From: a virus
Length of the DNA: 64,000 nt
Direction: 5' to 3' (one strand)
Virus record (IMG/VR): IMGVR_UViG_3300036945_001096
Span: 1 to 64,000 of that record
The notes under the pieces: generated by a model
Database searches by the model: none
What the model saw: only the letters and a program-made list of their open reading frames with translations
Told to the model about the DNA's origin: nothing
In this document: in pieces, positions 1 through 64,000 of the stretch
Numbering within the stretch: the first letter of the stretch is position 1
Layout of the letters: each line of letters begins with the position of its first letter
Translations under genes and position numbers: made by a program

Positions 1-2
1 CC

Positions 3-68
3 CAAGCCAAGGTCGCTCAGGCGCTCAATGCGTCAGAAAAAAGCCGCGCTCTACCTGACTACCGATGA
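3..68 (+). CDS. possible C-terminal end of an upstream gene (partial)
   Basis: Open frame from the window edge to TGA at 66-68, giving about 21 residues. Its stop overlaps the ATG at 65 as ATGA, a normal operon junction, which is the main reason to believe it. The segment is GC-rich, unlike everything after ~360. No family can be recognised from so short a piece. Confidence 0.3.
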   Translation, partial: QAKVAQALNASEKSRALPDYR

Positions 69-310
69 AAAACAACGCTTCCGATCAACCCGCGACCCGC
101 AAAGGGCTTCGCGTCCAGTGCCTTGTTAGGCTCTGTGAAGGATACTATCCTATGGAGCGAAGGGGCGGCGCATGGATAAGCAGACCGTGCAAAGCGTCTG
201 CGTGCGGGAACTTCAACGGAATGCACCTTTGCCGACTACACGCAGGACGGTTCCCCGTGCCTAACGACAAGTTCAGAAATGCGGGGCTAGCTGCTCCGCA
301 TGACCTGTGA
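65..310 (+). CDS. small Cys/His-containing protein in GC-rich segment
   Basis: 81-residue protein. The middle has a spaced Cys...Cys...Cys-x2-His pattern (RPCKASACG ... HLCRLHAG), reminiscent of short phage and plasmid zinc-binding proteins of the form 'C-x-n-C-x2-H-x-G'; that match is inference. It overlaps the preceding partial frame by 4 nt. Its GC content is well above the rest of the window, so it is either recently acquired or belongs to a chimeric join. Function unknown. Confidence 0.4.
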   Translation: MKNNASDQPATRKGLRVQCLVRLCEGYYPMERRGGAWISRPCKASACGNFNGMHLCRLHAGRFPVPNDKFRNAGLAAPHDL

Positions 311-371
311 CATTTAACCGCATTTTCTGCAACGACTGGTTAGCCTCCGATTTCCTTTTCCCAATACTTTT

Positions 372-578
372 ATGGACACTCAAACAAATCAAGAGATAGA
401 TATCTCTTATACACGTGCTGAAGCTTCTTCCAAGATGGAAGAGATTATCAATTTATTAGAAGAAAATAATAATGAAGAATGGCCGCACGATGAGGTTAAT
501 GAGCTTACTCAGCTACTTATACACCTTAAGCAGTTAACTAAGAGCTTGCCTAGTAACTCAGAATATAAAACAAAATGA
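372..578 (+). CDS. small acidic hypothetical protein
   Basis: 68 residues, acidic and helix-prone (EEIINLLEENNNEEW). First gene with the window's normal AT-rich codon use. Its stop overlaps the next start (ATGA at 575-578), suggesting translational coupling. No family recognised. Confidence 0.6.
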   Translation: MDTQTNQEIDISYTRAEASSKMEEIINLLEENNNEEWPHDEVNELTQLLIHLKQLTKSLPSNSEYKTK

Positions 579-748
579 AAAGAATACTACGATACATCGC
601 TTTAGATGGTACAGTACCTTGTATTATACTTGGATCAGTATCTGCACTTATATACAAGAATATGGGTGCAGGTTATGCAATCTGTACGTTTTTAACAGCT
701 TTTTGGATGGCTTTATGTGCTTACTTTAGAGGTAAAGAGATTGGTTAA
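575..748 (+). CDS. small membrane protein, two predicted TM segments
   Basis: 57 residues. Two hydrophobic stretches (about residues 14-27 and 33-50) are separated by a short YKNMG turn, with a basic N-terminus (MKRILR) and charged tail. This implies a two-helix inner-membrane hairpin. Overlaps the previous gene by 4 nt. Function unknown; a role in the host membrane early in infection would be a guess. Confidence 0.6.
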   Translation: MKRILRYIALDGTVPCIILGSVSALIYKNMGAGYAICTFLTAFWMALCAYFRGKEIG

Positions 749-754
749 TCCGCA

Positions 755-770
755 GGAACTGATATAAAAT
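755..770 (+). promoter_or_regulatory. early-type promoter GGAAC-N5-TAAAAT
   Basis: GGAAC at 755-759, five bases, then TAAAAT at 765-770. The ATG at 776 follows after 5 nt, so the transcript is predicted to be leaderless. One of about 15 copies of this motif in the window. Confidence 0.7.
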
Positions 771-775
771 AAAAC

Positions 776-1099
776 ATGGAAACAATTAGACCTTTTGAGA
801 GTAAGGAGTTTAAATACCTAGATTCAACGCATGGTTTTATTAACCTTGCACTAGGCAATGGGACAATGTTTCAAGTAGGATTTATACGCAATGAAGGATC
901 TTTCTTTATTGGTATCATGGGAAAAGGAGCATATACCTTTAGCCATTTTGCTCATTGGGATTATGTAGCTAATAAATTGAAACTACTGGAAGGTGATGCT
1001 CGTAACCTTGCTGACTTTATCAACACGCAGGTATTGGCTTCAGAAGGTTTTGATAAGCAAGGTTTCTATGATCTGGATTGCTGCATTAAATTGAGCTAA
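776..1099 (+). CDS. hypothetical protein (107 aa)
   Basis: Mixed alpha/beta-looking soluble protein with several aromatic residues and no recognised motif. Driven by the promoter at 755-770. The start codon lies at the predicted transcription start and no ribosome-binding site is visible, so translation is probably leaderless. It is followed by the large non-coding RNA block. Confidence 0.65.
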   Translation: METIRPFESKEFKYLDSTHGFINLALGNGTMFQVGFIRNEGSFFIGIMGKGAYTFSHFAHWDYVANKLKLLEGDARNLADFINTQVLASEGFDKQGFYDLDCCIKLS

Positions 1100-1115
1100 T
1101 AAAAATTATAGCCTA

Positions 1116-1131
1116 GGAACTTTAATACAAT
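1116..1131 (+). promoter_or_regulatory. early-type promoter GGAAC-N5-TACAAT heading an RNA block
   Basis: GGAAC 1116-1120, TACAAT 1126-1131. Expected start near 1138, exactly at the base of a hairpin. No protein gene follows for 1.4 kb, so this promoter most likely transcribes structured RNAs and tRNA-Met. Confidence 0.7.
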
Positions 1132-1136
1132 TTAGG

Positions 1137-1350
1137 TGTTAAGAGAGTTCGTTAACAATTTCTAGATAGTAATTGATAGAAACTTATATATTGCAACACA
1201 CCCGCAGGTGATTGTCTTAAGTGAAATGTATAATGAGTAGTTACCGATACTTTGAAAGCGCAGAGTGGTAATGAAAGCTAGAGTAGGCTGGTGAAGTACA
1301 GCTATTAGCGTTGGTAGCTCCTACGTACAACGCACTAATTTTGTTCTTTT
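1137..1350 (+). ncRNA. structured RNA element A
   Basis: Non-coding. It begins with a 6-bp hairpin (1137-1142 with 1152-1157). It ends with hairpin GCGTTG/CAACGC (1308-1313 with 1328-1333), extended internally by GTAG/CTAC, followed by the U-rich motif TTTTGTTCTTTT at 1339-1350. Further short complementary pieces lie between (CACC/GGTG near 1200-1210). No ORF. Probably a stable RNA or the 5' part of a larger RNA. Confidence 0.5.
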
Positions 1351-1478
1351 CTCAATATAAGTGGTTACAAAATTCCGATGCTACGGATAATTGAACTACG
1401 CACGGTGCGATGTATACAATAGTACATTAGCAAAAGTATTGTATGAACGGCCTATATTGAGAATTATTTTTGTTCTTT
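1351..1478 (+). ncRNA. structured RNA element B (closed multi-branch)
   Basis: A perfect 9-bp closing helix joins 1351-1359 (CTCAATATA) and 1453-1461 (TATATTGAG). Inside are a CCG/CGG hairpin near 1374-1385, a short CGCA/TGCG hairpin near 1399-1409 and a perfect 8-bp hairpin 1414-1421/1437-1444. This gives a cloverleaf-like four-way junction without tRNA landmarks. U-rich motif TTTTTGTTCTTT follows at 1467-1478. No ORF. Confidence 0.6.
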
Positions 1479-1498
1479 GTAAGTTTTGTAAATCTTTC

Positions 1499-1577
1499 AG
1501 GCAGATAGCTTAGCCCGTTCCAAAGCGGAGTGCTCATAACACTCGGATCGTGGGTTAGAATCCCACTCTGCCTACCA
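1499..1577 (+). tRNA. tRNA with CAT anticodon (Met, or Ile2 if lysidine-modified)
   Basis: Acceptor AGGCAGA (1499-1505) pairs with TCTGCCT (1567-1573). The anticodon arm is GAGTG-CTCATAA-CACTC, anticodon CAT. The T arm is GTGGG-TTAGAAT-CCCAC. Discriminator A 1574 is followed by an encoded CCA. The D arm GCTT...AAGC closes normally. Elongator Met, initiator and Ile2 cannot be separated by eye. Confidence 0.93.
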
Positions 1578-1710
1578 TTTTAATAGCTTAGGGTAACAAG
1601 GAAAGATTGACCTCTAACCGGAATTATCCAACGGTGAAATTCGTGGAAATTGGGCTGACTAGTCATCAAAAACAGCCATTGTAAAGTAACCGTAAACATT
1701 TTTGTTCTTT
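1578..1710 (+). ncRNA. structured RNA element C
   Basis: Non-coding spacer after tRNA-Met. It contains a GGCTG/CAGCC hairpin (about 1653-1677) and a CCG/CGG hairpin (about 1618-1636), and ends in the recurrent U-rich motif at 1699-1710. No clear closing helix seen, so this is weaker than elements B, E, G and I. Confidence 0.35.
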
Positions 1711-1827
1711 ATTGATTTATCCAGTTCTTTCTAACGATAGATATATTCGTGGATGACTCACCTGCTGATGAAACGAATAATAGGTAACGCAGGTCAAACC
1801 TATCTGGGCTTTATTTTTTTGTTCTTT
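1711..1827 (+). ncRNA. structured RNA element D with predicted pseudoknot
   Basis: CCAG 1721-1724 can close with CTGG 1804-1807. Hairpin ATTCGT/ACGAAT (1745-1750/1773-1778) has a loop carrying ACCTGC (1760-1765). That loop is fully complementary to GCAGGT (1789-1794) in the loop of the next hairpin TAGGT/ACCTA (1781-1785/1798-1802). The crossing order makes a loop-loop pseudoknot. U-rich motif at 1814-1827. Confidence 0.5.
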
Positions 1828-1837
1828 CATATAATCT

Positions 1838-1925
1838 TCACATAGCAATTTAAACTATCATGTATAAGTCTCGGATCGGAGGTAACCGGTAACCAGCGGC
1901 AGAAGATTACCTGATTGTTATGTGA
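1838..1925 (+). ncRNA. structured RNA element E with 12-bp closing helix
   Basis: 1838-1849 pairs with 1914-1925 (TCACATAGCAAT with ATTGTTATGTGA; one G-U pair). Inside, GGTAA...TTACC and CTC...GAG can form hairpins. A TATAAT-like stretch (CATATAATC, 1828-1836) lies just upstream. About 88 nt, no ORF. Confidence 0.55.
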
Positions 1926-1935
1926 TTAGTTTTTT

Positions 1936-2042
1936 GAGGTGTTTGATGAAATGGTAAACATAGGCGGTGGTATATGACGTATACACTTAGCGGGCCGGTT
2001 GATTTAGTCACAACATATAAGTTCGAGTCTTATAACACTTCA
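1936..2042 (+). other. tRNA-like element, class II type, probably degenerate
   Basis: Acceptor GAGGTGT (1936-1942) pairs with ACACTTC (2035-2041) with one G-U. The D-loop AAATGGTAAA resembles that of the nearby Leu tRNA. The T arm is ATAAG-TTCGAGT-CTTAT (2017-2033). The anticodon region does not give a clean 5-7-5 arm: GGTAT/ATACA has one mismatch, with GAC in the loop. The variable region is unusually long. CTA replaces CCA. It may be a decayed tRNA, a split tRNA or a tRNA mimic. Confidence 0.5.
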
Positions 2043-2047
2043 CTAAT

Positions 2048-2189
2048 TTTGATAATCGATTCGTAAGAATGGCCTAGGATGATTAAGGTAGTCTTAGGAT
2101 GCTCCAAATGTTGTGAGCAGCACAGCAGCAGTAGAGAGAAACCCTCCTGAAATAACTATAGCAGAATAACTACCATGGAGATTATCAAA
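2048..2189 (+). ncRNA. structured RNA element G with 10-bp closing helix
   Basis: TTTGATAATC (2048-2057) pairs perfectly with GATTATCAAA (2180-2189). A CTCCA/TGGAG helix (near 2102-2106 and 2175-2179) stacks inside it. An 8-bp hairpin CCTAGGAT...GTCTTAGG (about 2073-2098) fills the 5' part. No ORF. Confidence 0.55.
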
Positions 2190-2201
2190 TCTTTTAACCT
2201 T

Positions 2202-2217
2202 GGAACTTCTATAAAAT
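2202..2217 (+). promoter_or_regulatory. early-type promoter GGAAC-N5-TAAAAT
   Basis: GGAAC 2202-2206, TAAAAT 2212-2217. Downstream there is no protein gene before 2592, only RNA elements H and I and tRNA-Leu, so it likely serves RNAs. Confidence 0.65.
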
Positions 2218-2223
2218 TATGTC

Positions 2224-2370
2224 ATATAAAAGATAAGTTAATTGAAAATGCTAATCGCTTTCTAAGCGATACAAGGTGGTAATGGATATAACCTATGAGC
2301 TAACGCTGACTTCATTGAAGATAGGCTAAACCACTATAAAAGTTGATATCCTTCATTTAGTTCTTTTTTT
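2224..2370 (+). ncRNA. structured RNA element H with predicted H-type pseudoknot
   Basis: Perfect hairpin ATCGCTT-TCT-AAGCGAT (2254-2270). Then GTGGT (2276-2280) pairs with ACCAC (2330-2334), while GGATAT (2284-2289) pairs with ATATCC (2346-2351), a crossing arrangement. A nested CCTAT/ATAGG hairpin (2292-2296/2321-2325) lies between. It ends with TTTAGTTCTTTTTTT at 2356-2370, a variant of the recurrent U-rich motif. Confidence 0.5.
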
Positions 2371-2375
2371 AATTT

Positions 2376-2444
2376 TCTCTCAGGTGATAATGTTGTTTGT
2401 TAATAATTAGAGTAATGGGTTAATAGTTAGTGTCACCTGAGAGA
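2376..2444 (+). ncRNA. structured RNA element I with perfect 12-bp closing helix
   Basis: TCTCTCAGGTGA (2376-2387) and TCACCTGAGAGA (2433-2444) are perfect reverse complements enclosing 45 AT-rich bases. The element ends 5 nt before tRNA-Leu. Such a helix could guide processing of the tRNA precursor or be a small RNA in itself. Confidence 0.55.
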
Positions 2445-2449
2445 TTAAT

Positions 2450-2534
2450 GCCGCAGTGGTGGAATGGTAGACACTACAGACTTAAAATCTGTTGCCTTAA
2501 CGGCGTGCCGGTTCGAGTCCGGCCTGCGGCACCA
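2450..2534 (+). tRNA. tRNA-Leu(TAA)
   Basis: Acceptor GCCGCAG (2450-2456) pairs with CTGCGGC (2524-2530). The anticodon arm is ACAGA-CTTAAAA-TCTGT, anticodon TAA. It has a long class II variable arm and T arm GCCGG-TTCGAGT-CCGGC, with discriminator A and an encoded CCA. TTA is a frequent codon in this AT-rich genome. Confidence 0.96.
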
Positions 2535-2567
2535 ATTTTTTAATTACATACATCCTGAATAGCATCA

Positions 2568-2583
2568 GGAACAAGAATAACAT
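2568..2583 (+). promoter_or_regulatory. early-type promoter GGAAC-N5-TAACAT
   Basis: GGAAC 2568-2572, TAACAT 2578-2583; ATG of the next gene at 2592, an 8-nt gap. Confidence 0.6.
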
Positions 2584-2591
2584 ATACAAGT

Positions 2592-2978
2592 ATGAAATAC
2601 AATTTTACACCTTTACAAGAAGCTTGGATTAATGCTCTCGAAACTGGACGTTTTCGTCAAGGTAAAAATCACCTTGCAACACGCAATATAAAACGTAAGA
2701 CGGTTAGTTATTGTTGTCTCGGTGTTGCTTGTGTTGTTGCACGTGAGAATGGAGTAAAGGTTTCAAAGAAAATGTCAGTATCAGCTGCATTAGGTAAACC
2801 TGTTGTGTCTTTTGATGGTGGGAGAAGTTATTTACCAAAATCAGTTCAAACTGCGCTTAACTTAGTAGATAAACGCGGAGATGATCTCGCAGTATTGAAC
2901 GATATGGGTGAATCTCATAAATGTCTTGCTGCTAAAATTCGACAAAATCCTCAACGTTACTTCAATAATATAACATGA
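2592..2978 (+). CDS. hypothetical protein, CCLG-motif family, copy 1
   Basis: 128 residues. The N-terminal third carries W-I-x-A-L-x-[ST]-G-R-F-R-Q-G-K, then Y-C-C-L-G-[VL]-A-C, a pattern seen in a widespread uncharacterised family of small phage proteins (recalled, not searched). The adjacent cysteines could bind metal. The next gene is a diverged copy and overlaps it by 4 nt. Function unknown. Confidence 0.7.
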   Translation: MKYNFTPLQEAWINALETGRFRQGKNHLATRNIKRKTVSYCCLGVACVVARENGVKVSKKMSVSAALGKPVVSFDGGRSYLPKSVQTALNLVDKRGDDLAVLNDMGESHKCLAAKIRQNPQRYFNNIT

Positions 2979-3403
2979 ACAAACAACCATATAATTTTAC
3001 ACCATTTCAACGTCTCTGGATTGATGCTCTTAAATCTGGACGTTTTCGTCAAGGTAAGAGCCGACTACATACCGTTAATCGGTTAAATAAGACAGCTGTG
3101 TATTGCTGTCTTGGTCTAGCTTGCAAACTTGCTAACGAAACAGGTGAATTAAAGCTACCCAAAACGATAGAGGAGCCACATGGTGCATTACCCTTTATTA
3201 AATATGATATTGATGGTCATACATTACCTAATAGCGCAAGAACATTACTTAAATTACGCAATTGTGTTGGTAAGTTTAAGAAAGCTGCAACTGTTCAAGG
3301 TGATAAGTTTGGTAGTCTTGCAGATATGAACGACCGAGAGTTAACTTTTAAGCAAATCGGGGAGTATATTGAAGCTAATCCCGAGAACGTATTTGTCAGC
3401 TAA
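2975..3403 (+). CDS. hypothetical protein, CCLG-motif family, copy 2
   Basis: 142 residues, homologous along its length to the preceding protein: both have NFTP[LF]Q near the start, the SGRFRQGK stretch, YCCLG and a similar C-terminal 'LADMND' region. Its ATG overlaps the previous stop. A local tandem duplication followed by divergence is the simplest explanation. Confidence 0.7.
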   Translation: MNKQPYNFTPFQRLWIDALKSGRFRQGKSRLHTVNRLNKTAVYCCLGLACKLANETGELKLPKTIEEPHGALPFIKYDIDGHTLPNSARTLLKLRNCVGKFKKAATVQGDKFGSLADMNDRELTFKQIGEYIEANPENVFVS

Positions 3404-3487
3404 CCATTCAAGAACCAAGCCCATAAAGCTTGGGGATATGATCGACTGAGGGAGAGCCAGCGACCACCTCAATAAAAACGGGCTGGT
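3404..3487 (+). other. non-coding stretch with two hairpins
   Basis: CCAAGC/GCTTGG (3415-3420/3428-3433) and CCAGC/GCTGG (3457-3461/3482-3486) form hairpins. The second abuts the next promoter. Possibly an attenuator or small RNA; no T-run terminator. Confidence 0.35.
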
Positions 3488-3503
3488 GGAACTTTCATAA
3501 AAT
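3488..3503 (+). promoter_or_regulatory. early-type promoter GGAAC-N5-TAAAAT
   Basis: GGAAC 3488-3492, TAAAAT 3498-3503. ATG at 3510, six bases later, so the mRNA should be leaderless. Confidence 0.7.
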
Positions 3504-3509
3504 TATAAA

Positions 3510-3830
3510 ATGACCGAACAAGAATACATCAATGAGTTTGTAAAGGCTCATAGCCGCTTTGCTAGGTTTGGTATAACTCTTTATAAGATCACCAAAATTG
3601 AGGCACTTAACGAGTTTAGTAAAGCCTCTTCAATCACCGACGATTACTGGACTCTTGGTTCTCTTATAGAAGAGATTAAAGTAGGTTCACCTATTTGGCT
3701 TGCTCGTGTTGCGAATAAGAAACATCCAGCTGGTCGCGACGGTGTATTTTCTACCTCAAAGGTTATTGAGTATAAGGATGGCATTGCAACCACACAGAAC
3801 TCTCGATACAAAATCGAAAAACTAGTTTAA
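3510..3830 (+). CDS. hypothetical protein (106 aa)
   Basis: Soluble, lysine-rich protein without recognised motifs. The start is fixed by the promoter just upstream (leaderless prediction). It is followed directly by tRNA-like sequence and the homing endonuclease. Confidence 0.65.
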   Translation: MTEQEYINEFVKAHSRFARFGITLYKITKIEALNEFSKASSITDDYWTLGSLIEEIKVGSPIWLARVANKKHPAGRDGVFSTSKVIEYKDGIATTQNSRYKIEKLV

Positions 3831-3840
3831 CATTTTATGT

Positions 3841-3888
3841 CACTGTAGCTCAGTTGTATAGAGCAAGCGCCTTGATTCGTTGCTCTAT
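3841..3888 (+). pseudogene. 5' tRNA fragment fused to a hairpin
   Basis: CACTGTA followed by a normal tRNA D arm (GCTCAGTTGTATAGAGC) and the start of an anticodon stem. Instead of a T arm, a 9-bp inverted repeat follows (3858-3866 with 3880-3888), which re-pairs the D-arm half. The late promoter of the endonuclease begins at 3891. No matching 3' half is seen, so this is a truncated tRNA. Confidence 0.55.
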
Positions 3889-3890
3889 CC

Positions 3891-3898
3891 GATAAATA
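3891..3898 (+). promoter_or_regulatory. T4-type late promoter (GATAAATA)
   Basis: One mismatch to TATAAATA; ATG at 3904 after 5 nt, i.e. at the predicted +1. Confidence 0.6.
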
Positions 3899-3903
3899 GT
3901 TAC

Positions 3904-4575
3904 ATGATAATATACTGTCCTACATGTGATAAAGATATAAGTGGACTTAAAGTTGGCGCCAAAAGAAATCATTTAAGATGGTGTAAAACATGTTCATATA
4001 CTCGTTATGATGATATAAATTGGGAAGAAGTCCAAAACTATTATGATACTGGTAAAAGTTATGCTGAATGTGCGACTAAATTCAACTGCACAGCCTTAAC
4101 TATATGCAAAGCATCTAAAAATGGGCTAATTAAAAAACGAAATCGAAAAGAGAATGCAGCATTGATTTATGTAAAATATGGAAAAAGATCACAATCTGAA
4201 GAGACAAAAATAAAATTACGAAATATAGCACTAAACTCACCACATAGACGGTTAAAGAAGAAAACTATTAAGTACAAAGGTGTACTGCTAGATTCTAGTT
4301 GGGAGTTAAATCTTGCTAATATACTTGATAATTTAAAAGTTTTATGGATACGTCCCAAACCAATAAGATGGAAAGATAGTGAAGGTATAGAACATAATTA
4401 TTTTAGTGACTTTTTTTTACCAGATTATAACCTATTCCTAGATCCTAAGAACCCCTTTGCTAGGCAAGTACAGTCAACAAAAATTCAACATCTCAAGGAA
4501 CAGTATAATAATATTATTTTTCTTACTAAAGAACAACTAACTGAGGAGTATATAAAATCACTTTTAGTAAAATGA
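3904..4575 (+). CDS. putative free-standing homing endonuclease
   Basis: 223 residues. The N-terminus has a two-CxxC zinc-ribbon pattern (CPTC ... CKTC). A helix-turn-helix-like stretch (about 40-80) follows, then SEETKIKLR, a NUMOD3-like DNA-binding motif typical of phage homing enzymes. The C-terminal part has a PD-(D/E)XK-like arrangement (SSWE ... YFSDF ... LDPK), the same layout as the gp4 nuclease at 32742. It sits between a truncated tRNA and an intact tRNA-Arg, the usual lodging of such genes. The start was chosen because the late promoter at 3891-3898 lies 5 nt upstream. Nuclease class is inferred. Confidence 0.65.
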   Translation: MIIYCPTCDKDISGLKVGAKRNHLRWCKTCSYTRYDDINWEEVQNYYDTGKSYAECATKFNCTALTICKASKNGLIKKRNRKENAALIYVKYGKRSQSEETKIKLRNIALNSPHRRLKKKTIKYKGVLLDSSWELNLANILDNLKVLWIRPKPIRWKDSEGIEHNYFSDFFLPDYNLFLDPKNPFARQVQSTKIQHLKEQYNNIIFLTKEQLTEEYIKSLLVK

Positions 4576-4579
4576 ATAT

Positions 4580-4655
4580 GCCTTTGTCGTTCAATGGATT
4601 AGGACAACGCTCTTCTAAAGCGTTTATTTGGGTTCGAATCCCAACGAAGGCACCA
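4580..4655 (+). tRNA. tRNA-Arg(TCT)
   Basis: Acceptor GCCTTTG (4580-4586) pairs with CGAAGGC (4645-4651), one G-U. The anticodon arm is ACGCT-CTTCTAA-AGCGT, anticodon TCT. The T arm is TTGGG-TTCGAAT-CCCAA, followed by discriminator A and an encoded CCA. It reads AGA, a common codon in AT-rich genes. Confidence 0.95.
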
Positions 4656-4668
4656 TTAAGCTTTTATT

Positions 4669-4696
4669 CTGGGTTAGAGTCCAACCGGAGGCGCCA
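4669..4696 (+). pseudogene. 3' tRNA remnant
   Basis: T-loop-like GTTAGAGT with degraded stems and a GGAGGCGCCA end lie 13 nt after tRNA-Arg. No 5' half exists nearby that would pair with its acceptor, and it does not complement the fragment at 3841. Decayed second tRNA. Confidence 0.45.
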
Positions 4697-4705
4697 TTTT
4701 CAAAC

Positions 4706-5116
4706 ATGAACAACAAGCAATTCAATAGATTAATTGATATTGCTCGAGCTCTCAAGATTGAGAAGCACAAATCTGGCCCATGCTTTCATGTATCATTTCT
4801 AGTTAGAAAAGGAAAGATAATCGAGATCGGTACTAACCATTATAAGAAGACTAATCGTATCTCTGCTACTTATAAGTGTACTAGAGAGTATAAAAAGGAT
4901 TATATTGCTGGTATCCACTCTGAAATGGATGCACTTGGTAAGGGTAAATCTATTGATGACTTTTCTAAGATTGAGATGATTAACATCCGCATTAACAACA
5001 ATGGAGAAGTAGATAATAGTATTCCTTGCCCTAACTGCGCTTTTTATCTTGGACAATATAACTTGAAAAGGGTATGGTATACTGATGCCAAAGGAACTTT
5101 AACAAAATTCCCATAA
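4706..5116 (+). CDS. cytidine/deoxycytidylate deaminase-fold protein
   Basis: 136 residues. Zinc-site motifs of the deaminase superfamily are present: H-S-E (IHSEMDAL, in place of HAE) and P-C-x2-C (PCPNCAF). In this fold His and two Cys bind zinc and Glu is the proton shuttle. Acting on dCMP or cytidine in nucleotide metabolism is plausible, but the protein is short and its substrate is unknown. An in-frame upstream start at 4628 lies inside tRNA-Arg and was discarded. Confidence 0.65.
   Translation: MNNKQFNRLIDIARALKIEKHKSGPCFHVSFLVRKGKIIEIGTNHYKKTNRISATYKCTREYKKDYIAGIHSEMDALGKGKSIDDFSKIEMINIRINNNGEVDNSIPCPNCAFYLGQYNLKRVWYTDAKGTLTKFP
5093..5108 (+). promoter_or_regulatory. early-type promoter GGAAC-N5-CAAAAT inside a gene end
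   Basis: GGAAC 5093-5097, CAAAAT 5103-5108, within the last codons of the deaminase gene; ATG at 5121. Confidence 0.5.
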
Positions 5117-5120
5117 ACAT

Positions 5121-5351
5121 ATGAACGAAGATAAGACTAAGAAGTTAATTGAGATGGGTATCCTACCTAATCCGAACTTTCAGCCTCGTGAAACATCTAA
5201 GAATAGGTTTGGTCGTATGACGTTTGCTCATAAGACGGGAGGTGAGGTAGAGATCTTTACCGCTGACTCTTTTGAGTCTACTAAGAAGTATTATGTAGCA
5301 AACGGTGCAAGATCTGCAGTTAAAAACTTCTCTAAGAATACCTGTAAATGA
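5121..5351 (+). CDS. hypothetical protein (76 aa)
   Basis: Basic small protein with a predicted beta-rich centre (RMTFAHKTGGEVEIF). Its stop overlaps the next ATG (ATGATAA). No family recognised. Confidence 0.6.
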   Translation: MNEDKTKKLIEMGILPNPNFQPRETSKNRFGRMTFAHKTGGEVEIFTADSFESTKKYYVANGARSAVKNFSKNTCK

Positions 5352-5752
5352 TAAAAGTATCTAATATAATTATAAATTGCGCAATAGCTTATATAGGTTT
5401 TCTTTTTGGTTGTGCATATAACTATGATAAAGTTGAAAGTATCCAAACACCTTGCAATGTTAAAATACACACAGAAGTAATAAACACACATAAAGAAGAT
5501 AAACATGATGAGCTAGACTTATCTATGTGGAAGATGATTGAATACGATCATCGAAACTTTTACTTTACTGACAACCCAACACCAAATCACTTCGAGGAAC
5601 AGATGAATTATATTTGGAATGAGAGAGGTTGTTATGCATTTCTTCCAGGAGAATTTACATTTGAAGAGATATATCAACTAGTAATGCGTACACCATATAA
5701 GGAAGAACTATCAGATCTTGAAAAATTCAGCGGAATAATCGAAAATATTTAA
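5348..5752 (+). CDS. membrane-anchored hypothetical protein
   Basis: 134 residues. One hydrophobic N-terminal segment (about residues 5-24) ends in GCAYN and could be a signal anchor; the cysteine also suggests, weakly, a lipoprotein-type site. The rest is acidic and soluble. Coupled to the previous gene by a 4-nt overlap and followed 1 nt later by the next start. Confidence 0.6.
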   Translation: MIKVSNIIINCAIAYIGFLFGCAYNYDKVESIQTPCNVKIHTEVINTHKEDKHDELDLSMWKMIEYDHRNFYFTDNPTPNHFEEQMNYIWNERGCYAFLPGEFTFEEIYQLVMRTPYKEELSDLEKFSGIIENI

Positions 5753-5753
5753 T

Positions 5754-5951
5754 ATGAACAATAAGCCACTAAAAAACATCAATCGTATCGACATCTCACT
5801 AACCAACCAGCATGGCTGGCAGGTTCGCTCACATATTGGAGGACAGGACCGCTCAAAGTGGTTCGGTGACAATCAACATGGTGGTACAGCATTTGCTTTG
5901 CAAAATGCAATTACGTATCGTAATGTAATGATGGACGTACTTACGAAGTAA
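5754..5951 (+). CDS. hypothetical protein (65 aa)
   Basis: Small protein with HGWQVRSHIGGQDRSKWFG in its centre. The layout (short beta strands, Gly/Trp) hints at a compact beta fold. No family recognised. Confidence 0.55.
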   Translation: MNNKPLKNINRIDISLTNQHGWQVRSHIGGQDRSKWFGDNQHGGTAFALQNAITYRNVMMDVLTK

Positions 5952-5992
5952 ATATCAAGTTTGCTTAAGATACGCTAACAACATAAGTATCA

Positions 5993-6008
5993 GGAACTAA
6001 AATATAAT
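5993..6008 (+). promoter_or_regulatory. early-type promoter GGAAC-N5-TATAAT
   Basis: Best match to the consensus: GGAAC 5993-5997 and TATAAT 6003-6008. The ATG at 6049 gives a ~35-nt leader. Confidence 0.75.
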
Positions 6009-6048
6009 TTTGTCGCCAATAACGGCACTAAACAACAAACCAAAACAT

Positions 6049-6363
6049 ATGAGTACTGAAACTAAGGCCAAGTTTACGGCCGTCATGGTAAATGAAAAGA
6101 CTAAGGACGCTCTTAAGGTCCTTCGTGATGAGACTAAGCTCTCTGAGAAGGAACTTATGGAGATTATTCTCGATAAGGCGTTGCTTGCTAAGGATGAAAT
6201 CCTTGCTGAAGCTGCTGCGATTAATGAGCAGTATGAAGCTGAGAAGGCTGCTAAGAAGAAGGAGCGTTACGAGGCTCTTAAGCAGGCCCAGAAAGAGGTT
6301 CGGGCTGCTGCTCGGATTGCCGTCAAGGATAAGCAGGTAGCTGCTCAGCCTATTGAAGGCTAA
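6049..6363 (+). CDS. RHH-like small DNA-binding candidate with charged coiled coil, copy 1
   Basis: 104 residues. The first ~45 (AKFTAVMVNEKTKDALKVL, then a second helix) look like a strand-helix-helix unit of ribbon-helix-helix type; the rest is a Lys/Glu/Ala-rich coiled coil. The codons are unusually regular and GC-richer, suggesting high expression. A paralogue with the same architecture lies at 15682 beside a palindrome cluster. A strong terminator follows. An in-frame TTG at 6010 precedes the expected transcription start and was rejected. DNA binding is inference. Confidence 0.7.
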   Translation: MSTETKAKFTAVMVNEKTKDALKVLRDETKLSEKELMEIILDKALLAKDEILAEAAAINEQYEAEKAAKKKERYEALKQAQKEVRAAARIAVKDKQVAAQPIEG

Positions 6364-6368
6364 CCTAC

Positions 6369-6395
6369 AAAGGAGTTATTAACTCCTTTTTTTAT
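6369..6395 (+). terminator. rho-independent terminator
   Basis: AAAGGAGTT-ATT-AACTCCTTT followed by a run of T, directly after the coiled-coil gene. Confidence 0.9.
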
Positions 6396-6442
6396 TTTCG
6401 TTGCTTAGGTAACGTGGTGGAGGTATTCATCAGAATACCCAT

Positions 6443-6485
6443 ACATAGTGTCTAAAGAGGTTTCTTTAGACACTATGTTAATTTT
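6443..6485 (+). terminator. 14-bp hairpin, possible second terminator
   Basis: Perfect 14-bp stem (6443-6456/6465-6478) with an 8-nt loop and TTAATTTT after it. A smaller GGTATT/AATACC hairpin precedes it. Confidence 0.6.
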
Positions 6486-6605
6486 ATGAATAGTAAACTT
6501 AAAATCGTAGAGTTGATCAAATCAATTCGCAAACCTATGCCCAAGCCTACATTTAAGTTTATATCTAAAAAGTTATATAAACGTAAGCAAAGGGAACAAA
6601 CTTAA
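6486..6605 (+). CDS. very small basic protein (39 aa)
   Basis: ATG 6486 to TAA 6605. Strongly basic (about 11 Lys/Arg in 39), with a C-terminal KKLYKRKQRE. The next promoter (6593) overlaps its end. Short, so existence is uncertain; an RNA- or DNA-binding peptide is only a guess. Confidence 0.4.
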   Translation: MNSKLKIVELIKSIRKPMPKPTFKFISKKLYKRKQREQT

Positions 6606-6608
6606 AAT
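6593..6608 (+). promoter_or_regulatory. early-type promoter GGAAC-N5-TAAAAT
   Basis: GGAAC 6593-6597, TAAAAT 6603-6608; ATG at 6628. Confidence 0.65.
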
Positions 6609-6627
6609 ATAATTGCACCCAAACATT

Positions 6628-6942
6628 ATGAATACTATTATTAACTCATTCATCGAAAACGTTACTAACGAGATTGTAGATCGTGTAGTTGCTAAGATCA
6701 ATACTACGCTAGAGGATAAGATTCATGAGGCAGTTAAGCTTCATTTGCAGAATAACGGCACAAATAACAGTGCAGCTGTTAAGGATGAGGTTTTAAAGCT
6801 CATCAAAGAAGATAGAGATATCTCTGATGCTATTGTAGAAGCAGTATCGGATAGTGATGAGTTTGTTTGTGAGTCTGATCTTGATAATCGAATTTGTGAT
6901 TACGTCGAGAACATGAGCTTTGAAGTTCGAGTTAGCGGTTAA
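6628..6942 (+). CDS. hypothetical helical acidic protein (104 aa)
   Basis: Predicted mostly alpha-helical (IVDRVVAKINTTLEDKIHEAV), acidic at the C-terminus. The ATG at 6628 was preferred to TTG 6613, which would lie at the transcription start. The next gene starts 1 nt after its stop. No family recognised. Confidence 0.6.
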   Translation: MNTIINSFIENVTNEIVDRVVAKINTTLEDKIHEAVKLHLQNNGTNNSAAVKDEVLKLIKEDRDISDAIVEAVSDSDEFVCESDLDNRICDYVENMSFEVRVSG

Positions 6943-6943
6943 T

Positions 6944-7258
6944 ATGTATAGTAATGCGCTAGAACATTCATTGATGGCTTCCCTAGCAATGCATGCATTG
7001 CTAGGGAAGCTTGATGAATTTAGTTTACAAGAAATAGAAGACTATATCTTTAATAAACTACCTGATTCACATAAAGACGTCATCCCTCGCGAAATAGTTA
7101 CGAAAAATCATCAAATGTTAATAGATGTGGGTATTACTCATAATGTTTTTACTACTACAAATAATGGTAAGTATAAGCTAACTGAGCATGGTAAAGATTT
7201 AGCAGCTAGATTTATTATTGATACTGGTTCTCTATATACTGACCCTACTCAGAACTAA
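6944..7258 (+). CDS. putative winged-helix-like small protein
   Basis: 104 residues. The pattern of helices followed by 'NVFTTTNNGKYKLTEHGKDLAARF' (strand-turn-strand then helix) resembles the wing and last helix of winged-HTH regulators. A start upstream in the previous gene was rejected in favour of ATG 6944 right after the TAA. Weak inference. Confidence 0.5.
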   Translation: MYSNALEHSLMASLAMHALLGKLDEFSLQEIEDYIFNKLPDSHKDVIPREIVTKNHQMLIDVGITHNVFTTTNNGKYKLTEHGKDLAARFIIDTGSLYTDPTQN

Positions 7259-7266
7259 AATAATAT
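7251..7266 (+). promoter_or_regulatory. early-type promoter variant AGAAC-N5-TAATAT
   Basis: AGAAC 7251-7255 and TAATAT 7261-7266 overlap the previous stop codon. ATG at 7272 after 5 nt, predicted leaderless. Confidence 0.5.
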
Positions 7267-7271
7267 AATAT

Positions 7272-7523
7272 ATGGATACGAAATATACAATCCAAGATCT
7301 TATTGAAACAGCAGCCACTTTACGATTTTTGCGGTCAGATCTCACAGACATGATGAACGATCTGTGTGAGGAATGGATTGATGAGGTAAAAGATCTCGTC
7401 AAACGAGCTCGTGCTAAAGAAAGTATTCCTCAAGCAGAGATTGATAATATGGTAGAGTGGCACAATGATATCTGCAAAGAAGAAGCATACCCTTCAATGC
7501 TTCCTATAAACAACAACAACTAA
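7272..7523 (+). CDS. hypothetical helical protein (83 aa)
   Basis: Predicted all-alpha and acidic (LIETAATLRFLRSDLTDMM). Start at the predicted +1 of the promoter at 7251-7266. The next gene begins 5 nt downstream, probably the same operon. Confidence 0.6.
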   Translation: MDTKYTIQDLIETAATLRFLRSDLTDMMNDLCEEWIDEVKDLVKRARAKESIPQAEIDNMVEWHNDICKEEAYPSMLPINNNN

Positions 7524-7528
7524 AGCAA

Positions 7529-7750
7529 ATGAATACCGAAAATCGCAAGACTAATGTAGAGATGATTACTGATATGATGGAGTTCTCCAACAATGGTCCG
7601 CTTATGCAAGCATTCATTATTGAAGCCATTTACAACTATTCCTCACAAGTAGTCAAGGCCGGCCCTGAGGTATTCAATAATGGACTAATCGACGGTAATT
7701 GTTGGATTGCTTGTGCAGAAGAAGCGGTTAAGAAGATTAACAATCGCTAA
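7529..7750 (+). CDS. hypothetical protein (73 aa)
   Basis: Helical small protein with a hydrophobic centre (PLMQAFIIEAIYNYSSQVV). A pattern of this type occurs in short T4-like early proteins, but no family can be named. Confidence 0.6.
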   Translation: MNTENRKTNVEMITDMMEFSNNGPLMQAFIIEAIYNYSSQVVKAGPEVFNNGLIDGNCWIACAEEAVKKINNR

Positions 7751-7766
7751 GGAACAAATAGATAAT
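7751..7766 (+). promoter_or_regulatory. early-type promoter GGAAC-N5-GATAAT
   Basis: GGAAC 7751-7755 immediately after a stop codon, GATAAT 7761-7766; ATG at 7795. Confidence 0.6.
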
Positions 7767-7794
7767 ATCGTTTGTACTAACATTAAACATCTTT

Positions 7795-8139
7795 ATGAAT
7801 TCTACATATAAATATGTCTGGGTTAATGATAAGCAGGCAGAAGTATTGAATGAGTACTTTATGCTTTCTAGTGATGATGATAATGCCTTTTATGACGGTT
7901 GTGAGCTTTTACTAGATTACGAATACAGTATCGAAGATACTTCTTTTGGTCATGAGTTCGGTAATGAAGAGTCGTATAGTGTAGAGATCGGAAACGTCTA
8001 TGCAGTTATAGATGAAGAAAAGGTACATATCGACGACCTCTTTGATCTCACACCTGACCAACTGGATAAACTCCAAGATCATGCCTTTAAGGAGGCTGAA
8101 GACAGTTTTGAAGAATCCGATTACGAAGATGAAGAATAA
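7795..8139 (+). CDS. hypothetical very acidic protein (114 aa)
   Basis: Rich in Asp/Glu throughout, with a C-terminal EESDYEDEE tail. Could mimic nucleic-acid charge, as some phage inhibitors do; this is speculation. Overlaps the next gene by 11 nt. Confidence 0.65.
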   Translation: MNSTYKYVWVNDKQAEVLNEYFMLSSDDDNAFYDGCELLLDYEYSIEDTSFGHEFGNEESYSVEIGNVYAVIDEEKVHIDDLFDLTPDQLDKLQDHAFKEAEDSFEESDYEDEE

Positions 8140-8299
8140 TACTACCGAAGCTATATATAACGTTCTGTTAAGTGCAGCATTTGAAGAGTGGAATGAAGAG
8201 GTATTTATTCCACATGTGGAAGGTGAAGAGAATTGTAAAAGCAAAGAGGGTATAGTAAAAGATTTAGAGGAGATGCTAAAAACATATGAGGTATTATAA
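8129..8299 (+). CDS. hypothetical acidic protein (56 aa)
   Basis: MKNNTTEAIY start chosen at ATG 8129; longer in-frame starts lie deep inside the previous gene. Helical, acidic. Overlaps both neighbours, so translation is probably coupled. Confidence 0.5.
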   Translation: MKNNTTEAIYNVLLSAAFEEWNEEVFIPHVEGEENCKSKEGIVKDLEEMLKTYEVL

Positions 8300-8504
8300 G
8301 TGGGTTTACATAGCAACAGCAATTAATCTAATGGGTTCATCGCTAGCCTTAGTACTATCTATTAGTGCTAAAGATTGGTCAACCGCTACTTGGAGTGCAA
8401 ATGCGTGGATATATACGTTTTTGCTAAGAGTAGTTATCCGAAGATTGAATAATAATACATATAAAGAAGACGATGAAACTGACGATCAGGGAACAAACAA
8501 ATAA
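8286..8504 (+). CDS. small membrane protein (72 aa), two TM segments
   Basis: Hydrophobic segments at about residues 5-26 and 37-50, separated by a polar loop, then a basic stretch (RVVIRRLNNN) and a hydrophilic tail. Overlaps the previous gene by 14 nt. Confidence 0.6.
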   Translation: MRYYKWVYIATAINLMGSSLALVLSISAKDWSTATWSANAWIYTFLLRVVIRRLNNNTYKEDDETDDQGTNK

Positions 8505-8505
8505 T
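8490..8505 (+). promoter_or_regulatory. weak early-type promoter GGAAC-N5-AATAAT
   Basis: GGAAC 8490-8494 with AATAAT 8500-8505 in the end of the membrane-protein gene; ATG 8518 follows. Confidence 0.4.
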
Positions 8506-8517
8506 GTTAAGGTAAAC

Positions 8518-8892
8518 ATGAAACAAACAAACGTAAAGCTCATTGAGCTCACAACAGACGATCTGTTTAAGTCGCTTCGATCATATCAAATGGATTTGAT
8601 TACTGACATTGTGATCTGTTATAAGGAGAACAATAAAAAGCTTACACCAGCATGTGTTGCAAAACTTATGATGGCTGTTAGTAATGGGTTTAGCTCAACT
8701 GGTTTTCAAGATCTCTTGGATGAGTATCCTGTACCGTTTGTTATTGCTAACACTCGCGATGAACTAATCGAGGAACTTTATTACAATCCTTCGTTGTTCA
8801 TCGATCCTTCTATTCTAGATAGTGATGAACCTTTTCTTGTAAAAGTTGATGATACGTTTCTCGATCAAAACCGCATACTAAATAGCATCTAA
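8518..8892 (+). CDS. hypothetical protein (124 aa)
   Basis: Acidic soluble protein. ATG 8518 preferred over 8473 because of the promoter at 8490-8505. No motif recognised. The next start follows 1 nt after its stop. Confidence 0.6.
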   Translation: MKQTNVKLIELTTDDLFKSLRSYQMDLITDIVICYKENNKKLTPACVAKLMMAVSNGFSSTGFQDLLDEYPVPFVIANTRDELIEELYYNPSLFIDPSILDSDEPFLVKVDDTFLDQNRILNSI

Positions 8893-8893
8893 T

Positions 8894-9277
8894 ATGTCAC
8901 TACTTAAGCCTACTTACAATCTTCACAGTAACCTTGGTATTCAGGTTACTGCTCATCGCAAGCCTTCAATCAATGAAGGAGCAACTATTTGTTATGCAAA
9001 AGATCGCCATGCTGGTACTGTAGTTGCTTACGATCACATTCGCAAGATCGTAACAGTTCAGCAAGATAAAGCTACTCGTATCGATAATAACGGTATGAGT
9101 GATAGTCAAGATTACAAGTATGAGACTAATGAGAATGGTAACCTCTATCATTTCAAGTTTAAAAATGGTAAGTGGATTGAAGTGATGAAGAGTGATAAAG
9201 GTCGCTGGAAACAGATGCGATCCTCAAATGGTATCATTATCGGTGAACGCGATGAGTTCTACGACTTTACTTTTTAA
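8894..9277 (+). CDS. hypothetical beta-rich protein (127 aa)
   Basis: Alternating hydrophobic pattern with repeated 'GTVVAYD / KIVTVQQD / YHFKFKNGKWIEV' strands suggests an SH3-like or small beta-barrel fold. Function unknown. Confidence 0.6.
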   Translation: MSLLKPTYNLHSNLGIQVTAHRKPSINEGATICYAKDRHAGTVVAYDHIRKIVTVQQDKATRIDNNGMSDSQDYKYETNENGNLYHFKFKNGKWIEVMKSDKGRWKQMRSSNGIIIGERDEFYDFTF

Positions 9278-9282
9278 CAAAT

Positions 9283-9696
9283 ATGCATCTGAAAATCAAT
9301 AATCCAGAACTTGCTAAGAAAGAGCTTGAAGAGATTCCTAAGAGGGTTAAAATTATCAAGGCTGCTCTTGAAGGTAAGGCTATTCAATATAGTACTATTA
9401 CCGAGGATAAGTGGCATGATACTGATGAACCTATCTGGGCTTGGGATACTGATGAGTATCGAGTAAAGCCTGAACCTTTATATCGTCCGTTTACGAATAC
9501 TGAGCTATGCAAGTATCTCGATTGCTATATTTTTGACGGTAAAAATAAGAGCAGCAAGTTTGTTGTATTTTCGATTAGTAAAAATTGGATAACACTACGA
9601 CTAACAGGTGATATTGTTAAATATCATGTAACAAGAGAAACTCTACTCGAAGACTATACATTTTCTAATGGTACTAAATGTGGTGTAAAGCTATAA
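9283..9696 (+). CDS. hypothetical protein with 'YRVKPEP' phage domain
   Basis: 137 residues. The first ~65 include ALEGKAIQY ... WHDTDEPIWAWD ... YRVKPEP, a short domain found in many phages (recalled pattern: 'aaxxGkxxQyr ... W ... YRiKPe'), uncharacterised in function. The remaining ~70 residues may be a separate unit. Confidence 0.65.
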   Translation: MHLKINNPELAKKELEEIPKRVKIIKAALEGKAIQYSTITEDKWHDTDEPIWAWDTDEYRVKPEPLYRPFTNTELCKYLDCYIFDGKNKSSKFVVFSISKNWITLRLTGDIVKYHVTRETLLEDYTFSNGTKCGVKL

Positions 9697-9707
9697 ATGC
9701 AGCCTTA

Positions 9708-9723
9708 GGAACTAACACATAAT
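9708..9723 (+). promoter_or_regulatory. early-type promoter GGAAC-N5-CATAAT
   Basis: GGAAC 9708-9712, CATAAT 9718-9723; ATG at 9744. Preceded by the upstream extension AGCCTTA seen at several sites. Confidence 0.65.
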
Positions 9724-9743
9724 TTAGGGGAAGCAACAAACAT

Positions 9744-9977
9744 ATGAAACTTGTATCTATCCAAACCCTAAAAGTAATCGAATACGTTGTTGAGCATCCT
9801 GAGTATGGTGAGCTCATTCTTAAGGACTTCTACGCGGCTGATAAGGATAAGATAGTTGATAGCCGGCTCTATACTCAGCACGGAGACGAGATTACATCAG
9901 AATCTCCAATTGCTAACCCTGTTGCACTCCTTGAAGAGATTCAAGAGTTTGTCGGTGTTAATACCAATACTAAGTAA
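9744..9977 (+). CDS. hypothetical protein (77 aa)
   Basis: Small alpha/beta protein, no recognised motif. The next gene's ATG follows 1 nt after its stop. Confidence 0.6.
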   Translation: MKLVSIQTLKVIEYVVEHPEYGELILKDFYAADKDKIVDSRLYTQHGDEITSESPIANPVALLEEIQEFVGVNTNTK

Positions 9978-9978
9978 T

Positions 9979-10170
9979 ATGAGCACTGATGTAGATCTTA
10001 TCGCGGCTTGTAAAGCTGTTAATCTTGATAAGCGTGCGAAAGCTATAACTAGTAAGCCGCTTTCGTCTCAAGGCGTAGCTGCTATTAAAGCTGCACTAAT
10101 GAGTAATGATCCTGATGAGCGTACTGCTGCTCGTGCTGTATGGAGAGCAATTAAAGCCAACTATAACTAG
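9979..10170 (+). CDS. hypothetical protein (63 aa)
   Basis: Alanine-rich and helical (ALMSNDPDERTAARAVWRAIKANYN). ATG 9979 chosen over in-frame starts inside the previous gene. Followed by an 18-bp-stem terminator, so it ends the operon. Confidence 0.55.
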   Translation: MSTDVDLIAACKAVNLDKRAKAITSKPLSSQGVAAIKAALMSNDPDERTAARAVWRAIKANYN

Positions 10171-10185
10171 CAAATAAAACAGATT

Positions 10186-10232
10186 AAACCTTATTGGTTT
10201 ATAAATAATATAAACCAATAAGGTTTCTTATT
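10186..10232 (+). terminator. long hairpin terminator
   Basis: Perfect 18-bp stem (10186-10203/10209-10226) then CTTATT. Symmetrical enough to work in either direction. Confidence 0.7.
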
Positions 10233-10240
10233 GTCTATAT

Positions 10241-10672
10241 ATGGCTAAATATCTTGTAATAAACAAAAATGGTGGTGATTACTTCTTCTATTTTAGTGAT
10301 ATACACACTAATGATATAGAAGAAGCTTACAACGTAGTATATAATAATACTTTGAATAATTCAGCAGAACACCTTGCTGATGCATTATATGACGAACAAC
10401 CAAACGATTTTGAAGATATGGATACTGCTACAGATGTAGCTTACGATATGATTAAAAATCAATGGGCAGACCCATCAATGGTTGGTGTGAAAGGAGACTA
10501 TGTTGTTTGTATCGACAAATATAAAGATTATGGGTTATTAATATTAAATAATAAAAACGAACTCTGGAATCAATTACAGAGAGTAGAGTTACTAAATGAT
10601 CTTGATTACAAAATTAGCAATCATACTGTGGATATAGTCTTAGATAACATAAGAAAGTATCACGACGTATGA
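10241..10672 (+). CDS. hypothetical acidic protein (143 aa)
   Basis: Acidic alpha/beta protein. Its last ~20 residues (ISNHTVDIVLDN) resemble the end of the protein at 12521 (ITNHVMDIILDN), hinting at distant relatedness of these small proteins. Function unknown. Confidence 0.6.
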   Translation: MAKYLVINKNGGDYFFYFSDIHTNDIEEAYNVVYNNTLNNSAEHLADALYDEQPNDFEDMDTATDVAYDMIKNQWADPSMVGVKGDYVVCIDKYKDYGLLILNNKNELWNQLQRVELLNDLDYKISNHTVDIVLDNIRKYHDV

Positions 10673-10674
10673 TA

Positions 10675-10809
10675 ATGTTAGCAATATATGCCAATAGTGG
10701 GTACGATAAGATGCATATCTTTAATGATGATGTAAAAGGTGTGTCTGATGAGCAGATACTAAAATGTATCGCAGACTCTTTAATAACTACTAAAGATGAA
10801 AATATTTGA
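10675..10809 (+). CDS. very small hypothetical protein (44 aa)
   Basis: ATG 10675 to TGA 10809 fills the gap between two genes and overlaps the next by 14 nt. Codon use matches the neighbours. No motif. Confidence 0.45.
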   Translation: MLAIYANSGYDKMHIFNDDVKGVSDEQILKCIADSLITTKDENI

Positions 10810-11221
10810 AATTGTATGCCAGTTTGATGCAGAAAATTATAATGAGTTTAATATCATAACTCTACATCCAAGTTTAGGTGTTGCAGGTATGAGTGTGCAA
10901 GAATGGCATGATTATATAGTTGCAGAGTTACCGTACCATTATAAACCTATTAATCCACATGAAGAAGATAATAATAAGCATTGGATGAAATATGAGTACG
11001 ATAATATACATCTGTATACTGTAAGGCAGGTAAACTATTTACATCCAGTTGATTTTGAAGGCATATTAATTTTTGGTATACTAGAAGTTAATCCATTATA
11101 TCAAGTATTAATTAGTTTAGAAAAAATAGGTGACTACAGGTTAATACGCAATATAATGGCTATTGTTGCTGAACACGTATTGGCTAACAGTAATGGTACT
11201 AGAGTTTACCAACCTGTTTAG
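10796..11221 (+). CDS. hypothetical protein (141 aa)
   Basis: Mixed alpha/beta with many aromatics (EWHDYIVAELPYHYK). No recognised family. The next promoter follows at 11242. Confidence 0.6.
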   Translation: MKIFEIVCQFDAENYNEFNIITLHPSLGVAGMSVQEWHDYIVAELPYHYKPINPHEEDNNKHWMKYEYDNIHLYTVRQVNYLHPVDFEGILIFGILEVNPLYQVLISLEKIGDYRLIRNIMAIVAEHVLANSNGTRVYQPV

Positions 11222-11241
11222 GAATGAAAAATACATCCTTA

Positions 11242-11257
11242 GGAACTAAGATATTAT
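11242..11257 (+). promoter_or_regulatory. early-type promoter GGAAC-N5-TATTAT
   Basis: GGAAC 11242-11246, TATTAT 11252-11257; ATG 11281. Confidence 0.65.
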
Positions 11258-11280
11258 TTTTGTGCTAACCCAAACACAAT

Positions 11281-11427
11281 ATGCTTATTAAAAATACCAA
11301 AACTAACAAATACTACGTCCAAGGTGAAGGATTTGTAGGCACTCGCGAGACTGCCTCAGTCCTAGAAGGGATGTTTGCACTGGCAGTAGCCATTAGTTAT
11401 CCTGATGTTGTAACTGAAGACCTTTAA
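11281..11427 (+). CDS. very small hypothetical protein (48 aa)
   Basis: ATG 11281 to TAA 11427, directly behind a promoter and 1 nt before the next gene, which supports it despite its size. N-terminal beta-like, C-terminal helical (ASVLEGMFALAVAI). Confidence 0.55.
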   Translation: MLIKNTKTNKYYVQGEGFVGTRETASVLEGMFALAVAISYPDVVTEDL

Positions 11428-11428
11428 T

Positions 11429-11617
11429 ATGACTACAGATGATCTTATGAAGCGTGTTAAACAACACGCTAAAGAATATAAGGCATATAAAAGTACTTCT
11501 AAGCACATCGATACAGCCTTAAATAAACTCTTTAAGGCTGGGTTTACTAAAGATGATAGCATAGTAGAAGCACTAGAAAAGGTCAAGAATTATATACCGT
11601 ACGACGACGTACATTAA
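11429..11617 (+). CDS. hypothetical basic helical protein (62 aa)
   Basis: Lysine-rich, helical. Operon partner of the preceding 48-aa gene; ends just before a strong terminator. Confidence 0.6.
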   Translation: MTTDDLMKRVKQHAKEYKAYKSTSKHIDTALNKLFKAGFTKDDSIVEALEKVKNYIPYDDVH

Positions 11618-11621
11618 AATT

Positions 11622-11657
11622 AAAAAAAGGCTTTATAAGTATATAAAGCCTTTTTTT
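11622..11657 (+). terminator. bidirectional terminator
   Basis: A7-GGCTTTATA / TATAAAGCC-T7 stem with a 4-nt loop; T-run on both strands. Confidence 0.9.
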
Positions 11658-11660
11658 ATG

Positions 11661-11668
11661 TATAAATA
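11661..11668 (+). promoter_or_regulatory. T4-type late promoter TATAAATA
   Basis: Perfect octamer, 5 nt before ATG 11674. Confidence 0.75.
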
Positions 11669-11673
11669 AATAT

Positions 11674-12129
11674 ATGTATTTGTTATGCTGTAATAATAAT
11701 GGTTTCTTTTTACAATCAAGATATGTAAAAGGTAATTCATTAGAAAATTCTGGGTTTACGTTGGAGTATGACTTTGATATGAATCAGATGTTCTCTGTAG
11801 AACTTAAGTATGCAGCTTTAGGTTACTTTAAAGGTTTACCTGCTTTGATATATGGTAGATATAGTAATTTTTATACGCTAATCTGGCTAAACTGTACACC
11901 TAAAGAAGCATATGAAAAGGCTTTAGCTTTAAAACTTATGGATCAGCAAACCATTCAGTTATTCTTAATGTGGAGAAATAGTATAATGGACCCAGTATTA
12001 GAAACCTTTAAAGAATTACCCTTTGTACGTATAATTAATCGCCAATCTAAGATAATTGAACATGCCACTGACGTTATAGTAGATTATTACGAACAAAAAA
12101 CAGGAGGTTTAATAGTAAAAAGTATATGA
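11674..12129 (+). CDS. hypothetical protein (151 aa), late promoter
   Basis: Unlike its early-type neighbours it sits behind a perfect TATAAATA with the ATG at +1, so it is probably a late gene. Aromatic-rich, no motif recognised. Overlaps the next gene by 4 nt (ATGA). Confidence 0.6.
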   Translation: MYLLCCNNNGFFLQSRYVKGNSLENSGFTLEYDFDMNQMFSVELKYAALGYFKGLPALIYGRYSNFYTLIWLNCTPKEAYEKALALKLMDQQTIQLFLMWRNSIMDPVLETFKELPFVRIINRQSKIIEHATDVIVDYYEQKTGGLIVKSI

Positions 12130-12524
12130 TTAAAGACGCTATATATTGCAGAGTGCGTATTGGAGAGTTTGACCGTGAACTCGAGGATATGCACAGTGAA
12201 AATCGCAATGATTTAAGACTACTAAACAGCCGCCCAGGCTTAGATGGTGTATATAACTATGTAGCTAATAGCATTCTTAAAAAAGAAGGATATATACCTA
12301 AAAATGTATCATTTTTGGTGGTTGATGATGGTGTTATTGAAATTACAAGAGAAATATATAATGATGTATATATTATTCCTGATACATCTAAGTACTATAA
12401 AATCATGAAAATGGTGAGTAGTAATACCGATTGGATTGATATATACGAACACATATTAAAGCTTATACATGATAGTAATAATACTGAGCTTATTGTATAT
12501 AGAGATGGAGAACGTATAAAATGA
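12126..12524 (+). CDS. hypothetical protein (132 aa), tandem paralogue 1
   Basis: Similar in layout to the next protein: both have a central 'P.[ND]V.[FW]L....D..[VI][FI]' strand pair, 'SKYYK' around residue 90 and a final 'LIVY[RK][DN]G'. Linked to both neighbours by 4-nt overlaps. Function unknown. Confidence 0.6.
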   Translation: MIKDAIYCRVRIGEFDRELEDMHSENRNDLRLLNSRPGLDGVYNYVANSILKKEGYIPKNVSFLVVDDGVIEITREIYNDVYIIPDTSKYYKIMKMVSSNTDWIDIYEHILKLIHDSNNTELIVYRDGERIK

Positions 12525-12931
12525 ATAACAAGGCTATAATATGTGTTATAAGAACAACTACAAGTCTTGAGCACTTTTTTAATACACGTCTAGATCAGCT
12601 AGAAAATAGACATACACCAGAAGAGATATCAGATGGTATCTTTCAATACTATATAGACAATCTACAAAGTAAAGGACAGTTCGACCCAGATGAAGTAGAT
12701 TGGTTGGCTTTTAAGAGTATAGATAACAATGTATTTATACTTACCTTTGATATTGTAGACTATGTTGTTATACTCGAAAGTTCAAAGTACTATAAATGGT
12801 TTAATAATATGTTTAGTAACGGTGTAATAATTACATATACAGAACAAGTAATTACTAATCATGTAATGGATATTATATTAGATAATCCAAATAAAAAACT
12901 AATTGTATATAAAAACGGGATACGCCAATAG
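12521..12931 (+). CDS. hypothetical protein (136 aa), tandem paralogue 2
   Basis: Diverged copy of the preceding protein (shared SKYYK and LIVYKNG ends). Last gene of a three-gene overlapping operon. Confidence 0.6.
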   Translation: MNNKAIICVIRTTTSLEHFFNTRLDQLENRHTPEEISDGIFQYYIDNLQSKGQFDPDEVDWLAFKSIDNNVFILTFDIVDYVVILESSKYYKWFNNMFSNGVIITYTEQVITNHVMDIILDNPNKKLIVYKNGIRQ

Positions 12932-12940
12932 TAAGCCCCG

Positions 12941-12956
12941 GGAACCAATATAATAT
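12941..12956 (+). promoter_or_regulatory. early-type promoter GGAAC-N5-TAATAT
   Basis: GGAAC 12941-12945, TAATAT 12951-12956; ATG 12963 after 6 nt, predicted leaderless. Confidence 0.7.
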
Positions 12957-12962
12957 ATTGGT

Positions 12963-13145
12963 ATGACTCAAAAAGAAAAACAAGAAACCTATATTGAGTG
13001 CGCAAAGGATAACTTAAGCGAAGCGCTACATAATGTAGACACTATTGAACAGCTTAAAGAGTTTGTAAAATCTGTCAATGAAGCTTTTGATAAAGCTCAG
13101 GATCGAGAGTATCTTGAAGCACTTTTCAAAGACGAAGAAGAGTAA
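12963..13145 (+). CDS. hypothetical acidic helical protein (60 aa)
   Basis: All-helical, Glu-rich. Start fixed by the promoter whose predicted +1 coincides with the ATG. Confidence 0.6.
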   Translation: MTQKEKQETYIECAKDNLSEALHNVDTIEQLKEFVKSVNEAFDKAQDREYLEALFKDEEE

Positions 13146-13151
13146 GCAAAG

Positions 13152-13167
13152 GGAACAAATATATTAT
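13152..13167 (+). promoter_or_regulatory. early-type promoter GGAAC-N5-TATTAT
   Basis: GGAAC 13152-13156, TATTAT 13162-13167; GTG 13174 after 6 nt. Confidence 0.6.
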
Positions 13168-13173
13168 AATAAC

Positions 13174-13422
13174 GTGAAACCAACATATACACCTATCTTA
13201 GAGCTAAGTGCCTTGTATGATGAAAAGTATATCAGTGATGAGCAATACGACTTCATCTGCGAAAGTAACAGTTTTAGTTTCGGCGACAATGATAAGACTC
13301 TTATCACTGTGCAGCGTATTATTGATGAGCTGAGTGATTGGGGTGTGGGTAAAGATCATAAGCTTAGTAAGCTTATTATGGATGAGAATGGTGATGAGAT
13401 TTATATTGACTTGGAAGCTTAA
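13174..13422 (+). CDS. hypothetical protein (82 aa), GTG start
   Basis: Longer in-frame starts lie inside the preceding gene and upstream of the promoter, so GTG 13174, at the predicted +1, is preferred. A leaderless GTG would be unusual. Acidic soluble protein, no motif. Confidence 0.5.
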   Translation: MKPTYTPILELSALYDEKYISDEQYDFICESNSFSFGDNDKTLITVQRIIDELSDWGVGKDHKLSKLIMDENGDEIYIDLEA

Positions 13423-13442
13423 TTAGTAATTAGTTAGCCCTC

Positions 13443-13458
13443 GGAACAAACATATAAT
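13443..13458 (+). promoter_or_regulatory. early-type promoter GGAAC-N5-TATAAT
   Basis: Perfect GGAAC 13443-13447 and TATAAT 13453-13458; ATG 13496. Confidence 0.75.
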
Positions 13459-13495
13459 TATAGTGCACAGTAAAACAAATAACATCTAAAACATT

Positions 13496-13888
13496 ATGAA
13501 TATCTATAAAGTAGTCCTAGGCGGTGATGAAGGTCATGAAGTCTCTGATCCTGGTCCTTTTATTAGCAACATTAAAGAGGTTTCGGATGCTTTACGCACA
13601 AGTAATCCAGATGAGATGGATATGTATAAAGATCATATGGATTATATTAAGGGACGGGTAAAAGAACTTAAGAATGTTACTGTAGTAGCAAATATGCTTA
13701 ACTTCCAGAAGTTAGCAAAGACAGGTTATGTAGCACTTTATACGGCGCCAAATGAGGTAGATGAAGAAGGAGAGTATATAGATGCAACTTGCGTAGATGG
13801 TGCATTGTTTGTAGCAGGTCCAGATAAGGCTAAGGTATTGGAAATTGTTAATGGTATTGAGCAAGGCTTCTGTGATGGTATATTTTAA
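13496..13888 (+). CDS. hypothetical protein (130 aa)
   Basis: Alpha/beta, moderately acidic, compact hydrophobic strands near the end (GALFVAGPDKAKVLEIV). No family recognised. The next gene follows after 11 nt. Confidence 0.6.
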   Translation: MNIYKVVLGGDEGHEVSDPGPFISNIKEVSDALRTSNPDEMDMYKDHMDYIKGRVKELKNVTVVANMLNFQKLAKTGYVALYTAPNEVDEEGEYIDATCVDGALFVAGPDKAKVLEIVNGIEQGFCDGIF

Positions 13889-13899
13889 TTATTACTCAT

Positions 13900-14118
13900 A
13901 TGAACGATCAAAGCTTCCATATCGAACAAGACTATAAATGGGTGAGTGAACAAAACCCGGTAACAAAGCAATGGATGAAGAATAAGCAAGTAGCTCTTAA
14001 TACATATACAGTATATGAATATGTAGGAGAGCCTCTATATCAAACACCTGTATTAGTAGGGGTAAGTAATAAGGAAGCTAAGGAATACGTTAATAAAATA
14101 GTTAAAAATCATAGTTAA
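13900..14118 (+). CDS. hypothetical protein (72 aa)
   Basis: Small beta-rich protein (TYTVYEYVGEPLYQTPVLVG). Same operon as the preceding gene. Confidence 0.55.
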   Translation: MNDQSFHIEQDYKWVSEQNPVTKQWMKNKQVALNTYTVYEYVGEPLYQTPVLVGVSNKEAKEYVNKIVKNHS

Positions 14119-14298
14119 ATTAACGAAAAACCTAATGCGGCACCGGAAGGTTATAGGAGGATGGGAGAGGGATTTACAAGAGAGGTATGGGAGATCATAG
14201 AAATGTCAGAATGCTAACAAAATATAAACAAAAATAATGCTGCTTCAAGAGAGAATTCGAAGCCCAAGCTAAGATTCTCAAATCTATGAGCAGCGCTG
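14119..14298 (+). other. non-coding, partly structured
   Basis: No ORF. Purine-rich first part (14140-14200). The second part folds as CTGCT...AGCAG enclosing GAGAAT...ATTCTC (about 14241-14295), next to the late promoter. Possible small RNA. Confidence 0.35.
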
Positions 14299-14302
14299 AA
14301 TA

Positions 14303-14310
14303 AATAAATA
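14303..14310 (+). promoter_or_regulatory. T4-type late promoter AATAAATA
   Basis: Octamer 14303-14310 (a second overlapping one at 14299); ATG 14316 after 5 nt. Confidence 0.65.
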
Positions 14311-14315
14311 TACCT

Positions 14316-14852
14316 ATGAAAGACAAACATGATTATAAGTTAATTTCAGAAGCTTATGCTTCTATCTATAAAGAGAACACCGACGAGGACTACGGAACAA
14401 AAGTAGCTAACGCGGTAGTAAGGTGCGAAGATAACTATGATAGTCTTGGTGATGATCCAACCTGTTTTATAATTTTACCAGAAGATAATAATTCAGACAT
14501 CTACACTAATTATGGGTTTGAAGACCTTATGCTACATATGCCTTATGAATTCGTCGACACTGGTAAACCAGGTCCAGATGCAGACGAGGCTAAATTAACT
14601 ATCGAAGATGCTATTGCTAAAGGAGTATTCAAAACAAAAGACATCACACTCGTGGATGATCCATTATCATTCTTTAATTCAATTGCTAGTGGTAAGCTTA
14701 CAATTTTGGCTTGCACTGAGATTTTGTATAAACAAAGTGGAGGTCCACGTTTCGTAGTAGGTTCAGGTGGGTTAACACTATTTATAGGTGGTCCAAATGC
14801 AGCAAAAGCTGGTAGAGCCTATTACAAAAACTGGTTAGACGAGATGAGTTAA
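14316..14852 (+). CDS. predicted capsid-targeted protein (178 aa)
   Basis: The N-terminus MKDKHDYKLISE-AYAS fits a T4-type capsid-targeting leader with a predicted gp21 cut after Glu12 (I-S-E/A). The mature part is an acidic alpha/beta protein of unknown function. Late promoter with ATG at +1, consistent with a virion protein, although its neighbours are early-type genes. Confidence 0.6.
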   Translation: MKDKHDYKLISEAYASIYKENTDEDYGTKVANAVVRCEDNYDSLGDDPTCFIILPEDNNSDIYTNYGFEDLMLHMPYEFVDTGKPGPDADEAKLTIEDAIAKGVFKTKDITLVDDPLSFFNSIASGKLTILACTEILYKQSGGPRFVVGSGGLTLFIGGPNAAKAGRAYYKNWLDEMS

Positions 14853-14893
14853 CCATTCACAGAACCCACTCACTGATATCATAGCCCCGCCCA

Positions 14894-14923
14894 GCTCTCA
14901 GAGACAAACAGCGCTCTGAGAGC
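14894..14923 (+). other. 10-bp hairpin
   Basis: GCTCTCAGAG/CTCTGAGAGC in the GC-rich spacer after the previous gene. No T-run follows, so it is an mRNA-end stabiliser or a weak terminator. Confidence 0.45.
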
Positions 14924-14983
14924 CCCGAAACACATTGTTATTCTTGGATATAAGAACCTCATATACATATTAGATCATACTAT

Positions 14984-15166
14984 ATGCGTACAGCTATCAA
15001 TCTACTACTAACACTATTCTTTCTAATACTGGCTATCTTAGAAGGAGCTACATTCAAGCAACAAACTACTCTAGTAATGCAAGTACTAGTAATCATTAAG
15101 ATGGCAGTATTCGGTTATATCATGCTATACTTCTCAAATAAGGTCGATGATAAGATTAGTAAGTAA
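14984..15166 (+). CDS. small membrane protein (60 aa), two TM segments
   Basis: Hydrophobic at about residues 4-20 and 30-50, with a polar KQQTT link and a charged tail (NKVDDKISK). Holin-like size and topology, but this alone does not prove a lysis role. A weak AGAAC-N5-ATACAT lies upstream at 14953. Confidence 0.55.
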   Translation: MRTAINLLLTLFFLILAILEGATFKQQTTLVMQVLVIIKMAVFGYIMLYFSNKVDDKISK

Positions 15167-15681
15167 TCAATAGTATCTAGGAACAGTTTTAGTTAGCTAG
15201 TATATAGGAACAAGGAGAGTCTGCTTTATGCGGCTCTCCTTTCTTATTGTTCCGATTCTTAGTACGGCTATATAGTACTCTGTTCCAGTTCCTGCTTACT
15301 AGGCACAAGTACTTGTTCCTGCGTACTTGTAAGCTTCTTTTATATTAGTATCATATAAAGCCTTGCATTTTAATGCGTACGAAACGCAGGAACTGAAATA
15401 GTATACAGGAAAAATATAGACCCTTAAACTTTATAATATCAAAGTTCCTCGAAAAGTGGTTTACGAATTGGAAGCAGCATTCAAAGCTTTTCAGAAAAGT
15501 CAGGTATGAAAGGTGTATTCTATTTTTTCAGAAAAGTGCGGCTTGCATTTTTTACTTTTCTGAAAAGCTTAGGACTTATTTTTCCTCGGATCCTCCTTCA
15601 ACTCTTACAACGGAACTTTAGTAATATAAATGTAGGGCCGATAGAGCCCTTATTAACAACAACAACAAACTAACTACTAAA
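15167..15681 (+). promoter_or_regulatory. 515-bp regulatory region without genes
   Basis: Holds a hairpin AGGAGAG/CTCTCCT flanked by GGAACAA/TTGTTCC (15207-15253) and an 8-bp ACAAGTAC/GTACTTGT hairpin (15305-15330). It also has a GGAAC-N5-TAGTAT promoter (15389-15404), three close palindromes of the CTTTTCAGAAAAG type (15487-15499, 15524-15536, 15555-15567) and GGAAC-N5-TAATAT at 15612-15627 serving the gene at 15682. Confidence 0.55.
15612..15627 (+). promoter_or_regulatory. early-type promoter GGAAC-N5-TAATAT
   Basis: GGAAC 15612-15616, TAATAT 15622-15627; ATG 15682. The three palindromes lie just upstream. Confidence 0.6.
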
Positions 15682-16044
15682 ATGAAGACCCTAAAAGTGC
15701 CAGCCAAGTTCACCGCAGCTCTACTCCATGAAGCCGATAAGAATCGCATTATCGAAATCCGCAAGAAGCTTAACTTGACGGAAAAAGATACGATGACCGC
15801 AATTTTGGATGCGGCCATTCAGCATATGGAAGAGATGGAATTGGCAGCGGAAGCTAAGAATAAGATTGAGGCTGAGGAAAAGGAGGCTCGTCGCAAGGCT
15901 AAGTATGAAGAGTTTAAGGAGGCGCAAAAGGAAGCGCGTCGTTTGATTGCGGCAGGTAAGGTTAAGAAGAATGATATGGTGGAGGATGTAGAAGATGAAG
16001 ATATGGATTCGGATGACGAAGATTCAGAACCCAGCATTGACTAA
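15682..16044 (+). CDS. RHH-like small DNA-binding candidate with acidic tail, copy 2
   Basis: 120 residues, paralogue of the protein at 6049: the same KFTA... strand, 'K.L.LTEKDTMTAILDAA' helices and a Glu/Ala/Lys coiled coil, but with an added very acidic tail (about residues 100-118). It is surrounded by the palindrome cluster, so it is the best candidate for the protein that binds it. Codon use is cleaner than the neighbours', suggesting high expression. A perfect terminator follows. Ribbon-helix-helix assignment is inference. Confidence 0.7.
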   Translation: MKTLKVPAKFTAALLHEADKNRIIEIRKKLNLTEKDTMTAILDAAIQHMEEMELAAEAKNKIEAEEKEARRKAKYEEFKEAQKEARRLIAAGKVKKNDMVEDVEDEDMDSDDEDSEPSID

Positions 16045-16059
16045 AAGTAATTAGCATAA

Positions 16060-16096
16060 TAGTAGGCTGCTTAATATAAGCAGCCTACTATTATTT
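16060..16096 (+). terminator. rho-independent terminator
   Basis: 12-bp stem AGTAGGCTGCTT / AAGCAGCCTACT followed by ATTATTTTC. Confidence 0.85.
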
Positions 16097-16294
16097 TCTC
16101 ACTCATTTTTCAAATCCGTTTATTTCTGAAAAGTTTGTTGATCTGATATCCTCTTGTAGCTTTCAGAAACCGCTCTAGTACATATTTCATATAATACTTT
16201 TCTGAAACGGTTGATCACCTCTTTTGCATATAAGAGCGTTTCTGAAACGGTATTAAATAATGGTTTCATATAATAATGTTTCACTTTATAGGAT

Positions 16295-16310
16295 GGAACA
16301 AGTATATACT
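16295..16310 (+). promoter_or_regulatory. early-type promoter GGAAC-N5-TATACT
   Basis: GGAAC 16295-16299, TATACT 16305-16310; ATG 16331. Confidence 0.6.
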
Positions 16311-16330
16311 TATTATGCACCCTAATTATT

Positions 16331-16525
16331 ATGACAAATAAACATTTAGAACTTGCAAAGAAATATCTAGAAAAAGAACCTGTTAAAGGGCATCCTCTAT
16401 TAAAGGAAGACGCCATTAAAGATAAAATAGATTTGCAACAACTAATTGATGACTTAAAAGATCTGGTATTAATATTAGAAAACGAGGATGAGCTAACTTG
16501 TTGGGAAGAATGTAATAAAGGATAA
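16331..16525 (+). CDS. hypothetical acidic helical protein (64 aa)
   Basis: Helical (LELAKKYLEKEP ... LQQLIDDLKDLVLILEN), with a CWEEC pair near the end. Lies between blocks of the palindrome cluster and so is probably controlled by them. Confidence 0.6.
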   Translation: MTNKHLELAKKYLEKEPVKGHPLLKEDAIKDKIDLQQLIDDLKDLVLILENEDELTCWEECNKG

Positions 16526-16888
16526 GTTAGCACTTATTAGGGCTGCATATTATTTGTAGCCTTAATTGGTCTTCATATTATACTTTTCAGAAACTGCTAT
16601 ATACTATCTTCATATTATACATTTCAGAAAAGCTTTGATATATAACTCCTAAAAGAATATTTCATATTATACATTTCGGATAAGCTAATGGTTGTCGCTT
16701 CATAATAAATAGTTACATTAATTATATAGATGTTCCTTTGGCTGCATAAAAGGAACCTTTTCAGAAAAGATAGTGGTTATATCGCAGATAACTTTTTTCG
16801 GAAAAGTCGGAACCTCTAGTTCAAAAAAGGTTTTCATATAAAAAGGTTTCAGAGACCAGGGCAAAGGAGTTTTCACTTATTAGTTAAA

Positions 16889-16904
16889 GGAACTTTCGTA
16901 TAAT
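16889..16904 (+). promoter_or_regulatory. early-type promoter GGAAC-N5-TATAAT without downstream ORF
   Basis: Perfect motif: GGAAC 16889-16893, TATAAT 16899-16904. It reads into the GC-rich repeat island and so may make a non-coding transcript. Confidence 0.6.
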
Positions 16905-16926
16905 GAGCCCCATGCCCAATTCTCTG

Positions 16927-17021
16927 CGCAGAGAGCGCTCGGAACCATAAATAGCGCTATTCTCGCCGCAAAAGTCGCGGGAAATTCTATATTCGCCGCA
17001 GAGAGCGCTCGGAACCATAAA
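16927..17021. repeat. duplicated 25-mer in a GC-rich island
   Basis: 16927-16951 and 16997-17021 are identical: CGCAGAGAGCGCTC followed by GGAACCATAAA. Each contains the self-complementary GAGCGCTC. Two further GGAAC boxes at 17028 and 17086. Confidence 0.7.
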
Positions 17022-17085
17022 AAGCTCGGAACCCTCGGAAATTCTCGCGACGCGCGCAGAAAAATAGAAACGCTATATAGGGCCC

Positions 17086-17102
17086 GGAACTTTCGGTAAT
17101 AT
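17086..17102 (+). promoter_or_regulatory. possible early-type promoter GGAAC-N6-TAATAT
   Basis: GGAAC 17086-17090 with TAATAT 17097-17102, one base wider than the other sites. No early gene directly downstream. Confidence 0.35.
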
Positions 17103-17163
17103 AGATAGTATTACGCCTTTCGGGAATTTTTGGGCGGCGTAAAAATATAAAGAGAGGTTTTCT

Positions 17164-17171
17164 TATAAATA
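17164..17171 (+). promoter_or_regulatory. T4-type late promoter TATAAATA
   Basis: Perfect octamer, 5 nt before ATG 17177. Confidence 0.75.
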
Positions 17172-17176
17172 ATCTT

Positions 17177-17800
17177 ATGAAGTTTAAAGATTTAGTTTTA
17201 TTAGCAGAAGATAATGAAAATATTCGAGTTGAAAGAGTGTACTGGGATGATGCTGAGACAAAACCTAAGGAGGAGTATTGGTATAAAGATGGTAAACCTC
17301 ATAGATTAGATTGTCCTGCTCGTCAAGGGTGGTATAAAAATGGTCAAAAAGAATTTGAAGAATGGTATAAAGATAACAAGCTTCATCGCTTAGATGGTCC
17401 TGCTGTTCAACTGTGGTATATAGATGGTCAAAAATATATTGAAGAATGGTTTAGAGATGATGAATTTCATAGATTAGATGGACCTGCTCGTCAATACTGG
17501 TATACAAATGGTCAAAAGATGATTGAAGAGTACTATATAGATGGTAGACCTCATCGCTTAGATGGACCTGCTCGTCAAGATTGGTATAAAAATGGTCAAA
17601 AAGAATTTGAAGAATGGTATAAAGATAGCAAGCTTCATCGCTTAGATGGTCCTGCTAGTCAAGAGTGGGATGAAGATGGTCAAAAGATGATTGAAGAGTA
17701 CTATATAAACGGTAAAGAAATACCACCAAATGAGCTTAAACAACTAACTAAGCAATACGATAAAGAAGATATGGATATATTAGATAACTTAAATTCATAA
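17177..17800 (+). CDS. DGPA-repeat protein 1, predicted capsid cargo
   Basis: 207 residues. The leader MKFKDLVLLAE-D fits a capsid-targeting sequence, cut after Glu11. About five ~30-residue units of the form 'EEWYKDxKLHRLDGPAxxxWYxxGQ' follow, a YwqK/MORN-like beta repeat known in many large phages with no assigned role. It ends in the family tail 'NELKQLTKQYDKEDMDILDNL'-type, shared by all five members in this window. Late promoter with ATG at +1. Confidence 0.75.
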   Translation: MKFKDLVLLAEDNENIRVERVYWDDAETKPKEEYWYKDGKPHRLDCPARQGWYKNGQKEFEEWYKDNKLHRLDGPAVQLWYIDGQKYIEEWFRDDEFHRLDGPARQYWYTNGQKMIEEYYIDGRPHRLDGPARQDWYKNGQKEFEEWYKDSKLHRLDGPASQEWDEDGQKMIEEYYINGKEIPPNELKQLTKQYDKEDMDILDNLNS

Positions 17801-17803
17801 ATA
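17796..17803 (+). promoter_or_regulatory. T4-type late promoter CATAAATA
   Basis: Overlaps the previous stop; ATG 17809 after 5 nt. Confidence 0.6.
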
Positions 17804-17808
17804 ATCTT

Positions 17809-18357
17809 ATGAAGTTTGATCAATTGATTTTATTAGTAGAGAATATTGAAGATTACCAAGATATTAAAGTTATACATACGTATTGGGATGAGGATGATAC
17901 AAAGCTTAAGTCTGAAGAATGGCTTAAAGATGGTGAATTTCATAGATTAGATGGTCCTGCTCGTCAATGGTGGTATAAAAATGGTCAAAAAGAATTTGAA
18001 GAGTGGTTTAAGAATAGCAAGCTTCATCGCTTAGATGGTCCTGCTGTTCAACTGTGGTATATAGATGGTCAAAAACATATTGAAGAATGGTTTAGAGATA
18101 ATAAACGTTATAGGTTAGATAGACCTGCTTATCAATCATGGCATAAAAATGGTAAAAGGCGAAGTGAAGAATGGTATAAAGATAGCAAGCTTCATCGCTT
18201 AGATGGTCCTGCTAGTCAAGTGTGGAATCAAAATGGTGATAAAATAGAAGAAGAGTACTATATAGATGGTAAAGAACTAACACCAAATGAATTTAAACAG
18301 CTAACTAAGCAATATGATAAAGAAGACTTAGATATCTTAGATGACTTAAATTCATAA
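17809..18357 (+). CDS. DGPA-repeat protein 2, predicted capsid cargo
   Basis: 182 residues. Leader MKFDQLILLVE-N (cut after Glu11). Four repeats nearly identical at DNA level to those of the gene upstream, and the same C-terminal tail (FKQLTKQYDKEDLDILDDL). A recent tandem duplication of the upstream gene; its repeat number differs, as expected from recombination. Confidence 0.75.
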   Translation: MKFDQLILLVENIEDYQDIKVIHTYWDEDDTKLKSEEWLKDGEFHRLDGPARQWWYKNGQKEFEEWFKNSKLHRLDGPAVQLWYIDGQKHIEEWFRDNKRYRLDRPAYQSWHKNGKRRSEEWYKDSKLHRLDGPASQVWNQNGDKIEEEYYIDGKELTPNEFKQLTKQYDKEDLDILDDLNS

Positions 18358-18359
18358 AT

Positions 18360-18367
18360 AATAAATA
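18360..18367 (+). promoter_or_regulatory. T4-type late promoter AATAAATA
   Basis: 7 nt before ATG 18375; a second octamer CATAAATA lies at 18353-18360. Confidence 0.6.
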
Positions 18368-18374
18368 TTAACAT

Positions 18375-18752
18375 ATGAATTTCAACGCTCTTCTAGAAAT
18401 CTTAAATGAAATGTCTGAGACTGGTAGTAATGCTTACACTTTAAATTGGGGTAATGGTGTAGTAGGTGTTAATGTCGTTTTTAAGCCAAGTACTAAAGTA
18501 CTGCATAATGAGAGTGGTCCTGCTGTAGAGCTATTCTATAAAGATGGTAAGCCTAAACTTATATCTCATTATAGAGATGGTCAATTACACAATATAAAAG
18601 GTCCTGCTTTAGAAGAGTATGATCAAGACGGTTCTCTCATCGAGAAGAAATACTATATTAAAGGTAAAGAAGTCTTACCTAATGAAGTATCTCAAGCAGC
18701 TAAAGATTACACTGATGAAGATCTTGATATACTAAACGACCTTAATTCGTAA
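18375..18752 (+). CDS. DGPA-repeat protein 3, predicted capsid cargo
   Basis: 125 residues. Leader MNFNALLEILNE-M (cut after Glu12), only two repeat units (NESGPAVELFYKDG, NIKGPALEEYDQDG), then the family tail (PNEVSQAAKDYTDEDLDILND). Its stop overlaps the next ATG by one base (TAATG). Confidence 0.75.
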   Translation: MNFNALLEILNEMSETGSNAYTLNWGNGVVGVNVVFKPSTKVLHNESGPAVELFYKDGKPKLISHYRDGQLHNIKGPALEEYDQDGSLIEKKYYIKGKEVLPNEVSQAAKDYTDEDLDILNDLNS

Positions 18753-19570
18753 TGTTATCGTTTAAAAAATTTTATTTACAGGAAGGCCTTAAGAGTAAGT
18801 ATCTTATACCACCTACTGATGTAGAGAAAACTACTCGAACACACGTATCTAAAAGAGATAGTTCAGCATTCGACGAAGTATATACCAGAAAATCATGGAG
18901 AGATAAACAAGGTAGATTACATAGAGATGATGGACCTGCTATGATTTTAACTGATAATGAATGGTCTCTAGAGTTAAATCTTAATGAGATTATACAAGAG
19001 TATCCCAATATACATCATATTGAAGCTTGGTATACACACGGTAAGTTGAACAGGGAGAATGGCCCTGCTAAAACTACTATAAAAAATGGTAAGATAGAAT
19101 CACAAGAATGGTACAAAAATGGCAAGTATCACCGTATAGGTGGACCTGCAAATGTATATATTTCACAAGGAAGCGGTAAGTTTAAAGATGAAGATTTTTA
19201 TATTGAAGGTAAGTTACAATACAAGAAACAAACTTCTATAACAGCCAGCAATAGAGAACTTATACAGTATCGTGATCCTCAAAATAGATTACACAGAGAA
19301 GATGATAAACCTGCTTATATCTTACAGCCTTCTTCTTTTAGTAAAACTAAGGAAACAAAGTGGTTAAAACACGGTCAGCTTCACCGTCTAACAGGCCCTG
19401 CCATTATAATTAATTTTTATGGTATGACTAGTCCATCAGGCTCAGTTCTACCTGATATTATGGAGTATTACATTGATGGTAAACAAATATTACCTGGTGA
19501 GTTTAAGCAACTAACTAAGCAGTATAGTACAGAAGATATACAAATGTATAACGACTTAACCAGTCTTTAA
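18752..19570 (+). CDS. DGPA-repeat protein 4, predicted capsid cargo
   Basis: 272 residues. Leader MLSFKKFYLQE-G (cut after Glu11). Four more diverged repeats (HRDDGPA, NRENGPA, HRIGGPA, HRLTGPA) with longer inserts, then the family tail (PGEFKQLTKQYSTEDIQMYNDL). Translationally coupled to the gene before it. Its last 15 nt overlap the convergent gene at 19556. Confidence 0.75.
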   Translation: MLSFKKFYLQEGLKSKYLIPPTDVEKTTRTHVSKRDSSAFDEVYTRKSWRDKQGRLHRDDGPAMILTDNEWSLELNLNEIIQEYPNIHHIEAWYTHGKLNRENGPAKTTIKNGKIESQEWYKNGKYHRIGGPANVYISQGSGKFKDEDFYIEGKLQYKKQTSITASNRELIQYRDPQNRLHREDDKPAYILQPSSFSKTKETKWLKHGQLHRLTGPAIIINFYGMTSPSGSVLPDIMEYYIDGKQILPGEFKQLTKQYSTEDIQMYNDLTSL

Positions 19571-19939
19571 TTTTTCGCTAAGGTAGCTGGAAGTACTTTC
19601 AATTTCGCGTCTAAACTTTAATATAAAGGACGCTATAAATTTTTTAGCTGTTTGCTCGTTAGATAGCATCTTCTTAACAAAAACTGGATTGGTTTTTATA
19701 TTGTTTAGTAGCGCTGCTGTAAAACTATTCCAAGCTGGTGCAGGCTCACCTTCATTAAATAATCCCATATCATTTCTGATAGTCTTGAGCATTTGTAATT
19801 TCTCTGGAGTTATTATTACGTCTTTTACACTTGTCGTACCCTTTTTACCGTATTTAGATATTAGACTTTTTCTATGAGCTGCTAAAGATTTTGTATCAAA
19901 AGCTTCATTTATATATTGTGTAAGAAAAATATTTTCCAT
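19556..19939 (-). CDS. predicted capsid-targeted protein (127 aa)
   Basis: N-terminus MENIFLTQYINE-AFDT, the leader here most like the T4 internal-protein leader as I recall it (QEFIAE-A), cut after Glu12. The mature part is basic and helical. Its start directly follows the stop of the upstream gene at 19940. Last gene of the minus-strand operon. Confidence 0.65.
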   Translation of the reverse strand: MENIFLTQYINEAFDTKSLAAHRKSLISKYGKKGTTSVKDVIITPEKLQMLKTIRNDMGLFNEGEPAPAWNSFTAALLNNIKTNPVFVKKMLSNEQTAKKFIASFILKFRREIESTSSYLSEKLKTG

Positions 19940-21097
19940 TTATTCTATATCCTTATATTTATCACCGTTAAAGTCGTCCATTTGATCTTCGTACTCTGCC
20001 ATTATTTGTTTTACCTGATCTAAAGCTGTATATACAGCTGATTTAGCTTTATCACCACCACCTAGAACATCAGCAATCTTATTTGTCTTTATTAATTGCA
20101 TTACTGTCTGAGGTAGATATTTTGAATCTTTGAAAGGTATAAACTCAACGAATTTTGCGTATAATTCAGGTCCAGTCATTAACTCAACAGTTTCATCGTC
20201 TATTGTTCTTTCATCATGTTCTCCTTGACCTACAAGTGACATGGTTAGATATGTCCACAACCCCTTTACAATCTCATGTATCAATACCGGAAAGAAAGGT
20301 GATAAAGCATATACAGTATAAATATCGTCTTCTGGAACAACTTCAGATGAACCCATTTCAGATTCTGATGAACGCATATTAAGAGGTATATCAGGCATTG
20401 CATAGTATGCAACTTGTATTACTGATGATAATGTGCCATATAATTTTACTAAGTTTGGATCTATTTTATTTAGTTCATCAGAAACCATATTAAACAAGTA
20501 TGTCTTATTAAATGCATTTCCTTGTTTTAACATATTTGCAAACTTCCATTTTAACTTATCATCGCTTGCATCTCCGAGATCTACGGCCAGGTTTAATGTA
20601 ATTTCTTCAGCATTAGTTAGTTCGCCCTCTTCAGGTTCTTCTTCTTTATTTTCAAGATCCTCTTTTGTAATAGCATTACTTAAATCTGCTTGCTCTAATT
20701 TAGCAACTATTTTAAGCTGACCACGATCAATCATGTGCTTAAAAAACTCAAATTCTGGAAGACTTAAAACTGTATCTACTGCTAATTTTTCAAGATGTTG
20801 TTTGTGTGCGTGTTGTACCTGCTGTATCTTAGGTATAGCACTCATTGCAACTGTTAGTAGTTGCGGTAGACCTGTCCTAGCCGGATTTAACCCGGTATAA
20901 TTTCTTAATCTTTCAATTGCCTTTTTATATGATGCACTTGTAACTGTTTCTATGTAATTTGATTCTTTTTGAGATAGAGAAGGCATTAACTTCTCTACAT
21001 CTAAAGATGGTTTATATTTTTTCTCTTTATCACTGTGAAAGAGATTAGGTGCATCACCTTTATCTATAGCTTCGAATATTTTTTTATTAAATTTCAT
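19940..21097 (-). CDS. predicted internal virion protein (385 aa)
   Basis: Leader MKFNKKIFE-AIDK, cut after Glu9. The long mature part is mostly helical, with an acidic linker (about residues 150-165, KEEEPEEGE) and hydrophobic segments near residues 255-290 (PFFPVLIHEIVKGLWTYLT). No enzyme motif seen. The next gene upstream ends 3 nt away and overlaps it. Confidence 0.6.
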   Translation of the reverse strand: MKFNKKIFEAIDKGDAPNLFHSDKEKKYKPSLDVEKLMPSLSQKESNYIETVTSASYKKAIERLRNYTGLNPARTGLPQLLTVAMSAIPKIQQVQHAHKQHLEKLAVDTVLSLPEFEFFKHMIDRGQLKIVAKLEQADLSNAITKEDLENKEEEPEEGELTNAEEITLNLAVDLGDASDDKLKWKFANMLKQGNAFNKTYLFNMVSDELNKIDPNLVKLYGTLSSVIQVAYYAMPDIPLNMRSSESEMGSSEVVPEDDIYTVYALSPFFPVLIHEIVKGLWTYLTMSLVGQGEHDERTIDDETVELMTGPELYAKFVEFIPFKDSKYLPQTVMQLIKTNKIADVLGGGDKAKSAVYTALDQVKQIMAEYEDQMDDFNGDKYKDIE

Positions 21098-21342
21098 TTT
21101 TTACGACGGTGTGATAAAAATAACTTAACATCAGCATTTTCTTCATTCTCTTCACGTGATTTCTTCTTTGCATCAGGGCGTGGTTTTATACCTGGTTTAG
21201 GTGCAAAAGGATGTTCTGGTTTAGATGGTTTACTTGGTGTTTCTGGTTTTGTGCCAGGTTTTACTGTAGGTTTTTCTGGTGTAATAGCAGGTGCTGGTGA
21301 TTCACTAAGTATGTGCTTTATTAAGTCGTCAAATTTTGCCAT
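21094..21342 (-). CDS. proline-rich capsid-targeted peptide (82 aa)
   Basis: Leader MAKFDDLIKHILSE-S, cut after Glu14. The rest is Pro/Lys-rich low complexity (PEKPTVKPGTKPETPSKPSK) ending in basic RRKK. Disordered and cationic, it could neutralise packaged DNA. Overlaps the next gene by 4 nt. Confidence 0.6.
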   Translation of the reverse strand: MAKFDDLIKHILSESPAPAITPEKPTVKPGTKPETPSKPSKPEHPFAPKPGIKPRPDAKKKSREENEENADVKLFLSHRRKK

Positions 21343-21355
21343 GTTAATATTTATG

Positions 21356-22987
21356 TTATTCGTTTTCTTCTTTAATCTTTTCTAAGACTTTTGAAGCGTA
21401 TAATTTTCGTACAGGTATATCACCGCTCAAATTATTGAAGTTTAACAAATATGTAATCCCTTTACCTTTTTGTTTTTGTCCTTCTCTTGTAGCCATATCA
21501 ATAACTTGTCTATATGTTACAGAGTTATTTTTCCATATATTTGTAATTGCTTGTTCATTAATTTCAGATGGTTTTAGAGATTCTATCTTTTTTATCATCT
21601 TAGGTGTAAAAAATAAATACACTAAATGTCTTAACGTTTTTCTACTATTAATATAGTTATTTTGTGATTTTTCAGGTAGGTTTATAAAATCAGAACTTGT
21701 TATGAAAATTTGAGGCAGTTCGCAAAGTGTATACTTTATCATATCTGGTAATGTTTTGAAATTTTTAATATTATACTCTGATATAAGTTTTGAAAGTAGT
21801 GTATTTTTTAATGCAGGTAAATACTTCTCACATTGTCTGCAGAATGTTTGTATTGCTTGAGGAAAGTTTTTAAGCTCAGGTGATATATAAAACAAGAGTT
21901 GTTTATAGATACTAAACTTATCTTCTATAGAAATATCTCCAAGTAGGCTGTTAAGTCGCTCTACAAACTCAGGTGATTGAATATTACCTTGAGGTAAATC
22001 TATCTCTTTGGGTCCAGGAATTGCAAATAGATTTTTACTATATGAATCGTATGTACTTTTATTGTACAGAGAAAAACCACCTCTATCAAATCTACCATTT
22101 ATGTACATGGTTTGTAGATCTTTATCCATGTTTATAAAATCTTTTATAAATAATGGCTTACCTACTTGACAATATACCTGTTTTGCTCTATATCTTAGTT
22201 TGTCAAAACTTTCCGGTGTAGCTTTTGTGACAGCATATTCTTCTTGTTCTTTTTTCGATAATGGTATAAATTTTATATACTTCTCTTTATTTTTTAATGC
22301 AGGTATAAGATGTATTACCCTGCTCCATTCCATGCGTGTATCATCCCTGTTATCTTGAGAAGTTAAATAATACTCACCATCTTGTGATATCATCAATACT
22401 GCATTTTGATACTTAGGAGAAGGTGTAGGTACTTTGCTATGAATAAGATATTGTGACCAGAATTGTTCTGGTGAATATTGATTTAACTTTTTAATTCTAT
22501 AAGAGTAATACATATTACTACCACCGGGGTTGCCTATACACCATGAAGAACCCTTAAATGGTGGTAACGCTGGTAATAATGTATTACGAATATATATCCA
22601 CTCTTCTGCATCTCTACCTAGAATTATCTTTATTGTATCGTCTTCGTAAATTTCTTTATACTTAGTACTATCGACTTTAGTATCGGTACTTATCTGAATA
22701 TCTTTTAAACTATCTATTACCTGTTCAAGTTGCTCCCAAGTGAATGAATATATATCCTTAGGGTTTTTAATTTTAGGATAAAATCTATTAACTACACCAA
22801 TAAACCTAGGAGTGTTTTTTAGTTGTTCATATGCCTCTAAGTATGCTGTTATAGCATCATCAGTTAGTTCTGGTCTCTCTTTCTTGTATGTTACGCTCAA
22901 TTTTTTAAGCGTAGCTTCATTAAACTCAAGAATGAGGTTATTAGTATATCTTGTGTATATGTGATAGTCTTCTAAAATATTACTCAT
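21356..22987 (-). CDS. large predicted capsid-cargo protein (543 aa)
   Basis: The N-terminus has candidate gp21 sites I-L-E6, I-L-E21 and F-N-E24, the second or third being the likely end of a leader. The main body is unrecognised. A GSSWCIGNPGG...YYSY stretch near residue 145 resembles the 'xxWC(T/I)' signature of several uncharacterised large-phage proteins. It is the largest cargo candidate and could be an injected effector enzyme. Confidence 0.6.
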   Translation of the reverse strand: MSNILEDYHIYTRYTNNLILEFNEATLKKLSVTYKKERPELTDDAITAYLEAYEQLKNTPRFIGVVNRFYPKIKNPKDIYSFTWEQLEQVIDSLKDIQISTDTKVDSTKYKEIYEDDTIKIILGRDAEEWIYIRNTLLPALPPFKGSSWCIGNPGGSNMYYSYRIKKLNQYSPEQFWSQYLIHSKVPTPSPKYQNAVLMISQDGEYYLTSQDNRDDTRMEWSRVIHLIPALKNKEKYIKFIPLSKKEQEEYAVTKATPESFDKLRYRAKQVYCQVGKPLFIKDFINMDKDLQTMYINGRFDRGGFSLYNKSTYDSYSKNLFAIPGPKEIDLPQGNIQSPEFVERLNSLLGDISIEDKFSIYKQLLFYISPELKNFPQAIQTFCRQCEKYLPALKNTLLSKLISEYNIKNFKTLPDMIKYTLCELPQIFITSSDFINLPEKSQNNYINSRKTLRHLVYLFFTPKMIKKIESLKPSEINEQAITNIWKNNSVTYRQVIDMATREGQKQKGKGITYLLNFNNLSGDIPVRKLYASKVLEKIKEENE

Positions 22988-22988
22988 A

Positions 22989-23684
22989 TTAAAGTCCTGT
23001 TAAATCCGAGTATAAGTCAATGTCAGTAGAATCATAACCTTTAGCAAATGACTTGAATTCATTTTGTGTCAGCGCTTTACCGCCTATAAAAAATAGCTCT
23101 TGTGTATCTACATTAGAATCTTTACTCAATTTGAGGACTGCAGGTCCTGTTGAATTATGTAATTCACCGTTTCTATAATATTCTATCATATGATAGAAAG
23201 CAAAATCAATAACTGCAGGTCCGTTTTCATTATGTAGATTACCTCTTGAATTATATGTTTTTAATGACATATCACCGCTGTAATTTATTTTTATCTCAAG
23301 TATACCATTATTTACTAATCTGTAGCGTCCAGGTCCAACTATAGGTTGATTAGGATCTCTAAGCTGTAAATTTTTGATAAATTTAATAGCGTAGTGTCTA
23401 CTATAATCAAACTCAGAATAAGCTTCATTATCAATAAAGAACATTTTTTTATTACCTCTTACGTGATAGAATGCAGGTCCGTTAAGATTATTTAGCTTAT
23501 ATACGTTACCATTTCTGTAAGCGTACATAATTATGTTATTCTCATCGACTATCTTAAAAGATGTAAAGTACTTACCTGAAGGTTCGATTTTATCAAACAC
23601 CCAGCAGGATTCTTTATTTAATACTGCTCTACGTAAGTTTTCACGTACAGCAGTAGCAAGCTCGCTTGTAGGTGTAACGTACAT
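22989..23684 (-). CDS. DGPA-repeat protein 5, no leader
   Basis: 231 residues. Three repeat units (LNGPAFYHV, NENGPAVIDF, STGPAVLKL) and the family tail (TQNEFKSFAKGYDSTDIDLYSDL) mark it as a relative of the proteins at 17177-19570, but the N-terminus (MYVTPTSELATAV) shows no capsid-targeting leader. It lies inside the minus-strand cargo operon. Confidence 0.7.
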   Translation of the reverse strand: MYVTPTSELATAVRENLRRAVLNKESCWVFDKIEPSGKYFTSFKIVDENNIIMYAYRNGNVYKLNNLNGPAFYHVRGNKKMFFIDNEAYSEFDYSRHYAIKFIKNLQLRDPNQPIVGPGRYRLVNNGILEIKINYSGDMSLKTYNSRGNLHNENGPAVIDFAFYHMIEYYRNGELHNSTGPAVLKLSKDSNVDTQELFFIGGKALTQNEFKSFAKGYDSTDIDLYSDLTGL

Positions 23685-24334
23685 TAATCTAGTCCGAGTA
23701 ATTTATCTAGATTTTGTGCTGAGTACTTACCTAGACCTGCAGGATCTGTAATTGGTTTATCCTTTGGTTTGTTGCGTGGAAACTCGTCATCAGAGAAGTT
23801 TCTTAATATACCTGATTGTACTGCAGCATCGGTTATACCTCTTGCAATATACTCAACATATGTTTTACCTATCTTTACATCACCTTTTGTCATTTCAGGT
23901 ATTGCTCTTGCAACAATAGGCTTAACTACTTGCTCTCTAAATTGAAGATTTGTACCCATAAATCTACCATCTGGGCTTTCAGATAGTTTATCAAGTATTT
24001 GTGTTAAAATTAAATTAGCAACTTTAACAGATGTTTCTGGTGACATTTCTCTAAATTTTGTTATAAACGCTAAATAGAAGCGCCATGTATGTGTACCAGG
24101 TTCTGCACCTTGATATGCAACACGTGGTCTTTCACCTTCTGGTGTTTCTTCATGTGTACTCTTTGCTAAAGCTAACATTTTTTCACGAGCAGTAGGATGT
24201 TCGGGGGCATATTCACCTGCTTCATAGGGTGGGAATGCTTCATTTACTGTCTTTTGACTATTTTCATTTACAAGTATAGATTTACCTGCTATTTGTTTTG
24301 CGTAAAGATTATTTAATTCTTCGTGAAAGCTCAT
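23684..24334 (-). CDS. predicted capsid-targeted protein (216 aa)
   Basis: The start at 24334 (MSFHEELNN) was chosen because a late octamer lies 5 nt upstream; an upstream TTG was rejected. Candidate cuts: V-N-E24 and V-N-E32/A, the latter like the capsid protein's own M-V-N-E/A. The mature protein is Pro-rich, then helical. First gene of the minus-strand cargo operon. Confidence 0.65.
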   Translation of the reverse strand: MSFHEELNNLYAKQIAGKSILVNENSQKTVNEAFPPYEAGEYAPEHPTAREKMLALAKSTHEETPEGERPRVAYQGAEPGTHTWRFYLAFITKFREMSPETSVKVANLILTQILDKLSESPDGRFMGTNLQFREQVVKPIVARAIPEMTKGDVKIGKTYVEYIARGITDAAVQSGILRNFSDDEFPRNKPKDKPITDPAGLGKYSAQNLDKLLGLD

Positions 24335-24339
24335 ATAAT

Positions 24340-24347
24340 TATTTATT
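24340..24347 (-). promoter_or_regulatory. T4-type late promoter AATAAATA (minus strand)
   Basis: TATTTATT on the plus strand; 5 nt before the ATG at 24334. Divergent with the late promoter at 24374. Confidence 0.65.
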
Positions 24348-24373
24348 AAATTCAATAAATTCTGATCAAAAAC

Positions 24374-24381
24374 AATAAATA
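24374..24381 (+). promoter_or_regulatory. T4-type late promoter AATAAATA
   Basis: 9 nt before ATG 24391. Confidence 0.55.
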
Positions 24382-24390
24382 ATAATACAT

Positions 24391-24792
24391 ATGGCAAGCT
24401 TTACAGACGCAGTATACGATGTAACAAAAATGGGTAACCCAGCACCTTTAATCTACTCTCTGAGTGGTGTTAACAATGCAATAGTACTTTCTAGTGCTGG
24501 TACATTTAATGGTGTAGATGTAGAGGGTGTATTGTACAATTCTACAGAATTTACAGCATCGCTGTCTACCACACAAGTAGTAACAATTTCAAGCCCTGGA
24601 GATACATCTACAATAGTAAGACTACTATCCGGATCTGCTACAGGTGTAACACTCTGCCTTCAAGCGTCAAATAACTTTACAACCTCATTTACAGTACTAA
24701 CTTCTAGCTCAACTATAATAGCAAGAGTTAGTGCTGGTGGGTTTGATAATATTGGTCCAGATAATAGACGTCGTTGGAATCTTAACGGATAA
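24391..24792 (+). CDS. small beta-rich structural protein (133 aa)
   Basis: Ser/Thr/Val-rich alternating pattern typical of an all-beta virion protein (decoration, fibre or baseplate component). Single-gene unit between a late promoter and a strong terminator. No homologue recognised. Confidence 0.55.
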   Translation: MASFTDAVYDVTKMGNPAPLIYSLSGVNNAIVLSSAGTFNGVDVEGVLYNSTEFTASLSTTQVVTISSPGDTSTIVRLLSGSATGVTLCLQASNNFTTSFTVLTSSSTIIARVSAGGFDNIGPDNRRRWNLNG

Positions 24793-24806
24793 TATATAAA
24801 AATTTT

Positions 24807-24842
24807 AAAAAAAGCTGGGTTGTTAACAACCCAGCTTTTTTT
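24807..24842 (+). terminator. perfect bidirectional terminator
   Basis: A7-GCTGGGTTGTT / AACAACCCAGC-T7, fully palindromic. Confidence 0.9.
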
Positions 24843-24843
24843 A

Positions 24844-24851
24844 TGTAAATA
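24844..24851 (+). promoter_or_regulatory. late promoter variant TGTAAATA
   Basis: One mismatch to TATAAATA; ATG 24857 after 5 nt. Confidence 0.5.
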
Positions 24852-24856
24852 TAATT

Positions 24857-25249
24857 ATGGATAAACTTAATGACATAAAGCAGATAGGTATGTTGTATGA
24901 AAGCGGTCTCAATATGTGGGCTATTGCTGATACACAGCAAAAAAATCAAGCACATAATAATATGCCAACATCTGACGTAAAGAACAGCTACGCTAATGCT
25001 AACAGTACTAGTAACTTACCAGGTAATTCAGCTAAAACAAACACTGCAGGTATTCCAGGAGCATCAGGTTCGTTTAGTGAAAGTGAAGAAATTATGGTAA
25101 AAGGATACGGTAAGATGACTAAAAATCAACTAAAAAATTTGATAGATAAAACTGTTGATTCTGTATCCGAAATGAAGAAGCTTAAAAAATATAGTCAGAT
25201 TACAACAAAACTGGAAATGCTTGCGACTCTATTAAAGCATTATAACTAA
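24857..25249 (+). CDS. predicted capsid-targeted protein (130 aa)
   Basis: Leader MDKLNDIKQIGMLYE-SGLN, cut after Glu15. A low-complexity Asn/Ser/Ala linker (residues 30-75) follows, then a basic helical end. Lies just before tail gene 15. Function unknown. Confidence 0.55.
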   Translation: MDKLNDIKQIGMLYESGLNMWAIADTQQKNQAHNNMPTSDVKNSYANANSTSNLPGNSAKTNTAGIPGASGSFSESEEIMVKGYGKMTKNQLKNLIDKTVDSVSEMKKLKKYSQITTKLEMLATLLKHYN

Positions 25250-25260
25250 TAAATATTATA

Positions 25261-25266
25261 AGGAGG
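25261..25266 (+). promoter_or_regulatory. consensus Shine-Dalgarno AGGAGG
   Basis: Perfect anti-16S complement, 6 nt before ATT 25273. It is conspicuous because nearly all other genes here lack one; it decides the start of gene 15. Confidence 0.75.
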
Positions 25267-25272
25267 TGCAAC

Positions 25273-26031
25273 ATTAAATCAAAAACGTATTTTTTCGAAG
25301 TAAAAGATCTTATAACGCAGTTTATTGCTGCGTTTGACGATACTGTAATTCAGCGATATAATAGAGAAAGAAAAACAGAACAGTCAATTGAAGTAAGATA
25401 TGTATATGCACCTAAACAGCGTGTATTATATGATATAATAAACCAAGCTAAAAACTTAACACTACCAGTAGTATCTGTATCTATAACAAATATATCTAGG
25501 GATGTTAATAGAGTTTTCAATAAACTTGATGGTTTCTATTATGGTAAAAACGATGGTACTCAAAATAGTGTATCTCATCTTTTATCACCTGTACCTATTA
25601 ATATAAGTGTAAGTATGTCGATAATAACAAAATATCAGACAGACATGGATCAAATACTAAGTAACTTTGTACCTTATGCTAATCCATACATTATAATAGG
25701 TTGGAAGGTACCAGAGGATTTAGGTCTATCATTAAATCAAGAAATAAGAAGCGAAGTTCTCTGGGAAGGTGGTATTGCATTATCATACCCTACAGATATC
25801 TCAAGTACCGATAAATATAGATGTACAGCTGACACGTCTTTTACGATAAAAGGTTGGTTGTTTAAGACTCAGCAAAATCCAAAAGGATTAATATATTATA
25901 TTAATAATAATTTTAATGTTGAGAGTAGGATAACAACCTATGATAGTCTCTCAGGTAATACCTATACATGGCCTGTATCTACAGGTATTTTAACAGAAAC
26001 GGAATTTGTAGGAGTATCAGCAAATCCATGA
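25273..26031 (+). CDS. 15: proximal tail sheath stabiliser/terminator, gp15-like, ATT start
   Basis: The frame is open from 25252, with its first ATG only at 25615, in mid-domain. ATT 25273 lies 6 nt after AGGAGG and gives 252 residues, close to T4 gp15 (272). Similarity to T4 gp15 as remembered: 'IEVRYVYAPK' near residue 40 (T4 IRVPITYASK) and 'SPVPINISVSMSIITKYQTDMDQIL' region near 105-130 (T4 SPIKMIYELSIFTRYEDDM). gp15 caps the tail tube/sheath for head joining. Its stop overlaps the next ATG. AUU initiation is rare (known for infC), so a sequencing error in an ATG must be considered. Confidence 0.75.
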   Translation: MKSKTYFFEVKDLITQFIAAFDDTVIQRYNRERKTEQSIEVRYVYAPKQRVLYDIINQAKNLTLPVVSVSITNISRDVNRVFNKLDGFYYGKNDGTQNSVSHLLSPVPINISVSMSIITKYQTDMDQILSNFVPYANPYIIIGWKVPEDLGLSLNQEIRSEVLWEGGIALSYPTDISSTDKYRCTADTSFTIKGWLFKTQQNPKGLIYYINNNFNVESRITTYDSLSGNTYTWPVSTGILTETEFVGVSANP

Positions 26032-26561
26032 TAACCAGCATTACAGTCGATGGTATAAAATTATACGATACGTTAACCACAAACACAAATAATTTAAGTG
26101 TTGTAGGTTTACAGGGATATAATTTTGATAAGCTTTTAAATGTTATGTTATCGAGTAACGATACATTTTCTTTACCATCACTAACTAGTATAAACATATT
26201 CAAAAGACAGCAGCCTATTACAGGTTCTTTAGTTGATTATACTGTTATAGACAAAAATAATATTTTAATAAATGTACCTAGATTAATAGGTGATTGTGAT
26301 ATACAATTCATACCATATAATGTTGCTGGGTACTCAGAGAGCTCTAAAACGTTATTTTCACCATATTTATCTTCAAATAGTACTGTAATATCTGTAACAA
26401 CACCATTAATAATAACCTATATTAGACCCGTATCATCTTTTACATATAGAAGACCAGATGGTAGATCGTTATTCCTAACGCCAGAGTCTTTATTAAGCAT
26501 ATGTGTAGATAACGATAATAATGTTTTTGTAGATAGCACAAGCGCTATTTATCTTATATAA
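26028..26561 (+). CDS. structural protein (177 aa), unrecognised
   Basis: Beta-rich protein beginning ITSITVDGIKLYD, overlapping gene 15 by 4 nt (ATGA). Domain-like segment about 90-150 (SSFTYRRPDG near the end). Position suggests a tail or neck component. A longer in-frame start inside gene 15 was rejected. Confidence 0.6.
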   Translation: MITSITVDGIKLYDTLTTNTNNLSVVGLQGYNFDKLLNVMLSSNDTFSLPSLTSINIFKRQQPITGSLVDYTVIDKNNILINVPRLIGDCDIQFIPYNVAGYSESSKTLFSPYLSSNSTVISVTTPLIITYIRPVSSFTYRRPDGRSLFLTPESLLSICVDNDNNVFVDSTSAIYLI

Positions 26562-26564
26562 ATA
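26557..26564 (+). promoter_or_regulatory. T4-type late promoter TATAAATA
   Basis: Overlaps the previous stop codon; ATG 26571 after 6 nt. Confidence 0.7.
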
Positions 26565-26570
26565 ATAACA

Positions 26571-28823
26571 ATGAAATACAAACAGTTTATTGATTTATCT
26601 TCTATTACAACTCCAAGTGATAGTGATATTATTCCTATATCTACCACAGATGGTGTTGTTAATAAAATTACATTTTCAGATATAAAGTCTTCTATACCAC
26701 AAGTTTTAACTATAAAAGACGAAGGTACAACAGTTTCAACTACTGTATCATCAATTAATTTTGTCGGAGCTACAGTACAAGCATCTATCTCTTCTCCTGG
26801 TAATATAACTGTAAGTGTTTCTGGATCAATTACAGATGGTGATAAAGGCGATATAACCGTGTCTAGTTCAGGAGCTACCTGGACTATTGATTCTAATGCA
26901 GTAACAAATACAAAATTAGCTACTATATCTGCTAATACTATTAAAGGTAGAATATCAACTGGTATGGGCGATGTACAAGACCTAACTACAGCACAGATAA
27001 CTTCAATGCTTGATTTAGCCACTACCTCCACAAAAGGTTTAATAACATCTGCAGAGAAAATAGTATTAAATACTCTAAGTAGTTTCAATCCTAACCTTGC
27101 TGTATCATCGTTAACAATAAAGGATGAAGGTACTACTGTATCAACTTCTGTAACATCGATTAACTTTATTGGTGCAAGCGTTCAATCATCATTATCATCA
27201 CCGAGTAATATTATAGTAAGTGTTTCTGGAGCAATTACCGATGGCGATAAAGGTGATATAACTGTATCTGGCTCAGGTACATCTTGGACAATTGATTCTA
27301 ATGTAGTTAGTAACGCTAAATTATCACAAGTATCTTCAGGTGTTTTTAAAGGTAGAACAACAGCAGGTACAGGTAATCTAGAAGACTTAACGACTACACA
27401 AGCAACTTTAATGCTTGATCTAGCTACTACGTCTTCAAAAGGTTTAATAACATCTGCAGAGAAAATAGTATTAAATACTCTAAGTAGTTTCAACCCCAAT
27501 ATCATCTCACCATCTTTAACCGTAAAAGATGAAGGTATTACTATATCCACATCTGTATCATCTATTAATTTTATTGGTGCAAGTGTTCAATCATCATTAT
27601 CTTCACCAGGTAATATTACAGTAAGTGTTTCAGGCAGTCTTACTGACGGTGATAAAGGTGATATAACTGTATCAGGTAGCGGTACATCTTGGACTGTTGA
27701 TAGCGGTGTAATTGGTAATACTAAATTATCGCAAGTATCAACTAATGTCATTAAAGGTAGAATAACAGCAGGTACCGGTAATGTTGAGGATTTAACACCT
27801 ACACAAGTAACTTCGATGCTTGATCTAGCTACTACCTCAACAAAAGGTTTAATAACATCTGCAGAGAAAATAGTATTAAATACTCTAAGTAGTTTTAATC
27901 CTAACCTTGCTGTATCATCGTTAACAATAAAGGATGAAGGTACTACCGTTGTTGTAGGTGTTACTGGTATTAATTTTGTTGGTACAACTATATCTGCTAC
28001 CGATGCTGGTTCTCAAAATATAGATGTAACTGTCAATACAGCTAACGCTATAGATACTAATTTTACACTATACGTTTCAACTACAGGTAGTAATTTATCA
28101 GGTACCGGTACTGATGATAATCCTTTTTTAACTGTTCAAAAAGCATTTGACTACATTGGTGGTTTAGCTATACAAACATCAGTATCACCAACAATATTAT
28201 TAAAACCAGGTACATATGAAATATCTAGTAATCTTCTTCTTGGACCAACGAATGTTAATTTAACGACACTAAGTGGTATTGGTGTCGGTACAGTTACACT
28301 AGGAAATAATACTAATCCATTTCGTATAGGTAGAGGTCAGGTAAGTATATCAAACTTATTAGTTACATTTGCATCTTGTGCAAGATCTACAGCAAGATTG
28401 TTAATAGGTACAGGTATAACGTTTATAGGTAGTAATTCTGCGTTAATTCATCTGTATGCTACAGAAGGTGGTGAAATATGGGTAAATGCTAGTTGGAATA
28501 TAAGTGTCGTAAGTGGTTCGCAAATTTATGCACATATGTTAGCTGAAAACAATGGATATATACGTGTTAATCCAGGGTCTAATTTGGCTTATGGTGCTGG
28601 TAATTTGACATTAACAGATGCTTTTGCTGTTGCACGTAACCTTGCTACAATTAACCTTACACCAACATTTGGAACTAGACCTACCTTTTCTGGTGTCGCT
28701 GTTTATTCAGGTAAATATTATAATGTATGGAATAATTCATTAATTTATACAAATGGTGGTGCCAGTAATTATTTACTTGGTAATGCTCTTGGTGTAGCAG
28801 CAACGGGTGGTTTATATACTTAA
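26571..28823 (+). CDS. large fibre/appendage protein with 135-residue repeats and beta-helix end
   Basis: 750 residues. Three full 135-residue repeats (each starting KDEG[TI]T[VI]S, around residues 49, 184 and 319) and a partial fourth at 454. Each contains 'SSPGNITVSVSG', 'DGDKGDITVS' and 'TSTKGLITSAEKIVLNTLSSFNP', the last a trimeric-fibre-like linker. The C-terminal ~260 residues (LYVSTTGSNLSGTGTDDNPF ... ILLKPGTYEI) look like a right-handed beta-helix of pectate-lyase type. A receptor-binding or neck-fibre role is likely; the exact location in the virion is unknown. Confidence 0.7.
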   Translation: MKYKQFIDLSSITTPSDSDIIPISTTDGVVNKITFSDIKSSIPQVLTIKDEGTTVSTTVSSINFVGATVQASISSPGNITVSVSGSITDGDKGDITVSSSGATWTIDSNAVTNTKLATISANTIKGRISTGMGDVQDLTTAQITSMLDLATTSTKGLITSAEKIVLNTLSSFNPNLAVSSLTIKDEGTTVSTSVTSINFIGASVQSSLSSPSNIIVSVSGAITDGDKGDITVSGSGTSWTIDSNVVSNAKLSQVSSGVFKGRTTAGTGNLEDLTTTQATLMLDLATTSSKGLITSAEKIVLNTLSSFNPNIISPSLTVKDEGITISTSVSSINFIGASVQSSLSSPGNITVSVSGSLTDGDKGDITVSGSGTSWTVDSGVIGNTKLSQVSTNVIKGRITAGTGNVEDLTPTQVTSMLDLATTSTKGLITSAEKIVLNTLSSFNPNLAVSSLTIKDEGTTVVVGVTGINFVGTTISATDAGSQNIDVTVNTANAIDTNFTLYVSTTGSNLSGTGTDDNPFLTVQKAFDYIGGLAIQTSVSPTILLKPGTYEISSNLLLGPTNVNLTTLSGIGVGTVTLGNNTNPFRIGRGQVSISNLLVTFASCARSTARLLIGTGITFIGSNSALIHLYATEGGEIWVNASWNISVVSGSQIYAHMLAENNGYIRVNPGSNLAYGAGNLTLTDAFAVARNLATINLTPTFGTRPTFSGVAVYSGKYYNVWNNSLIYTNGGASNYLLGNALGVAATGGLYT
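26715..27929 (+). repeat. three tandem 405-bp coding repeats
   Basis: Units start at 26715, 27120 and 27525, with a partial unit at 27930; period exactly 405 nt. The segment around 27045-27085 recurs almost unchanged in each unit. Confidence 0.85.
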
Positions 28824-28839
28824 TATAAATTAAAATCTA

Positions 28840-28872
28840 TAGATTTATTATAATTGATAAATCTATTTTTTA
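28840..28872 (+). terminator. rho-independent terminator
   Basis: TAGATTTAT/ATAAATCTA stem, 8-nt loop, then TTTTTTAT, between the fibre gene and gene 20. Confidence 0.75.
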
Positions 28873-28887
28873 TATTAAATATTTAAA

Positions 28888-30657
28888 ATGGCTGCAGACG
28901 ATAAAAATACAGTATCCGGTGGTTTCTTTAAAAACCTTGTAAATAAGTTACCATACCAAACTCTTGATCTAAATGGATACTTAAATCAGATAAATCCTAA
29001 GTATCAAATATTCCAGGACACAGGGTCTAAACGTTCCGAAGCTTTAGCTCGTAATAGCGTATTTTTTGATAATGATTATAATAACACACCATCTGGTTCT
29101 ATAGCAAAAGGTGGCATATACAATGATATGGTATATGCCAATATACAGGCTGATAAGGGTGCGAGAATAATGGATTACAGAGTGATGGCGGCATTCTCTG
29201 AAATATCTGATTGTTTAGATGAGATTTGTGATGAAACAATCAATAAAGATCAAGCAGGTGATATTGTTAAGTTACAATTTAAAAATATTGACTTAAAAGA
29301 TATAGATAAGGAACAGATAATTAAAGAGTTTCAAAAATACGTAGAATATTTTAATCTTGAAAGAAAAGGCTGGGAATATTTTAGACAGTTAATAGTGGAG
29401 GGTGAAGTTTACTTTGAACATGTAGTTCATAAAAAGTTTCCAGAAGAAGGTATACTTGGCGTGGTACAGTTGCCTACGGAGTTAATCGATCCTATTTTTG
29501 ATAATATTCAGAATATGATTATTAAAGGTTATATTCTAAGAAAGCCTATTTTTGATCCTGCTAAGCCTAATAAAGTAATTAAGTATGAGTTTATCCCTAT
29601 GGATAAAAACCAGGTTACATATATTAATTCTGGCATATGGAATCAAGATAAATCTTTTAGATTACCGTTTATTGAAAATTCAAGAAGAGCTTACAGACAG
29701 TTATCTCTTATAGAAGACTCTATAGTAATATATAGATTGGTAAGAGCTCCTGAACGTCTAGTATTTAATGTTGATGTTGGTAACATGCCACCACCAAAAG
29801 CTGAAGCTTATTTACGTAAATTAATTCAAGAGTACTGGAGCAAGAAGACTTTCGACGTCAATCAATCTGGTATAGTTCAGAAATTTAATCCACAATCAAT
29901 GTTGGACTCTTTTTGGTTTGCAAAAAGACAAGGTAGCGAAGGCACATCTGTTACACAATTAGCTGGTGGTGCAAATCTTGGTGAGCTAACAGACTTAATG
30001 TACTTTGTAAACAAACTTTACAAATCATTAAAAGTACCTACTAATAGACTTAACTCTGAGAGTACTTTCAAAGATGGTGCAGAAATTTTAAGAGAAGAGC
30101 TCAAGTTTGCTAAGTTTATTATTCGCTTACAACAACAATTTGCAGGTGCATTAAAAAATGGATTTTTAACACACTTAAATCTTAAAGGTCTAGTAGAAAA
30201 ATACGACATTAAAGAACAGCATATATCATTAGAATTTAATGTACCTACTAACTTTTATGAGTTAAGAGAGAGCCAAAAATTAGAACTTAAAACAAATAAC
30301 TTTAATACCCTTGCGAGCAATCCTACTATCTCTCCTACATATTTACAAAAGAAAATTCTTGGTTGGAGTGATATTGACATTAAGGCAAATCGTGAATTCC
30401 TCCGTAAGGATAAAGAGCTTGAGTGGGAGCTTAATAATATTACAAATGCTGGTCCAAATTGGAGAGATCAACTACAGACAATGAGTCAACAAAATCAAGC
30501 AGCAGCAGGTAGTGAAATAGGTGGTGCGGGTGAGCAACAATCACCAGCAGGTTCACCACCGGAGTTTGGTGGAGGTCCCGCTGAAGTAGGTGGAGAAGCT
30601 CCAGTTGAAACTGGTGGTGCAGAAGCAGCACCAGCTGAAACACCCGCACCACAATAA
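28888..30657 (+). CDS. 20: portal vertex protein gp20
   Basis: 589 residues. Strong T4 gp20 resemblance: 'DYRVMAAFSEISDCLDEICDE' region, 'GEVYFEHVVHKK', 'LPTELIDPIF', and 'YFVNKLYKSLKVPTNRL' preceding 'GAEILREELKFAKFI'. The C-terminal ~70 residues are a Gly/Pro/Ala/Gln low-complexity tail. It forms the dodecameric DNA channel at the unique vertex. No capsid-targeting leader, as expected for a shell protein. Confidence 0.95.
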   Translation: MAADDKNTVSGGFFKNLVNKLPYQTLDLNGYLNQINPKYQIFQDTGSKRSEALARNSVFFDNDYNNTPSGSIAKGGIYNDMVYANIQADKGARIMDYRVMAAFSEISDCLDEICDETINKDQAGDIVKLQFKNIDLKDIDKEQIIKEFQKYVEYFNLERKGWEYFRQLIVEGEVYFEHVVHKKFPEEGILGVVQLPTELIDPIFDNIQNMIIKGYILRKPIFDPAKPNKVIKYEFIPMDKNQVTYINSGIWNQDKSFRLPFIENSRRAYRQLSLIEDSIVIYRLVRAPERLVFNVDVGNMPPPKAEAYLRKLIQEYWSKKTFDVNQSGIVQKFNPQSMLDSFWFAKRQGSEGTSVTQLAGGANLGELTDLMYFVNKLYKSLKVPTNRLNSESTFKDGAEILREELKFAKFIIRLQQQFAGALKNGFLTHLNLKGLVEKYDIKEQHISLEFNVPTNFYELRESQKLELKTNNFNTLASNPTISPTYLQKKILGWSDIDIKANREFLRKDKELEWELNNITNAGPNWRDQLQTMSQQNQAAAGSEIGGAGEQQSPAGSPPEFGGGPAEVGGEAPVETGGAEAAPAETPAPQ

Positions 30658-30683
30658 CGAAAACATTGACATCATAGACTCTT

Positions 30684-30691
30684 AATAAATA
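30684..30691 (+). promoter_or_regulatory. T4-type late promoter AATAAATA
   Basis: 5 nt before ATG 30697. Confidence 0.65.
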
Positions 30692-30696
30692 ACTAT

Positions 30697-31845
30697 ATGT
30701 CACAGTGCGATATAACACCCATCTCTGCTTTTCAAAGTACTAATCTTTCAAACAAGATAACTTCTTTTAATAGATTATCAGAAAGAATTCTTAGAAGCCT
30801 TGGTTACCCATTTATAAATGTAGAGGTTCATAGAGACCAGTTATATGAAAATATTAGCATAGCTTGTGAAATGTTTACTAAATTTGCCGGTTATACCAGA
30901 GAGTATATATTATTCAATAGTAACCTTTATGAGAAAGATGTTGGTATTAGACTAGACTCTTTAGTAACATTAAACGATGCAAGTGTGTTAGATCAGACAA
31001 AAGGTAAAACTTCTAACCCTCAATATACAAATTACGTACCACAGCAAACTGTTGCATACGTAGTAAATACAGCAACAAATTCAGGTTACTTTAATACATC
31101 TACAAGTTTATCTGCAGCACTAAGTGGTGGTCTATTTGTAAATGAAATATTTGATACAACAATATATAGTCAAATTACTGCTTTTAATTCATCTCTATCA
31201 GCTAATTTTACACAAACATCTCAAAGACAGATAACACAATTAGGTACACCAGTATCATCTACAAAATATAATAACTCTTTTGATTATGACGTAATGGATT
31301 ATCGTAAAGTAATCGCTATTACAGACTTTGAACAAGGATCTACAACAGGTATTAATACGCTGTTTACAATTGAACAAACATTAGCACAACAAACCTATTT
31401 CAGTTATGCGATGGGTAATTACGGCTTTGATTTAATAAGCTGGTATGTATTAAAGGACTGGTTAAACAATAGAGAGAAGTTACTGGCAATTAAACCTTCA
31501 TACGACTTTAATGAAAGAACTCAGTTAATGAGAATATATCCTCAACCAAAAGCTGGTGAAAGCACTTCACAATATTATGGTGTTATAAGCTGTTATGTTG
31601 AAAAGCCTTTAAGAGATGTAATACAAGAGCAGTGGGTATATCAATATTCTCTTGCATTAACAAAAATAGTACTTGCAAGAGTGCGTGGTAAGTACCAAGG
31701 TACTACATTATTCGGTGGTGGATCTGTAAATGCAGACATGTTATCGGAAGGTCTTGCTGAGAAGGAAAAACTCGAAGAGCAACTATATACCGGTGCTACA
31801 CCCGGGCTTGGTGATAATGAACCTCCTCTATTCTTTGTCGGCTAG
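30697..31845 (+). CDS. 13: neck protein gp13-like
   Basis: 382 residues (T4 gp13 is 309). The N-terminal 'ILRSLGYPFINVEVHRDQLY' matches the T4 pattern '[20 protein letters not shown]'. Near the C-terminus, 'QYSLALTKIVLARVRGKYQG' followed by Gly-rich loop and 'LAEKEKLEEQL' matches T4 '[20 protein letters not shown] ... LEKESLREEL'. The middle has a Ser/Thr/Asn-rich insert (about 110-190). gp13 joins the filled head to the tail. Confidence 0.8.
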   Translation: MSQCDITPISAFQSTNLSNKITSFNRLSERILRSLGYPFINVEVHRDQLYENISIACEMFTKFAGYTREYILFNSNLYEKDVGIRLDSLVTLNDASVLDQTKGKTSNPQYTNYVPQQTVAYVVNTATNSGYFNTSTSLSAALSGGLFVNEIFDTTIYSQITAFNSSLSANFTQTSQRQITQLGTPVSSTKYNNSFDYDVMDYRKVIAITDFEQGSTTGINTLFTIEQTLAQQTYFSYAMGNYGFDLISWYVLKDWLNNREKLLAIKPSYDFNERTQLMRIYPQPKAGESTSQYYGVISCYVEKPLRDVIQEQWVYQYSLALTKIVLARVRGKYQGTTLFGGGSVNADMLSEGLAEKEKLEEQLYTGATPGLGDNEPPLFFVG

Positions 31846-31866
31846 GGACTAGGTCACATAATAATA

Positions 31867-32712
31867 ATGATAACATTTAAGGACTATTTTTTAATTGAAC
31901 GTAAACGTAGAGAGGAGTATCATACTGGGTTCTCTATCGAGAACAAACTTAAAGATAGAGAAAATTATATATCTATATTATCTAGACTTGGGGTGTTTGA
32001 TAAATTAAATGCACAGCCAGTGGTTAGAATAGCATCTCTCCCAGATACCTATGATTTTGAACGTAAAATAATATCAAATCTACCTAATCCAACCATAGAG
32101 ATATATGGTGTCGATTATACCCCTACTAAAGCTTTTGAACAAGGTCGAAGATTTATTAGAGATGCATCTAATAATAAATTAAGTGTGTATGTGCCTTTTA
32201 CAAAAAGAAAAATTGTTAAGTTTGAAAATGTATTACAACAACCGCAAAAATTCATCAATGTTGTTGATAATAATATTGTAGACAAACCAATATTATTCGA
32301 TATAGTCGATTATGATACTACTACTACAGCAATACCAGAGGCTATAGATGCGATAGCACATGTATTCAATAATCTTACACCTAATGGATTTATTCATGTT
32401 ACATTCACTAATCTAATTAGATCTAAGTCTTATATAGATACCAGAATTAATAGGTCTAAGTATGATGAGAGTGATACAATAAACACTACTGAACCAGATG
32501 ATGCTAATTTCTATGAGTTACCGGAAGACGCATATATAGATGAGTTTAACATAAACATAGGTAAAAATATTAAGAACAACCTACTACAAGTTAAAAATGC
32601 TAACTACACTACTGCTAATTTGATTAGCCATGGTCTCAAACATGTACATGTGTCTTTATATCCGAGTAAATGGGGTAATGCAATGATGTATAGTGGTGTG
32701 TTTGTAAAATGA
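31867..32712 (+). CDS. predicted capsid-targeted protein, possible Rossmann/MTase-like fold
   Basis: 281 residues. Leader MITFKDYFLIE-RKRR, cut after Glu11. The mature part shows 'TIEIYGVDYTPTKAFEQGRRF' and 'FDIVDYDTTTTAIPEAIDAIAHVFNNLTPNGFIHVTF', a rhythm like class I methyltransferases, but the SAM-binding glycine motif is not evident. Sits among head genes. Confidence 0.55.
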   Translation: MITFKDYFLIERKRREEYHTGFSIENKLKDRENYISILSRLGVFDKLNAQPVVRIASLPDTYDFERKIISNLPNPTIEIYGVDYTPTKAFEQGRRFIRDASNNKLSVYVPFTKRKIVKFENVLQQPQKFINVVDNNIVDKPILFDIVDYDTTTTAIPEAIDAIAHVFNNLTPNGFIHVTFTNLIRSKSYIDTRINRSKYDESDTINTTEPDDANFYELPEDAYIDEFNINIGKNIKNNLLQVKNANYTTANLISHGLKHVHVSLYPSKWGNAMMYSGVFVK

Positions 32713-32741
32713 AAACATTTAACTTTTTAAATAGTTAATTT

Positions 32742-33191
32742 ATGGCCAATAAATATAAGCAAGGAATTTACCGACCGATTAATATAGAAAAATATCTAGG
32801 AAAGAACAATCCTGTATATCGTAGTGGTTGGGAGTTAAAATTCTTTAGATGGGCTGATACAAATCCTAATATATTAGCATGGGGTAGTGAAAATATAATT
32901 GTACCATATATCAACCCTTTAGATCAGAAAGTTCACAGATATTTTGTAGATAATTTTGTTGTCTTTAAAGATAAAGACGGTAATAAACAAAAACTTTTGA
33001 TAGAAATTAAGCCTAGCAAACAAACGGTACAACCAGTACCTACAAAAGGTAAACATAAAAAAACAATACTATACGAACAAACTACCTGGATTACCAATCA
33101 AGCAAAATGGATAGCAGCTAAAGAATGGGCTAAAAGAAAGAATATGGAGTTTATTATACTAACAGAAAAAGAATTAAATATAAAAACTTAA
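32742..33191 (+). CDS. 4: head completion nuclease-fold protein gp4
   Basis: 149 residues, close to T4 gp4. Signature 'VYRSGWELKFFRWADTNPNI' then 'HRYFVDNFVVF' then 'LLIEIKPSKQT', i.e. a PD-(D/E)XK-like E...D...E-x-K arrangement. T4 gp4 acts on packaged heads before tail attachment. Located between gene 13 and gene 21. Confidence 0.88.
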   Translation: MANKYKQGIYRPINIEKYLGKNNPVYRSGWELKFFRWADTNPNILAWGSENIIVPYINPLDQKVHRYFVDNFVVFKDKDGNKQKLLIEIKPSKQTVQPVPTKGKHKKTILYEQTTWITNQAKWIAAKEWAKRKNMEFIILTEKELNIKT

Positions 33192-33210
33192 TGGATATGA
33201 TACACCATCA

Positions 33211-33218
33211 TATAAATA
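33211..33218 (+). promoter_or_regulatory. T4-type late promoter TATAAATA
   Basis: Perfect octamer 7 nt before ATG 33226. Confidence 0.75.
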
Positions 33219-33225
33219 ATATTAA

Positions 33226-33888
33226 ATGAGTTTTAGACTAATAGTTGAGACACCTACTAATAACAACGATTTTTCTTATATCGTTGAAGAGCGTAATGCT
33301 AATGAACCTAGAACACTCTATATAAAGGGGCCATATATGATGGCAGAGGGTGTCAATAGAAATAAGCGTCTATATCCTATCGATGAAATGGTCCGTGAAG
33401 TTCAGCGCTACGAAGATGATATGATTAAGCCTGGTAGAGCAATGGGTGAACTTAATCACCCTACCACAGCTGACGTAGATCTATCTAGAGTCTGTCACTT
33501 AGTTACAGAACTAAAAAGAGATGGTAATGTATTTTACGGTAAAAGTAAAGTACTATCAACACCTACAGGTCTTATAGTTCGCTCACTTATTAACGACGGT
33601 GTTAAAGTTGGTATGAGTTCTAGAGCTTTAGGGCAATTAATACCTGAATCAAACGGTTGTAATAGAGTAAAAGATTTTAGACTAGTAGCAATCGATTGCG
33701 TTGCAGATCCAAGTTTCGGTAAAGCGTTTGTTAATGGTATTCTCGAATCTAAACAATATGTATTGAGAGAGAATGGACATTATGAAGAATTATATGATAC
33801 TTTTGAAAAGAAGTTAATAACTTTACCTCGCTCCGATAAAGATCAATATCTACGTAGCGCGATTCTTAGTTTTATAAATAAATTATAA
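33226..33888 (+). CDS. 21: prohead core protease gp21
   Basis: 220 residues. Serine-protease signatures of T4 gp21: His78 in 'MGELNHPT' and Ser131/132 in 'KVGMSSRALG', with 'DCVADPSFG' following as the likely third residue region. The protein begins MSFRLIVE-T, itself a hydrophobic-x-Glu site fitting self-processing at Glu8. It should mature gp23, gp22 and all leader-bearing cargo proteins of this window. Confidence 0.93.
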   Translation: MSFRLIVETPTNNNDFSYIVEERNANEPRTLYIKGPYMMAEGVNRNKRLYPIDEMVREVQRYEDDMIKPGRAMGELNHPTTADVDLSRVCHLVTELKRDGNVFYGKSKVLSTPTGLIVRSLINDGVKVGMSSRALGQLIPESNGCNRVKDFRLVAIDCVADPSFGKAFVNGILESKQYVLRENGHYEELYDTFEKKLITLPRSDKDQYLRSAILSFINKL

Positions 33889-33889
33889 T

Positions 33890-34084
33890 ATGAGAAAAAA
33901 ACATAAGATAAAAGAAAAGGTAAAAAAACACAGTAAGCGTTCTGTAGTTAAAGAGTCCTTGCATAATTTTATTGACAATATATTGAGTAATAAGCCTAAA
34001 TCTGCTAAAGACTCAATAAAAGTTGCCATTGAACAAAAAATAAAGCAAAAAATAATAAATAATAATAACGCAAAACTTTTCTAA
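33890..34084 (+). CDS. small basic prohead core protein
   Basis: 64 residues, about one third Lys/Arg. It sits between genes 21 and 22, where T4-like phages place small core proteins (T4 places genes 67 and 68 before 21). Homology to gp67/gp68 cannot be claimed; a scaffold-core or DNA-binding role is inferred from charge and position. Confidence 0.6.
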   Translation: MRKKHKIKEKVKKHSKRSVVKESLHNFIDNILSNKPKSAKDSIKVAIEQKIKQKIINNNNAKLF

Positions 34085-34087
34085 TTT

Positions 34088-34942
34088 ATGGAGAATATTA
34101 ACGAACAATTAAAAGACCTCTCACCTGAATCTTTAAAAATGATTCAAGAGGCTATTGAATCAAAGGTAAAAGCAAAAGTTGAACTCCATGTTGAGAAAGC
34201 TCTTGCTGAACAAGATGAACTTTATACTAAGAAGCTCGAGCAACTACTCGAAGCTATTGATAAAGATCATACAATTAAATTAGAAAAGGTAGTAGAAGCT
34301 ATTGAACTAGATAGAGCAAACAAACTTAAGAAGGTTGTTTCTAAGTATGAGAGAACACTAAATGAAGATGCTAAGAAGTTTAAACAAACCTTAGTTGAAT
34401 CTATCAGTGACTATCTCGAAGCTTATCTTGAAGAGATAGTACCTGCTGCTGACATTCAAGAAGCTGTTAAAAACAAGAAAGCAGCCAAACTACTTGAATC
34501 ACTACGAAACACTTTAGCTGTCACATCTGCACTTGAAAGAGATTCTATCAAAGATGCAGTGCTTGATGGTAAAAACCAAATAAATGAAGCTTCTAAAAAG
34601 CTTGAGTCTATCCAAAGCGAAAACGCTATGTTAAAAGAATCCCTACAGCAAATACAAGCTGGTTTGATTCTAGAACAAAAAACCGCCAAACTTAACGATC
34701 AAGAAAAATATTACGTTAAGAAAGTAATGGCTGGCAAATCGCTGGAATTTATAAATGAAAATTTTGATTACACAGTCAAACTCTTCAATAAGAAATTAAC
34801 AGATAGACTCGAAGTCTTGAAAGAAGAAGCACTAAATGAGCGCCAAGATGTTGATCATGTTGTTACAGAACAGACAGAAGAAGTGATCACAGAAGGCGTG
34901 CAACAAATTTCTCCTTACCTAAAAGAATTAGGTAAGTACTAA
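34088..34942 (+). CDS. 22: prohead scaffold protein gp22
   Basis: 284 residues, almost entirely charged coiled coil (EKALAEQDELYTKKLEQLLE ...), directly upstream of the capsid gene as in T4. Contains 'VAPADIQEAV'-like and 'LNDQEKYYVKKVMAGKS' segments typical of T4-like scaffolds. Multiple L/I-x-E sites fit degradation by gp21. Confidence 0.88.
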   Translation: MENINEQLKDLSPESLKMIQEAIESKVKAKVELHVEKALAEQDELYTKKLEQLLEAIDKDHTIKLEKVVEAIELDRANKLKKVVSKYERTLNEDAKKFKQTLVESISDYLEAYLEEIVPAADIQEAVKNKKAAKLLESLRNTLAVTSALERDSIKDAVLDGKNQINEASKKLESIQSENAMLKESLQQIQAGLILEQKTAKLNDQEKYYVKKVMAGKSLEFINENFDYTVKLFNKKLTDRLEVLKEEALNERQDVDHVVTEQTEEVITEGVQQISPYLKELGKY

Positions 34943-35007
34943 GAGAAGAATTAGGCTATTTTTTCCTGAGTTACCTGGTAAAAAACCCTGGGGTCGAAGA
35001 AAAAAGG

Positions 35008-35015
35008 AATAAATA
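35008..35015 (+). promoter_or_regulatory. T4-type late promoter AATAAATA
   Basis: 7 nt before ATG 35023 of the capsid gene. Confidence 0.65.
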
Positions 35016-35022
35016 ATTATCG

Positions 35023-36477
35023 ATGAACACTATTCGTCCTACACAAGCATATATCAATGAATCAAGAGCAAAGGCGCTTCTTGAGAAGTGGGGTCCAGTT
35101 TTGGATTACTCTTCTAAGAACGTTGCTCCGATTGAAGACAACCACACCCGTTTAAATACAGCAATGCTATTGGAAAACCAAGAGCAATGGTGTATGGTTA
35201 ACGAAGCTGGTCCTAACTACAACCCATCCGGTACAGTTAATACTGCCGGTTTCGGTGGTGCAGTTGGTGGCACAGCAGGTATGAACTCATGGAACTCTAC
35301 CGGTACACCTGGTACAGATACATACGCACCTGGTGACTACCGTCTTCCAAAAATCTTGATCCCCATGATCCGCCGTACTTTCCCAGAGCTTATCTCTAAC
35401 GAAATTGTCGGCGTTCAACCAATGGCTGGTCCAGTAGGTCTCGCATTCGCTCTTCGTTATCGCTACACAGGTAGCACTTTAGGTTCTAATGGCAACGCTC
35501 CTGCCGGTCAGTCTGGTATTCTTACCTCTGCAGCTGGTCAGGAAGCAGGCTATCAGTACCTTAACAGTGCTTACACCGGTACATCCGCAGCCTACCTTTC
35601 TGGTAGCTCTGCATTGCCCGTTAATTTTATTAATAACGGTCAAAATAACGGTGTAGCAGCTCTTCTATCAAGCTTTGAAATCTCGGAAAACATTCCGACA
35701 TTTGAAGTTTCATTTGAAAAGACTGCTGTTGAAGCTGGTACAAGACGCTTAGGCGCCCGCTGGTCCGTAGAGCTTGAGCAAGACCTCAAGAACATGAACG
35801 GTATTGATATCGACACTGAATTAACAAACGCTATGAGCTATGAAATTCAGGCCGAAATCGACCGTGAAATGATTATTAGAATGATCCAAGTCGCCCTCAA
35901 TGCAGGTGCTGGCGTTGGTTATTCTATCTGGTCTCCTGCTTCAGCAGATGGCCGTTGGTTGGTCGAACGTAACCGTGACTTCTATCAAAGACTAATTATC
36001 GAAGCTAACCGTATTGCTGTACGTAATCGTCGTGGCGCTGCAAACTTCATTGTTGCAACACCTCGCGTTTGCGCAATCCTTGAAATGCTACCTGAATTCC
36101 AATGGGTACCAGTTCAAGGCAATGTTAACACACAGCCAGTCGGTGTTGCTAAGGTAGGTAGCCTTGGTGGTCGTTTCCAGGTTTACAGAGACACCAGAAC
36201 AGAAGGTCAATACGTTGATACTACAAATCGTCCAGAATATGCACTACTTGGCTACAAGGGTCCAGAATTCTACGATACCGGTATCATCTACTGCCCATAC
36301 ATACCTGTTATGGTACAACGCACCATTGGTCAGAACGACTTTGCACCACGTGTTGGTCTATTAACCCGTTACGGTGTTGTAGACAACATTTTCGGCGCAA
36401 ACCTCTACTACCACGTTATTATAGTAAGCGGACTCGGTCAGGCATTCACACCTGGCAATCAGTCAGTTTACTTCTAA
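35023..36477 (+). CDS. 23: major capsid protein gp23
   Basis: 484 residues. T4 gp23 signatures: 'LIPMIRRTFPELISNEIVGVQPM', 'TGPVGLAFALRYRY'-like, 'RRLGARWSVELEQDLKNMNGID', 'AEIDREM', and 'GRFQVYRDT'. The N-terminal pro-region has sites at Y-I-N-E13 and M-V-N-E61/A; the latter matches the position of T4 maturation cleavage (after residue 65). Codon use is the most GC-rich and uniform of the window, as expected for the most abundant protein. Confidence 0.97.
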   Translation: MNTIRPTQAYINESRAKALLEKWGPVLDYSSKNVAPIEDNHTRLNTAMLLENQEQWCMVNEAGPNYNPSGTVNTAGFGGAVGGTAGMNSWNSTGTPGTDTYAPGDYRLPKILIPMIRRTFPELISNEIVGVQPMAGPVGLAFALRYRYTGSTLGSNGNAPAGQSGILTSAAGQEAGYQYLNSAYTGTSAAYLSGSSALPVNFINNGQNNGVAALLSSFEISENIPTFEVSFEKTAVEAGTRRLGARWSVELEQDLKNMNGIDIDTELTNAMSYEIQAEIDREMIIRMIQVALNAGAGVGYSIWSPASADGRWLVERNRDFYQRLIIEANRIAVRNRRGAANFIVATPRVCAILEMLPEFQWVPVQGNVNTQPVGVAKVGSLGGRFQVYRDTRTEGQYVDTTNRPEYALLGYKGPEFYDTGIIYCPYIPVMVQRTIGQNDFAPRVGLLTRYGVVDNIFGANLYYHVIIVSGLGQAFTPGNQSVYF

Positions 36478-36512
36478 GCTTAACGCTAGTACAACGAATC
36501 ATAAACAACTTC

Positions 36513-36544
36513 AGAGCTGCTCGAAAGAGCAGCTCTTTTTTATG
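36513..36544 (+). terminator. rho-independent terminator of gene 23
   Basis: AGAGCTGCT/AGCAGCTCT stem with T6 after it. Confidence 0.88.
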
Positions 36545-36570
36545 TCTATATTTGTAATACAGACATAAAA

Positions 36571-36600
36571 AAAAAGCAGCTATAAAAAGCTGCTTTTTTA
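36571..36600 (-). terminator. terminator facing the minus-strand operon (bidirectional)
   Basis: AAAAAGCAGCT/AGCTGCTTTTTT; a third small hairpin TATGTCT/AGACATA at 36541-36567 separates it from the gene 23 terminator. Confidence 0.8.
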
Positions 36601-36622
36601 AACTAATGGTTAGATTTAATAG

Positions 36623-36877
36623 TTATACAGGTTCTACTTCTATACTTGAAAGTTTATTTTTTAGTACGCTATATAAATGATTATATATACCTGTTTCTGT
36701 TATTTCATTTACAATATAACAAGTAAAAGATTGTATACCTGGTGATATTTCATGGAGAGAAATCTTCATATTACTTCCTTGTTGTGCTAAATTAATTTCG
36801 TTTCCTAACTCATCAGAAATTAAAAAACGAAAGTTTTCTAAATCTGTAGCTGTCATTATGTCGATATATGTTGTCAT
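36623..36877 (-). CDS. small structural-operon protein (84 aa)
   Basis: Beta-rich with 'FRFLISDELGNEINLAQQG'. It overlaps the lectin-like gene upstream by 4 nt and ends the operon. Possibly a fibre assembly or attachment protein; no family recognised. Confidence 0.55.
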   Translation of the reverse strand: MTTYIDIMTATDLENFRFLISDELGNEINLAQQGSNMKISLHEISPGIQSFTCYIVNEITETGIYNHLYSVLKNKLSSIEVEPV

Positions 36878-37677
36878 GGTAATAACGAAACTGCTGATAC
36901 GTATTGAGATATTCTATTTTCAATCTTTTGAAGATCTACGTTTCTACCGCATGAATAAAATTGTAGTCTTGTCATACCTATAGGTGTATTAGAAGCACCG
37001 CCTAGATTTCTTGTATATACGTAAATATTACTTGCTGTAGTTGTTGCTCTCGATCCACGCGTAAAAGAATTATTGGTGCTTGTAGCTCTCATATTAAATG
37101 TAGTGGATGATGCTCTTGTAATACCCAGCAGATTATTAGTGTAATCAAAACCAGTAGAAAAATATCCATCAGGGTTGGTAGCTCTGCAATAACTACCTAA
37201 ACCTAATGTAGATCTAAATAATGTCATTCTAGAATTTGAATCTGTAATATCTCCCATTATATTACCAAAAGATCCGAAAGGTATTGATGAAGCATATGTT
37301 GCTATATGTATATCATCTAATCCAACGCTTTTTGAATCGAATCCTGTATCGATATAAGCATTTACAGAAGTTGATGGTGATTCTAATCCAGTTTTTCTAT
37401 CATAATTAGATGAGGTAAAATTATAACTTATAGGTGCAGCACCTTTTAGTGGTACTAAAGCACCTTGAATAGTGTGTGGGCCACACAATAAACATGAATT
37501 GTTAATGTATTGCCAAGTGTTATCGCGTTTACAATTAAAGATAAAAGTTCGTATTGCATCTTTTACAATAGTTTCCAGTGGTTGACCATCTGCTTGTTCA
37601 ACACTTTTTATATATTTTAGCGCATCATAATCATACGTTTGTGCGCAACATAATATCATGAAATCTTTAAGTATCAT
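36874..37677 (-). CDS. putative lectin-like beta-sandwich fibre protein (267 aa)
   Basis: The central and C-terminal parts show 'SSTTFNMRATSTNNSFTRGSR' and 'NIYVYTRNLGGASNTPIGMTRLQFYSCGRNVD', a pattern I associate with concanavalin-like domains in phage tail fibres. The N-terminal 90 residues carry several cysteines. Overlaps both neighbours by 4 nt. Confidence 0.55.
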   Translation of the reverse strand: MILKDFMILCCAQTYDYDALKYIKSVEQADGQPLETIVKDAIRTFIFNCKRDNTWQYINNSCLLCGPHTIQGALVPLKGAAPISYNFTSSNYDRKTGLESPSTSVNAYIDTGFDSKSVGLDDIHIATYASSIPFGSFGNIMGDITDSNSRMTLFRSTLGLGSYCRATNPDGYFSTGFDYTNNLLGITRASSTTFNMRATSTNNSFTRGSRATTTASNIYVYTRNLGGASNTPIGMTRLQFYSCGRNVDLQKIENRISQYVSAVSLLP

Positions 37678-38261
37678 AGATCGAAGCCACCTATACCAAA
37701 AAGAATATTATTTGATTTATATATAAATAAGCTACCGAATTGTGTGGAGCATCTATTGGAGAATGCACAAATCATTGGCACTTGTGTTGATGATATGTAT
37801 ATAGTACCTGTACCTATATTTGTTATACCCATATTAAAACCGTTAGAAAGTTCTGATGGTAGTATAACACTTAAATTAGTAGAATTTGTATTTAAATTAT
37901 ATACTCTACTGTTATCATATGTATTATCAGCAGTTATAGATGTAACTGCCGTTAATGGAAAGAAGCCTGAGGTAATACTATCAAAATTACCAGAAGTTGC
38001 ATTTATGTAAGACGTATTTATTGTATTACTCGTAAATGCTACTGCATTTACGTTAGTACCAGCTACCGTATTAGCTAATATAGAAGCTGCTGTAATCGTG
38101 CTACTCGTCTCTATAGAATCACTAAGATTGCCAAGAAAATCATTGACAGTGATTTTCTTGGATTCACCTGAAGGTAAAGTTTGTAGACTAACAACGTACA
38201 GTAAGTCGGTACTTTGCACTGATGAAAGTGCGTCTAACTCTGTTAATTTTGTATCTGCCAT
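37674..38261 (-). CDS. small fibre-like protein (195 aa)
   Basis: Starts ADTKLTELDAL...DLLYVVSLQTLPSGESKKITV, the attachment-type N-terminus common to phage fibre proteins and also seen in the proteins at 26571 and 61929. Then a Ser/Thr/Asn-rich beta region. First gene of a three-gene late operon. Confidence 0.6.
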   Translation of the reverse strand: MADTKLTELDALSSVQSTDLLYVVSLQTLPSGESKKITVNDFLGNLSDSIETSSTITAASILANTVAGTNVNAVAFTSNTINTSYINATSGNFDSITSGFFPLTAVTSITADNTYDNSRVYNLNTNSTNLSVILPSELSNGFNMGITNIGTGTIYISSTQVPMICAFSNRCSTQFGSLFIYKSNNILFGIGGFDL

Positions 38262-38266
38262 AATAT

Positions 38267-38274
38267 TATTTATT
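38267..38274 (-). promoter_or_regulatory. T4-type late promoter AATAAATA (minus strand)
   Basis: TATTTATT on the plus strand, 5 nt before the ATG at 38261. Confidence 0.65.
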
Positions 38275-38288
38275 AACTGATTTAGTTA

Positions 38289-39209
38289 TTATTGCTTAGG
38301 TGTTTTAATATGTGGTATACAATTAAGTTGTAGATTAGTACTTAATAATACCTCTTTATTTGCACGCTCAGGGTTTATATCAATACCACCCCTACGTGCA
38401 TACAAACATCTTACCGTAAGTTCATCAGGTGTTAGCTTATCATATATGCGTTTATAAATTGTCTCACATATCTCTTCATGAAAGTGGCACTCATCTCTAA
38501 ATGATATTATATACTTTAGTAAAGAGATAGGGTCAATAGTTTTATCTTTTTTTGTGATGGTTATATATACATCACCCCAGTCTGGTTGTGATGTTACTCT
38601 ACAATTACTCTTAAGTAGAGCACTATGATAGTGAACTGTATCGTTAACACTATCTACTACTTGTAGTAGTTCTGGTGTTTCCTTATAGATTTCAAAGGTT
38701 ACATCATTAACATTATACTCATCCTCTATTGTTGAGTATTTTTTGTGATTCCATTCGGTATATGCAGTGCTTTGTTGACGTAGTACTTCAGCATTCGAAT
38801 GTACGTAAACTTGTACATCTGTTTCGAGTAGTTTTGAGAGATCTTCTGAAGCAGTAATTGCTATTTTATCAAGAACTGCATCGCTATGAAACCCTAGTTT
38901 AGTCATATTAAAAGAATTAAAGTAAAGTTTAATAGACTTTGATTCTACGATATATTTGCTTGAAGCAGGGTAAACAATTTTAGCTACACCTGCAACAGGT
39001 AAACCACTATCTGTTAATGCACTAACTTCATATGCATTCCAAGTATCATAACCTACAAAGGGTAAGTTATCATCTTTAATATTAAGATGTACTCTATTAG
39101 ATGATCTTGGCTCTCTTACCAAGAGAGAAGCATCATATGTTGATTTGTATTGTGATACCTTACCAAGGTGCTTGCTTATGTTTTTATTGTCGAGTTTTTT
39201 AAGTGCCAT
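38289..39209 (-). CDS. queF: QueF-type preQ0 reductase
   Basis: 306 residues, the bimodular type II length. Catalytic Cys203 and Asp210 in 'LLKSNCRVTSQPDWGDV'; QueF substrate motif 'VESKSIKLYFNSFN' at about 88-101; 'SFRDECHFHEEICE' and 'ARRGGIDINPER' complete the T-fold signatures. QueF reduces preQ0 to preQ1 with NADPH. In phages it is known to adjust the 7-deazaguanine placed in DNA. It lies next to a P-loop kinase and a TGT/DpdA-like gene, supporting a DNA-modification role rather than tRNA queuosine. Confidence 0.93.
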   Translation of the reverse strand: MALKKLDNKNISKHLGKVSQYKSTYDASLLVREPRSSNRVHLNIKDDNLPFVGYDTWNAYEVSALTDSGLPVAGVAKIVYPASSKYIVESKSIKLYFNSFNMTKLGFHSDAVLDKIAITASEDLSKLLETDVQVYVHSNAEVLRQQSTAYTEWNHKKYSTIEDEYNVNDVTFEIYKETPELLQVVDSVNDTVHYHSALLKSNCRVTSQPDWGDVYITITKKDKTIDPISLLKYIISFRDECHFHEEICETIYKRIYDKLTPDELTVRCLYARRGGIDINPERANKEVLLSTNLQLNCIPHIKTPKQ

Positions 39210-39211
39210 GT

Positions 39212-39781
39212 TTATATTATATTTTGTGCTTTTAAGTTTTCAATAGCTATATCTATTTGTTTCAATCTTTCTTCTACAGTACCTGTTAACTTTACTATCT
39301 TAGTTCTAACTACACTATTAGATTGTAAGGCTTCGTTTATCAATGAAGCTATAGTTGTTCTAAACTTTTCATCTATACTTCTTACACCATCATCAACAAC
39401 AGGAAATTCAGGCTCAATATGAAATATTATATCATATTTATCTATAATAAGATCGAACATATACTTTGCATGCAAAAATACATCTGTATGAATCTTACCT
39501 GTCATATACTGATATGTTGTATATACAAGCCCATCAACTATACATCTATCTAAAATAACATTATTGTTCTTATGTTTTACTACATTTTCTAAATGCGAAT
39601 TTAGAACGAATAACTGCGTTATTGAATCACCTGATTCATTTATATTCAGTCCAAACTTCTCTTTTAGACTACGCGTTATTTCCGGTTCAAACATCCAGTC
39701 TTTATATCTTTCATCTTTTTGAAGAGCTGAAAGCAAAGTACTTTTACCTACTGATTGTGTACCTGTAAATGTTATTATCAT
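39212..39781 (-). CDS. NadR-like P-loop nucleotide/nucleoside kinase, copy 1
   Basis: 189 residues. Walker A 'GTQSVGKSTLL' at the N-terminus; 'NNVILDRCIVDGLVYTTYQY' is a DR(C/S)..D-type motif of dNK/NadR-like ATPases (AAA_28 group). Overlaps the downstream QueF operon spacing by 2 nt and the upstream gene by 4 nt. Possibly phosphorylates a nucleoside or base precursor for DNA modification; substrate unknown. A paralogue is at 62270. Confidence 0.65.
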   Translation of the reverse strand: MIITFTGTQSVGKSTLLSALQKDERYKDWMFEPEITRSLKEKFGLNINESGDSITQLFVLNSHLENVVKHKNNNVILDRCIVDGLVYTTYQYMTGKIHTDVFLHAKYMFDLIIDKYDIIFHIEPEFPVVDDGVRSIDEKFRTTIASLINEALQSNSVVRTKIVKLTGTVEERLKQIDIAIENLKAQNII

Positions 39782-40581
39782 CTTTTTAATATGTTTTTAA
39801 ATTGACGTGTATTATAATTAATAATTTCCAATTCATCAGTTGTTACTTCGTGGTCAATTAAGTCAGCAAGTTTAATCGAAGGTTTATCATTTAACCCTAA
39901 ATCTCCATTATATCTCATGCCTTTGATACCAGCTACAACAGGGTTTGATGTATCAATCGATCTAATATTATAGATGTTATTATTCACGTAATAGCTAAAC
40001 TCTTTTGCTAAAGAACAACCTAGTAAATGGTGTGGTTTATTCCAATCCCATACACCATCATTTATCAAAGATTTAATAAATCGCTTTCTACCATCACACC
40101 ATCTATCTAATTTTGATAAACCAATACCTGTACCGATATAGTAGCTAAAATCAAAACTTATAGCAATATAGTCAGCATTTTGCGACATATACTTATAACA
40201 GTCAACTAATTCATCATAACATTTACCTTGTACTGCACCTATTTTTAATCCAGGTAGATCTTTGTATGTAGACGTAAACTTATTGAACGATTCTATCGTA
40301 GCATAACCATCTTCTAAAACATCTGGTACTATATACCAATTAGGTTGTAGTGATTCTACATACTTAGCAAATTTAGAAGGTTCGAACGATGTACCTAATT
40401 CAAATATACTATTATCTAGTAGGATTTCACGATTGAGTGCTTTACTCCTTTTAAAAAACTCAGCATATTCAGGTTTCTGTTCTAAAAGATGTACTAGACA
40501 GTAATCATAATCGTTAAACTGAAGGGAGTCGGTCAGTATTGATATAGGTGATTCATGTGAAATTAAAATCTTATGATTCAT
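39778..40581 (-). CDS. TGT/DpdA-like TIM-barrel protein
   Basis: 267 residues. 'EILLDNSIFELG' (Asp56), 'WYIVPDVLEDG' (Asp87), 'KIGAVQGK' and 'YIAISFDF' fall in the order of the tRNA-guanine transglycosylase barrel, whose phage relatives (DpdA) exchange guanine for preQ0/preQ1 in DNA. The zinc cysteines of bacterial TGT are not evident, as reported for DpdA. The start at 40581 was chosen because the upstream extension is low-complexity. It overlaps the kinase gene. The DpdA assignment is inference backed by the queF neighbour. Confidence 0.6.
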   Translation of the reverse strand: MNHKILISHESPISILTDSLQFNDYDYCLVHLLEQKPEYAEFFKRSKALNREILLDNSIFELGTSFEPSKFAKYVESLQPNWYIVPDVLEDGYATIESFNKFTSTYKDLPGLKIGAVQGKCYDELVDCYKYMSQNADYIAISFDFSYYIGTGIGLSKLDRWCDGRKRFIKSLINDGVWDWNKPHHLLGCSLAKEFSYYVNNNIYNIRSIDTSNPVVAGIKGMRYNGDLGLNDKPSIKLADLIDHEVTTDELEIINYNTRQFKNILKR

Positions 40582-40634
40582 AGTTTCATTATATATGTAA
40601 ATTTGAAAAATCAATATTTTCTTTAAATATTGAT

Positions 40635-41717
40635 ATGTCATGTAAAAATAAGTTATCCAACTTACCAGGCTTATCTAACATAAACGAACAGTTTAAGAAA
40701 TTAACACCAAGTAGCTTAGAAGGCTTATCACCAAAATTAAAGGCAAAAAAAATTGCTGAAGGTTTTGGTGACATGGCTGGAGATCTTACAAGGCAGGTAG
40801 GAAACCAAATAGGTAATTTTGCAAATGATGCTACAGGTAAACTCTCTAATCTAGGTGGTTTAGTATCGGGATTAGGTACTGATTTAAAAGCAGGTATACC
40901 TGAAGATTTAAAGGGAATCAAAACAAGCATTGCAAATGGTATTATATCTGCAAAAAATGAGATATCCAAACAGTATCAAAATATGAAATCAGCTTTTGAT
41001 TGCGAAGATGAAACAACTGCAGAAGCGTTACAATCGACTCAAGAAACTACAGCTATAAAATCTTCAGTTATGTCTACTAGCGTTTCTAGTACTAAAAATT
41101 TAACAAACAGTGAAATTAAAAAAGTATCAGAAAATACTGAATATAAAGATAAGAAAACGCAAGAGATAACAAGCGATACTATAAGTAAAGGTACAACAAA
41201 AGCTTCTGATTCACAAAGTAATAAACAAATAGTAAATACACAAACAACATCTCTAAGCGCTTTGCAAACTGTATCAGCACCTCAAGACGAAAAATTTGAA
41301 AAAGATACAGATAATCTTTATAACGAAAGTACTCTGTTGCTTAAGGACATACAAGCAGGTTTGGTTTTCTTATTTACTAATGCTAAACCATATATTGATG
41401 ACGATAAGATTACTGCAGGTAATATCATAAAGAGAACGTATAGCACGTTAGTTGAAAACGTTAACGGTTTAGATAAATTATATACTCAGAATGAATTAGA
41501 TCTAGATAATACAAAATTTAATCTCGATGTAAACAATAAACAGTGTATGATAGTTAAATTTGCAGTTCAAAAAACTAACGGTACGATGTCATCAGAAACA
41601 TATATACAGAATATTAATAAAACACTACGAGAAAGACTTACTTTAATACAAGAAGGTGAAGCTAAAACACCTCCAAAAAAATTAGTAATTAAAACAATTA
41701 AAGGTTCATTGGTATGA
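40635..41717 (+). CDS. baseplate-associated structural protein (360 aa)
   Basis: Gly/Lys N-terminal part, a Ser/Thr-rich middle (about 125-220) and a globular C-terminal part (LLLKDIQAGLVFLF ... MIVKFAVQKTNGTMSSETYIQ). Its stop overlaps the start of the gp5-like gene by 4 nt, so it is probably a baseplate or spike partner. No homologue recognised. Confidence 0.55.
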   Translation: MSCKNKLSNLPGLSNINEQFKKLTPSSLEGLSPKLKAKKIAEGFGDMAGDLTRQVGNQIGNFANDATGKLSNLGGLVSGLGTDLKAGIPEDLKGIKTSIANGIISAKNEISKQYQNMKSAFDCEDETTAEALQSTQETTAIKSSVMSTSVSSTKNLTNSEIKKVSENTEYKDKKTQEITSDTISKGTTKASDSQSNKQIVNTQTTSLSALQTVSAPQDEKFEKDTDNLYNESTLLLKDIQAGLVFLFTNAKPYIDDDKITAGNIIKRTYSTLVENVNGLDKLYTQNELDLDNTKFNLDVNNKQCMIVKFAVQKTNGTMSSETYIQNINKTLRERLTLIQEGEAKTPPKKLVIKTIKGSLV

Positions 41718-43999
41718 AAAAATATTACGGCAATCATGTAGGTATAGTTATACAAAATAACGATCCAGACAAATCAGGTAAAGTTAAGGTATTCATACCT
41801 TATATTTCACCTACTGTGTACGAAAGATGGATACAACAGAAAACTAATAAATCATTTAAGTTTTTAGGTGATAATATACAATCTGTACTAACACAGATAT
41901 TAAAGCAACAAACAGAGACAGGTGGTGAATCTTCGACTAGTTCTACAATCATAAACGTTGCTGAAGAATTAAAACGTATATTACCTTGGGCAGAATGTGC
42001 ATGCCCATTAGTAGGTGAGAACACTAGTGGTAGGTATAATAATACAAGGCAAGTAGGTACTACTTCGGACTCTAATTTTGCAGATCAGCTATCGCCAGAT
42101 ATTGACTCAAAAGATATACCTGGGAAACCTGCTGCTTTCTACGAAGATCAAACATATAGACTTCAAGACGCGTTTGATTCTGCTTCAAATAATATTAATA
42201 GACCTAATCCTTTATCTTACGAGTATTTACCTTCATCATATTCTAATAAAGCAAAAGGCTCTTTCGCTATACCAAGTGTAGGTTCACATGTATGGGTATT
42301 TTTCAGAGATGGTAACCCTACAGCACCTATTTATTTTGCCACAACATACGGTAATATAGATTGGCAGGGAATTTTTAATTCTGAAAATGGTGGTATAGAT
42401 TACCCTGGTAGTTTCGAAAATAAGATACAAACCGAATATAATAATAATGTAGATACGTACAGAAATAAATTTGTTATAAATCAAAAAGGTGGTACTATAG
42501 AGGTTGTTAATACAGACTTAAATGAGAAGTTAAAGTTTACGCATTTTTCAGGGTCGTTTAAAGAATTTAATAATCAATCTAATATAGAGCTCGCTACAAA
42601 GAATAGCCAAAAGCTAGTACTAAATGATCAGTATGAAACGGTAAGAGGTTTTAATAATGTATATACCGGTAAGAGCTTAGATGAAATAGTAATGCGTGAT
42701 AAGTATAAAAAAGTCGGGTTATTAAATAGTGAACTATTTGATCAGTGGAAACTAACTTATGCTATAATACATGAAAATAAGCAACTATTTGAAATTAAGC
42801 GTACGGATAATAATAACGTTTTAGATGCAGACGGTAATATAAGACTAAAACGTAATAGTTTACTGCAAACAAGATCAGGTGCTTTTGCTGCACATCCAGT
42901 AACAGATGGATCAGTAACGTATGATACTATTACAGGTAGTCAATCATTTGACACATATAACACAACAACAAATGCATCATCTGACGGTGCTTATAATATT
43001 AATAATAATTTAGGTTCTACTGTTGATAGATCATTACCACCTACTTCAAGATATCTTGCTGAATCTAACACTGAATGGGGACCTGGTGGTGTAGGTAAGA
43101 GCACATCTTCACAAGGTGGTAATTGGGATGTAGAAGATCAAAAAGATATTTTAAACCAGTTAATAGAACTTAATATACAACAGCTAACAGAAATAGAAAA
43201 ACAACTTGGTGTTGGTGGTAGTGAGATATCGCAAATTGCCAAGCATAAAATTGAAACTATAGGTTTAACGTTTAATGATTTCGGTAGTATACGATACGAT
43301 GGTATCGGTAAAATGTTAAGCAATGAAGTACTTGTTGATGATTTTGGTGTATATGTAAACAAAAAAGAGAGTCCATTAGTAGAGTTGGTACACGTGCAAG
43401 ACTTACCAGGTGGTAATTATACGATAACAGCATGTAATAGAATGAACGTTTTAGTAGGTGCTGGCGGCATCAATATTAAATCTCTTGGACAAACTAACAT
43501 AACAGGCACTGTTACTAATATAGTAGGCGAGCAAGTAAATATTGCATCATCTAATGAAATTAATATAGATGCAAAAACAATTAACATATCTGCTGAAATC
43601 CTAAGATTAAGAAATAAAAATCAAAGACAAGTACTAATAAACGAAAGTCTCGGTGTTAATAATAATGTTATTATTGGTGGAGGTCTACACGTAGAAGGTG
43701 AAACTTACATACAGCATATAACAGCACCTAAGGAATATCAGGTGACTGAACAAGTTACACTATTTGGTAAATTTGTTACAGGTACAGTAGTAAATGTTAA
43801 AATAAACGGAAGTCCTGCAACATTGGAATATACCAGTACGGGTACTAATATAATTGAATGTTATCCGCATTCTCATGCATTTGCAAACTTACCTCTCACA
43901 TTACTCGCAACTAATGATGCTGTAAGAGTTGCTGCTAAAGAATTAAACGATGGGTCACAACGATCAGTATCTGAAGGTATACACAACGAACGTAAGTGA
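41714..43999 (+). CDS. 5: baseplate central spike, gp5-like
   Basis: 761 residues. The start 'YGNHVGIVIQNNDPDKSGKVKVFIPYIS' is the gp5/VgrG OB-fold; 'SVGSHVWVFFRDGNPTAPIYFATTYG' is the matching Gp5/phage-spike motif near residue 190. The C-terminal third (VLVGAGGINIKSLGQTNITG ... ) has octad-like GINI/VNI/INI repeats of a triple beta-helix. The T4 lysozyme domain is not seen between them, so wall digestion may rely on other proteins. Confidence 0.8.
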   Translation: MKKYYGNHVGIVIQNNDPDKSGKVKVFIPYISPTVYERWIQQKTNKSFKFLGDNIQSVLTQILKQQTETGGESSTSSTIINVAEELKRILPWAECACPLVGENTSGRYNNTRQVGTTSDSNFADQLSPDIDSKDIPGKPAAFYEDQTYRLQDAFDSASNNINRPNPLSYEYLPSSYSNKAKGSFAIPSVGSHVWVFFRDGNPTAPIYFATTYGNIDWQGIFNSENGGIDYPGSFENKIQTEYNNNVDTYRNKFVINQKGGTIEVVNTDLNEKLKFTHFSGSFKEFNNQSNIELATKNSQKLVLNDQYETVRGFNNVYTGKSLDEIVMRDKYKKVGLLNSELFDQWKLTYAIIHENKQLFEIKRTDNNNVLDADGNIRLKRNSLLQTRSGAFAAHPVTDGSVTYDTITGSQSFDTYNTTTNASSDGAYNINNNLGSTVDRSLPPTSRYLAESNTEWGPGGVGKSTSSQGGNWDVEDQKDILNQLIELNIQQLTEIEKQLGVGGSEISQIAKHKIETIGLTFNDFGSIRYDGIGKMLSNEVLVDDFGVYVNKKESPLVELVHVQDLPGGNYTITACNRMNVLVGAGGINIKSLGQTNITGTVTNIVGEQVNIASSNEINIDAKTINISAEILRLRNKNQRQVLINESLGVNNNVIIGGGLHVEGETYIQHITAPKEYQVTEQVTLFGKFVTGTVVNVKINGSPATLEYTSTGTNIIECYPHSHAFANLPLTLLATNDAVRVAAKELNDGSQRSVSEGIHNERK

Positions 44000-44003
44000 A
44001 ACT

Positions 44004-44011
44004 AATAAATA
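44004..44011 (+). promoter_or_regulatory. T4-type late promoter AATAAATA
   Basis: 6 nt before ATG 44018. Confidence 0.65.
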
Positions 44012-44017
44012 GATTAT

Positions 44018-44377
44018 ATGCCGTCATCAAGTAACTCTACATTATCAGAGTTGTTTACTACAATCAATATAGTTAAAGTTGTAGGTACTTTTTTTATAGC
44101 AACATGTGTTGTTTGGTTAAACAGTAACTACGTTAAACAAAACGAGTTTAAAGAGTTAACAAATAGAATAGTCGTGGTAGAATCTAAGACTAATAATCTT
44201 GAGAGACAGATGGGAGACATAGTACCGGTACTAAAAAATATTGAAAAGAGATTGAGCAATATCATTACCGAAGATGGTAAGATAATTTATGATAATAAAA
44301 TCATAAATATGGAAAGAGATATAGGTTTGATACAAAAAGATATAGAATATATCAAAGATAATATTTCTAAAAAATAA
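44018..44377 (+). CDS. membrane-anchored coiled-coil protein (119 aa)
   Basis: One TM segment (about residues 18-37, VVGTFFIATCVVWLN), then a long coiled coil (ELTNRIVVVESKTNNLERQM ...). This topology fits an i-spanin or a signal-anchored lysis accessory, but no partner gene is seen. A bidirectional terminator follows. Confidence 0.5.
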   Translation: MPSSSNSTLSELFTTINIVKVVGTFFIATCVVWLNSNYVKQNEFKELTNRIVVVESKTNNLERQMGDIVPVLKNIEKRLSNIITEDGKIIYDNKIINMERDIGLIQKDIEYIKDNISKK

Positions 44378-44378
44378 T

Positions 44379-44413
44379 AAAAAAAGATATCATTTAAATG
44401 ATATCTTTTTTTT
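44379..44413. terminator. bidirectional terminator
   Basis: AAAAAAAGATATCATTT/AAATGATATCTTTTTTT, perfectly palindromic, between convergent genes. Confidence 0.9.
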
Positions 44414-44420
44414 ATTATTG

Positions 44421-46067
44421 TTATGATTGGCAGGACTGACAATTTAATATGTTTCTCGCCAGCTCCTGAGCTGGGTTAGCACTTCTTTGATAATAAAGCG
44501 CTTTAATACCTTCTCTCCACGCAAAGATCGTTAGTTCACTTACATCTTTAGGTTTGGTATCGGGTGGTATCATTATATTAAGGGATTGACCTTGGTCGAT
44601 GTACTTTTGGCGTGTAGCAGCTTGTATTATAATTTCTTTTTGAGATATCTCTCCAAATGTTTTAAATACATTCTTTTCATCTTCCGTAAAGAAATCTAAA
44701 TGCTGTACAGAACCACCTTTTACGAGAATAGATCTCCAAATATCCTCTTTGTTTTTATCTTTAGATTCTAATAGCTTTACTAATTGTGGATTCCTAAACG
44801 TAAATTTACCTTTTGCTAAGTCTTTTACAAAGTAATTTGAATTTAATGGTTCTATAGAAGGTGATACTTGACCTAAAATAAAAGAACTCGACGTTGTAGG
44901 TGCGATAGCAAGTGTAGTAGTATTTCTACGTCCATAACCTTTAAGTAGTTCTGGTTCTCCAAATAAATCAGCCAATTTCTGCGATGCATTATCTGCTTTA
45001 GTTCTTATATTTTTCCAGATTTGTGCATTTAATGATTTCGCTTGAACAGACTCAAATGCAATCATTTTAGATTGCAAATATGTATGCCAACCTAATACAC
45101 CTATACCTAGTGCACGTTGATTGATAGCAAATTTACGTGCGTGAGATAAAAATAGGTCACCTTCTGTTTTATTAATAAAATCAGTCATTACGGCATCCAG
45201 AAAGAATGTAAGCACTTCTACAGCATCTGTATCTTTCCACTCATCCCATTTTTCAAGATTAAGAGATGATAGGTCACATACAAATGATTCATCAATACCA
45301 TTTGCAAGCATAATTTCAGAGCATAAGTTAGAATGAGTTATTTTTAACCCTTTATCTTTATAAACCTTAGGAGCTTGATCATTTGCATTATCTGTAAAGA
45401 ATATGTACGGGTAACCTGATTCGAATCTCTTCTTAATTACCTTACCCCAACGTTGACGTTTCTCGGTGTTGCCAGCAATCATATCCTCCATCCACTCATT
45501 TGTGATACAAACACCTATTGATAGATCCTGAATAGAATCACCGTCAGATCTTATATTTATAAACTCATCAAAGTCTCCATGATCAATTGGTAGATATGCA
45601 GCAAATGATCCTCTGCGCACGTTACCTTGTGAGATGTAGTTTGTAATAGCGTTGAAGACAGTCAACTGATGATGTACACCAGTTGATTCACCTCCAGAAG
45701 AGATCTTAGAACCTCTTGATCTAACTTTACCGAAATAACCGGAAGTACCTCCACCAGATTTAGACATTGATCCAACCTCACCTATTTTAAATAGAATATC
45801 ATTGATGTCATCGTTTATGTACGAACCAAAACATGATATAGGTAGGCCACGTTTTCTGCCAAAATTACTCCAAATAGGGCTTGATAAGCTATAAAAACCT
45901 TTCTTTAAATAGTCTTCAAATTTATTCGCAAATCCTTGTATTTGTAATATACCTTCTGCAAAAACCGCAATATCTCTAATACGATTCTCTGCAGTCTCTC
46001 CAGGTAATAAATATCCCCGCTGCAAGTACGTTCTAGAGTCCTCGTTTAACCAATATATTGTTTCCAT
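44421..46067 (-). CDS. nrdA: class I ribonucleotide reductase alpha subunit
   Basis: 548 residues, the short form without an ATP cone. Active-site features: 'GLPISCFGS' and 'FVCDLSSLNLE' (redox cysteines), 'SNLCSEIML' (thiyl Cys with Asn and Glu), 'LYYQRS' (radical-transfer tyrosines) and C-terminal 'CQSCQS' reductant cysteines. Makes deoxynucleotides for phage DNA. nrdB lies 3 nt upstream in the same operon. Lack of the ATP cone suggests release from dATP feedback. Confidence 0.95.
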   Translation of the reverse strand: METIYWLNEDSRTYLQRGYLLPGETAENRIRDIAVFAEGILQIQGFANKFEDYLKKGFYSLSSPIWSNFGRKRGLPISCFGSYINDDINDILFKIGEVGSMSKSGGGTSGYFGKVRSRGSKISSGGESTGVHHQLTVFNAITNYISQGNVRRGSFAAYLPIDHGDFDEFINIRSDGDSIQDLSIGVCITNEWMEDMIAGNTEKRQRWGKVIKKRFESGYPYIFFTDNANDQAPKVYKDKGLKITHSNLCSEIMLANGIDESFVCDLSSLNLEKWDEWKDTDAVEVLTFFLDAVMTDFINKTEGDLFLSHARKFAINQRALGIGVLGWHTYLQSKMIAFESVQAKSLNAQIWKNIRTKADNASQKLADLFGEPELLKGYGRRNTTTLAIAPTTSSSFILGQVSPSIEPLNSNYFVKDLAKGKFTFRNPQLVKLLESKDKNKEDIWRSILVKGGSVQHLDFFTEDEKNVFKTFGEISQKEIIIQAATRQKYIDQGQSLNIMIPPDTKPKDVSELTIFAWREGIKALYYQRSANPAQELARNILNCQSCQS

Positions 46068-46070
46068 AAA

Positions 46071-47042
46071 TTAAAATAAATCAGATTCAGAGAATGAATG
46101 CCCTTTTTTGCTGTATTCGACAGGTCGAGTATGAAAAAAGTCGGTCATATTATTACCAAGTAACTCTTCATCAAACCAGGTTGTTTTGCTTAGTAGATCT
46201 TGATCTATATCAAATATACTCTTAAAACCTATGTTTAATAATGATTGATTCATTCTGTTTTTAATAAACTCTTTAAGAATATCTGGTGATACATTTTCTT
46301 CACGTAGATCACCTACCATCCAATCGATTATGATTGATTCAGCCTTAATAGATTCGCGTGCTTCACTTAGTATTCTTTCTTCGAGTTCATTATCAAAAAG
46401 TTCCGGGTATTCTTCTCTCAATGTGTTAATTATTTTAATACCTACTAGTGCGTGTATATTTTCTTCGTTACGTGTATATTTGACTTGTTGATCAGTATCT
46501 TTTAAGAGATTTTTAAATCTTGCAAACCAGTTGACTATATAAAACTGAGAAAATAATGAAACGTTTTCAACATATAATGTGAATAGAATTATAGCGTATA
46601 AGTATTGTTTTTTAGAGTCTTTGTAAAATCTATGATTGTGCTTTTTTAGGTACTTAACTCTACCTTGAATCCAGTCTAGCTTGAGATTTTCTTGGAAAAT
46701 ATCTTCTAGTCCCAAAAGTGTTAAAAGTTTTTCATAAGCGTTATTATGAATAACTTCGGTGTTAGCCATAACAAACCCAAGATCTTTAATCGATGGGTGT
46801 GGTAGATTCTTACCAAGCTCTCCCCAGAATGTTTTTACTTCTACCTCTATTTGCCCTATAGCGGATAGAACTTTGATTATCATATCTTGTTCTTGTTTAG
46901 TTAAATTTACTTTAAATTGCTGTACATCAGATTTAAATGAGAATTCATCTTCTGTCCAAAAACCGTTATGCATTGCTTTGATAAATTCCTTTGTCCAAGG
47001 GTACAAGTTAGGTTTGCGTGATATTTGCTCTTCGAATAACAT
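46071..47042 (-). CDS. nrdB: class I ribonucleotide reductase beta subunit
   Basis: 323 residues. Di-iron ligands in 'IGQIEVEVKTFW', 'NTEVIHNNAYEKL' (Glu-x2-His with the radical Tyr four residues later), 'YVENVSLF' and 'NEENIHALVG'. Provides the tyrosyl radical for NrdA. A GATAAATA octamer lies 12 nt upstream (47055-47062, minus). Confidence 0.94.
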   Translation of the reverse strand: MLFEEQISRKPNLYPWTKEFIKAMHNGFWTEDEFSFKSDVQQFKVNLTKQEQDMIIKVLSAIGQIEVEVKTFWGELGKNLPHPSIKDLGFVMANTEVIHNNAYEKLLTLLGLEDIFQENLKLDWIQGRVKYLKKHNHRFYKDSKKQYLYAIILFTLYVENVSLFSQFYIVNWFARFKNLLKDTDQQVKYTRNEENIHALVGIKIINTLREEYPELFDNELEERILSEARESIKAESIIIDWMVGDLREENVSPDILKEFIKNRMNQSLLNIGFKSIFDIDQDLLSKTTWFDEELLGNNMTDFFHTRPVEYSKKGHSFSESDLF

Positions 47043-47067
47043 AAATTAGATTATTATTTATCTGCTA

Positions 47068-47589
47068 TTATATGTTAAGAATTAATAATTTCAATGATGC
47101 AAAAGATTGGAAATCAAAATGTTTTTCATCTAATGATAGTAGGTGTTGAAATACTTTTTTATCTTCGTTAAATGTATCATCGCAAACTGATTTTAAATTT
47201 GTGAAATCAATTGGGTATATCATATCGCTGTATAATGAATATGTATTATCACATGAAAAATTATACTGAGAAAGTATGTTTCTGTATGTTATAAGCGGCA
47301 TTTCTTTTACTTTTTCTTGTGATCGCACTGTCTTCATTAAGTTTACAATAGCACTATTAGGTGTTAATAATACACCATACAATGGTATACACTCTGTTAT
47401 TTGATTATCTTTTCTTTTTACATGTAAAAACTTTACCGGCTTAAAATTTTCAGCTATTTTTAGCCTTTTGTTATCATATTCATTACGAATAATAAATCCT
47501 AAAAAGAGCGCGTACTTAGTTTCTGCTGGTGTTAAAATTTTAAATTCCTCCACATTAACAGGTGTATCTACTAAAGATATAGGTATCAT
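47068..47589 (-). CDS. hypothetical protein (173 aa)
   Basis: Soluble alpha/beta protein in the nrd operon, overlapping the gene upstream by 4 nt. Contains 'RNILSQYNFSCDNTYSLYSDMIYPIDF'. No family recognised. Confidence 0.6.
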   Translation of the reverse strand: MIPISLVDTPVNVEEFKILTPAETKYALFLGFIIRNEYDNKRLKIAENFKPVKFLHVKRKDNQITECIPLYGVLLTPNSAIVNLMKTVRSQEKVKEMPLITYRNILSQYNFSCDNTYSLYSDMIYPIDFTNLKSVCDDTFNEDKKVFQHLLSLDEKHFDFQSFASLKLLILNI

Positions 47590-47948
47590 TTTTGAATTAT
47601 ATACTTGTTGATAAATTCTTCAACATCTTTATCTGACTTATTGTATGTAAATTCTGTTATTGTTGTAGATGCTGAGTTCTCAGTATTAATACTGCTATTA
47701 AAATTCATTTCTAAAAAGACCAGAGTTTCATTATCAGGTAGTGGTATCTTATCATCCACAGATAATACTTTTCTAATATCTTTAATCTTATATCTCTTTT
47801 TAAGAAAGCTTTTTACTTCTTTACAAATATATCGTTTTTCTAAGTTTTCTTCAGAACCATACTCTTCAATTTTCTTTGCAAGGAATTCACCTGAGTAAAC
47901 AGTAGTACTTCCTGTAACTACGCAGGTTAAAGTTTTAGTTTTAGTCAT
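47586..47948 (-). CDS. hypothetical protein (120 aa) of a T4-like conserved type
   Basis: The N-terminal 'TLTCVVTGSTTVYSGEFLAKKIEEYGSEENL' then 'RYICKEVKSFLKK' is a pattern I recall from conserved small proteins of T4-like phages, function unknown. Divergent with the late gene at 47972. Confidence 0.6.
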   Translation of the reverse strand: MTKTKTLTCVVTGSTTVYSGEFLAKKIEEYGSEENLEKRYICKEVKSFLKKRYKIKDIRKVLSVDDKIPLPDNETLVFLEMNFNSSINTENSASTTITEFTYNKSDKDVEEFINKYIIQK

Positions 47949-47958
47949 TCTGTTATTA

Positions 47959-47966
47959 TATAAATA
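47959..47966 (+). promoter_or_regulatory. T4-type late promoter TATAAATA
   Basis: Perfect octamer, 5 nt before ATG 47972. Confidence 0.75.
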
Positions 47967-47971
47967 ATAAT

Positions 47972-48199
47972 ATGGGGTTCAATAAATTAGTTAAATTTCT
48001 ATTGGAGGGTGGTTTTAGAGCACCTATAGATACAAAAAGACCTGTAAAGGTTCCTAATATGCCTAATCATGGTACTGTGAACCCTCTTATTGGTAATAAG
48101 TCTACACCCTCTGCGTACAGTGGATTTAAAGGTGATAGACTAAATCCATCTATATCTACAGTAACATTCAGATTACCTAGAAAGAAGAAGAAAAAGTAG
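47972..48199 (+). CDS. small basic capsid-targeted peptide precursor (75 aa)
   Basis: Leader MGFNKLVKFLLE-GGFR, cut after Glu12. The remaining 63 residues are Pro/Asn/Ser-rich and end in RKKKKK, a strongly cationic tail suited to binding packaged DNA. Stands alone on the plus strand between two minus-strand operons, with its own perfect late promoter. Confidence 0.65.
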   Translation: MGFNKLVKFLLEGGFRAPIDTKRPVKVPNMPNHGTVNPLIGNKSTPSAYSGFKGDRLNPSISTVTFRLPRKKKKK

Positions 48200-48200
48200 T

Positions 48201-48764
48201 CTACTTTTTATAATAAAAAATGTGATTACCTATAATTACTGTTTGGTAGCCGCTTTTCTTTAGTTTTGGTCCCCACGTTGGCTTTACAGCTAGTGTATGG
48301 TAATACTCAGCACCTTTAGTATGGTTTGTTAAATCATCAGATGCAATTTTCTTAGCTATTGAAAAACTTTTTGGATCTTTTTTAGCAATAGAGTCTATAA
48401 CATCTTTTGTAGGTGCTATATTATTCCAGCATGAGAATTGCTTAGGTTCAGTACATATTTGAGATAGAGATTTTTTTTTCTTTTTAGATCTATTATGTAT
48501 AACCTCATTTACAGCCTCCATACCTTTCTTACCTTCACCTCTAGCTTCCTTATATAACGTAGCAGCAACAATATCTATATCTGTCGCAGTTTTGGAAGCC
48601 GTCCTATTACGTTGCGACTGTGCGATAGTTGCAGGCATCTGAAAATTTACACTCATATCTGAAGCTTTAGTGTAAGGTGTTAAAGCAGCTAGACCTGCTA
48701 ATCCTAATGCTTTTAGTTTAGTCTTGAGAGACTCATCCAATTTGTAATATGTAGAGAACTTCAC
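48201..48764 (-). CDS. SleB/CwlJ-like cell-wall hydrolase with capsid-targeting leader
   Basis: 187 residues. Leader MKFSTYYKLDE-S, cut after Glu11. Then a hydrophobic stretch and, from ~60, the hydrolase_2 pattern 'IVAATLYKEARGEGKKGMEAVNEVIHNR', 'QICTEPKQFSCWN' and 'GAEYYHTLAVKPTWG', with the catalytic-type Glu in YKEARGE. It cleaves peptidoglycan. The start is GTG, 5 nt after a perfect late octamer. Packaging in the head would let it act at DNA entry rather than at lysis. Confidence 0.8.
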   Translation of the reverse strand: MKFSTYYKLDESLKTKLKALGLAGLAALTPYTKASDMSVNFQMPATIAQSQRNRTASKTATDIDIVAATLYKEARGEGKKGMEAVNEVIHNRSKKKKKSLSQICTEPKQFSCWNNIAPTKDVIDSIAKKDPKSFSIAKKIASDDLTNHTKGAEYYHTLAVKPTWGPKLKKSGYQTVIIGNHIFYYKK

Positions 48765-48769
48765 AAATA

Positions 48770-48777
48770 TATTTATA
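48770..48777 (-). promoter_or_regulatory. T4-type late promoter TATAAATA (minus strand)
   Basis: TATTTATA on the plus strand; 5 nt before GTG 48764. Confidence 0.7.
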
Positions 48778-50404
48778 CGAATCTATTGAGAAAGTACTTA
48801 GGTAGATTACGGTTATTTTTAATAATAGCATCATATATACACGCATCTAACACATACGTTATACAATGATCATCCTTACTTCTAACACCTCTACCACATG
48901 CTTGTACAAAATTACAAAGCATTTTATCAGTGTACCATTGTTTATCCATTTCAAATAACTTCTTTATTCTTGCATCACCTAAAGGTGGAAATGCTGCTTT
49001 TACTATTATCTGGAATCTAGCTAAATCATCTTTAAAGTCAACACCAAATGCAACTGATGGGCTTACAACAACAGTAGGTTCTGTAGATTCTGCATGTTGT
49101 GTTAATAGCACTTCATTCTTCTGACCTTCAGATCTAAAAAGGAATCTCTTACCTTTTATTGAACCTTGCAAGTAACTAGTAATTGCCATCGAATGTGTAT
49201 GTATAATACCTTTATCGTTTTTATGTTTATCGCAAATAGCTTGTATTTGTTTAGCAATCGTAGGTAGATTATCTTTTAGATTGCCATGATTAAGCTTTAG
49301 CTTGGTATTAATAAAGATTGGAGCTTTAGCAGGATCAAAAGTACTATCAACCTCTACATACTTGTAATCAGTTATACCTAGAGTTTTAGCAAACGTCTTA
49401 TGGTCAATTATAGTAGCAGACATTAATAACACTTTATCAGCATGTTCAAATATATGTTTAGATAAAGTATCTACCTTTAGAGGTGTTAATTTAACGACCT
49501 TATCCTCTTTCTGTACTACATATTCACATTCGTGCCATGTGTCTAAAATCATTTTAATACTACCGTGTATACTTCTTAAATAATTAAGTTTAATTTTATC
49601 CGATTGAGCATTTTTATCGTTCTTCTTTGAAAGGAGTTTAGAAAGTAATAGATCAGCTTCCTCACTTACCGTAATGCATATATTATTAAGCCATTTTTGA
49701 ACTTGACTATAGTCTGTATGATTGATAAGAGGTGTTACTTTAGCTCCTGCTATTCTAAGCTTTTCAGGGTCAATCGTAGCTGAAAATTGACTAACCAATG
49801 TATCTTCCAATTCAGAAGCTTCATCACAGATGATAAATTGCTTCCTTTTTACATGACCTGGCAACGAAAGAAACATCTTATAATTTAAGATACCGAACCT
49901 ACTTGTCAGTATATCATTTCTCGCATTATAATAAGGGCACATGTTTTTTTGCCAACATGTCTCTTTTAATTTAGGTGTCAATAAGCATGGTGCGGTGTCT
50001 ACATCAAATTGATCATCTACTTGACATGTATAATTGGTTTTACCTTTTAAAATAGCATCTTCTTGAAATAGTTTTTGATACTGATCTTGAAGAGATTTTG
50101 TTATTGTTAATACAAAAGAACCGAAAGGTTCTTCTGCCATACAGTCAGGTTCATATTCATACGAACCATCGTATGTCTGTTTAAACGCATCATAACTTGT
50201 AATAAGCTGTTTAAATTCGGAAGAACATTCTGTAGAGTAATTACCTAATGTTTTAGATAAAAAACTCTTACCAGAACCCGTAGGTGCATTACATATTACA
50301 AACTTATTTTCTTCAAACGCTTTATCTATTTTTTCTAGGAGCGCTTGCTGCTGATTACTGGGTGTATAATTTTCGGGAAAGAAAGAGACTAGATTTTTTA
50401 ACAC
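48773..50404 (-). CDS. XPD/DinG-type Fe-S superfamily 2 helicase
   Basis: 543 residues. Walker A 'APTGSGKSF' near residue 40, DEAH-type box 'ICDEASELED' near 190, and between them four cysteines ('YTCQ', 'APCLL', 'ETCWQ', 'MCPYY') as in the 4Fe-4S domain of XPD/DinG. C-terminal motif VI is represented by 'QACGRGVRS'. Predicted 5'-3' DNA helicase in replication or repair. The promoter of the hydrolase gene overlaps its 3' end. Confidence 0.85.
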   Translation of the reverse strand: MLKNLVSFFPENYTPSNQQQALLEKIDKAFEENKFVICNAPTGSGKSFLSKTLGNYSTECSSEFKQLITSYDAFKQTYDGSYEYEPDCMAEEPFGSFVLTITKSLQDQYQKLFQEDAILKGKTNYTCQVDDQFDVDTAPCLLTPKLKETCWQKNMCPYYNARNDILTSRFGILNYKMFLSLPGHVKRKQFIICDEASELEDTLVSQFSATIDPEKLRIAGAKVTPLINHTDYSQVQKWLNNICITVSEEADLLLSKLLSKKNDKNAQSDKIKLNYLRSIHGSIKMILDTWHECEYVVQKEDKVVKLTPLKVDTLSKHIFEHADKVLLMSATIIDHKTFAKTLGITDYKYVEVDSTFDPAKAPIFINTKLKLNHGNLKDNLPTIAKQIQAICDKHKNDKGIIHTHSMAITSYLQGSIKGKRFLFRSEGQKNEVLLTQHAESTEPTVVVSPSVAFGVDFKDDLARFQIIVKAAFPPLGDARIKKLFEMDKQWYTDKMLCNFVQACGRGVRSKDDHCITYVLDACIYDAIIKNNRNLPKYFLNRFV

Positions 50405-50411
50405 CCGTTAA

Positions 50412-50756
50412 TTATATTTCAATTGCAGATAAAACCACTACAGAATTATATAATTTATTTTTCTTTTCTGGTTTATATAGCATTAACTTGAATTGCAAAT
50501 CTTCGTTCTCTGCAGCAAATTCTTCTACTTTATATGAGAACTTTAAACAATTATGCTCTTCTGTAATTTTAAAGGGATATGGAAGCTCTATAATCTTAGA
50601 TGTTGTACTGTGCTTGATAGTAAAATTAAGATAAAACTCTTTAAATCTGAATATTAAAAATTTACCTTCTTTCATAGGCTTAGCACCTTCTACAAAGATG
50701 CTTATCTTTTTTTGTAAAAAAGAATTGATTTTATTTTCTATTAGCGGGTCTATCAT
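50412..50756 (-). CDS. hypothetical protein (114 aa)
   Basis: Beta-rich middle (FRFKEFYLNFTIKHSTTSKI), no recognised motif. Overlaps the gene upstream by 4 nt, same operon as the helicase. Confidence 0.6.
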   Translation of the reverse strand: MIDPLIENKINSFLQKKISIFVEGAKPMKEGKFLIFRFKEFYLNFTIKHSTTSKIIELPYPFKITEEHNCLKFSYKVEEFAAENEDLQFKLMLYKPEKKNKLYNSVVVLSAIEI

Positions 50757-51133
50757 AGGTCCATATAATTGATTTTATCTTGCGCTGACATAGTATATAG
50801 ATTTTCGTTATAATGTTTCCAGAATGAATCATCTGCTTTTATTGTATTGAGAAGATTACAAGCATCCATATTTACCATTCTCCAATCTTGCATAAAGATG
50901 TCCCAAACCGGTAATAGATTTTTTGACTCTGCATTATATGGTAAACCATAAACTGGTGGTCTGTAGTTTAAGGATATTCTACCATTTGTTGAGTTTAAAA
51001 GATCATTACATAACGTACACATCATTTTCCTATACAAAGGGCGACCCGCTTTAGGTCTACGCCGTAAGAATTCTATCTCACAAACGTTAGACCTAAGCAG
51101 GTTTTTTAATGATGCTATAGTTACTTGCGGCAT
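50753..51133 (-). CDS. conserved phage protein with 'EFLRRRPKAGRP' motif
   Basis: 126 residues. 'VCEIEFLRRRPKAGRP ... RKMMCTLC ... LLNSTNGRISLNYRPP' resembles a conserved small protein of T4-like phages with an SH3-like beta-barrel (DUF2693 group from memory). Two Cys in CTLC. Function unknown. Shares one base with the gp31-like gene upstream. Confidence 0.55.
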   Translation of the reverse strand: MPQVTIASLKNLLRSNVCEIEFLRRRPKAGRPLYRKMMCTLCNDLLNSTNGRISLNYRPPVYGLPYNAESKNLLPVWDIFMQDWRMVNMDACNLLNTIKADDSFWKHYNENLYTMSAQDKINYMDL

Positions 51134-51537
51134 TACTCTTTCTTCTTACAAATACCGAAAAGTCTTTTTTCGTTTAGGAACATACCTTTCTTTAGAATAC
51201 CATGACCTTCTATTTCAATATTAGACACTGATACACCCTTATCATTTGGAAATATAACTATATCTCCAACTTTAGCGTATTGTGCATTAGGGCCAGCTAG
51301 AATAACTTTAGCTTTTCTCCATGCTTTAGTTAAAGTATTGGTCGGTACAAAGATACCACCTCTCAGGATTGCATCACCATGACCATCATCTGCTTCATCG
51401 ATAAATTCAACGAGTACAATGTCTTCAAACAAAAAAGACAACTTAAAGTCTTCGCCAAAACCAAAGTTACCATCACTATGTGATGTGAGATCGATAAGAG
51501 ATCTCTGTGTTTCTAGAATATCTACACTTAGTGCCAT
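51133..51537 (-). CDS. 31: GroES-like cochaperonin, gp31 type
   Basis: 134 residues. GroES fold features: 'LFEDIVLVEF' first strand, then a mobile-loop-like acidic/Gly segment (DEADDGHGDAILRGGIFVP), 'AKVILAGPNAQYAKVGDIVIFP', and final 'LNEKRLFGI'. T4 gp31 replaces host GroES so GroEL can fold gp23. The N-terminal ~25 residues are extra. Confidence 0.75.
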   Translation of the reverse strand: MALSVDILETQRSLIDLTSHSDGNFGFGEDFKLSFLFEDIVLVEFIDEADDGHGDAILRGGIFVPTNTLTKAWRKAKVILAGPNAQYAKVGDIVIFPNDKGVSVSNIEIEGHGILKKGMFLNEKRLFGICKKKE

Positions 51538-51542
51538 ATACG

Positions 51543-51899
51543 TTATATATTAGTCTCTTTTAATAGATCAACATACATATTATATTCTTTTTTACTCAAA
51601 AAGTCAGGTAATATTACTTCTTCCTCTTTTGTATCTTCTTTTTTAGCTTTTTTAATATAGTTTATTCTCTTAAACTTCAATCTAGGACATATGTTGAAGT
51701 AAAAATTGTAAGCCTCATGTTTATCAGAAAAGTGCTGGTACTTGTTTGCAGTATCATTTATGAATAATGTCATCTCACTACTATGAAAAGATAACCATCT
51801 ATTTAACATAAAAGGACTAAACTGTGACTCATCATCACAGTTTAGTTCAATTTTCTTTTTTGTAAATAGAATACTATTAAGTTGATCGAATATTGTCAT
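51543..51899 (-). CDS. 62: clamp-loader small subunit, gp62-like
   Basis: 118 residues. 'FSPFMLNRWLSFHS' and 'YQHFSDKHEAYNFYFNICPR' followed by a basic 'KFKRINYIKKAKK' match the pattern recalled for gp62 of marine T4-like phages (PYM/FxxNRxLS ... YxxY/F ... K). gp62 partners gp44 to load the sliding clamp. gp44 is not in the window. Moderate confidence because the match is from memory. Confidence 0.5.
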   Translation of the reverse strand: MTIFDQLNSILFTKKKIELNCDDESQFSPFMLNRWLSFHSSEMTLFINDTANKYQHFSDKHEAYNFYFNICPRLKFKRINYIKKAKKEDTKEEEVILPDFLSKKEYNMYVDLLKETNI

Positions 51900-51942
51900 T
51901 TTTTTTTATACAAACGACGATGAAATCTTAATAGGGTGACTG

Positions 51943-52530
51943 TTACACGATAACTTTCGTCGTGGCAATGAAAATATCGTCTGTCGTAGCGTAAAATACG
52001 TCGATAACGTCTTTCATAAACTGTTCAGCTTGTTCATCAGTAAGCTTAGTACTATATGCAAAGTTAGGAGCTTTTCTACCAGCATCGATATTGATACCAG
52101 TATGCCCTAATGCAATACCATCTTTAGAATATGTAATGCTAACACTACACTTACCAACCTTTTGCAATGAACCATCTGAACCTTCAAACTCATCATGCAC
52201 CATTAAGTCATCACCATCTACTTCAATGGGCTTTTTGAGATACTTTGATGATAGAATGTTTGCAATATATGTATTGAATAGTCTTTGAAAGGCTACTGCA
52301 CCAAATGCGTCGAGATTAGGAATCTCCCAACAGAAGTTTATTGCATCTTCACTATGAATATAGTCGTTATTAAGTAGATCTTCGCTATCGATAAGATTAG
52401 TAGTTACATCCATTTCACCACGAAATGCTACTATATTACCGATAGGTAATGTTTTCTTTCTAAAGTATTCATAAGCAAATCTCTTATGAATCAAAGAACC
52501 ATCGTATTTTTTGAGATTTTTAATGATCAT
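51943..52530 (-). CDS. DUF366 family protein
   Basis: 195 residues. Matches the DUF366 pattern from memory: 'YDGSLIHKRFAYEYF', 'GNIVAFRGEMDVT', 'EDLLNN...IHSEDAINFCWEI', 'VDGDDLMV', 'KCSVSITYSKDGIALGHTGINI', 'DVIDVFYATTDDI'. The family is found in bacteria, archaea and phages without an assigned reaction. Its place in a replication/morphogenesis operon gives no further hint. Confidence 0.65.
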   Translation of the reverse strand: MIIKNLKKYDGSLIHKRFAYEYFRKKTLPIGNIVAFRGEMDVTTNLIDSEDLLNNDYIHSEDAINFCWEIPNLDAFGAVAFQRLFNTYIANILSSKYLKKPIEVDGDDLMVHDEFEGSDGSLQKVGKCSVSITYSKDGIALGHTGINIDAGRKAPNFAYSTKLTDEQAEQFMKDVIDVFYATTDDIFIATTKVIV

Positions 52531-52550
52531 TCGTTATAATAATATCAGTT

Positions 52551-53522
52551 TCAATAAAAACCAGTCTTTAAACCCCCAAGAAATTTACTATTGAATTGTT
52601 CCATTACTTTCTGTGGTGTATACTGACTTACTAGTGCTTTGTATGTGCCAGGTATAAGCTTAGTCTTATCAAACTCTAGTAACATAGATAAACAACTAGA
52701 ATAATCGTCATACCAAAAACCTTTATCGCTTAACATATAACGGTGATTTTCATCGATACCTTGTGTTGATAGAATAACCGGTTTATCAAAGAATAAGAAT
52801 TCACCTATTGCAAGTCCAAACGTTTCTCCTTGCTGTCTGCCATGGATCATACAATCACACATAGATATAAAGTTTGACTTATGTTGTAAATTATATGTAC
52901 CTTCGATAAAAAATACACGTGGGTGATTAATAAACGGCCTTGTATTCATGAATACATAGTACAAATCCTGTCGCTTATTTAGTGACTCTACTACCGCTTG
53001 TATTGTGTAATAAAAATCAAATTCATCATAACCTCCGTGTCTACCCATTACTGTAGCTGTTTCAGGTATATTTAATTTCTGTCTTAAATTAGCATTAGAT
53101 GGTGGTAAGTCTACTATATAAGGTATATAGTTATCACTATCTTTACACATTTTTTGCGCTAACCACTGTGATATGTATACATATTTTTCACCGTGCGGTT
53201 CGTAGTGTTGAAATACAGCATGTATAAGATTTTTTGCATTGTTTACTGTCTTACCATCTACACCACCAGCTTTTACAATATAAATAAACTCTATATTTTC
53301 TTTTTTTAGAAAGGCATCAACCTCAGAAAAGTTATCATAGAGAAATACACGAGAAGGCCATCTTTCAATAAACTTCTTATACGCAGACATGTCTGCATTT
53401 TTATTTGAAATAATATAAGAGGTATTATTGAGTATTTGTTCGTTGTAATGCGCGTAGTCGTATAATGCAACATTAGTGCCGCGTAAATTTAACTCATTTG
53501 TGTGGAACGCTATTTTTTTCAT
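52551..53522 (-). CDS. GT-B-type glycosyltransferase
   Basis: 323 residues. 'LRGTNVALYDYAHYNE' N-terminal motif, then C-terminal 'GRQQGETFGLAIGEFLFFDKPVIL' as in GT4-like enzymes (E-x7-E type site). Overlaps the upstream gene by 4 nt. Last gene of an eleven-gene sugar operon; acceptor and donor unknown. Confidence 0.75.
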   Translation of the reverse strand: MKKIAFHTNELNLRGTNVALYDYAHYNEQILNNTSYIISNKNADMSAYKKFIERWPSRVFLYDNFSEVDAFLKKENIEFIYIVKAGGVDGKTVNNAKNLIHAVFQHYEPHGEKYVYISQWLAQKMCKDSDNYIPYIVDLPPSNANLRQKLNIPETATVMGRHGGYDEFDFYYTIQAVVESLNKRQDLYYVFMNTRPFINHPRVFFIEGTYNLQHKSNFISMCDCMIHGRQQGETFGLAIGEFLFFDKPVILSTQGIDENHRYMLSDKGFWYDDYSSCLSMLLEFDKTKLIPGTYKALVSQYTPQKVMEQFNSKFLGGLKTGFY

Positions 53523-54355
53523 TTATTTAAAAAATTTAAAATGCTTATACATCTTTTTGTATATGTATGTTTCTTAGCTAACTCAATACCGTTTTTAGTA
53601 ACCGTATCGTATTTGTTTACATCTAAAGGAAATAACGATACGATATCATCGACTGTTTTATACATAAGACAGTTTTCACCATGTTTAAATCCAAGATCAT
53701 ATAACGCAGGATTATCATCTGTAATAAGCAAAGAACCACACGCTATACTTTCAAAGTTTCTATAATTAGTATCATTAGATATATTTTTGTTAAAAGAAAT
53801 CTTAAATCGATTTAGTAGATCAACCATAGCGTCACCGAAAACTTCAAGATTTACGGATAAGTTAAGTCTCGATTTTAATACCTGTAAATAATGGCTACGC
53901 TCAACAGTAGCAACATGACCTACAAATCCTATAGGTATATCACGTCTTATCTGTTTATTATAGAATAATTCTTCATCAATTGCAGGTGGTAGCCATGCTG
54001 TATTAGACTTTGTACAAAAATCATGAACAGCTACAAACATAAAATCAAAACCTTTATCACGTACAATAGCTTCGTATGGTTCAATACCTCTAACATGGGG
54101 GTCTATTGCATAAAATATTTTATATGGTTTTTTATACTTCGATAGATTAGGTATCCAATTATCTCCGTAATTCTCACAACAGAGTATTAAGTCGAAACTG
54201 TCAAAGTCTGGAGTTTTATCGAAATTAGGGTGTCCCAATCCCCAGCTATACGCTTCATGTCCGAGCCGTTTGAATGCGCGTTCAAAACATAGACACTCTC
54301 TATACTTAACGTTTTCAATGTGTCTGCTATATTCTTGTATGATGAGTATCTTCAT
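53519..54355 (-). CDS. CgeB-like glycosyltransferase
   Basis: 278 residues. 'FYAIDPHVRGIEPYEAIVRDKGFDF', 'AWLPPAIDEELF', 'IGFVGHVATVERSHYL' and 'NFESIACGSLLITDDNPALYDLGFKHGENCLMY' are typical of the CgeB/DUF3880-Glyco_trans_1_2 group. Likely transfers a sugar; target unknown. Confidence 0.75.
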   Translation of the reverse strand: MKILIIQEYSRHIENVKYRECLCFERAFKRLGHEAYSWGLGHPNFDKTPDFDSFDLILCCENYGDNWIPNLSKYKKPYKIFYAIDPHVRGIEPYEAIVRDKGFDFMFVAVHDFCTKSNTAWLPPAIDEELFYNKQIRRDIPIGFVGHVATVERSHYLQVLKSRLNLSVNLEVFGDAMVDLLNRFKISFNKNISNDTNYRNFESIACGSLLITDDNPALYDLGFKHGENCLMYKTVDDIVSLFPLDVNKYDTVTKNGIELAKKHTYTKRCISILNFLNK

Positions 54356-54356
54356 A

Positions 54357-54890
54357 TTATTTTATAATCTCAATTAGGAAAGAAGGACATCCATCATCTG
54401 TAACTATTTTTATTTTTTGATTAAAATTGATACAGAATCTATCAACTGCTATTTTAATTTGATGGTGATAGTCATGACCCATTAGCAGACCTCCTGCTTT
54501 CACTACTCTAAACGAATCTACCATATCTTGATACACTGCTTCCTCTGTATGATCACCATCAACATATACAGCATCAAAATAATTTTCAGAGCAACTCTTT
54601 AAGAAGTTATGTGAGGATGATCTTACTATATGAATATTTGGTTTGTTTTTTACTTGGTGAAATAGCTGTAGATAAATCTCTTCCATGTTTTCTATTTTAA
54701 CATAGTTATTACCGTCTTTATCACCTGATCCCCAACTACCTTGCCATATATCGACTAGGTATAAATGTTCAGGTTGTGTTACTTGAATTATATACTTTGC
54801 AAACTCACCTCTAAATACACCAATCTCTGCTATAGTAGCGTTTTTCGGTACTAAATTTAGTAAATCGTTTCTTGTTTTTAATGTTTTCAT
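54357..54890 (-). CDS. class I SAM-dependent methyltransferase
   Basis: 177 residues. 'ATIAEIGVFRGEFAKYI' (SAM motif I), 'YLVDIWQGSWG', 'YFDAVYVDGDHTEEAVYQDM' and 'VKAGGLLMGHDY', a Methyltransf_24-type sugar or small-molecule O-methyltransferase. Embedded in the glycosyltransferase operon, so a glycan is the likely substrate. Confidence 0.8.
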   Translation of the reverse strand: MKTLKTRNDLLNLVPKNATIAEIGVFRGEFAKYIIQVTQPEHLYLVDIWQGSWGSGDKDGNNYVKIENMEEIYLQLFHQVKNKPNIHIVRSSSHNFLKSCSENYFDAVYVDGDHTEEAVYQDMVDSFRVVKAGGLLMGHDYHHQIKIAVDRFCINFNQKIKIVTDDGCPSFLIEIIK

Positions 54891-54933
54891 ATTTTAGATT
54901 TTTTTTACATTTTAGTATAACTTACTTAAAAAT

Positions 54934-56028
54934 TCAAGATTTGTTTAATATGTTTAAACTTAAATCTAATAACTTTTGTATCTCACACTTGATATGATAT
55001 TTGTCATATGCAAAATTGTAACATGCTTCAGTATTAAAATTATATTCCGTAATTGCTTTTGCTAACTCATCATTATCATTAGAACAAAAACCTATATTGG
55101 GATAGTTTACTAGCTCTGGTACTGCACCATGTAGTGAACCAATTACTGGTGTACCTTTTGATAAGGCCTCAATATTTGTTCTACCGAATGCTTCTGATGT
55201 TTTAGTAAGCATTGCAAATAATTTAGCATTCTTAAATGTATCTATATGTTCCTTACCTCTATTTAAATTACCTTTAAATTGAAAATTTGGTACTGTATCA
55301 GATAGAGCAATAAGTTTTTTTGCTAAGTTATCATCACCAGAACCGTATGCTACAAATTTTTCATTAGGTAGTCTCTTAGCAAGATTAACAAATGTATCTA
55401 GCCCTTTTCCTTCATACCCCCAACCAAGCCCAGCAACCCATAAAATATAATCTTGTTTTGTTTTTTGAAATTCAAATTCTGAATCATCTAAACCAACATG
55501 AAACCAAGTACTACGTTCTTTGACTTTACATATATTGTCATTTATTGCGGAGTCTTTAAATGTCAAATCATATATAAATTTAGAAATAAACCGATACGTA
55601 ATGTTTTGATGGTTTATAAATTTATGATCCTCCCATGGGCCAGAATCCTGCATTGTTGTGATAACCGGTATATTAATATCTTTAAGTATGAGTGCTGACC
55701 AGTGACCAACTGACCAAATTATATCTGGTTTTATGTCTGCACTTAATATAATGTCTTTAGCAGCTGCTGCAAAGTGGGTAGGATATATGTTTGATATACT
55801 CATTGGAGTATATCCTGTCTCTACAATATTAAATCCGTATGTTTTTGTTATCTCCCGTTTTTCTAAAATTTTCGGTACAATAACTGTAAATGATACAGTA
55901 TCTTTAAAGTGTTTATACAAACCTTTACAGAGATTTTCAATCGAAGCTTCTATACCACCATAACCTATATTTGGAAATTGCTGATAGTTGCAGCTACCTA
56001 ACACACATACTCTTAACGGTCTATTCAT
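54934..56028 (-). CDS. GT4-family glycosyltransferase
   Basis: 364 residues. 'YGGIEASIENLCKGLYKHF' N-terminal Gly-rich motif and 'EAFGRTNIEALSKGTPVIGSLHGAVPELV' C-terminal donor site, classic GT4/GT-B. NDP-sugar dependent transferase, probably in glycan assembly. Confidence 0.88.
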   Translation of the reverse strand: MNRPLRVCVLGSCNYQQFPNIGYGGIEASIENLCKGLYKHFKDTVSFTVIVPKILEKREITKTYGFNIVETGYTPMSISNIYPTHFAAAAKDIILSADIKPDIIWSVGHWSALILKDINIPVITTMQDSGPWEDHKFINHQNITYRFISKFIYDLTFKDSAINDNICKVKERSTWFHVGLDDSEFEFQKTKQDYILWVAGLGWGYEGKGLDTFVNLAKRLPNEKFVAYGSGDDNLAKKLIALSDTVPNFQFKGNLNRGKEHIDTFKNAKLFAMLTKTSEAFGRTNIEALSKGTPVIGSLHGAVPELVNYPNIGFCSNDNDELAKAITEYNFNTEACYNFAYDKYHIKCEIQKLLDLSLNILNKS

Positions 56029-56051
56029 TAATAATATAGATGTAATCGAGA

Positions 56052-56834
56052 TTAAATCAACTTTGATTTCCAGTAGTTGATATTAAGTTGTTCTAAATTT
56101 GCACTAGCAATAAAATTGTCTAGCAAAGATTGAGTAACTTCTGAAAAATCATTTACTTGTAAAATCGGTAGATTCCAATTTTCGTAGATATAGTTTTTGA
56201 TAACAATAGGTATGCATCCAACATATAAAGCCTCCCATGTTCTATGGCAATCTATACCGTTTCCAGGTGGAGATAGTACGAATTTATTTTGCGACATTCT
56301 TTCAATATATTCATTAAAAGGTATGTTAGAGTCATGGATATAACTAACGTTATTATTTTTGAGATTATCTATAATTCCTTTACGGTTTATATTAGTGATA
56401 TTCCAGTTACAGTATACGTTATTTGACTTATTATTGTTTTGTAATCGTTTAAAGTTTTCAGCAAACCAACTTGTCATGTAAACAGGTTCTAAATAGGCAC
56501 TCTTATGAGTTTTAAGACCTAACGGTATTGGTATGAGATCTGGATGCTTTATAGTGGGGTTTATAGCAAACCATTTTTTAATACAATGTGGTTTTATATT
56601 CCAACGAGATTCATCTATAGGGTAATCACTATGATGTGTAATTAGATTATATTTTTGTTTAGAGTCTTTAATATTACTAAACAGATATTCTATAAAATCT
56701 GTTTTGCAAAAAATAATAGCGTCTCTATTTAGAATCTCTGGGTTAAAGTATTTACCGTATGGTGGTATTATAGAATAATCGCAGATATCCTCGTAGTTAG
56801 CAGCGTTCAGAATATTGTTTATATGAAAATCCAT
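56052..56834 (-). CDS. exostosin-like glycosyltransferase
   Basis: 260 residues. 'KFVLSPPGNGIDCHRTWEALYVGCIPIVI' matches the GT47/exostosin-like and LPS-transferase signature 'lsPrGnG.D..R.wEAl..G.iPVv'. The N-terminal half is variable. Part of the packed sugar operon. Confidence 0.7.
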   Translation of the reverse strand: MDFHINNILNAANYEDICDYSIIPPYGKYFNPEILNRDAIIFCKTDFIEYLFSNIKDSKQKYNLITHHSDYPIDESRWNIKPHCIKKWFAINPTIKHPDLIPIPLGLKTHKSAYLEPVYMTSWFAENFKRLQNNNKSNNVYCNWNITNINRKGIIDNLKNNNVSYIHDSNIPFNEYIERMSQNKFVLSPPGNGIDCHRTWEALYVGCIPIVIKNYIYENWNLPILQVNDFSEVTQSLLDNFIASANLEQLNINYWKSKLI

Positions 56835-56851
56835 TATTGTTTAAAGAATTA

Positions 56852-57517
56852 TTAACGTTTATAAATAAACGCTATATTGTTTTCCAACTTAATTTCTAAT
56901 ACAATTTTATCAATAGCATTTTCGAGATAAGTATTTTCTTCTGCTGTTAAGTAAGGTGATTCAAATTTACCTGTCTTACTAAATTTATCTAAAACATTAA
57001 GTGTTACGTCTGTAAAGTTTTTTAAGTCTTTTATATTCCAACCACCTTGCGGGTAATACATATCTGCTAAATCTTCTATCATATACAGCCCACCTGATTT
57101 AACGGTTCTAAATAATCCAGCTAGAGATATTTGCTGATGGTCAACGCAGTGACTACCGTCATCTAAAATAAAATCAAGTTGATTATCACCAATCGTATCT
57201 GCAACTTCTTTGAGATGTATTCGATTAGATTGATCTGCGTGGAAAAACTTATACTTAGGATTTTCAGATTGAATTTGCTTTAGTTGATCTACAGAAATTT
57301 CAACACAATAGTCTAATCCGTAAATAGTCGATGCTTCTGGATAGTAATCTGACCACATCCTTATACTTGAGCCAAACCTTACACCTATCTCTAAAATTTT
57401 ATTTACCTTTTCAGGTATATATTTAGGATATACTTCAGTATAACCGTGTCTTATATTAAATGTGGTACCTTTATCTGTACCGTGTTTATTTGCTAATTCT
57501 GTTAGTTTTGTTATCAT
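56852..57517 (-). CDS. sugar O-methyltransferase-like protein
   Basis: 221 residues. 'LANKHGTDKGTTFNIRHGYTEVY', 'KILEIGVRFGSSIRMW', 'IYGLDYC', 'LDFILDDGSHCVDHQ' and 'VKSGGLYMIEDL' resemble macrolide/rhamnosyl-type O-methyltransferases (MycE/CmcI-like). Overlaps the gene upstream by 4 nt. SAM dependent. Confidence 0.75.
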   Translation of the reverse strand: MITKLTELANKHGTDKGTTFNIRHGYTEVYPKYIPEKVNKILEIGVRFGSSIRMWSDYYPEASTIYGLDYCVEISVDQLKQIQSENPKYKFFHADQSNRIHLKEVADTIGDNQLDFILDDGSHCVDHQQISLAGLFRTVKSGGLYMIEDLADMYYPQGGWNIKDLKNFTDVTLNVLDKFSKTGKFESPYLTAEENTYLENAIDKIVLEIKLENNIAFIYKR

Positions 57518-58278
57518 AAAATTTTTGCACCTGTACCATTACTCTCCATATGTTTATGTTGGTAAGAATCCCAATCATGTTTAATATCTAATTGTTTTAA
57601 GGGTAAATTTCTAGATACTAAATAAAATCCCCACATTCTTTCTAAGATACCGCACATCCGGTGCGGGCAATGGTTCATGATATTCCATCTATTGTTTTTT
57701 AATATATCGAGAATTTCTAGATGGTGTTCATATAAAAATTTTGCGTATTTTTCGAAAACATACTTAGGTGTTAGGCTTAGAGCTTCACTTATCCATCCGT
57801 TATCCCAGGCAATGGATCCATCGACTTCTGTTTCCATTTTTTCACTCATAAATTCGCAAAGCTTAGATACTTCATACTTTGATAGAGAGAGTTGCTCTTT
57901 TGGTCTTATCATTTGGTAGAAAATTGTATCTGGATTTTTTGTTAGTTCTGAAATAACGCTTTGCACAGAGTTTGTATTAAAAATAACATCATAATGCATG
58001 ATACCAACATGTGTTAGTTTTTCTATCAACTCTTTGTTTGTATATAAATGTACCATAGCACCATATTCATAGCATTGACTTCTTTGATAAAAATAGTCAT
58101 TCCATGGTAATTCCCATTCATTAATTCTCTTAGCTACCTTGGTAGTTATTTGTTTTGGAACCTTTTTCTGTACAGTATAACAAGTTAACTTATCAAGCTC
58201 TTCTGGAGTGAGGTGTTGAACCGCTTTATCCAGTAGCATATTATAGGTAATTAAGAAAAAATTAATATTTACTTCCAT
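57514..58278 (-). CDS. putative glycosyltransferase (DUF4422-like)
   Basis: 254 residues. 'THVGIMHYDVIF' resembles the 'vGl.HYRR' element, and the C-terminal 'CGILERMWGFYLVSR' the end motif, of DUF4422-type glycosyltransferases; a distant match. Operon context supports a sugar-transfer role. Confidence 0.5.
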   Translation of the reverse strand: MEVNINFFLITYNMLLDKAVQHLTPEELDKLTCYTVQKKVPKQITTKVAKRINEWELPWNDYFYQRSQCYEYGAMVHLYTNKELIEKLTHVGIMHYDVIFNTNSVQSVISELTKNPDTIFYQMIRPKEQLSLSKYEVSKLCEFMSEKMETEVDGSIAWDNGWISEALSLTPKYVFEKYAKFLYEHHLEILDILKNNRWNIMNHCPHRMCGILERMWGFYLVSRNLPLKQLDIKHDWDSYQHKHMESNGTGAKIL

Positions 58279-58288
58279 ATTATAGTAG

Positions 58289-59005
58289 TTAGATTACACC
58301 TCTATGATGTCTAAACAGCTGAACGTATGGTCTATCTTTTAAATAATTTCCCCACTCTGATGGTTCAGGTAGTAGTTCTATATTATGTTTAACTGCTAAC
58401 AATGATAATATTGATTGATCGTGTCGATGATCCTTAAAGTCTTGTAGATTTTTTTCGGTTATGTTAGGTAGATCAGATATTATATTTTTATTGCAGCAAT
58501 AATCTTTATATTCTTCTAGGAAAGCTATAGTCTTATCAGTCTTTTTATAAAATTGATATGATGCATCAACTTGAGAGGCTTCGTAGTATCTATCATTGTC
58601 GCAATTCATTAGTACAAAACAGTCACGCTTAGTCCATGTCTTGTTTTTATGTGTGGTGTTATTGAAATTACCGTCGCGATTGTCGAATAAGGTAATCTCG
58701 TTAGATGCGCAGTGATTGAATATATACTCTAAACTATTCACTATACTATTACCACTATCGATATATCCTACTATATCACCATTATTGAGTTTAGACATTA
58801 CATCTAAAATAATTAAAGGTTTCCACATCCAATAACCATAACCTCTGGTACTGGAGATGTCATCGTAATCGTGTTTAAAGCTCCAGTTTCTATCTGTATA
58901 AGATATATAACCTGTGAAACCACCTTTTGCTGCGGTTTTATTTAGTAATGCTTGTGAAGCATACCATTTATTGTTTGTTGCAAATGATACTAATATTTTA
59001 TCCAT
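58289..59005 (-). CDS. putative glycosyltransferase (238 aa)
   Basis: 'RGYGYWMWKPLIILDVMSKLNNGDIVGYIDSG' is the signature of a group of GT-A-like transferases in which D-x-G/D-x-D holds the metal-sugar. 'DHRHDQSILSLLA' follows near the C-terminus, as in that group. Overlaps the upstream gene by 8 nt. Confidence 0.65.
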   Translation of the reverse strand: MDKILVSFATNNKWYASQALLNKTAAKGGFTGYISYTDRNWSFKHDYDDISSTRGYGYWMWKPLIILDVMSKLNNGDIVGYIDSGNSIVNSLEYIFNHCASNEITLFDNRDGNFNNTTHKNKTWTKRDCFVLMNCDNDRYYEASQVDASYQFYKKTDKTIAFLEEYKDYCCNKNIISDLPNITEKNLQDFKDHRHDQSILSLLAVKHNIELLPEPSEWGNYLKDRPYVQLFRHHRGVI

Positions 59006-59669
59006 TTTGAAAATTGTTTAACGCTCTAATATTAAATGTTTTTGAGTCGTCAGATTCGAGTCTATCGTTTTTGATGTAAAGTTCGTCAGGCTTCTCTTTA
59101 GTAATAGAATATTGTTTATGTCTAATAATACAATCCTGTATATAGATTACTTTCTTTAAACTACGTGATACTACTGTAAACTCTTTATCACAATATAGTG
59201 ACTTATATGCAGGGTTGTATATGTATCCAAATCTATCGTAATATTTTTTACCTAAAATGGATAGTGTGTTTAGATTCATCTGTTGAAACCCATCATTAAA
59301 CCACAGTACTCCATCCATATCTGGAAAGTACTTAAACATCACTTTCTTTATTATTTCGTCATAACCTTTTATCTCAGGTACCATATCATCTGAAGCAAGT
59401 AAAATAATATCGAATTCTTTACCTGATATGTTTGCATTACAAGCTTCAACTTTTGATTTATTATTATCAAAGAAAAATGACAGGTTCTTATATGTCTTCA
59501 TTTTACTTATAACGTCAGGATTATTCATTGAATAATCATCATTATCACAGGAAACTACAAACTCTACAGAGTCTGTAGTTAGCAGACTGTAGTACTTGTT
59601 AAGTGTGTTGAAGAATTTTTCCGGTCTAGATCTAGTCGGAAATTTTATTAGTAATTTTAAATTGTTCAT
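58998..59669 (-). CDS. GT2-like glycosyltransferase
   Basis: 223 residues. 'LLIKFPTRSRPEKFFNTLNKY', 'VVSCDNDDYSM' and 'FDIILLASDDMVPEI' fit a GT-A fold with SDD in place of DxD. Start moved to ATG 59669 because the upstream extension is the out-of-frame end of the neighbouring gene; overlap is then 38 nt. Confidence 0.65.
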   Translation of the reverse strand: MNNLKLLIKFPTRSRPEKFFNTLNKYYSLLTTDSVEFVVSCDNDDYSMNNPDVISKMKTYKNLSFFFDNNKSKVEACNANISGKEFDIILLASDDMVPEIKGYDEIIKKVMFKYFPDMDGVLWFNDGFQQMNLNTLSILGKKYYDRFGYIYNPAYKSLYCDKEFTVVSRSLKKVIYIQDCIIRHKQYSITKEKPDELYIKNDRLESDDSKTFNIRALNNFQNG

Positions 59670-60384
59670 AGCCCCTATGTGATGAAAAAATATTCTGTGT
59701 ACGATGGCTGTCGTAACCTCTATGTTGCATATTATTGCATTCAATAATGTCAAAATCAACCGATTGCAAGAAACAAAATACACTGAGGTATCTTTCTAAG
59801 AAGTGTCCAGACATTTTATCGTTATTAAAATATACTAGTATTTCCTTCGTCATATCGTGATTAAAATATGCATGTAAAAAATCTGTACTGAAGACGACGT
59901 TATTAGTTGTTATCCATCTATTCTGTGTTGGTTTTATTTCTGTGATTTTATTCTTTATTAAAAAATCAATTAGCTTATCAGAAAAGTGATTACGTATAAA
60001 CAACTCTTTAATATTATCTATAAATGTTATACCGTAGCATTTTTTATTTTTTGTTACAACTTCGTTACAAAATTCTGTGAGAGAGAAGTTTTCGTTGATA
60101 TCTGTATCATACTCTAAGAGACATACATAATCATAACAATTTGTTATTTCTTTATTATGTGCAGCTGCATACCAACCTGTATATGCTAGATAATTAGCAT
60201 TGTGTTCGATATTGTTCTGAAGTTTATTACATTGTATAATGATGTCGTTAGAGTAATCAGTATTGTGATTACCTACTAATAAATACTTGTAATTTGCTAA
60301 CTTGTGGTACTTTTTAGTGGACTCAAATAAATCTATTATACTTTTATTATGCACAACGATTAAGAATAAAATTTTATTTTTCAT
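59632..60384 (-). CDS. putative glycosyltransferase (250 aa)
   Basis: 'KNKILFLIVVHNKSIIDLFE', 'YKYLLVGNHNTDY' and 'YDYVCLLEYDTDINENF' suggest a GT-A fold with E-Y-D-T-D as the metal site. The C-terminal half is unusual. Overlaps both neighbours, so it is surely within the same operon. Confidence 0.6.
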   Translation of the reverse strand: MKNKILFLIVVHNKSIIDLFESTKKYHKLANYKYLLVGNHNTDYSNDIIIQCNKLQNNIEHNANYLAYTGWYAAAHNKEITNCYDYVCLLEYDTDINENFSLTEFCNEVVTKNKKCYGITFIDNIKELFIRNHFSDKLIDFLIKNKITEIKPTQNRWITTNNVVFSTDFLHAYFNHDMTKEILVYFNNDKMSGHFLERYLSVFCFLQSVDFDIIECNNMQHRGYDSHRTQNIFSSHRGYEQFKITNKISD

Positions 60385-61127
60385 ATATACTTGTTTCCTA
60401 TATTGACGTTTTCGAACTTTTTAACATATGGTTGATACATTAGTTCTTTCTGATTTGCTATATCTACATACGCACGATTATTGTGTGTACCTCCAAAATC
60501 TATGCCTGTATCCTCTTTAGAAGGATCGTATTTATTTTTATACCAACTCATACCTTCAAGATGAATGTAGTAATTATTCTCTACATCTATATGACCTATA
60601 CCGAGTTTCACATTTTTAATATCTTCAAAAAAAGTAGAACCTATGTCGTAAATTTTATTTGTGTTAAAGCTATCTCTCATTTTTTGCATATTAAAGAATG
60701 TAATATTATGTTTTTTAATATTTTCAATATCTATAAAACAATGACATGGTGCTATTCTATCATGTATATTTTTACCACCTCTATCACCCTCTAATCTACC
60801 CATTAATGTTAGCTTTGATTGTATAAAATCATTGAGTAGTTTTTCGTGATGTTTTAGAAATATTACATCTGTATCCACAAGTAAAGCATATTTTGTTTTA
60901 CACAATTCTATAGCTCGATTCACACCATTACCATGTGTATCACCAAAAACACGAGTCACTGGTATGTTATTTTCAATTAGTATTTTATGTGTTAATTCGT
61001 CAGTAGAGTTATCTACTAGTACAATTTTCGTTTGTGTATCATGGTAAAACGCCCATGACTTTAACAAGGTTGTAGTTATTATAGGTGTATTATAAGAACA
61101 CGTTATTAACGTAAAGTCTTTATGCAT
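60381..61127 (-). CDS. GT2-family glycosyltransferase
   Basis: 248 residues. 'FTLITCSYNTPIITTTLLKSW', 'IVLVDNSTDELT', 'HGNGVNRAIELCKTKYALLVDTDVIFL' with the DTD metal site. Typical GT2. Overlaps neighbours by 4 and 8 nt. Confidence 0.85.
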   Translation of the reverse strand: MHKDFTLITCSYNTPIITTTLLKSWAFYHDTQTKIVLVDNSTDELTHKILIENNIPVTRVFGDTHGNGVNRAIELCKTKYALLVDTDVIFLKHHEKLLNDFIQSKLTLMGRLEGDRGGKNIHDRIAPCHCFIDIENIKKHNITFFNMQKMRDSFNTNKIYDIGSTFFEDIKNVKLGIGHIDVENNYYIHLEGMSWYKNKYDPSKEDTGIDFGGTHNNRAYVDIANQKELMYQPYVKKFENVNIGNKYI

Positions 61128-61902
61128 TTTTTACTTTAATTTTTTTAAGAAAATTTACTACTTCCTCTGTACTTGCGTCTGGTACATGTAGAGGTGAGGT
61201 TTTGTGTTTCTCCATAAAATACTTCATAGAGTTATTCATTGTTTTTTCCCAGTCTGGTTTATGTCTTATAGATGAGTTAACATCAGGTGCACACTGCTCA
61301 TCAATTAAATCTAAGCTATTTGCTATATCAGCCCACCACCAATAAGGTGTACTATAACCTTTCTTAGCTAATCTAAAAGAGTGATCTACATGTTCGAAAG
61401 CATTATAGAACTTATCGTCGTTTAACCCGACATCCTGTAATGAAGATTTGGTATAAAAACAGAAAGCACCAACACAATGTCTATTTAGTGATACCTTTAC
61501 GTTATCATAATCTATGATAACTCTAGGTTTAGCAGATTTGGTATTATAATCTTTATTTGCATAACCATGATATGCAAACATAAAGTGATGTAAACCGGTA
61601 ACATTATGTGCGTGTATATATTTTTGAAGTATATCTTTATCTTTTATAATCATATCATCTTCAATGATAAATAGAAAATCACAGTTTCTTGATAAAAGAA
61701 TTGACATTGCTTTATTTTTAGATAAACCAACACCTAAGTTTTTTTCGTTGTTTATTATCTCGCAATCAAAATTATCGTTAATAGGTGCGCCATCGTTGAT
61801 TACGATCAATTCATCGTATGAACATTTCTTTAGAGAATCTAAACAAACACTGAATAATGCTCGTCTATTACAAGTTATTACAGCTACACCTATTTTATTC
61901 AT
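61120..61902 (-). CDS. GT2-family glycosyltransferase
   Basis: 260 residues. 'IGVAVITCNRRALFSVCLDSL', 'DELIVINDGAPINDN', 'NLGVGLSKNKAM' and 'FLFIIEDDMII' with the EDD metal site; 'NAFEHVDHSFRLAKKGY' near residue 180 as in glycan-elongating GT2 enzymes. First gene of the minus-strand sugar operon. Confidence 0.87.
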   Translation of the reverse strand: MNKIGVAVITCNRRALFSVCLDSLKKCSYDELIVINDGAPINDNFDCEIINNEKNLGVGLSKNKAMSILLSRNCDFLFIIEDDMIIKDKDILQKYIHAHNVTGLHHFMFAYHGYANKDYNTKSAKPRVIIDYDNVKVSLNRHCVGAFCFYTKSSLQDVGLNDDKFYNAFEHVDHSFRLAKKGYSTPYWWWADIANSLDLIDEQCAPDVNSSIRHKPDWEKTMNNSMKYFMEKHKTSPLHVPDASTEEVVNFLKKIKVKNA

Positions 61903-61928
61903 ATAGTATTATATTAAATATTTTATAT

Positions 61929-62273
61929 ATGTCAACCGTAAACATAGGTATCAATCAGTTACCTGTAACAAATGAAATTATTAATGGAGATTATCTGATA
62001 GTAGATAATGGTATTGAGACCAGACGTCTAGATTTTAAAGATTTTATAGTAGGTTTAGATAATGTCACGTTTGCGTCTACTATTAGTAGCAACTCATCAG
62101 ATATATTGTCGTTGTCCTCGGCTGTTACTACTAATACGTTGAATATATCGTCGTTATCTTCAACTTTTTACGGGCAAACTACGACTTCTGCTGTTTTAAC
62201 AAGTTCTACACACTATATAAAAATAAGAATAAATGGTGCAAACTACGCAATAATGCTTAGTGCTACCAATTAA
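61929..62273 (+). CDS. small fibre-like protein (114 aa)
   Basis: 'INQLPVTNEIINGDYLIVDNGIETRRLDFKDFI' is the attachment-type N-terminus also seen at 37674 and 26571, followed by a Ser/Thr-rich beta region. Probably a short fibre or adaptor. Its end overlaps the convergent kinase gene by 4 nt. Confidence 0.6.
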   Translation: MSTVNIGINQLPVTNEIINGDYLIVDNGIETRRLDFKDFIVGLDNVTFASTISSNSSDILSLSSAVTTNTLNISSLSSTFYGQTTTSAVLTSSTHYIKIRINGANYAIMLSATN

Positions 62274-63061
62274 CGTTTATTTTTCTTTACAAATTCCTTA
62301 ATTTGTTTAATTTCTTTCTTATAGGCTTTTTCTTTCTTATCGATAGCTTTTTGGTCACTAAGAATTGAGCCTATTTGATCTACTAACAAATTATTAGGGT
62401 TTAGTATATTATTAGGGTTTAGTATATTATTGGGATCATTAACGTCTCCACCTATACATTCACCGTTCTGATTTAAGTATAGCTTGATCATTTGAATACG
62501 TTCTTGACGATTACCAAATATTTCTATAACCGCAGGGCAGTCATCTGTAGGAAAGAACGGTGTTTTACCTAAACCCAATCTATATTGCATATTAAGAGCT
62601 TTGAAAATATTGTCAATCTCTTTAATATAAACACCATCGGATTCTCTCAATCCGTCATTTTCAATCTTAACAGGTGATACCCTAGTAATGGGTATAAAAA
62701 AGATAATATCTAGATGTCTTAAACTTTCTCTTACAATAGGTATGCACTTATCGATAAATTCCTTATCAATATCACCTACGTTATTTTCAAAGCACCATAG
62801 TGAGTATACTAGATTATCTAGCGGACATCTGTCGAATATGACGTTATCAGTAAGTGTATATTTTTGGAGCTCATCCAACATAAAGTTCAATATCTTCCAC
62901 TGGCTGTCTTTGGTAGCATTTTTACTATGAGGTAAATTTGCAGTTTTTATTAAGTCTCTATAAGTAGAGCTTTCAGATTTAAATAAAGGCCATTCTGTTA
63001 GAAAGTCTTTAATAAGAGTACTCTTCCCTTGTGAAGCCGTCCCTGAAATCGCGATACGCAT
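62270..63061 (-). CDS. NadR-like P-loop kinase, copy 2
   Basis: 263 residues. Walker A 'GTASQGKSTLI', 'DNVIFDRCPLDNLVYSLW' in the same relative place as the protein at 39212, so the two are paralogues. It has a C-terminal extension with an Asn-Pro repeat (ILNPNN x3) and a basic coiled coil. ATG 63061 preferred over an upstream GTG. Substrate unknown. Confidence 0.65.
   Translation of the reverse strand: MRIAISGTASQGKSTLIKDFLTEWPLFKSESSTYRDLIKTANLPHSKNATKDSQWKILNFMLDELQKYTLTDNVIFDRCPLDNLVYSLWCFENNVGDIDKEFIDKCIPIVRESLRHLDIIFFIPITRVSPVKIENDGLRESDGVYIKEIDNIFKALNMQYRLGLGKTPFFPTDDCPAVIEIFGNRQERIQMIKLYLNQNGECIGGDVNDPNNILNPNNILNPNNLLVDQIGSILSDQKAIDKKEKAYKKEIKQIKEFVKKNKR
62391..62432. repeat. 18-bp tandem repeat in a coding region
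   Basis: ATTATTAGGGTTTAGTAT unit repeated about 2.3 times, encoding ILNPNN repeats on the minus strand. Confidence 0.7.
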
Positions 63062-63089
63062 AATTGATATTATATGCTTTAGACATAAA

Positions 63090-63118
63090 AAATCCACGAA
63101 TTAAAAATTCGTGGATTT
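63090..63118 (-). terminator. terminator after the H1-like gene
   Basis: 13-bp stem AAATCCACGAATT/AATTCGTGGATTT; T-run on the minus strand. Confidence 0.8.
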
Positions 63119-63131
63119 ACATTAATTTTAA

Positions 63132-63647
63132 TTATGGTGTACTAGTAGGTGCGGCTACTTTTGGTTTTGGCTTGGTTGTTGCCTTGGTTGTTGCCTTGGT
63201 TGTTGCCTTGCCAGATGTACCTTTGATGTTACTAATTACTTCATCAAATGCTTTGTTTAGATTGCTCTTAAAATTATTGAGACTTTGTGGAGATATTTTT
63301 TTCAAGTCAATACCTAGCTTTTGTAAATCAGTAAAGACTTCGTTTGAAACTTTGTCAAACTTTTTGATAGCTGTATTTCTATAAGATTGTACTTTAGCTA
63401 CTGGACCTGCGGTCTTTCCTTGCTGAACTTGTATTGTAGCTTGTTTAACACCAGCTACATTACCTTTAGCACCTGCTATTGCACCTTTAACTTTACCAGA
63501 TACTTGTTTACCCATACCTTGTACAGCACCTACAGCACCTGCTGCTTTTGACTTAATACGATCAATAAGACCTTCGTTTAAACTCTCAACCTGTTTATTA
63601 GTACCCATGTACTTTTCGAAAATAAGTTCGTTCTCTCTATTATTCAT
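63132..63647 (-). CDS. Ala/Lys-rich H1-like capsid-targeted protein (171 aa)
   Basis: The leader has sites I-F-E11 and, better, S-L-N-E25/G. The mature part is Ala/Gly/Lys-rich and ends in three KATT units and KPKPK, like histone H1 tails or bacterial H1-like proteins. A helical region (about 90-145) lies between. Late octamer 5 nt before the ATG. Likely an internal DNA-condensing protein. Confidence 0.65.
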   Translation of the reverse strand: MNNRENELIFEKYMGTNKQVESLNEGLIDRIKSKAAGAVGAVQGMGKQVSGKVKGAIAGAKGNVAGVKQATIQVQQGKTAGPVAKVQSYRNTAIKKFDKVSNEVFTDLQKLGIDLKKISPQSLNNFKSNLNKAFDEVISNIKGTSGKATTKATTKATTKPKPKVAAPTSTP

Positions 63648-63652
63648 AATAT

Positions 63653-63660
63653 TATTTATT
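63653..63660 (-). promoter_or_regulatory. T4-type late promoter AATAAATA (minus strand)
   Basis: TATTTATT on the plus strand, 5 nt before ATG 63647; it overlaps the stop of the next gene. Confidence 0.65.
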
Positions 63661-63955
63661 GTTTTGCTTTTTTATCAAAGCCGAACCAATCTCTTTTCTT
63701 ATAAAGAAAGAATATAATACCACCAATTATAATTACATTAAATATAGTACCTAGTATTTTCTTCCAAACAGGTGTTTCGTTAGATACAACAGGTTCTACT
63801 TTAGATATTTGTTGAGGTATAGGCTCTACAGTCACTATATTTGCATCTTTATCTTGTTTAGCAACGGCTTCTTTTACAACAGCAACAGACGGTTGTTTAC
63901 CATCTTGTGCAGGTACAAAAATAGGTTTTGCATCTGTCCTGTTTTTAGTAAACAT
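63656..63955 (-). CDS. membrane-anchored protein, possibly longer than the window
   Basis: 99 residues from ATG 63955. Pro/Val-rich N-terminal part, one TM segment (about 70-87, FNVIIIGGIIFFLY), then a short basic tail. The frame stays open upstream to the window edge (PQGVVLLPIHEKVEN precedes Met), so the true start may lie outside. Confidence 0.5.
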   Translation of the reverse strand: MFTKNRTDAKPIFVPAQDGKQPSVAVVKEAVAKQDKDANIVTVEPIPQQISKVEPVVSNETPVWKKILGTIFNVIIIGGIIFFLYKKRDWFGFDKKAKQ

Positions 63956-64000
63956 ATTTTCTACTTTTTCATGTATAGGTAGAAGTACAACCCCTTGAGG

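Follow-up and report, generated by a model that had tools for sequence, protein, structure and literature searches.

What do the N-termini of at least 15 proteins encoded by an uncultured T4-like phage do, when otherwise unrelated bodies (MORN-like, SleB hydrolase and others) begin with a similar short leader ending in hydrophobic-x-Glu? The window, the whole stretch of DNA analysed here, is 64,000 nucleotides long and comprises positions 1-64,000 of the IMG/VR record IMGVR_UViG_3300036945_001096. It was studied together with a near-identical 209-kb record (G001), a relative (G002) and three further comparison genomes (G003, G005 and G006). The internal proteins IPI-III and Alt of T4, which are cut by gp21, resemble the window proteins in having a short N-terminal leader, a hydrophobic-x-Glu site and aromatic or hydrophobic residues near positions 4 and 7; they also have unrelated bodies and accompany the same gp21/gp22/gp23 head module. 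Mutagenesis of the T4 leader and the packaging of leader fusions are described in PMC9026906. The T4 capsid-targeting/gp21 route appears to be the likeliest reading for packaging, and we put the probability that most of the 15 would be cargo of such a system at roughly 0.72.

Two rules were used to recognize leaders. The T4-derived rule is based on the residues of the T4 IPIII leader that are important in mutagenesis and looks for aromatic or hydrophobic targeting residues around positions 4 and 7 in a leader of ~10-20 residues; the other is a loose rule. The candidate cargos are as follows, a slash marking the predicted cut and "late motif" denoting the T4-type late-promoter motif.

14316..14852, plus strand: leader MKDKHDYKLISE/AYASIY, 178 aa; good candidate with a second leader type, LI[FS]E/AY, outside the T4-derived rule; late motif at -15/-11.
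17177..17800, plus strand: MORN-like repeat protein, leader MKFKDLVLLAE/D, 207 aa; good candidate; matches the T4-derived rule; late motif at -11; leader kept in the G002 array.
17809..18357, plus strand: MORN-like repeat paralogue, leader MKFDQLILLVE/N, 182 aa; good candidate; matches the T4-derived rule; late motif at -11.
18375..18752, plus strand: MORN-like paralogue (MORN_2 match E 0.00096, under the Pfam cut-off), leader MNFNALLEILNE/M, 125 aa; good candidate; matches the T4-derived rule; late motif at -13; Glu kept in G002.
18752..19570, plus strand: MORN-like paralogue, leader MLSFKKFYLQE/G, 272 aa; good candidate; matches the T4-derived rule; leader 9/11 identical to that of G002, body 70%.
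19556..19939, minus strand: basic body (pI 10.0), leader MENIFLTQYINE/A, 127 aa; good candidate; leader 11/12 identical to that of G002, body 70%; TAAATA at -22.
19940..21097, minus strand: leader MKFNKKIFE/A, 385 aa; good candidate; G002 counterpart MKNYKKVLE/A, the leader 5/9 identical with the pattern retained, body 84%.
21094..21342, minus strand: basic body (pI 10.1), leader MAKFDDLIKHILSE/S, 82 aa; good candidate; matches the T4-derived rule; late motif at -11; Glu kept in G002.
21356..22987, minus strand: putative long leader ending LILE/F at residue 21 (P1' = Phe), 543 aa; weak candidate; Glu kept in G002 (LIRE/F).
23684..24334, minus strand: putative leader ending LVNE/N at residue 24, 216 aa; weak candidate; the 24334 start is supported by its late motif, a TAAATA box at -11; G002 has LVTE.
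24857..25249, plus strand: leader MDKLNDIKQIGMLYE/S, 130 aa; good candidate; late motif at -11; leaders of distant homologues end SLFE/S and MIYE/G.
31867..32712, plus strand: leader MITFKDYFLIE/R, 281 aa; plausible candidate; matches the T4-derived rule; without late motif.
47972..48199, plus strand: basic body (pI 11.5), leader MGFNKLVKFLLE/G, 75 aa; good candidate; matches the T4-derived rule; late motif at -11; kept in G002.
48201..48764, minus strand: SleB-type cell wall hydrolase (PF07486, E 1.4e-15), leader MKFSTYYKLDE/S, 187 aa; plausible candidate; matches the T4-derived rule; late motif at -11; Glu kept in G002.
63132..63647, minus strand: basic body (pI 10.4), leader MNNRENELIFEKYMGTNKQVESLNE/G, 171 aa; good candidate, with an alternative earlier cut possible at LIFE/K; late motif at -11; G005 orthologue MAQQFENIIKRIEE/GFFDRI, 39% identical.

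All 15 ORFs and leaders listed by the sequence-only reading are present. In 15/15 the named Glu falls between residues 9 and 25 and is preceded, two residues earlier, by I, L or V, as expected from the way the set was selected; the residue that follows is mostly A, G, S, N, D or K, as had been stated (12/15, the exceptions being M at 18375, F at 21356 and R at 31867). Eight of the 15 match the T4-derived rule and the other seven do not. Among five MORN-like paralogues M1, F3, L6, L8, L9 and E11 of the leader are invariant. Most of the candidates scanned could not be placed with confidence in any Pfam or PHROGs family, and in IMG/VR the MORN-like family, 19940 and 21356 had homologues in G001 and G002 only, at the sensitivity used. 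Structure predictions, made with two sequences each, were too poor to use (mean pLDDT 40 for 21356 and 34 for 19940).

For 11/15 there is good support for describing these N-termini as T4-type capsid-targeting leaders: conservation in relatives, a late motif shared with head genes, a conserved protease and a leader of this kind on an enzyme reported from cyanophage virions. For the remaining four support is uneven: 21356 and 23684 are weak since their leaders are long and atypical, 31867 is less supported because it has no homologue among the compared genome sets, and 48201 because a hydrophobic stretch downstream of its leader, after residue 15, could mean export. The suggestion that a genomic district is devoted to such proteins is borne out, the leaders being concentrated in 14,316-25,249. 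With ORFs of at least 75 aa the loose rule selects 9/15 in the district versus 9/70 elsewhere in the window (p = 3e-4), and the T4-derived rule 5/15 versus 3/70 (p = 0.004). Two genes within the district, 22989 and 24391, are without a leader, and additional leader genes were found beyond the window.

The gp21/gp22/gp23 head module lies within the same window:

33226..33888, plus strand: gp21-type prohead protease, the presumed cutter, with PF03420 matches in the G001 and G002 orthologues.
34088..34942, plus strand: gp22-type scaffold, the presumed docking core (PF25623, E 3.2e-6; 27.3 bits, cut-off 27).
35023..36477, plus strand: gp23 major capsid protein (PF07068, E 8.9e-92).

The protease blocks GELNHP, SSR and D.V..PS align with T4 gp21, and we take these to be where the catalytic residues lie. 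The protease itself begins MSFRLIVE/T, in agreement with the claim that it carries a similar site, and the VNE/A of gp23 is indeed found, at E61. What the sequences themselves show is that the leaders exist and persist in relatives, that they share the late-promoter motif, that the protease blocks are conserved and that bodies unrelated to each other carry one leader type. The proposed course of events is that cargo proteins would be made late, alongside the head proteins; the short amphipathic leader would dock them into the scaffold core, and the gp21-type protease would cut past hydrophobic-x-Glu during head maturation. The freed body would be retained in the head with the DNA and, by analogy with T4, whose internal proteins do enter the next host cell, would then be injected, its usual role there perhaps being early counter-defence or take-over.

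The leaders might instead be docking or scaffold elements only, on proteins which help to build the head and act there with no host function. In favour, 47972, 19556, 21094 and 63132 have small, basic bodies, and loss of IPIII in T4 slows head assembly (PMC9026906). We regard this as unlikely, since other bodies are acidic or enzyme-like, close relatives are not alike in gene content, and each of T4 Ip1-3 blocks a GmrSD nuclease once injected (PMC12373910).

An AT-rich genome will give K/F/L/I-rich starts in which Glu often comes next, so that most of the 15 might be coincidental. Background matches to the loose rule are frequent: ~7.5% of internal windows fit it, and in G001 it selects 41/318 genes versus 25.2 in shuffles. 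The start MQKINLDFFE of what we take to be the replicative helicase fits the motif, as does MNKFLFLDLDE of a presumed HAD-type enzyme, and the leader motif alone is therefore no proof. Virion proteins of cyanophage S-SCSM1 are not picked out by the loose rule, and the exact T4 register is found in just 2/318 G001 genes versus 0.4 expected (p = 0.06, not significant), which also counts against the cargo reading. The T4-derived rule, the spacing of which was widened post hoc after the window had been inspected, nevertheless finds 15/318 G001 genes versus 2.8 in shuffles (maximum 8 among 200) and 2.4 in internal windows of the same proteins. It is also in excess in G002 (6/40), G003 (10/313), G005 (9/198) and G006 (6/119), and in T4 too. 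A cut-anchored profile trained on 25 leaders of G003, G005 and G006 scores T4 IPII and IPIII well and IPI and Alt low; in G001 its excess is modest (score of at least 10 in 5 genes versus 0.9 shuffled and 1.8 internal).

The pattern is, moreover, kept across relatives. The leader Glu is kept in 11/11 aligned G001-G002 pairs, and leaders are retained in orthologues whose bodies are 27-52% identical. Orthologues in G003, G005 and G006 carry a loose-rule leader in 20/37 pairs if the G001 gene has one and in 16/184 otherwise (p = 5e-5 for co-occurrence across orthologue families, by permutation at the family level). Against the cargo reading, leader identity exceeds body identity in some G001-G002 pairs only, and one G006 orthologue has YYNK where the Glu site is expected. 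The late motif provides a further link: it stands at -15 to -11 in 10/15 leader genes, the head genes carry the same motif, and a loose leader occurs in 46/220 late-motif genes versus 73/728 others (p = 3.6e-5), although in G006 alone the association is not significant (p = 0.31). The leaders are real and non-random, and coincidence for most of the 15 is decidedly improbable. That the N-termini serve export or membrane targeting, or are preferred late-gene starts, as the hydrophobic stretch of 48201 and the late motif common to many leader genes might indicate, is very improbable, since 56/74 late-motif G001 genes of at least 50 aa are without a loose-rule leader and the leaders end in a gp21-type protease site.

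The best outside evidence for the packaging reading is the leader of the cyanophage NMN adenylyltransferase (NMNAT), a protein which others have reported from S-SM1 and S-SCSM1 virions by mass spectrometry, and for which they considered both carriage by the virion and carry-over from purification. This adenylyltransferase/cytidylyltransferase (T4-GC190) resembles the candidate cargos of the window in its T4-type leader, and is an enzyme with the T4 register: its start, M[KR]xFxxF[LI]xE/A, is that of T4 IPIII in 7/9 orthologues examined. A packaging leader, if true, is a possible reason for its puzzling presence in virions. Leader enzymes akin to it occur in G005 and G006 and, by eye, in G003; none was found in the window. 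In Flavobacterium phage immuto the NMNAT sits within a much larger protein. S-SCSM1 ORF89, an annotated virion protein, starts MDSKTFNSLSE/AYAAVY and resembles the start of 14316. S-SM1 GC15, reported in the virion, is without a leader.

Several results from other phages count against the cargo reading. The NMNATs of HTVC008M and S-CAM1 are without a leader, and S-SCSM1 ORF30, starting MKTFKQFMSE, is absent from the detected virion proteins. The loose rule selects 4/48 annotated S-SCSM1 virion proteins versus 26/235 others, the 48 being those of the record, including ORF35 and ORF230, where the paper gives 45. There is no enrichment here, nor with the T4-derived rule in two cyanophages (3/277 and 2/212). 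The two cyanophage genomes examined have one clear leader case each, whereas the window has many.

In the giant phages phiKZ and SPN3US a related prohead protease cleaves many head proteins behind a Glu, and these are ejected (PMC5694885). Such ejection and inner-head proteins resemble what is proposed here, where cutting is predicted. The SPN3US cut motif in that source is A-x-E, mostly with long propeptides, whereas the window has I/L/V-x-E and 9-25 residues; the SPN3US type was found in 0/15 window leaders. Compared with IPI-III and Alt of T4, G001 has ~26 leader candidates, counted by eye, with more variable spacing, and its predicted cargo bodies are unrelated to the T4 internal proteins as far as searched. 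Among the matches listed in the literature on capsid targeting, internal proteins and leaderless late promoters (further papers: PMC9391042, PMC2984593, PMC9602691, PMC3037559) none reports leaders of this kind from the clade or from the NMNAT of cyanophages; that no such report exists is only weakly indicated, since preprints and most subscription journals lie outside the scope of the listing.

The novelty is the scale and the range of cargo; the mechanism is already known. Up to about two dozen proteins, several-fold the number in T4, appear to be tagged for head loading and possible delivery. The chances are about even that the capsid-targeting/gp21 route is a general delivery platform in this uncultured T4-like clade, with about two dozen exchangeable cargos per phage acting before phage gene expression; these would include a protease-like protein and the wall hydrolase, with NMNAT-like enzymes among the cargos of sister phages. 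If the cargo reading is true, an N-terminal tag in the sequence would mark packaged, and probably delivered, unknown genes of T4-like phages, and the window cargos would be a source of candidates for anti-defence proteins that act early, because T4 Ip1-3 block restriction nucleases (PMC12373910).

All 15 leaders that the sequence-only reading had proposed, each a short N-terminal stretch ending in hydrophobic-x-Glu, are present in the sequence. The genes, named by window coordinate, are graded below.

Packaging candidates among the window's leader genes
14316, 17177, 17809, 18375, 18752, 19556, 19940, 21094, 24857, 47972 and 63132 (n = 11): good
31867 and 48201 (n = 2): plausible
21356 and 23684 (n = 2): weak

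The window comes from a virus record of 98,267 bases. Two of its proteins are encoded at 100% identity in G001, an IMG/VR record of 209,282 bases in which the window's gene order is reversed, and the same two are 83% and 78% identical in G002, a 31-kb relative; G003, G005 and G006 are farther relatives, picked up via gp23. Among 2,494 phage records with a gp23 match, the 12 listed first all belong to cyanophages, at 33–35% identity, so no close isolate was found there, and nearer records may be missing from that set. Three blocks of T4 gp21 that presumably hold the catalytic residues, GELNHP, SSR and D.V..PS, are conserved in the window's prohead protease, gp21. A gp22-type scaffold is present, its score barely above the Pfam cut-off, and the major capsid protein gp23 carries the site VNE61/A (a slash marks the presumed gp21 cut).

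By a loose rule (Glu at residue 8–26, a hydrophobic residue two before it, and a hydrophobic leader) 41 of 318 G001 genes carry a leader versus 25.2 in shuffles. Mutagenesis of the T4 internal protein IPIII is reported to assign residues 4 and 7 to targeting and 8 and 10 to processing (PMC9026906). A stricter T4-derived rule built on these results, its spacing widened after the window leaders had been seen, matches 15 of the 318 genes versus 2.4 in internal windows and 2.8 in shuffles (maximum 8 in 200 shuffles). Matches also exceed expectation in G002 (6/40), G003 (10/313), G005 (9/198), G006 (6/119) and T4 (10/272, IPII and IPIII among them); T4 IPI and Alt have no match by this rule, and the cyanophages S-SCSM1 (3/277) and S-SM1 (2/212) show no excess over expectation. 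The exact T4 register occurs in 2 of 318 G001 genes (p = 0.06). The T4-derived rule picks out 14 of 843 distinct ORFs at 80 gp23 loci versus 6.2 expected, two of the 14 resembling gp21 itself. Candidates chosen by eye in G001 number 26, the 15 included, pooled from several lists under no single rule; a fixed rule leaves an excess of about 12, and the true number of leader genes probably lies between these values. Three internal proteins are described for T4 and at least 10 are reported among its relatives (PMC12373910).

T4 gene 61.1 (18966–19130, locus L139; annotated hypothetical) starts MKTFKEFIKE/D, nearly the IPI leader and the highest-scoring leader in T4; judged from this start, its product is possibly packaged. 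Similar genes of 351–382 amino acids with clear leaders lie near gp23 on other contigs:

L008:280-1335, MKFNELVKYILNE/G
L017:28-1146, MKFNDLAKLVTE/A
L034:2076-3224, MTFNDLVQFYLNE/A
L036:1109-2224, MKFSELAGLITE/K

The Glu is kept in 11 of 11 aligned G001–G002 pairs, as, by reading, is the hydrophobic residue two before it; the G002 partners of 17177 and 17809 belong to an array of tandem paralogues. Identity is higher in the leader than in the body for some pairs (19556, 11/12 versus 70%) and lower for others (19940, 5/9 versus 84%). Among 221 G001 pairs with G003, G005 or G006 (91 families; the set includes gp21 as well as false hits like MQKINLDFFE), orthologues of G001 genes with a loose-rule leader have one too in 20 of 37 pairs, versus 16 of 184 for G001 genes without (family-level permutation, p = 5e-5). 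The window does not contain the clearest conserved families:

MNNYQKRFQKFLLE/QD, MSLFNKVFDTVLE/AD, MDLFKRAFSVVLE/QD, MTMKSFSDRFISLFE/AD; bodies 41–47% identical
MQKKFLTLIE/N, MEMKFIKLYE/A, MKRKFNGLLE/S, MNLKFTKLFE/S; bodies 32–33% identical

G001 128649 belongs to a family of four, three of which keep the Glu site (MVITFKIFFE, MKTFKQYIQE, MKPFRCYYSE); the fourth, from G006, has YYNK there.

The T4 late promoter TATAAATA has TAAATA as its core. In G001 this box lies exactly at −11 relative to the start codon of 40 out of 299 genes versus 0.31 expected per position, and it does so in 31/288, 21/187 and 17/116 genes of G003, G005 and G006; gene starts 17177, 35023 and 47972 are window examples. 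A gp55 homologue was found in all four records searched. A putative late box at −15 to −11 precedes 10 of the 15 leader genes, and also gp23, gp21 and the portal gene. Among the five others 18752 and 19940 overlap the upstream gene and 21356 is close behind its own; 19556 has TAAATA at −22, and 31867 has no TAAATA box upstream of its start. Over four pooled records, 46 of 220 late-motif genes have a loose-rule leader versus 73 of 728 others (p = 3.6e-5; G006 alone, p = 0.31). The leader is not merely a start habit of late genes, because 56 of 74 late-motif genes in G001 lack one by the loose rule. On the minus strand, 48773–61902 holds a run of genes with no late box except TAAATA at −7 of 52551; by eye several starts there resemble glycosyltransferases or methyltransferases.

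In T4 and S-SCSM1 the box lies near −24 to −40, whereas in this clade it lies exactly at −11. Given the T4 spacing from late box to transcription start, late mRNAs of the clade would be leaderless if transcription starts as in T4; alternatively, TAAATA at −11 may be a Bacteroidota-type initiation signal. SD-like sites are rare in the clade (7–11% of genes versus 42% in T4).

The putative cargo is varied. Four of five related MORN-like genes (17177, 17809, 18375, 18752, 22989) have leaders; other window cargo comprises a SleB-type wall hydrolase, small basic proteins and large proteins without known family. Leaders also stand on a phage lysozyme in G003, a Zn-protease-like protein under the Pfam cut-off in G001, and NMNAT-like proteins in G005 (weak Pfam match), G006 and, by eye only, G003. 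The G003 lysozyme (16822) and window 48201 (SleB) belong to unrelated Pfam families, both wall-degrading and with leaders, in related phages. MORN-like repeat genes (window 17177–19570 and 22989–23684; G002 13–2895, 6302–6994 and 11620–12585) have expanded differently in the window's phage and in G002, with leaders on most copies. G002 lacks 31867, and directly downstream of its portal gene stands a leader gene (MKTFKLFFE/S) with no counterpart at that position in the window. A second type of leader, M-polar run-LI[FYST]E-[ASNK], of which only two members were compared with a virion-detected protein, occurs on late-motif genes:

window 14316, 63132
G003 78487, 190841, 196099, 214248, 214766
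G005 95572, 98287
G006 44768

Of the new links, the most useful is that a T4-register leader stands on an enzyme that others have reported from cyanophage virions. Proteomics is reported to have given 41 virion proteins in S-SM1, including a putative cytidylyltransferase, T4-GC190 (PMC3037559), and 45 in S-SCSM1, including an NMN adenylyltransferase for which the authors weighed virion carriage against leftover after CsCl purification (PMC9602691). The enzymes start MKKFSAFLNE/A and MKSFLQFLKE/A, respectively. Nine NMNAT orthologues were compared, these two and seven more taken from the first 50 of 518 records with a match. The start M[KR]xFxxF[LI]xE/A, in the IPIII register, is present in seven of the nine and absent from those of HTVC008M and S-CAM1. 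In S-T4 and S-SSM6a the leader was read upstream of the annotated start, in S-SSM6a from a GTG. The cyanophage NMNAT genes concerned are:

L145:3256
L151:38819
L161-L165

S-SCSM1 ORF89, an annotated virion protein, starts MDSKTFNSLSE/AYAAVY, close to window 14316 (MKDKHDYKLISE/AYASIY). Against a link between leader and virion count the loose-rule frequencies in S-SCSM1 (4/48 annotated virion proteins versus 26/235 others) and ORF30, which contains MKTFKQFMSE yet is not annotated as a virion protein.

The leader proteins are likely packaged, and we infer that they are injected into the host. The mechanism is a known one, and this uncultured clade probably makes unusually extensive use of it.
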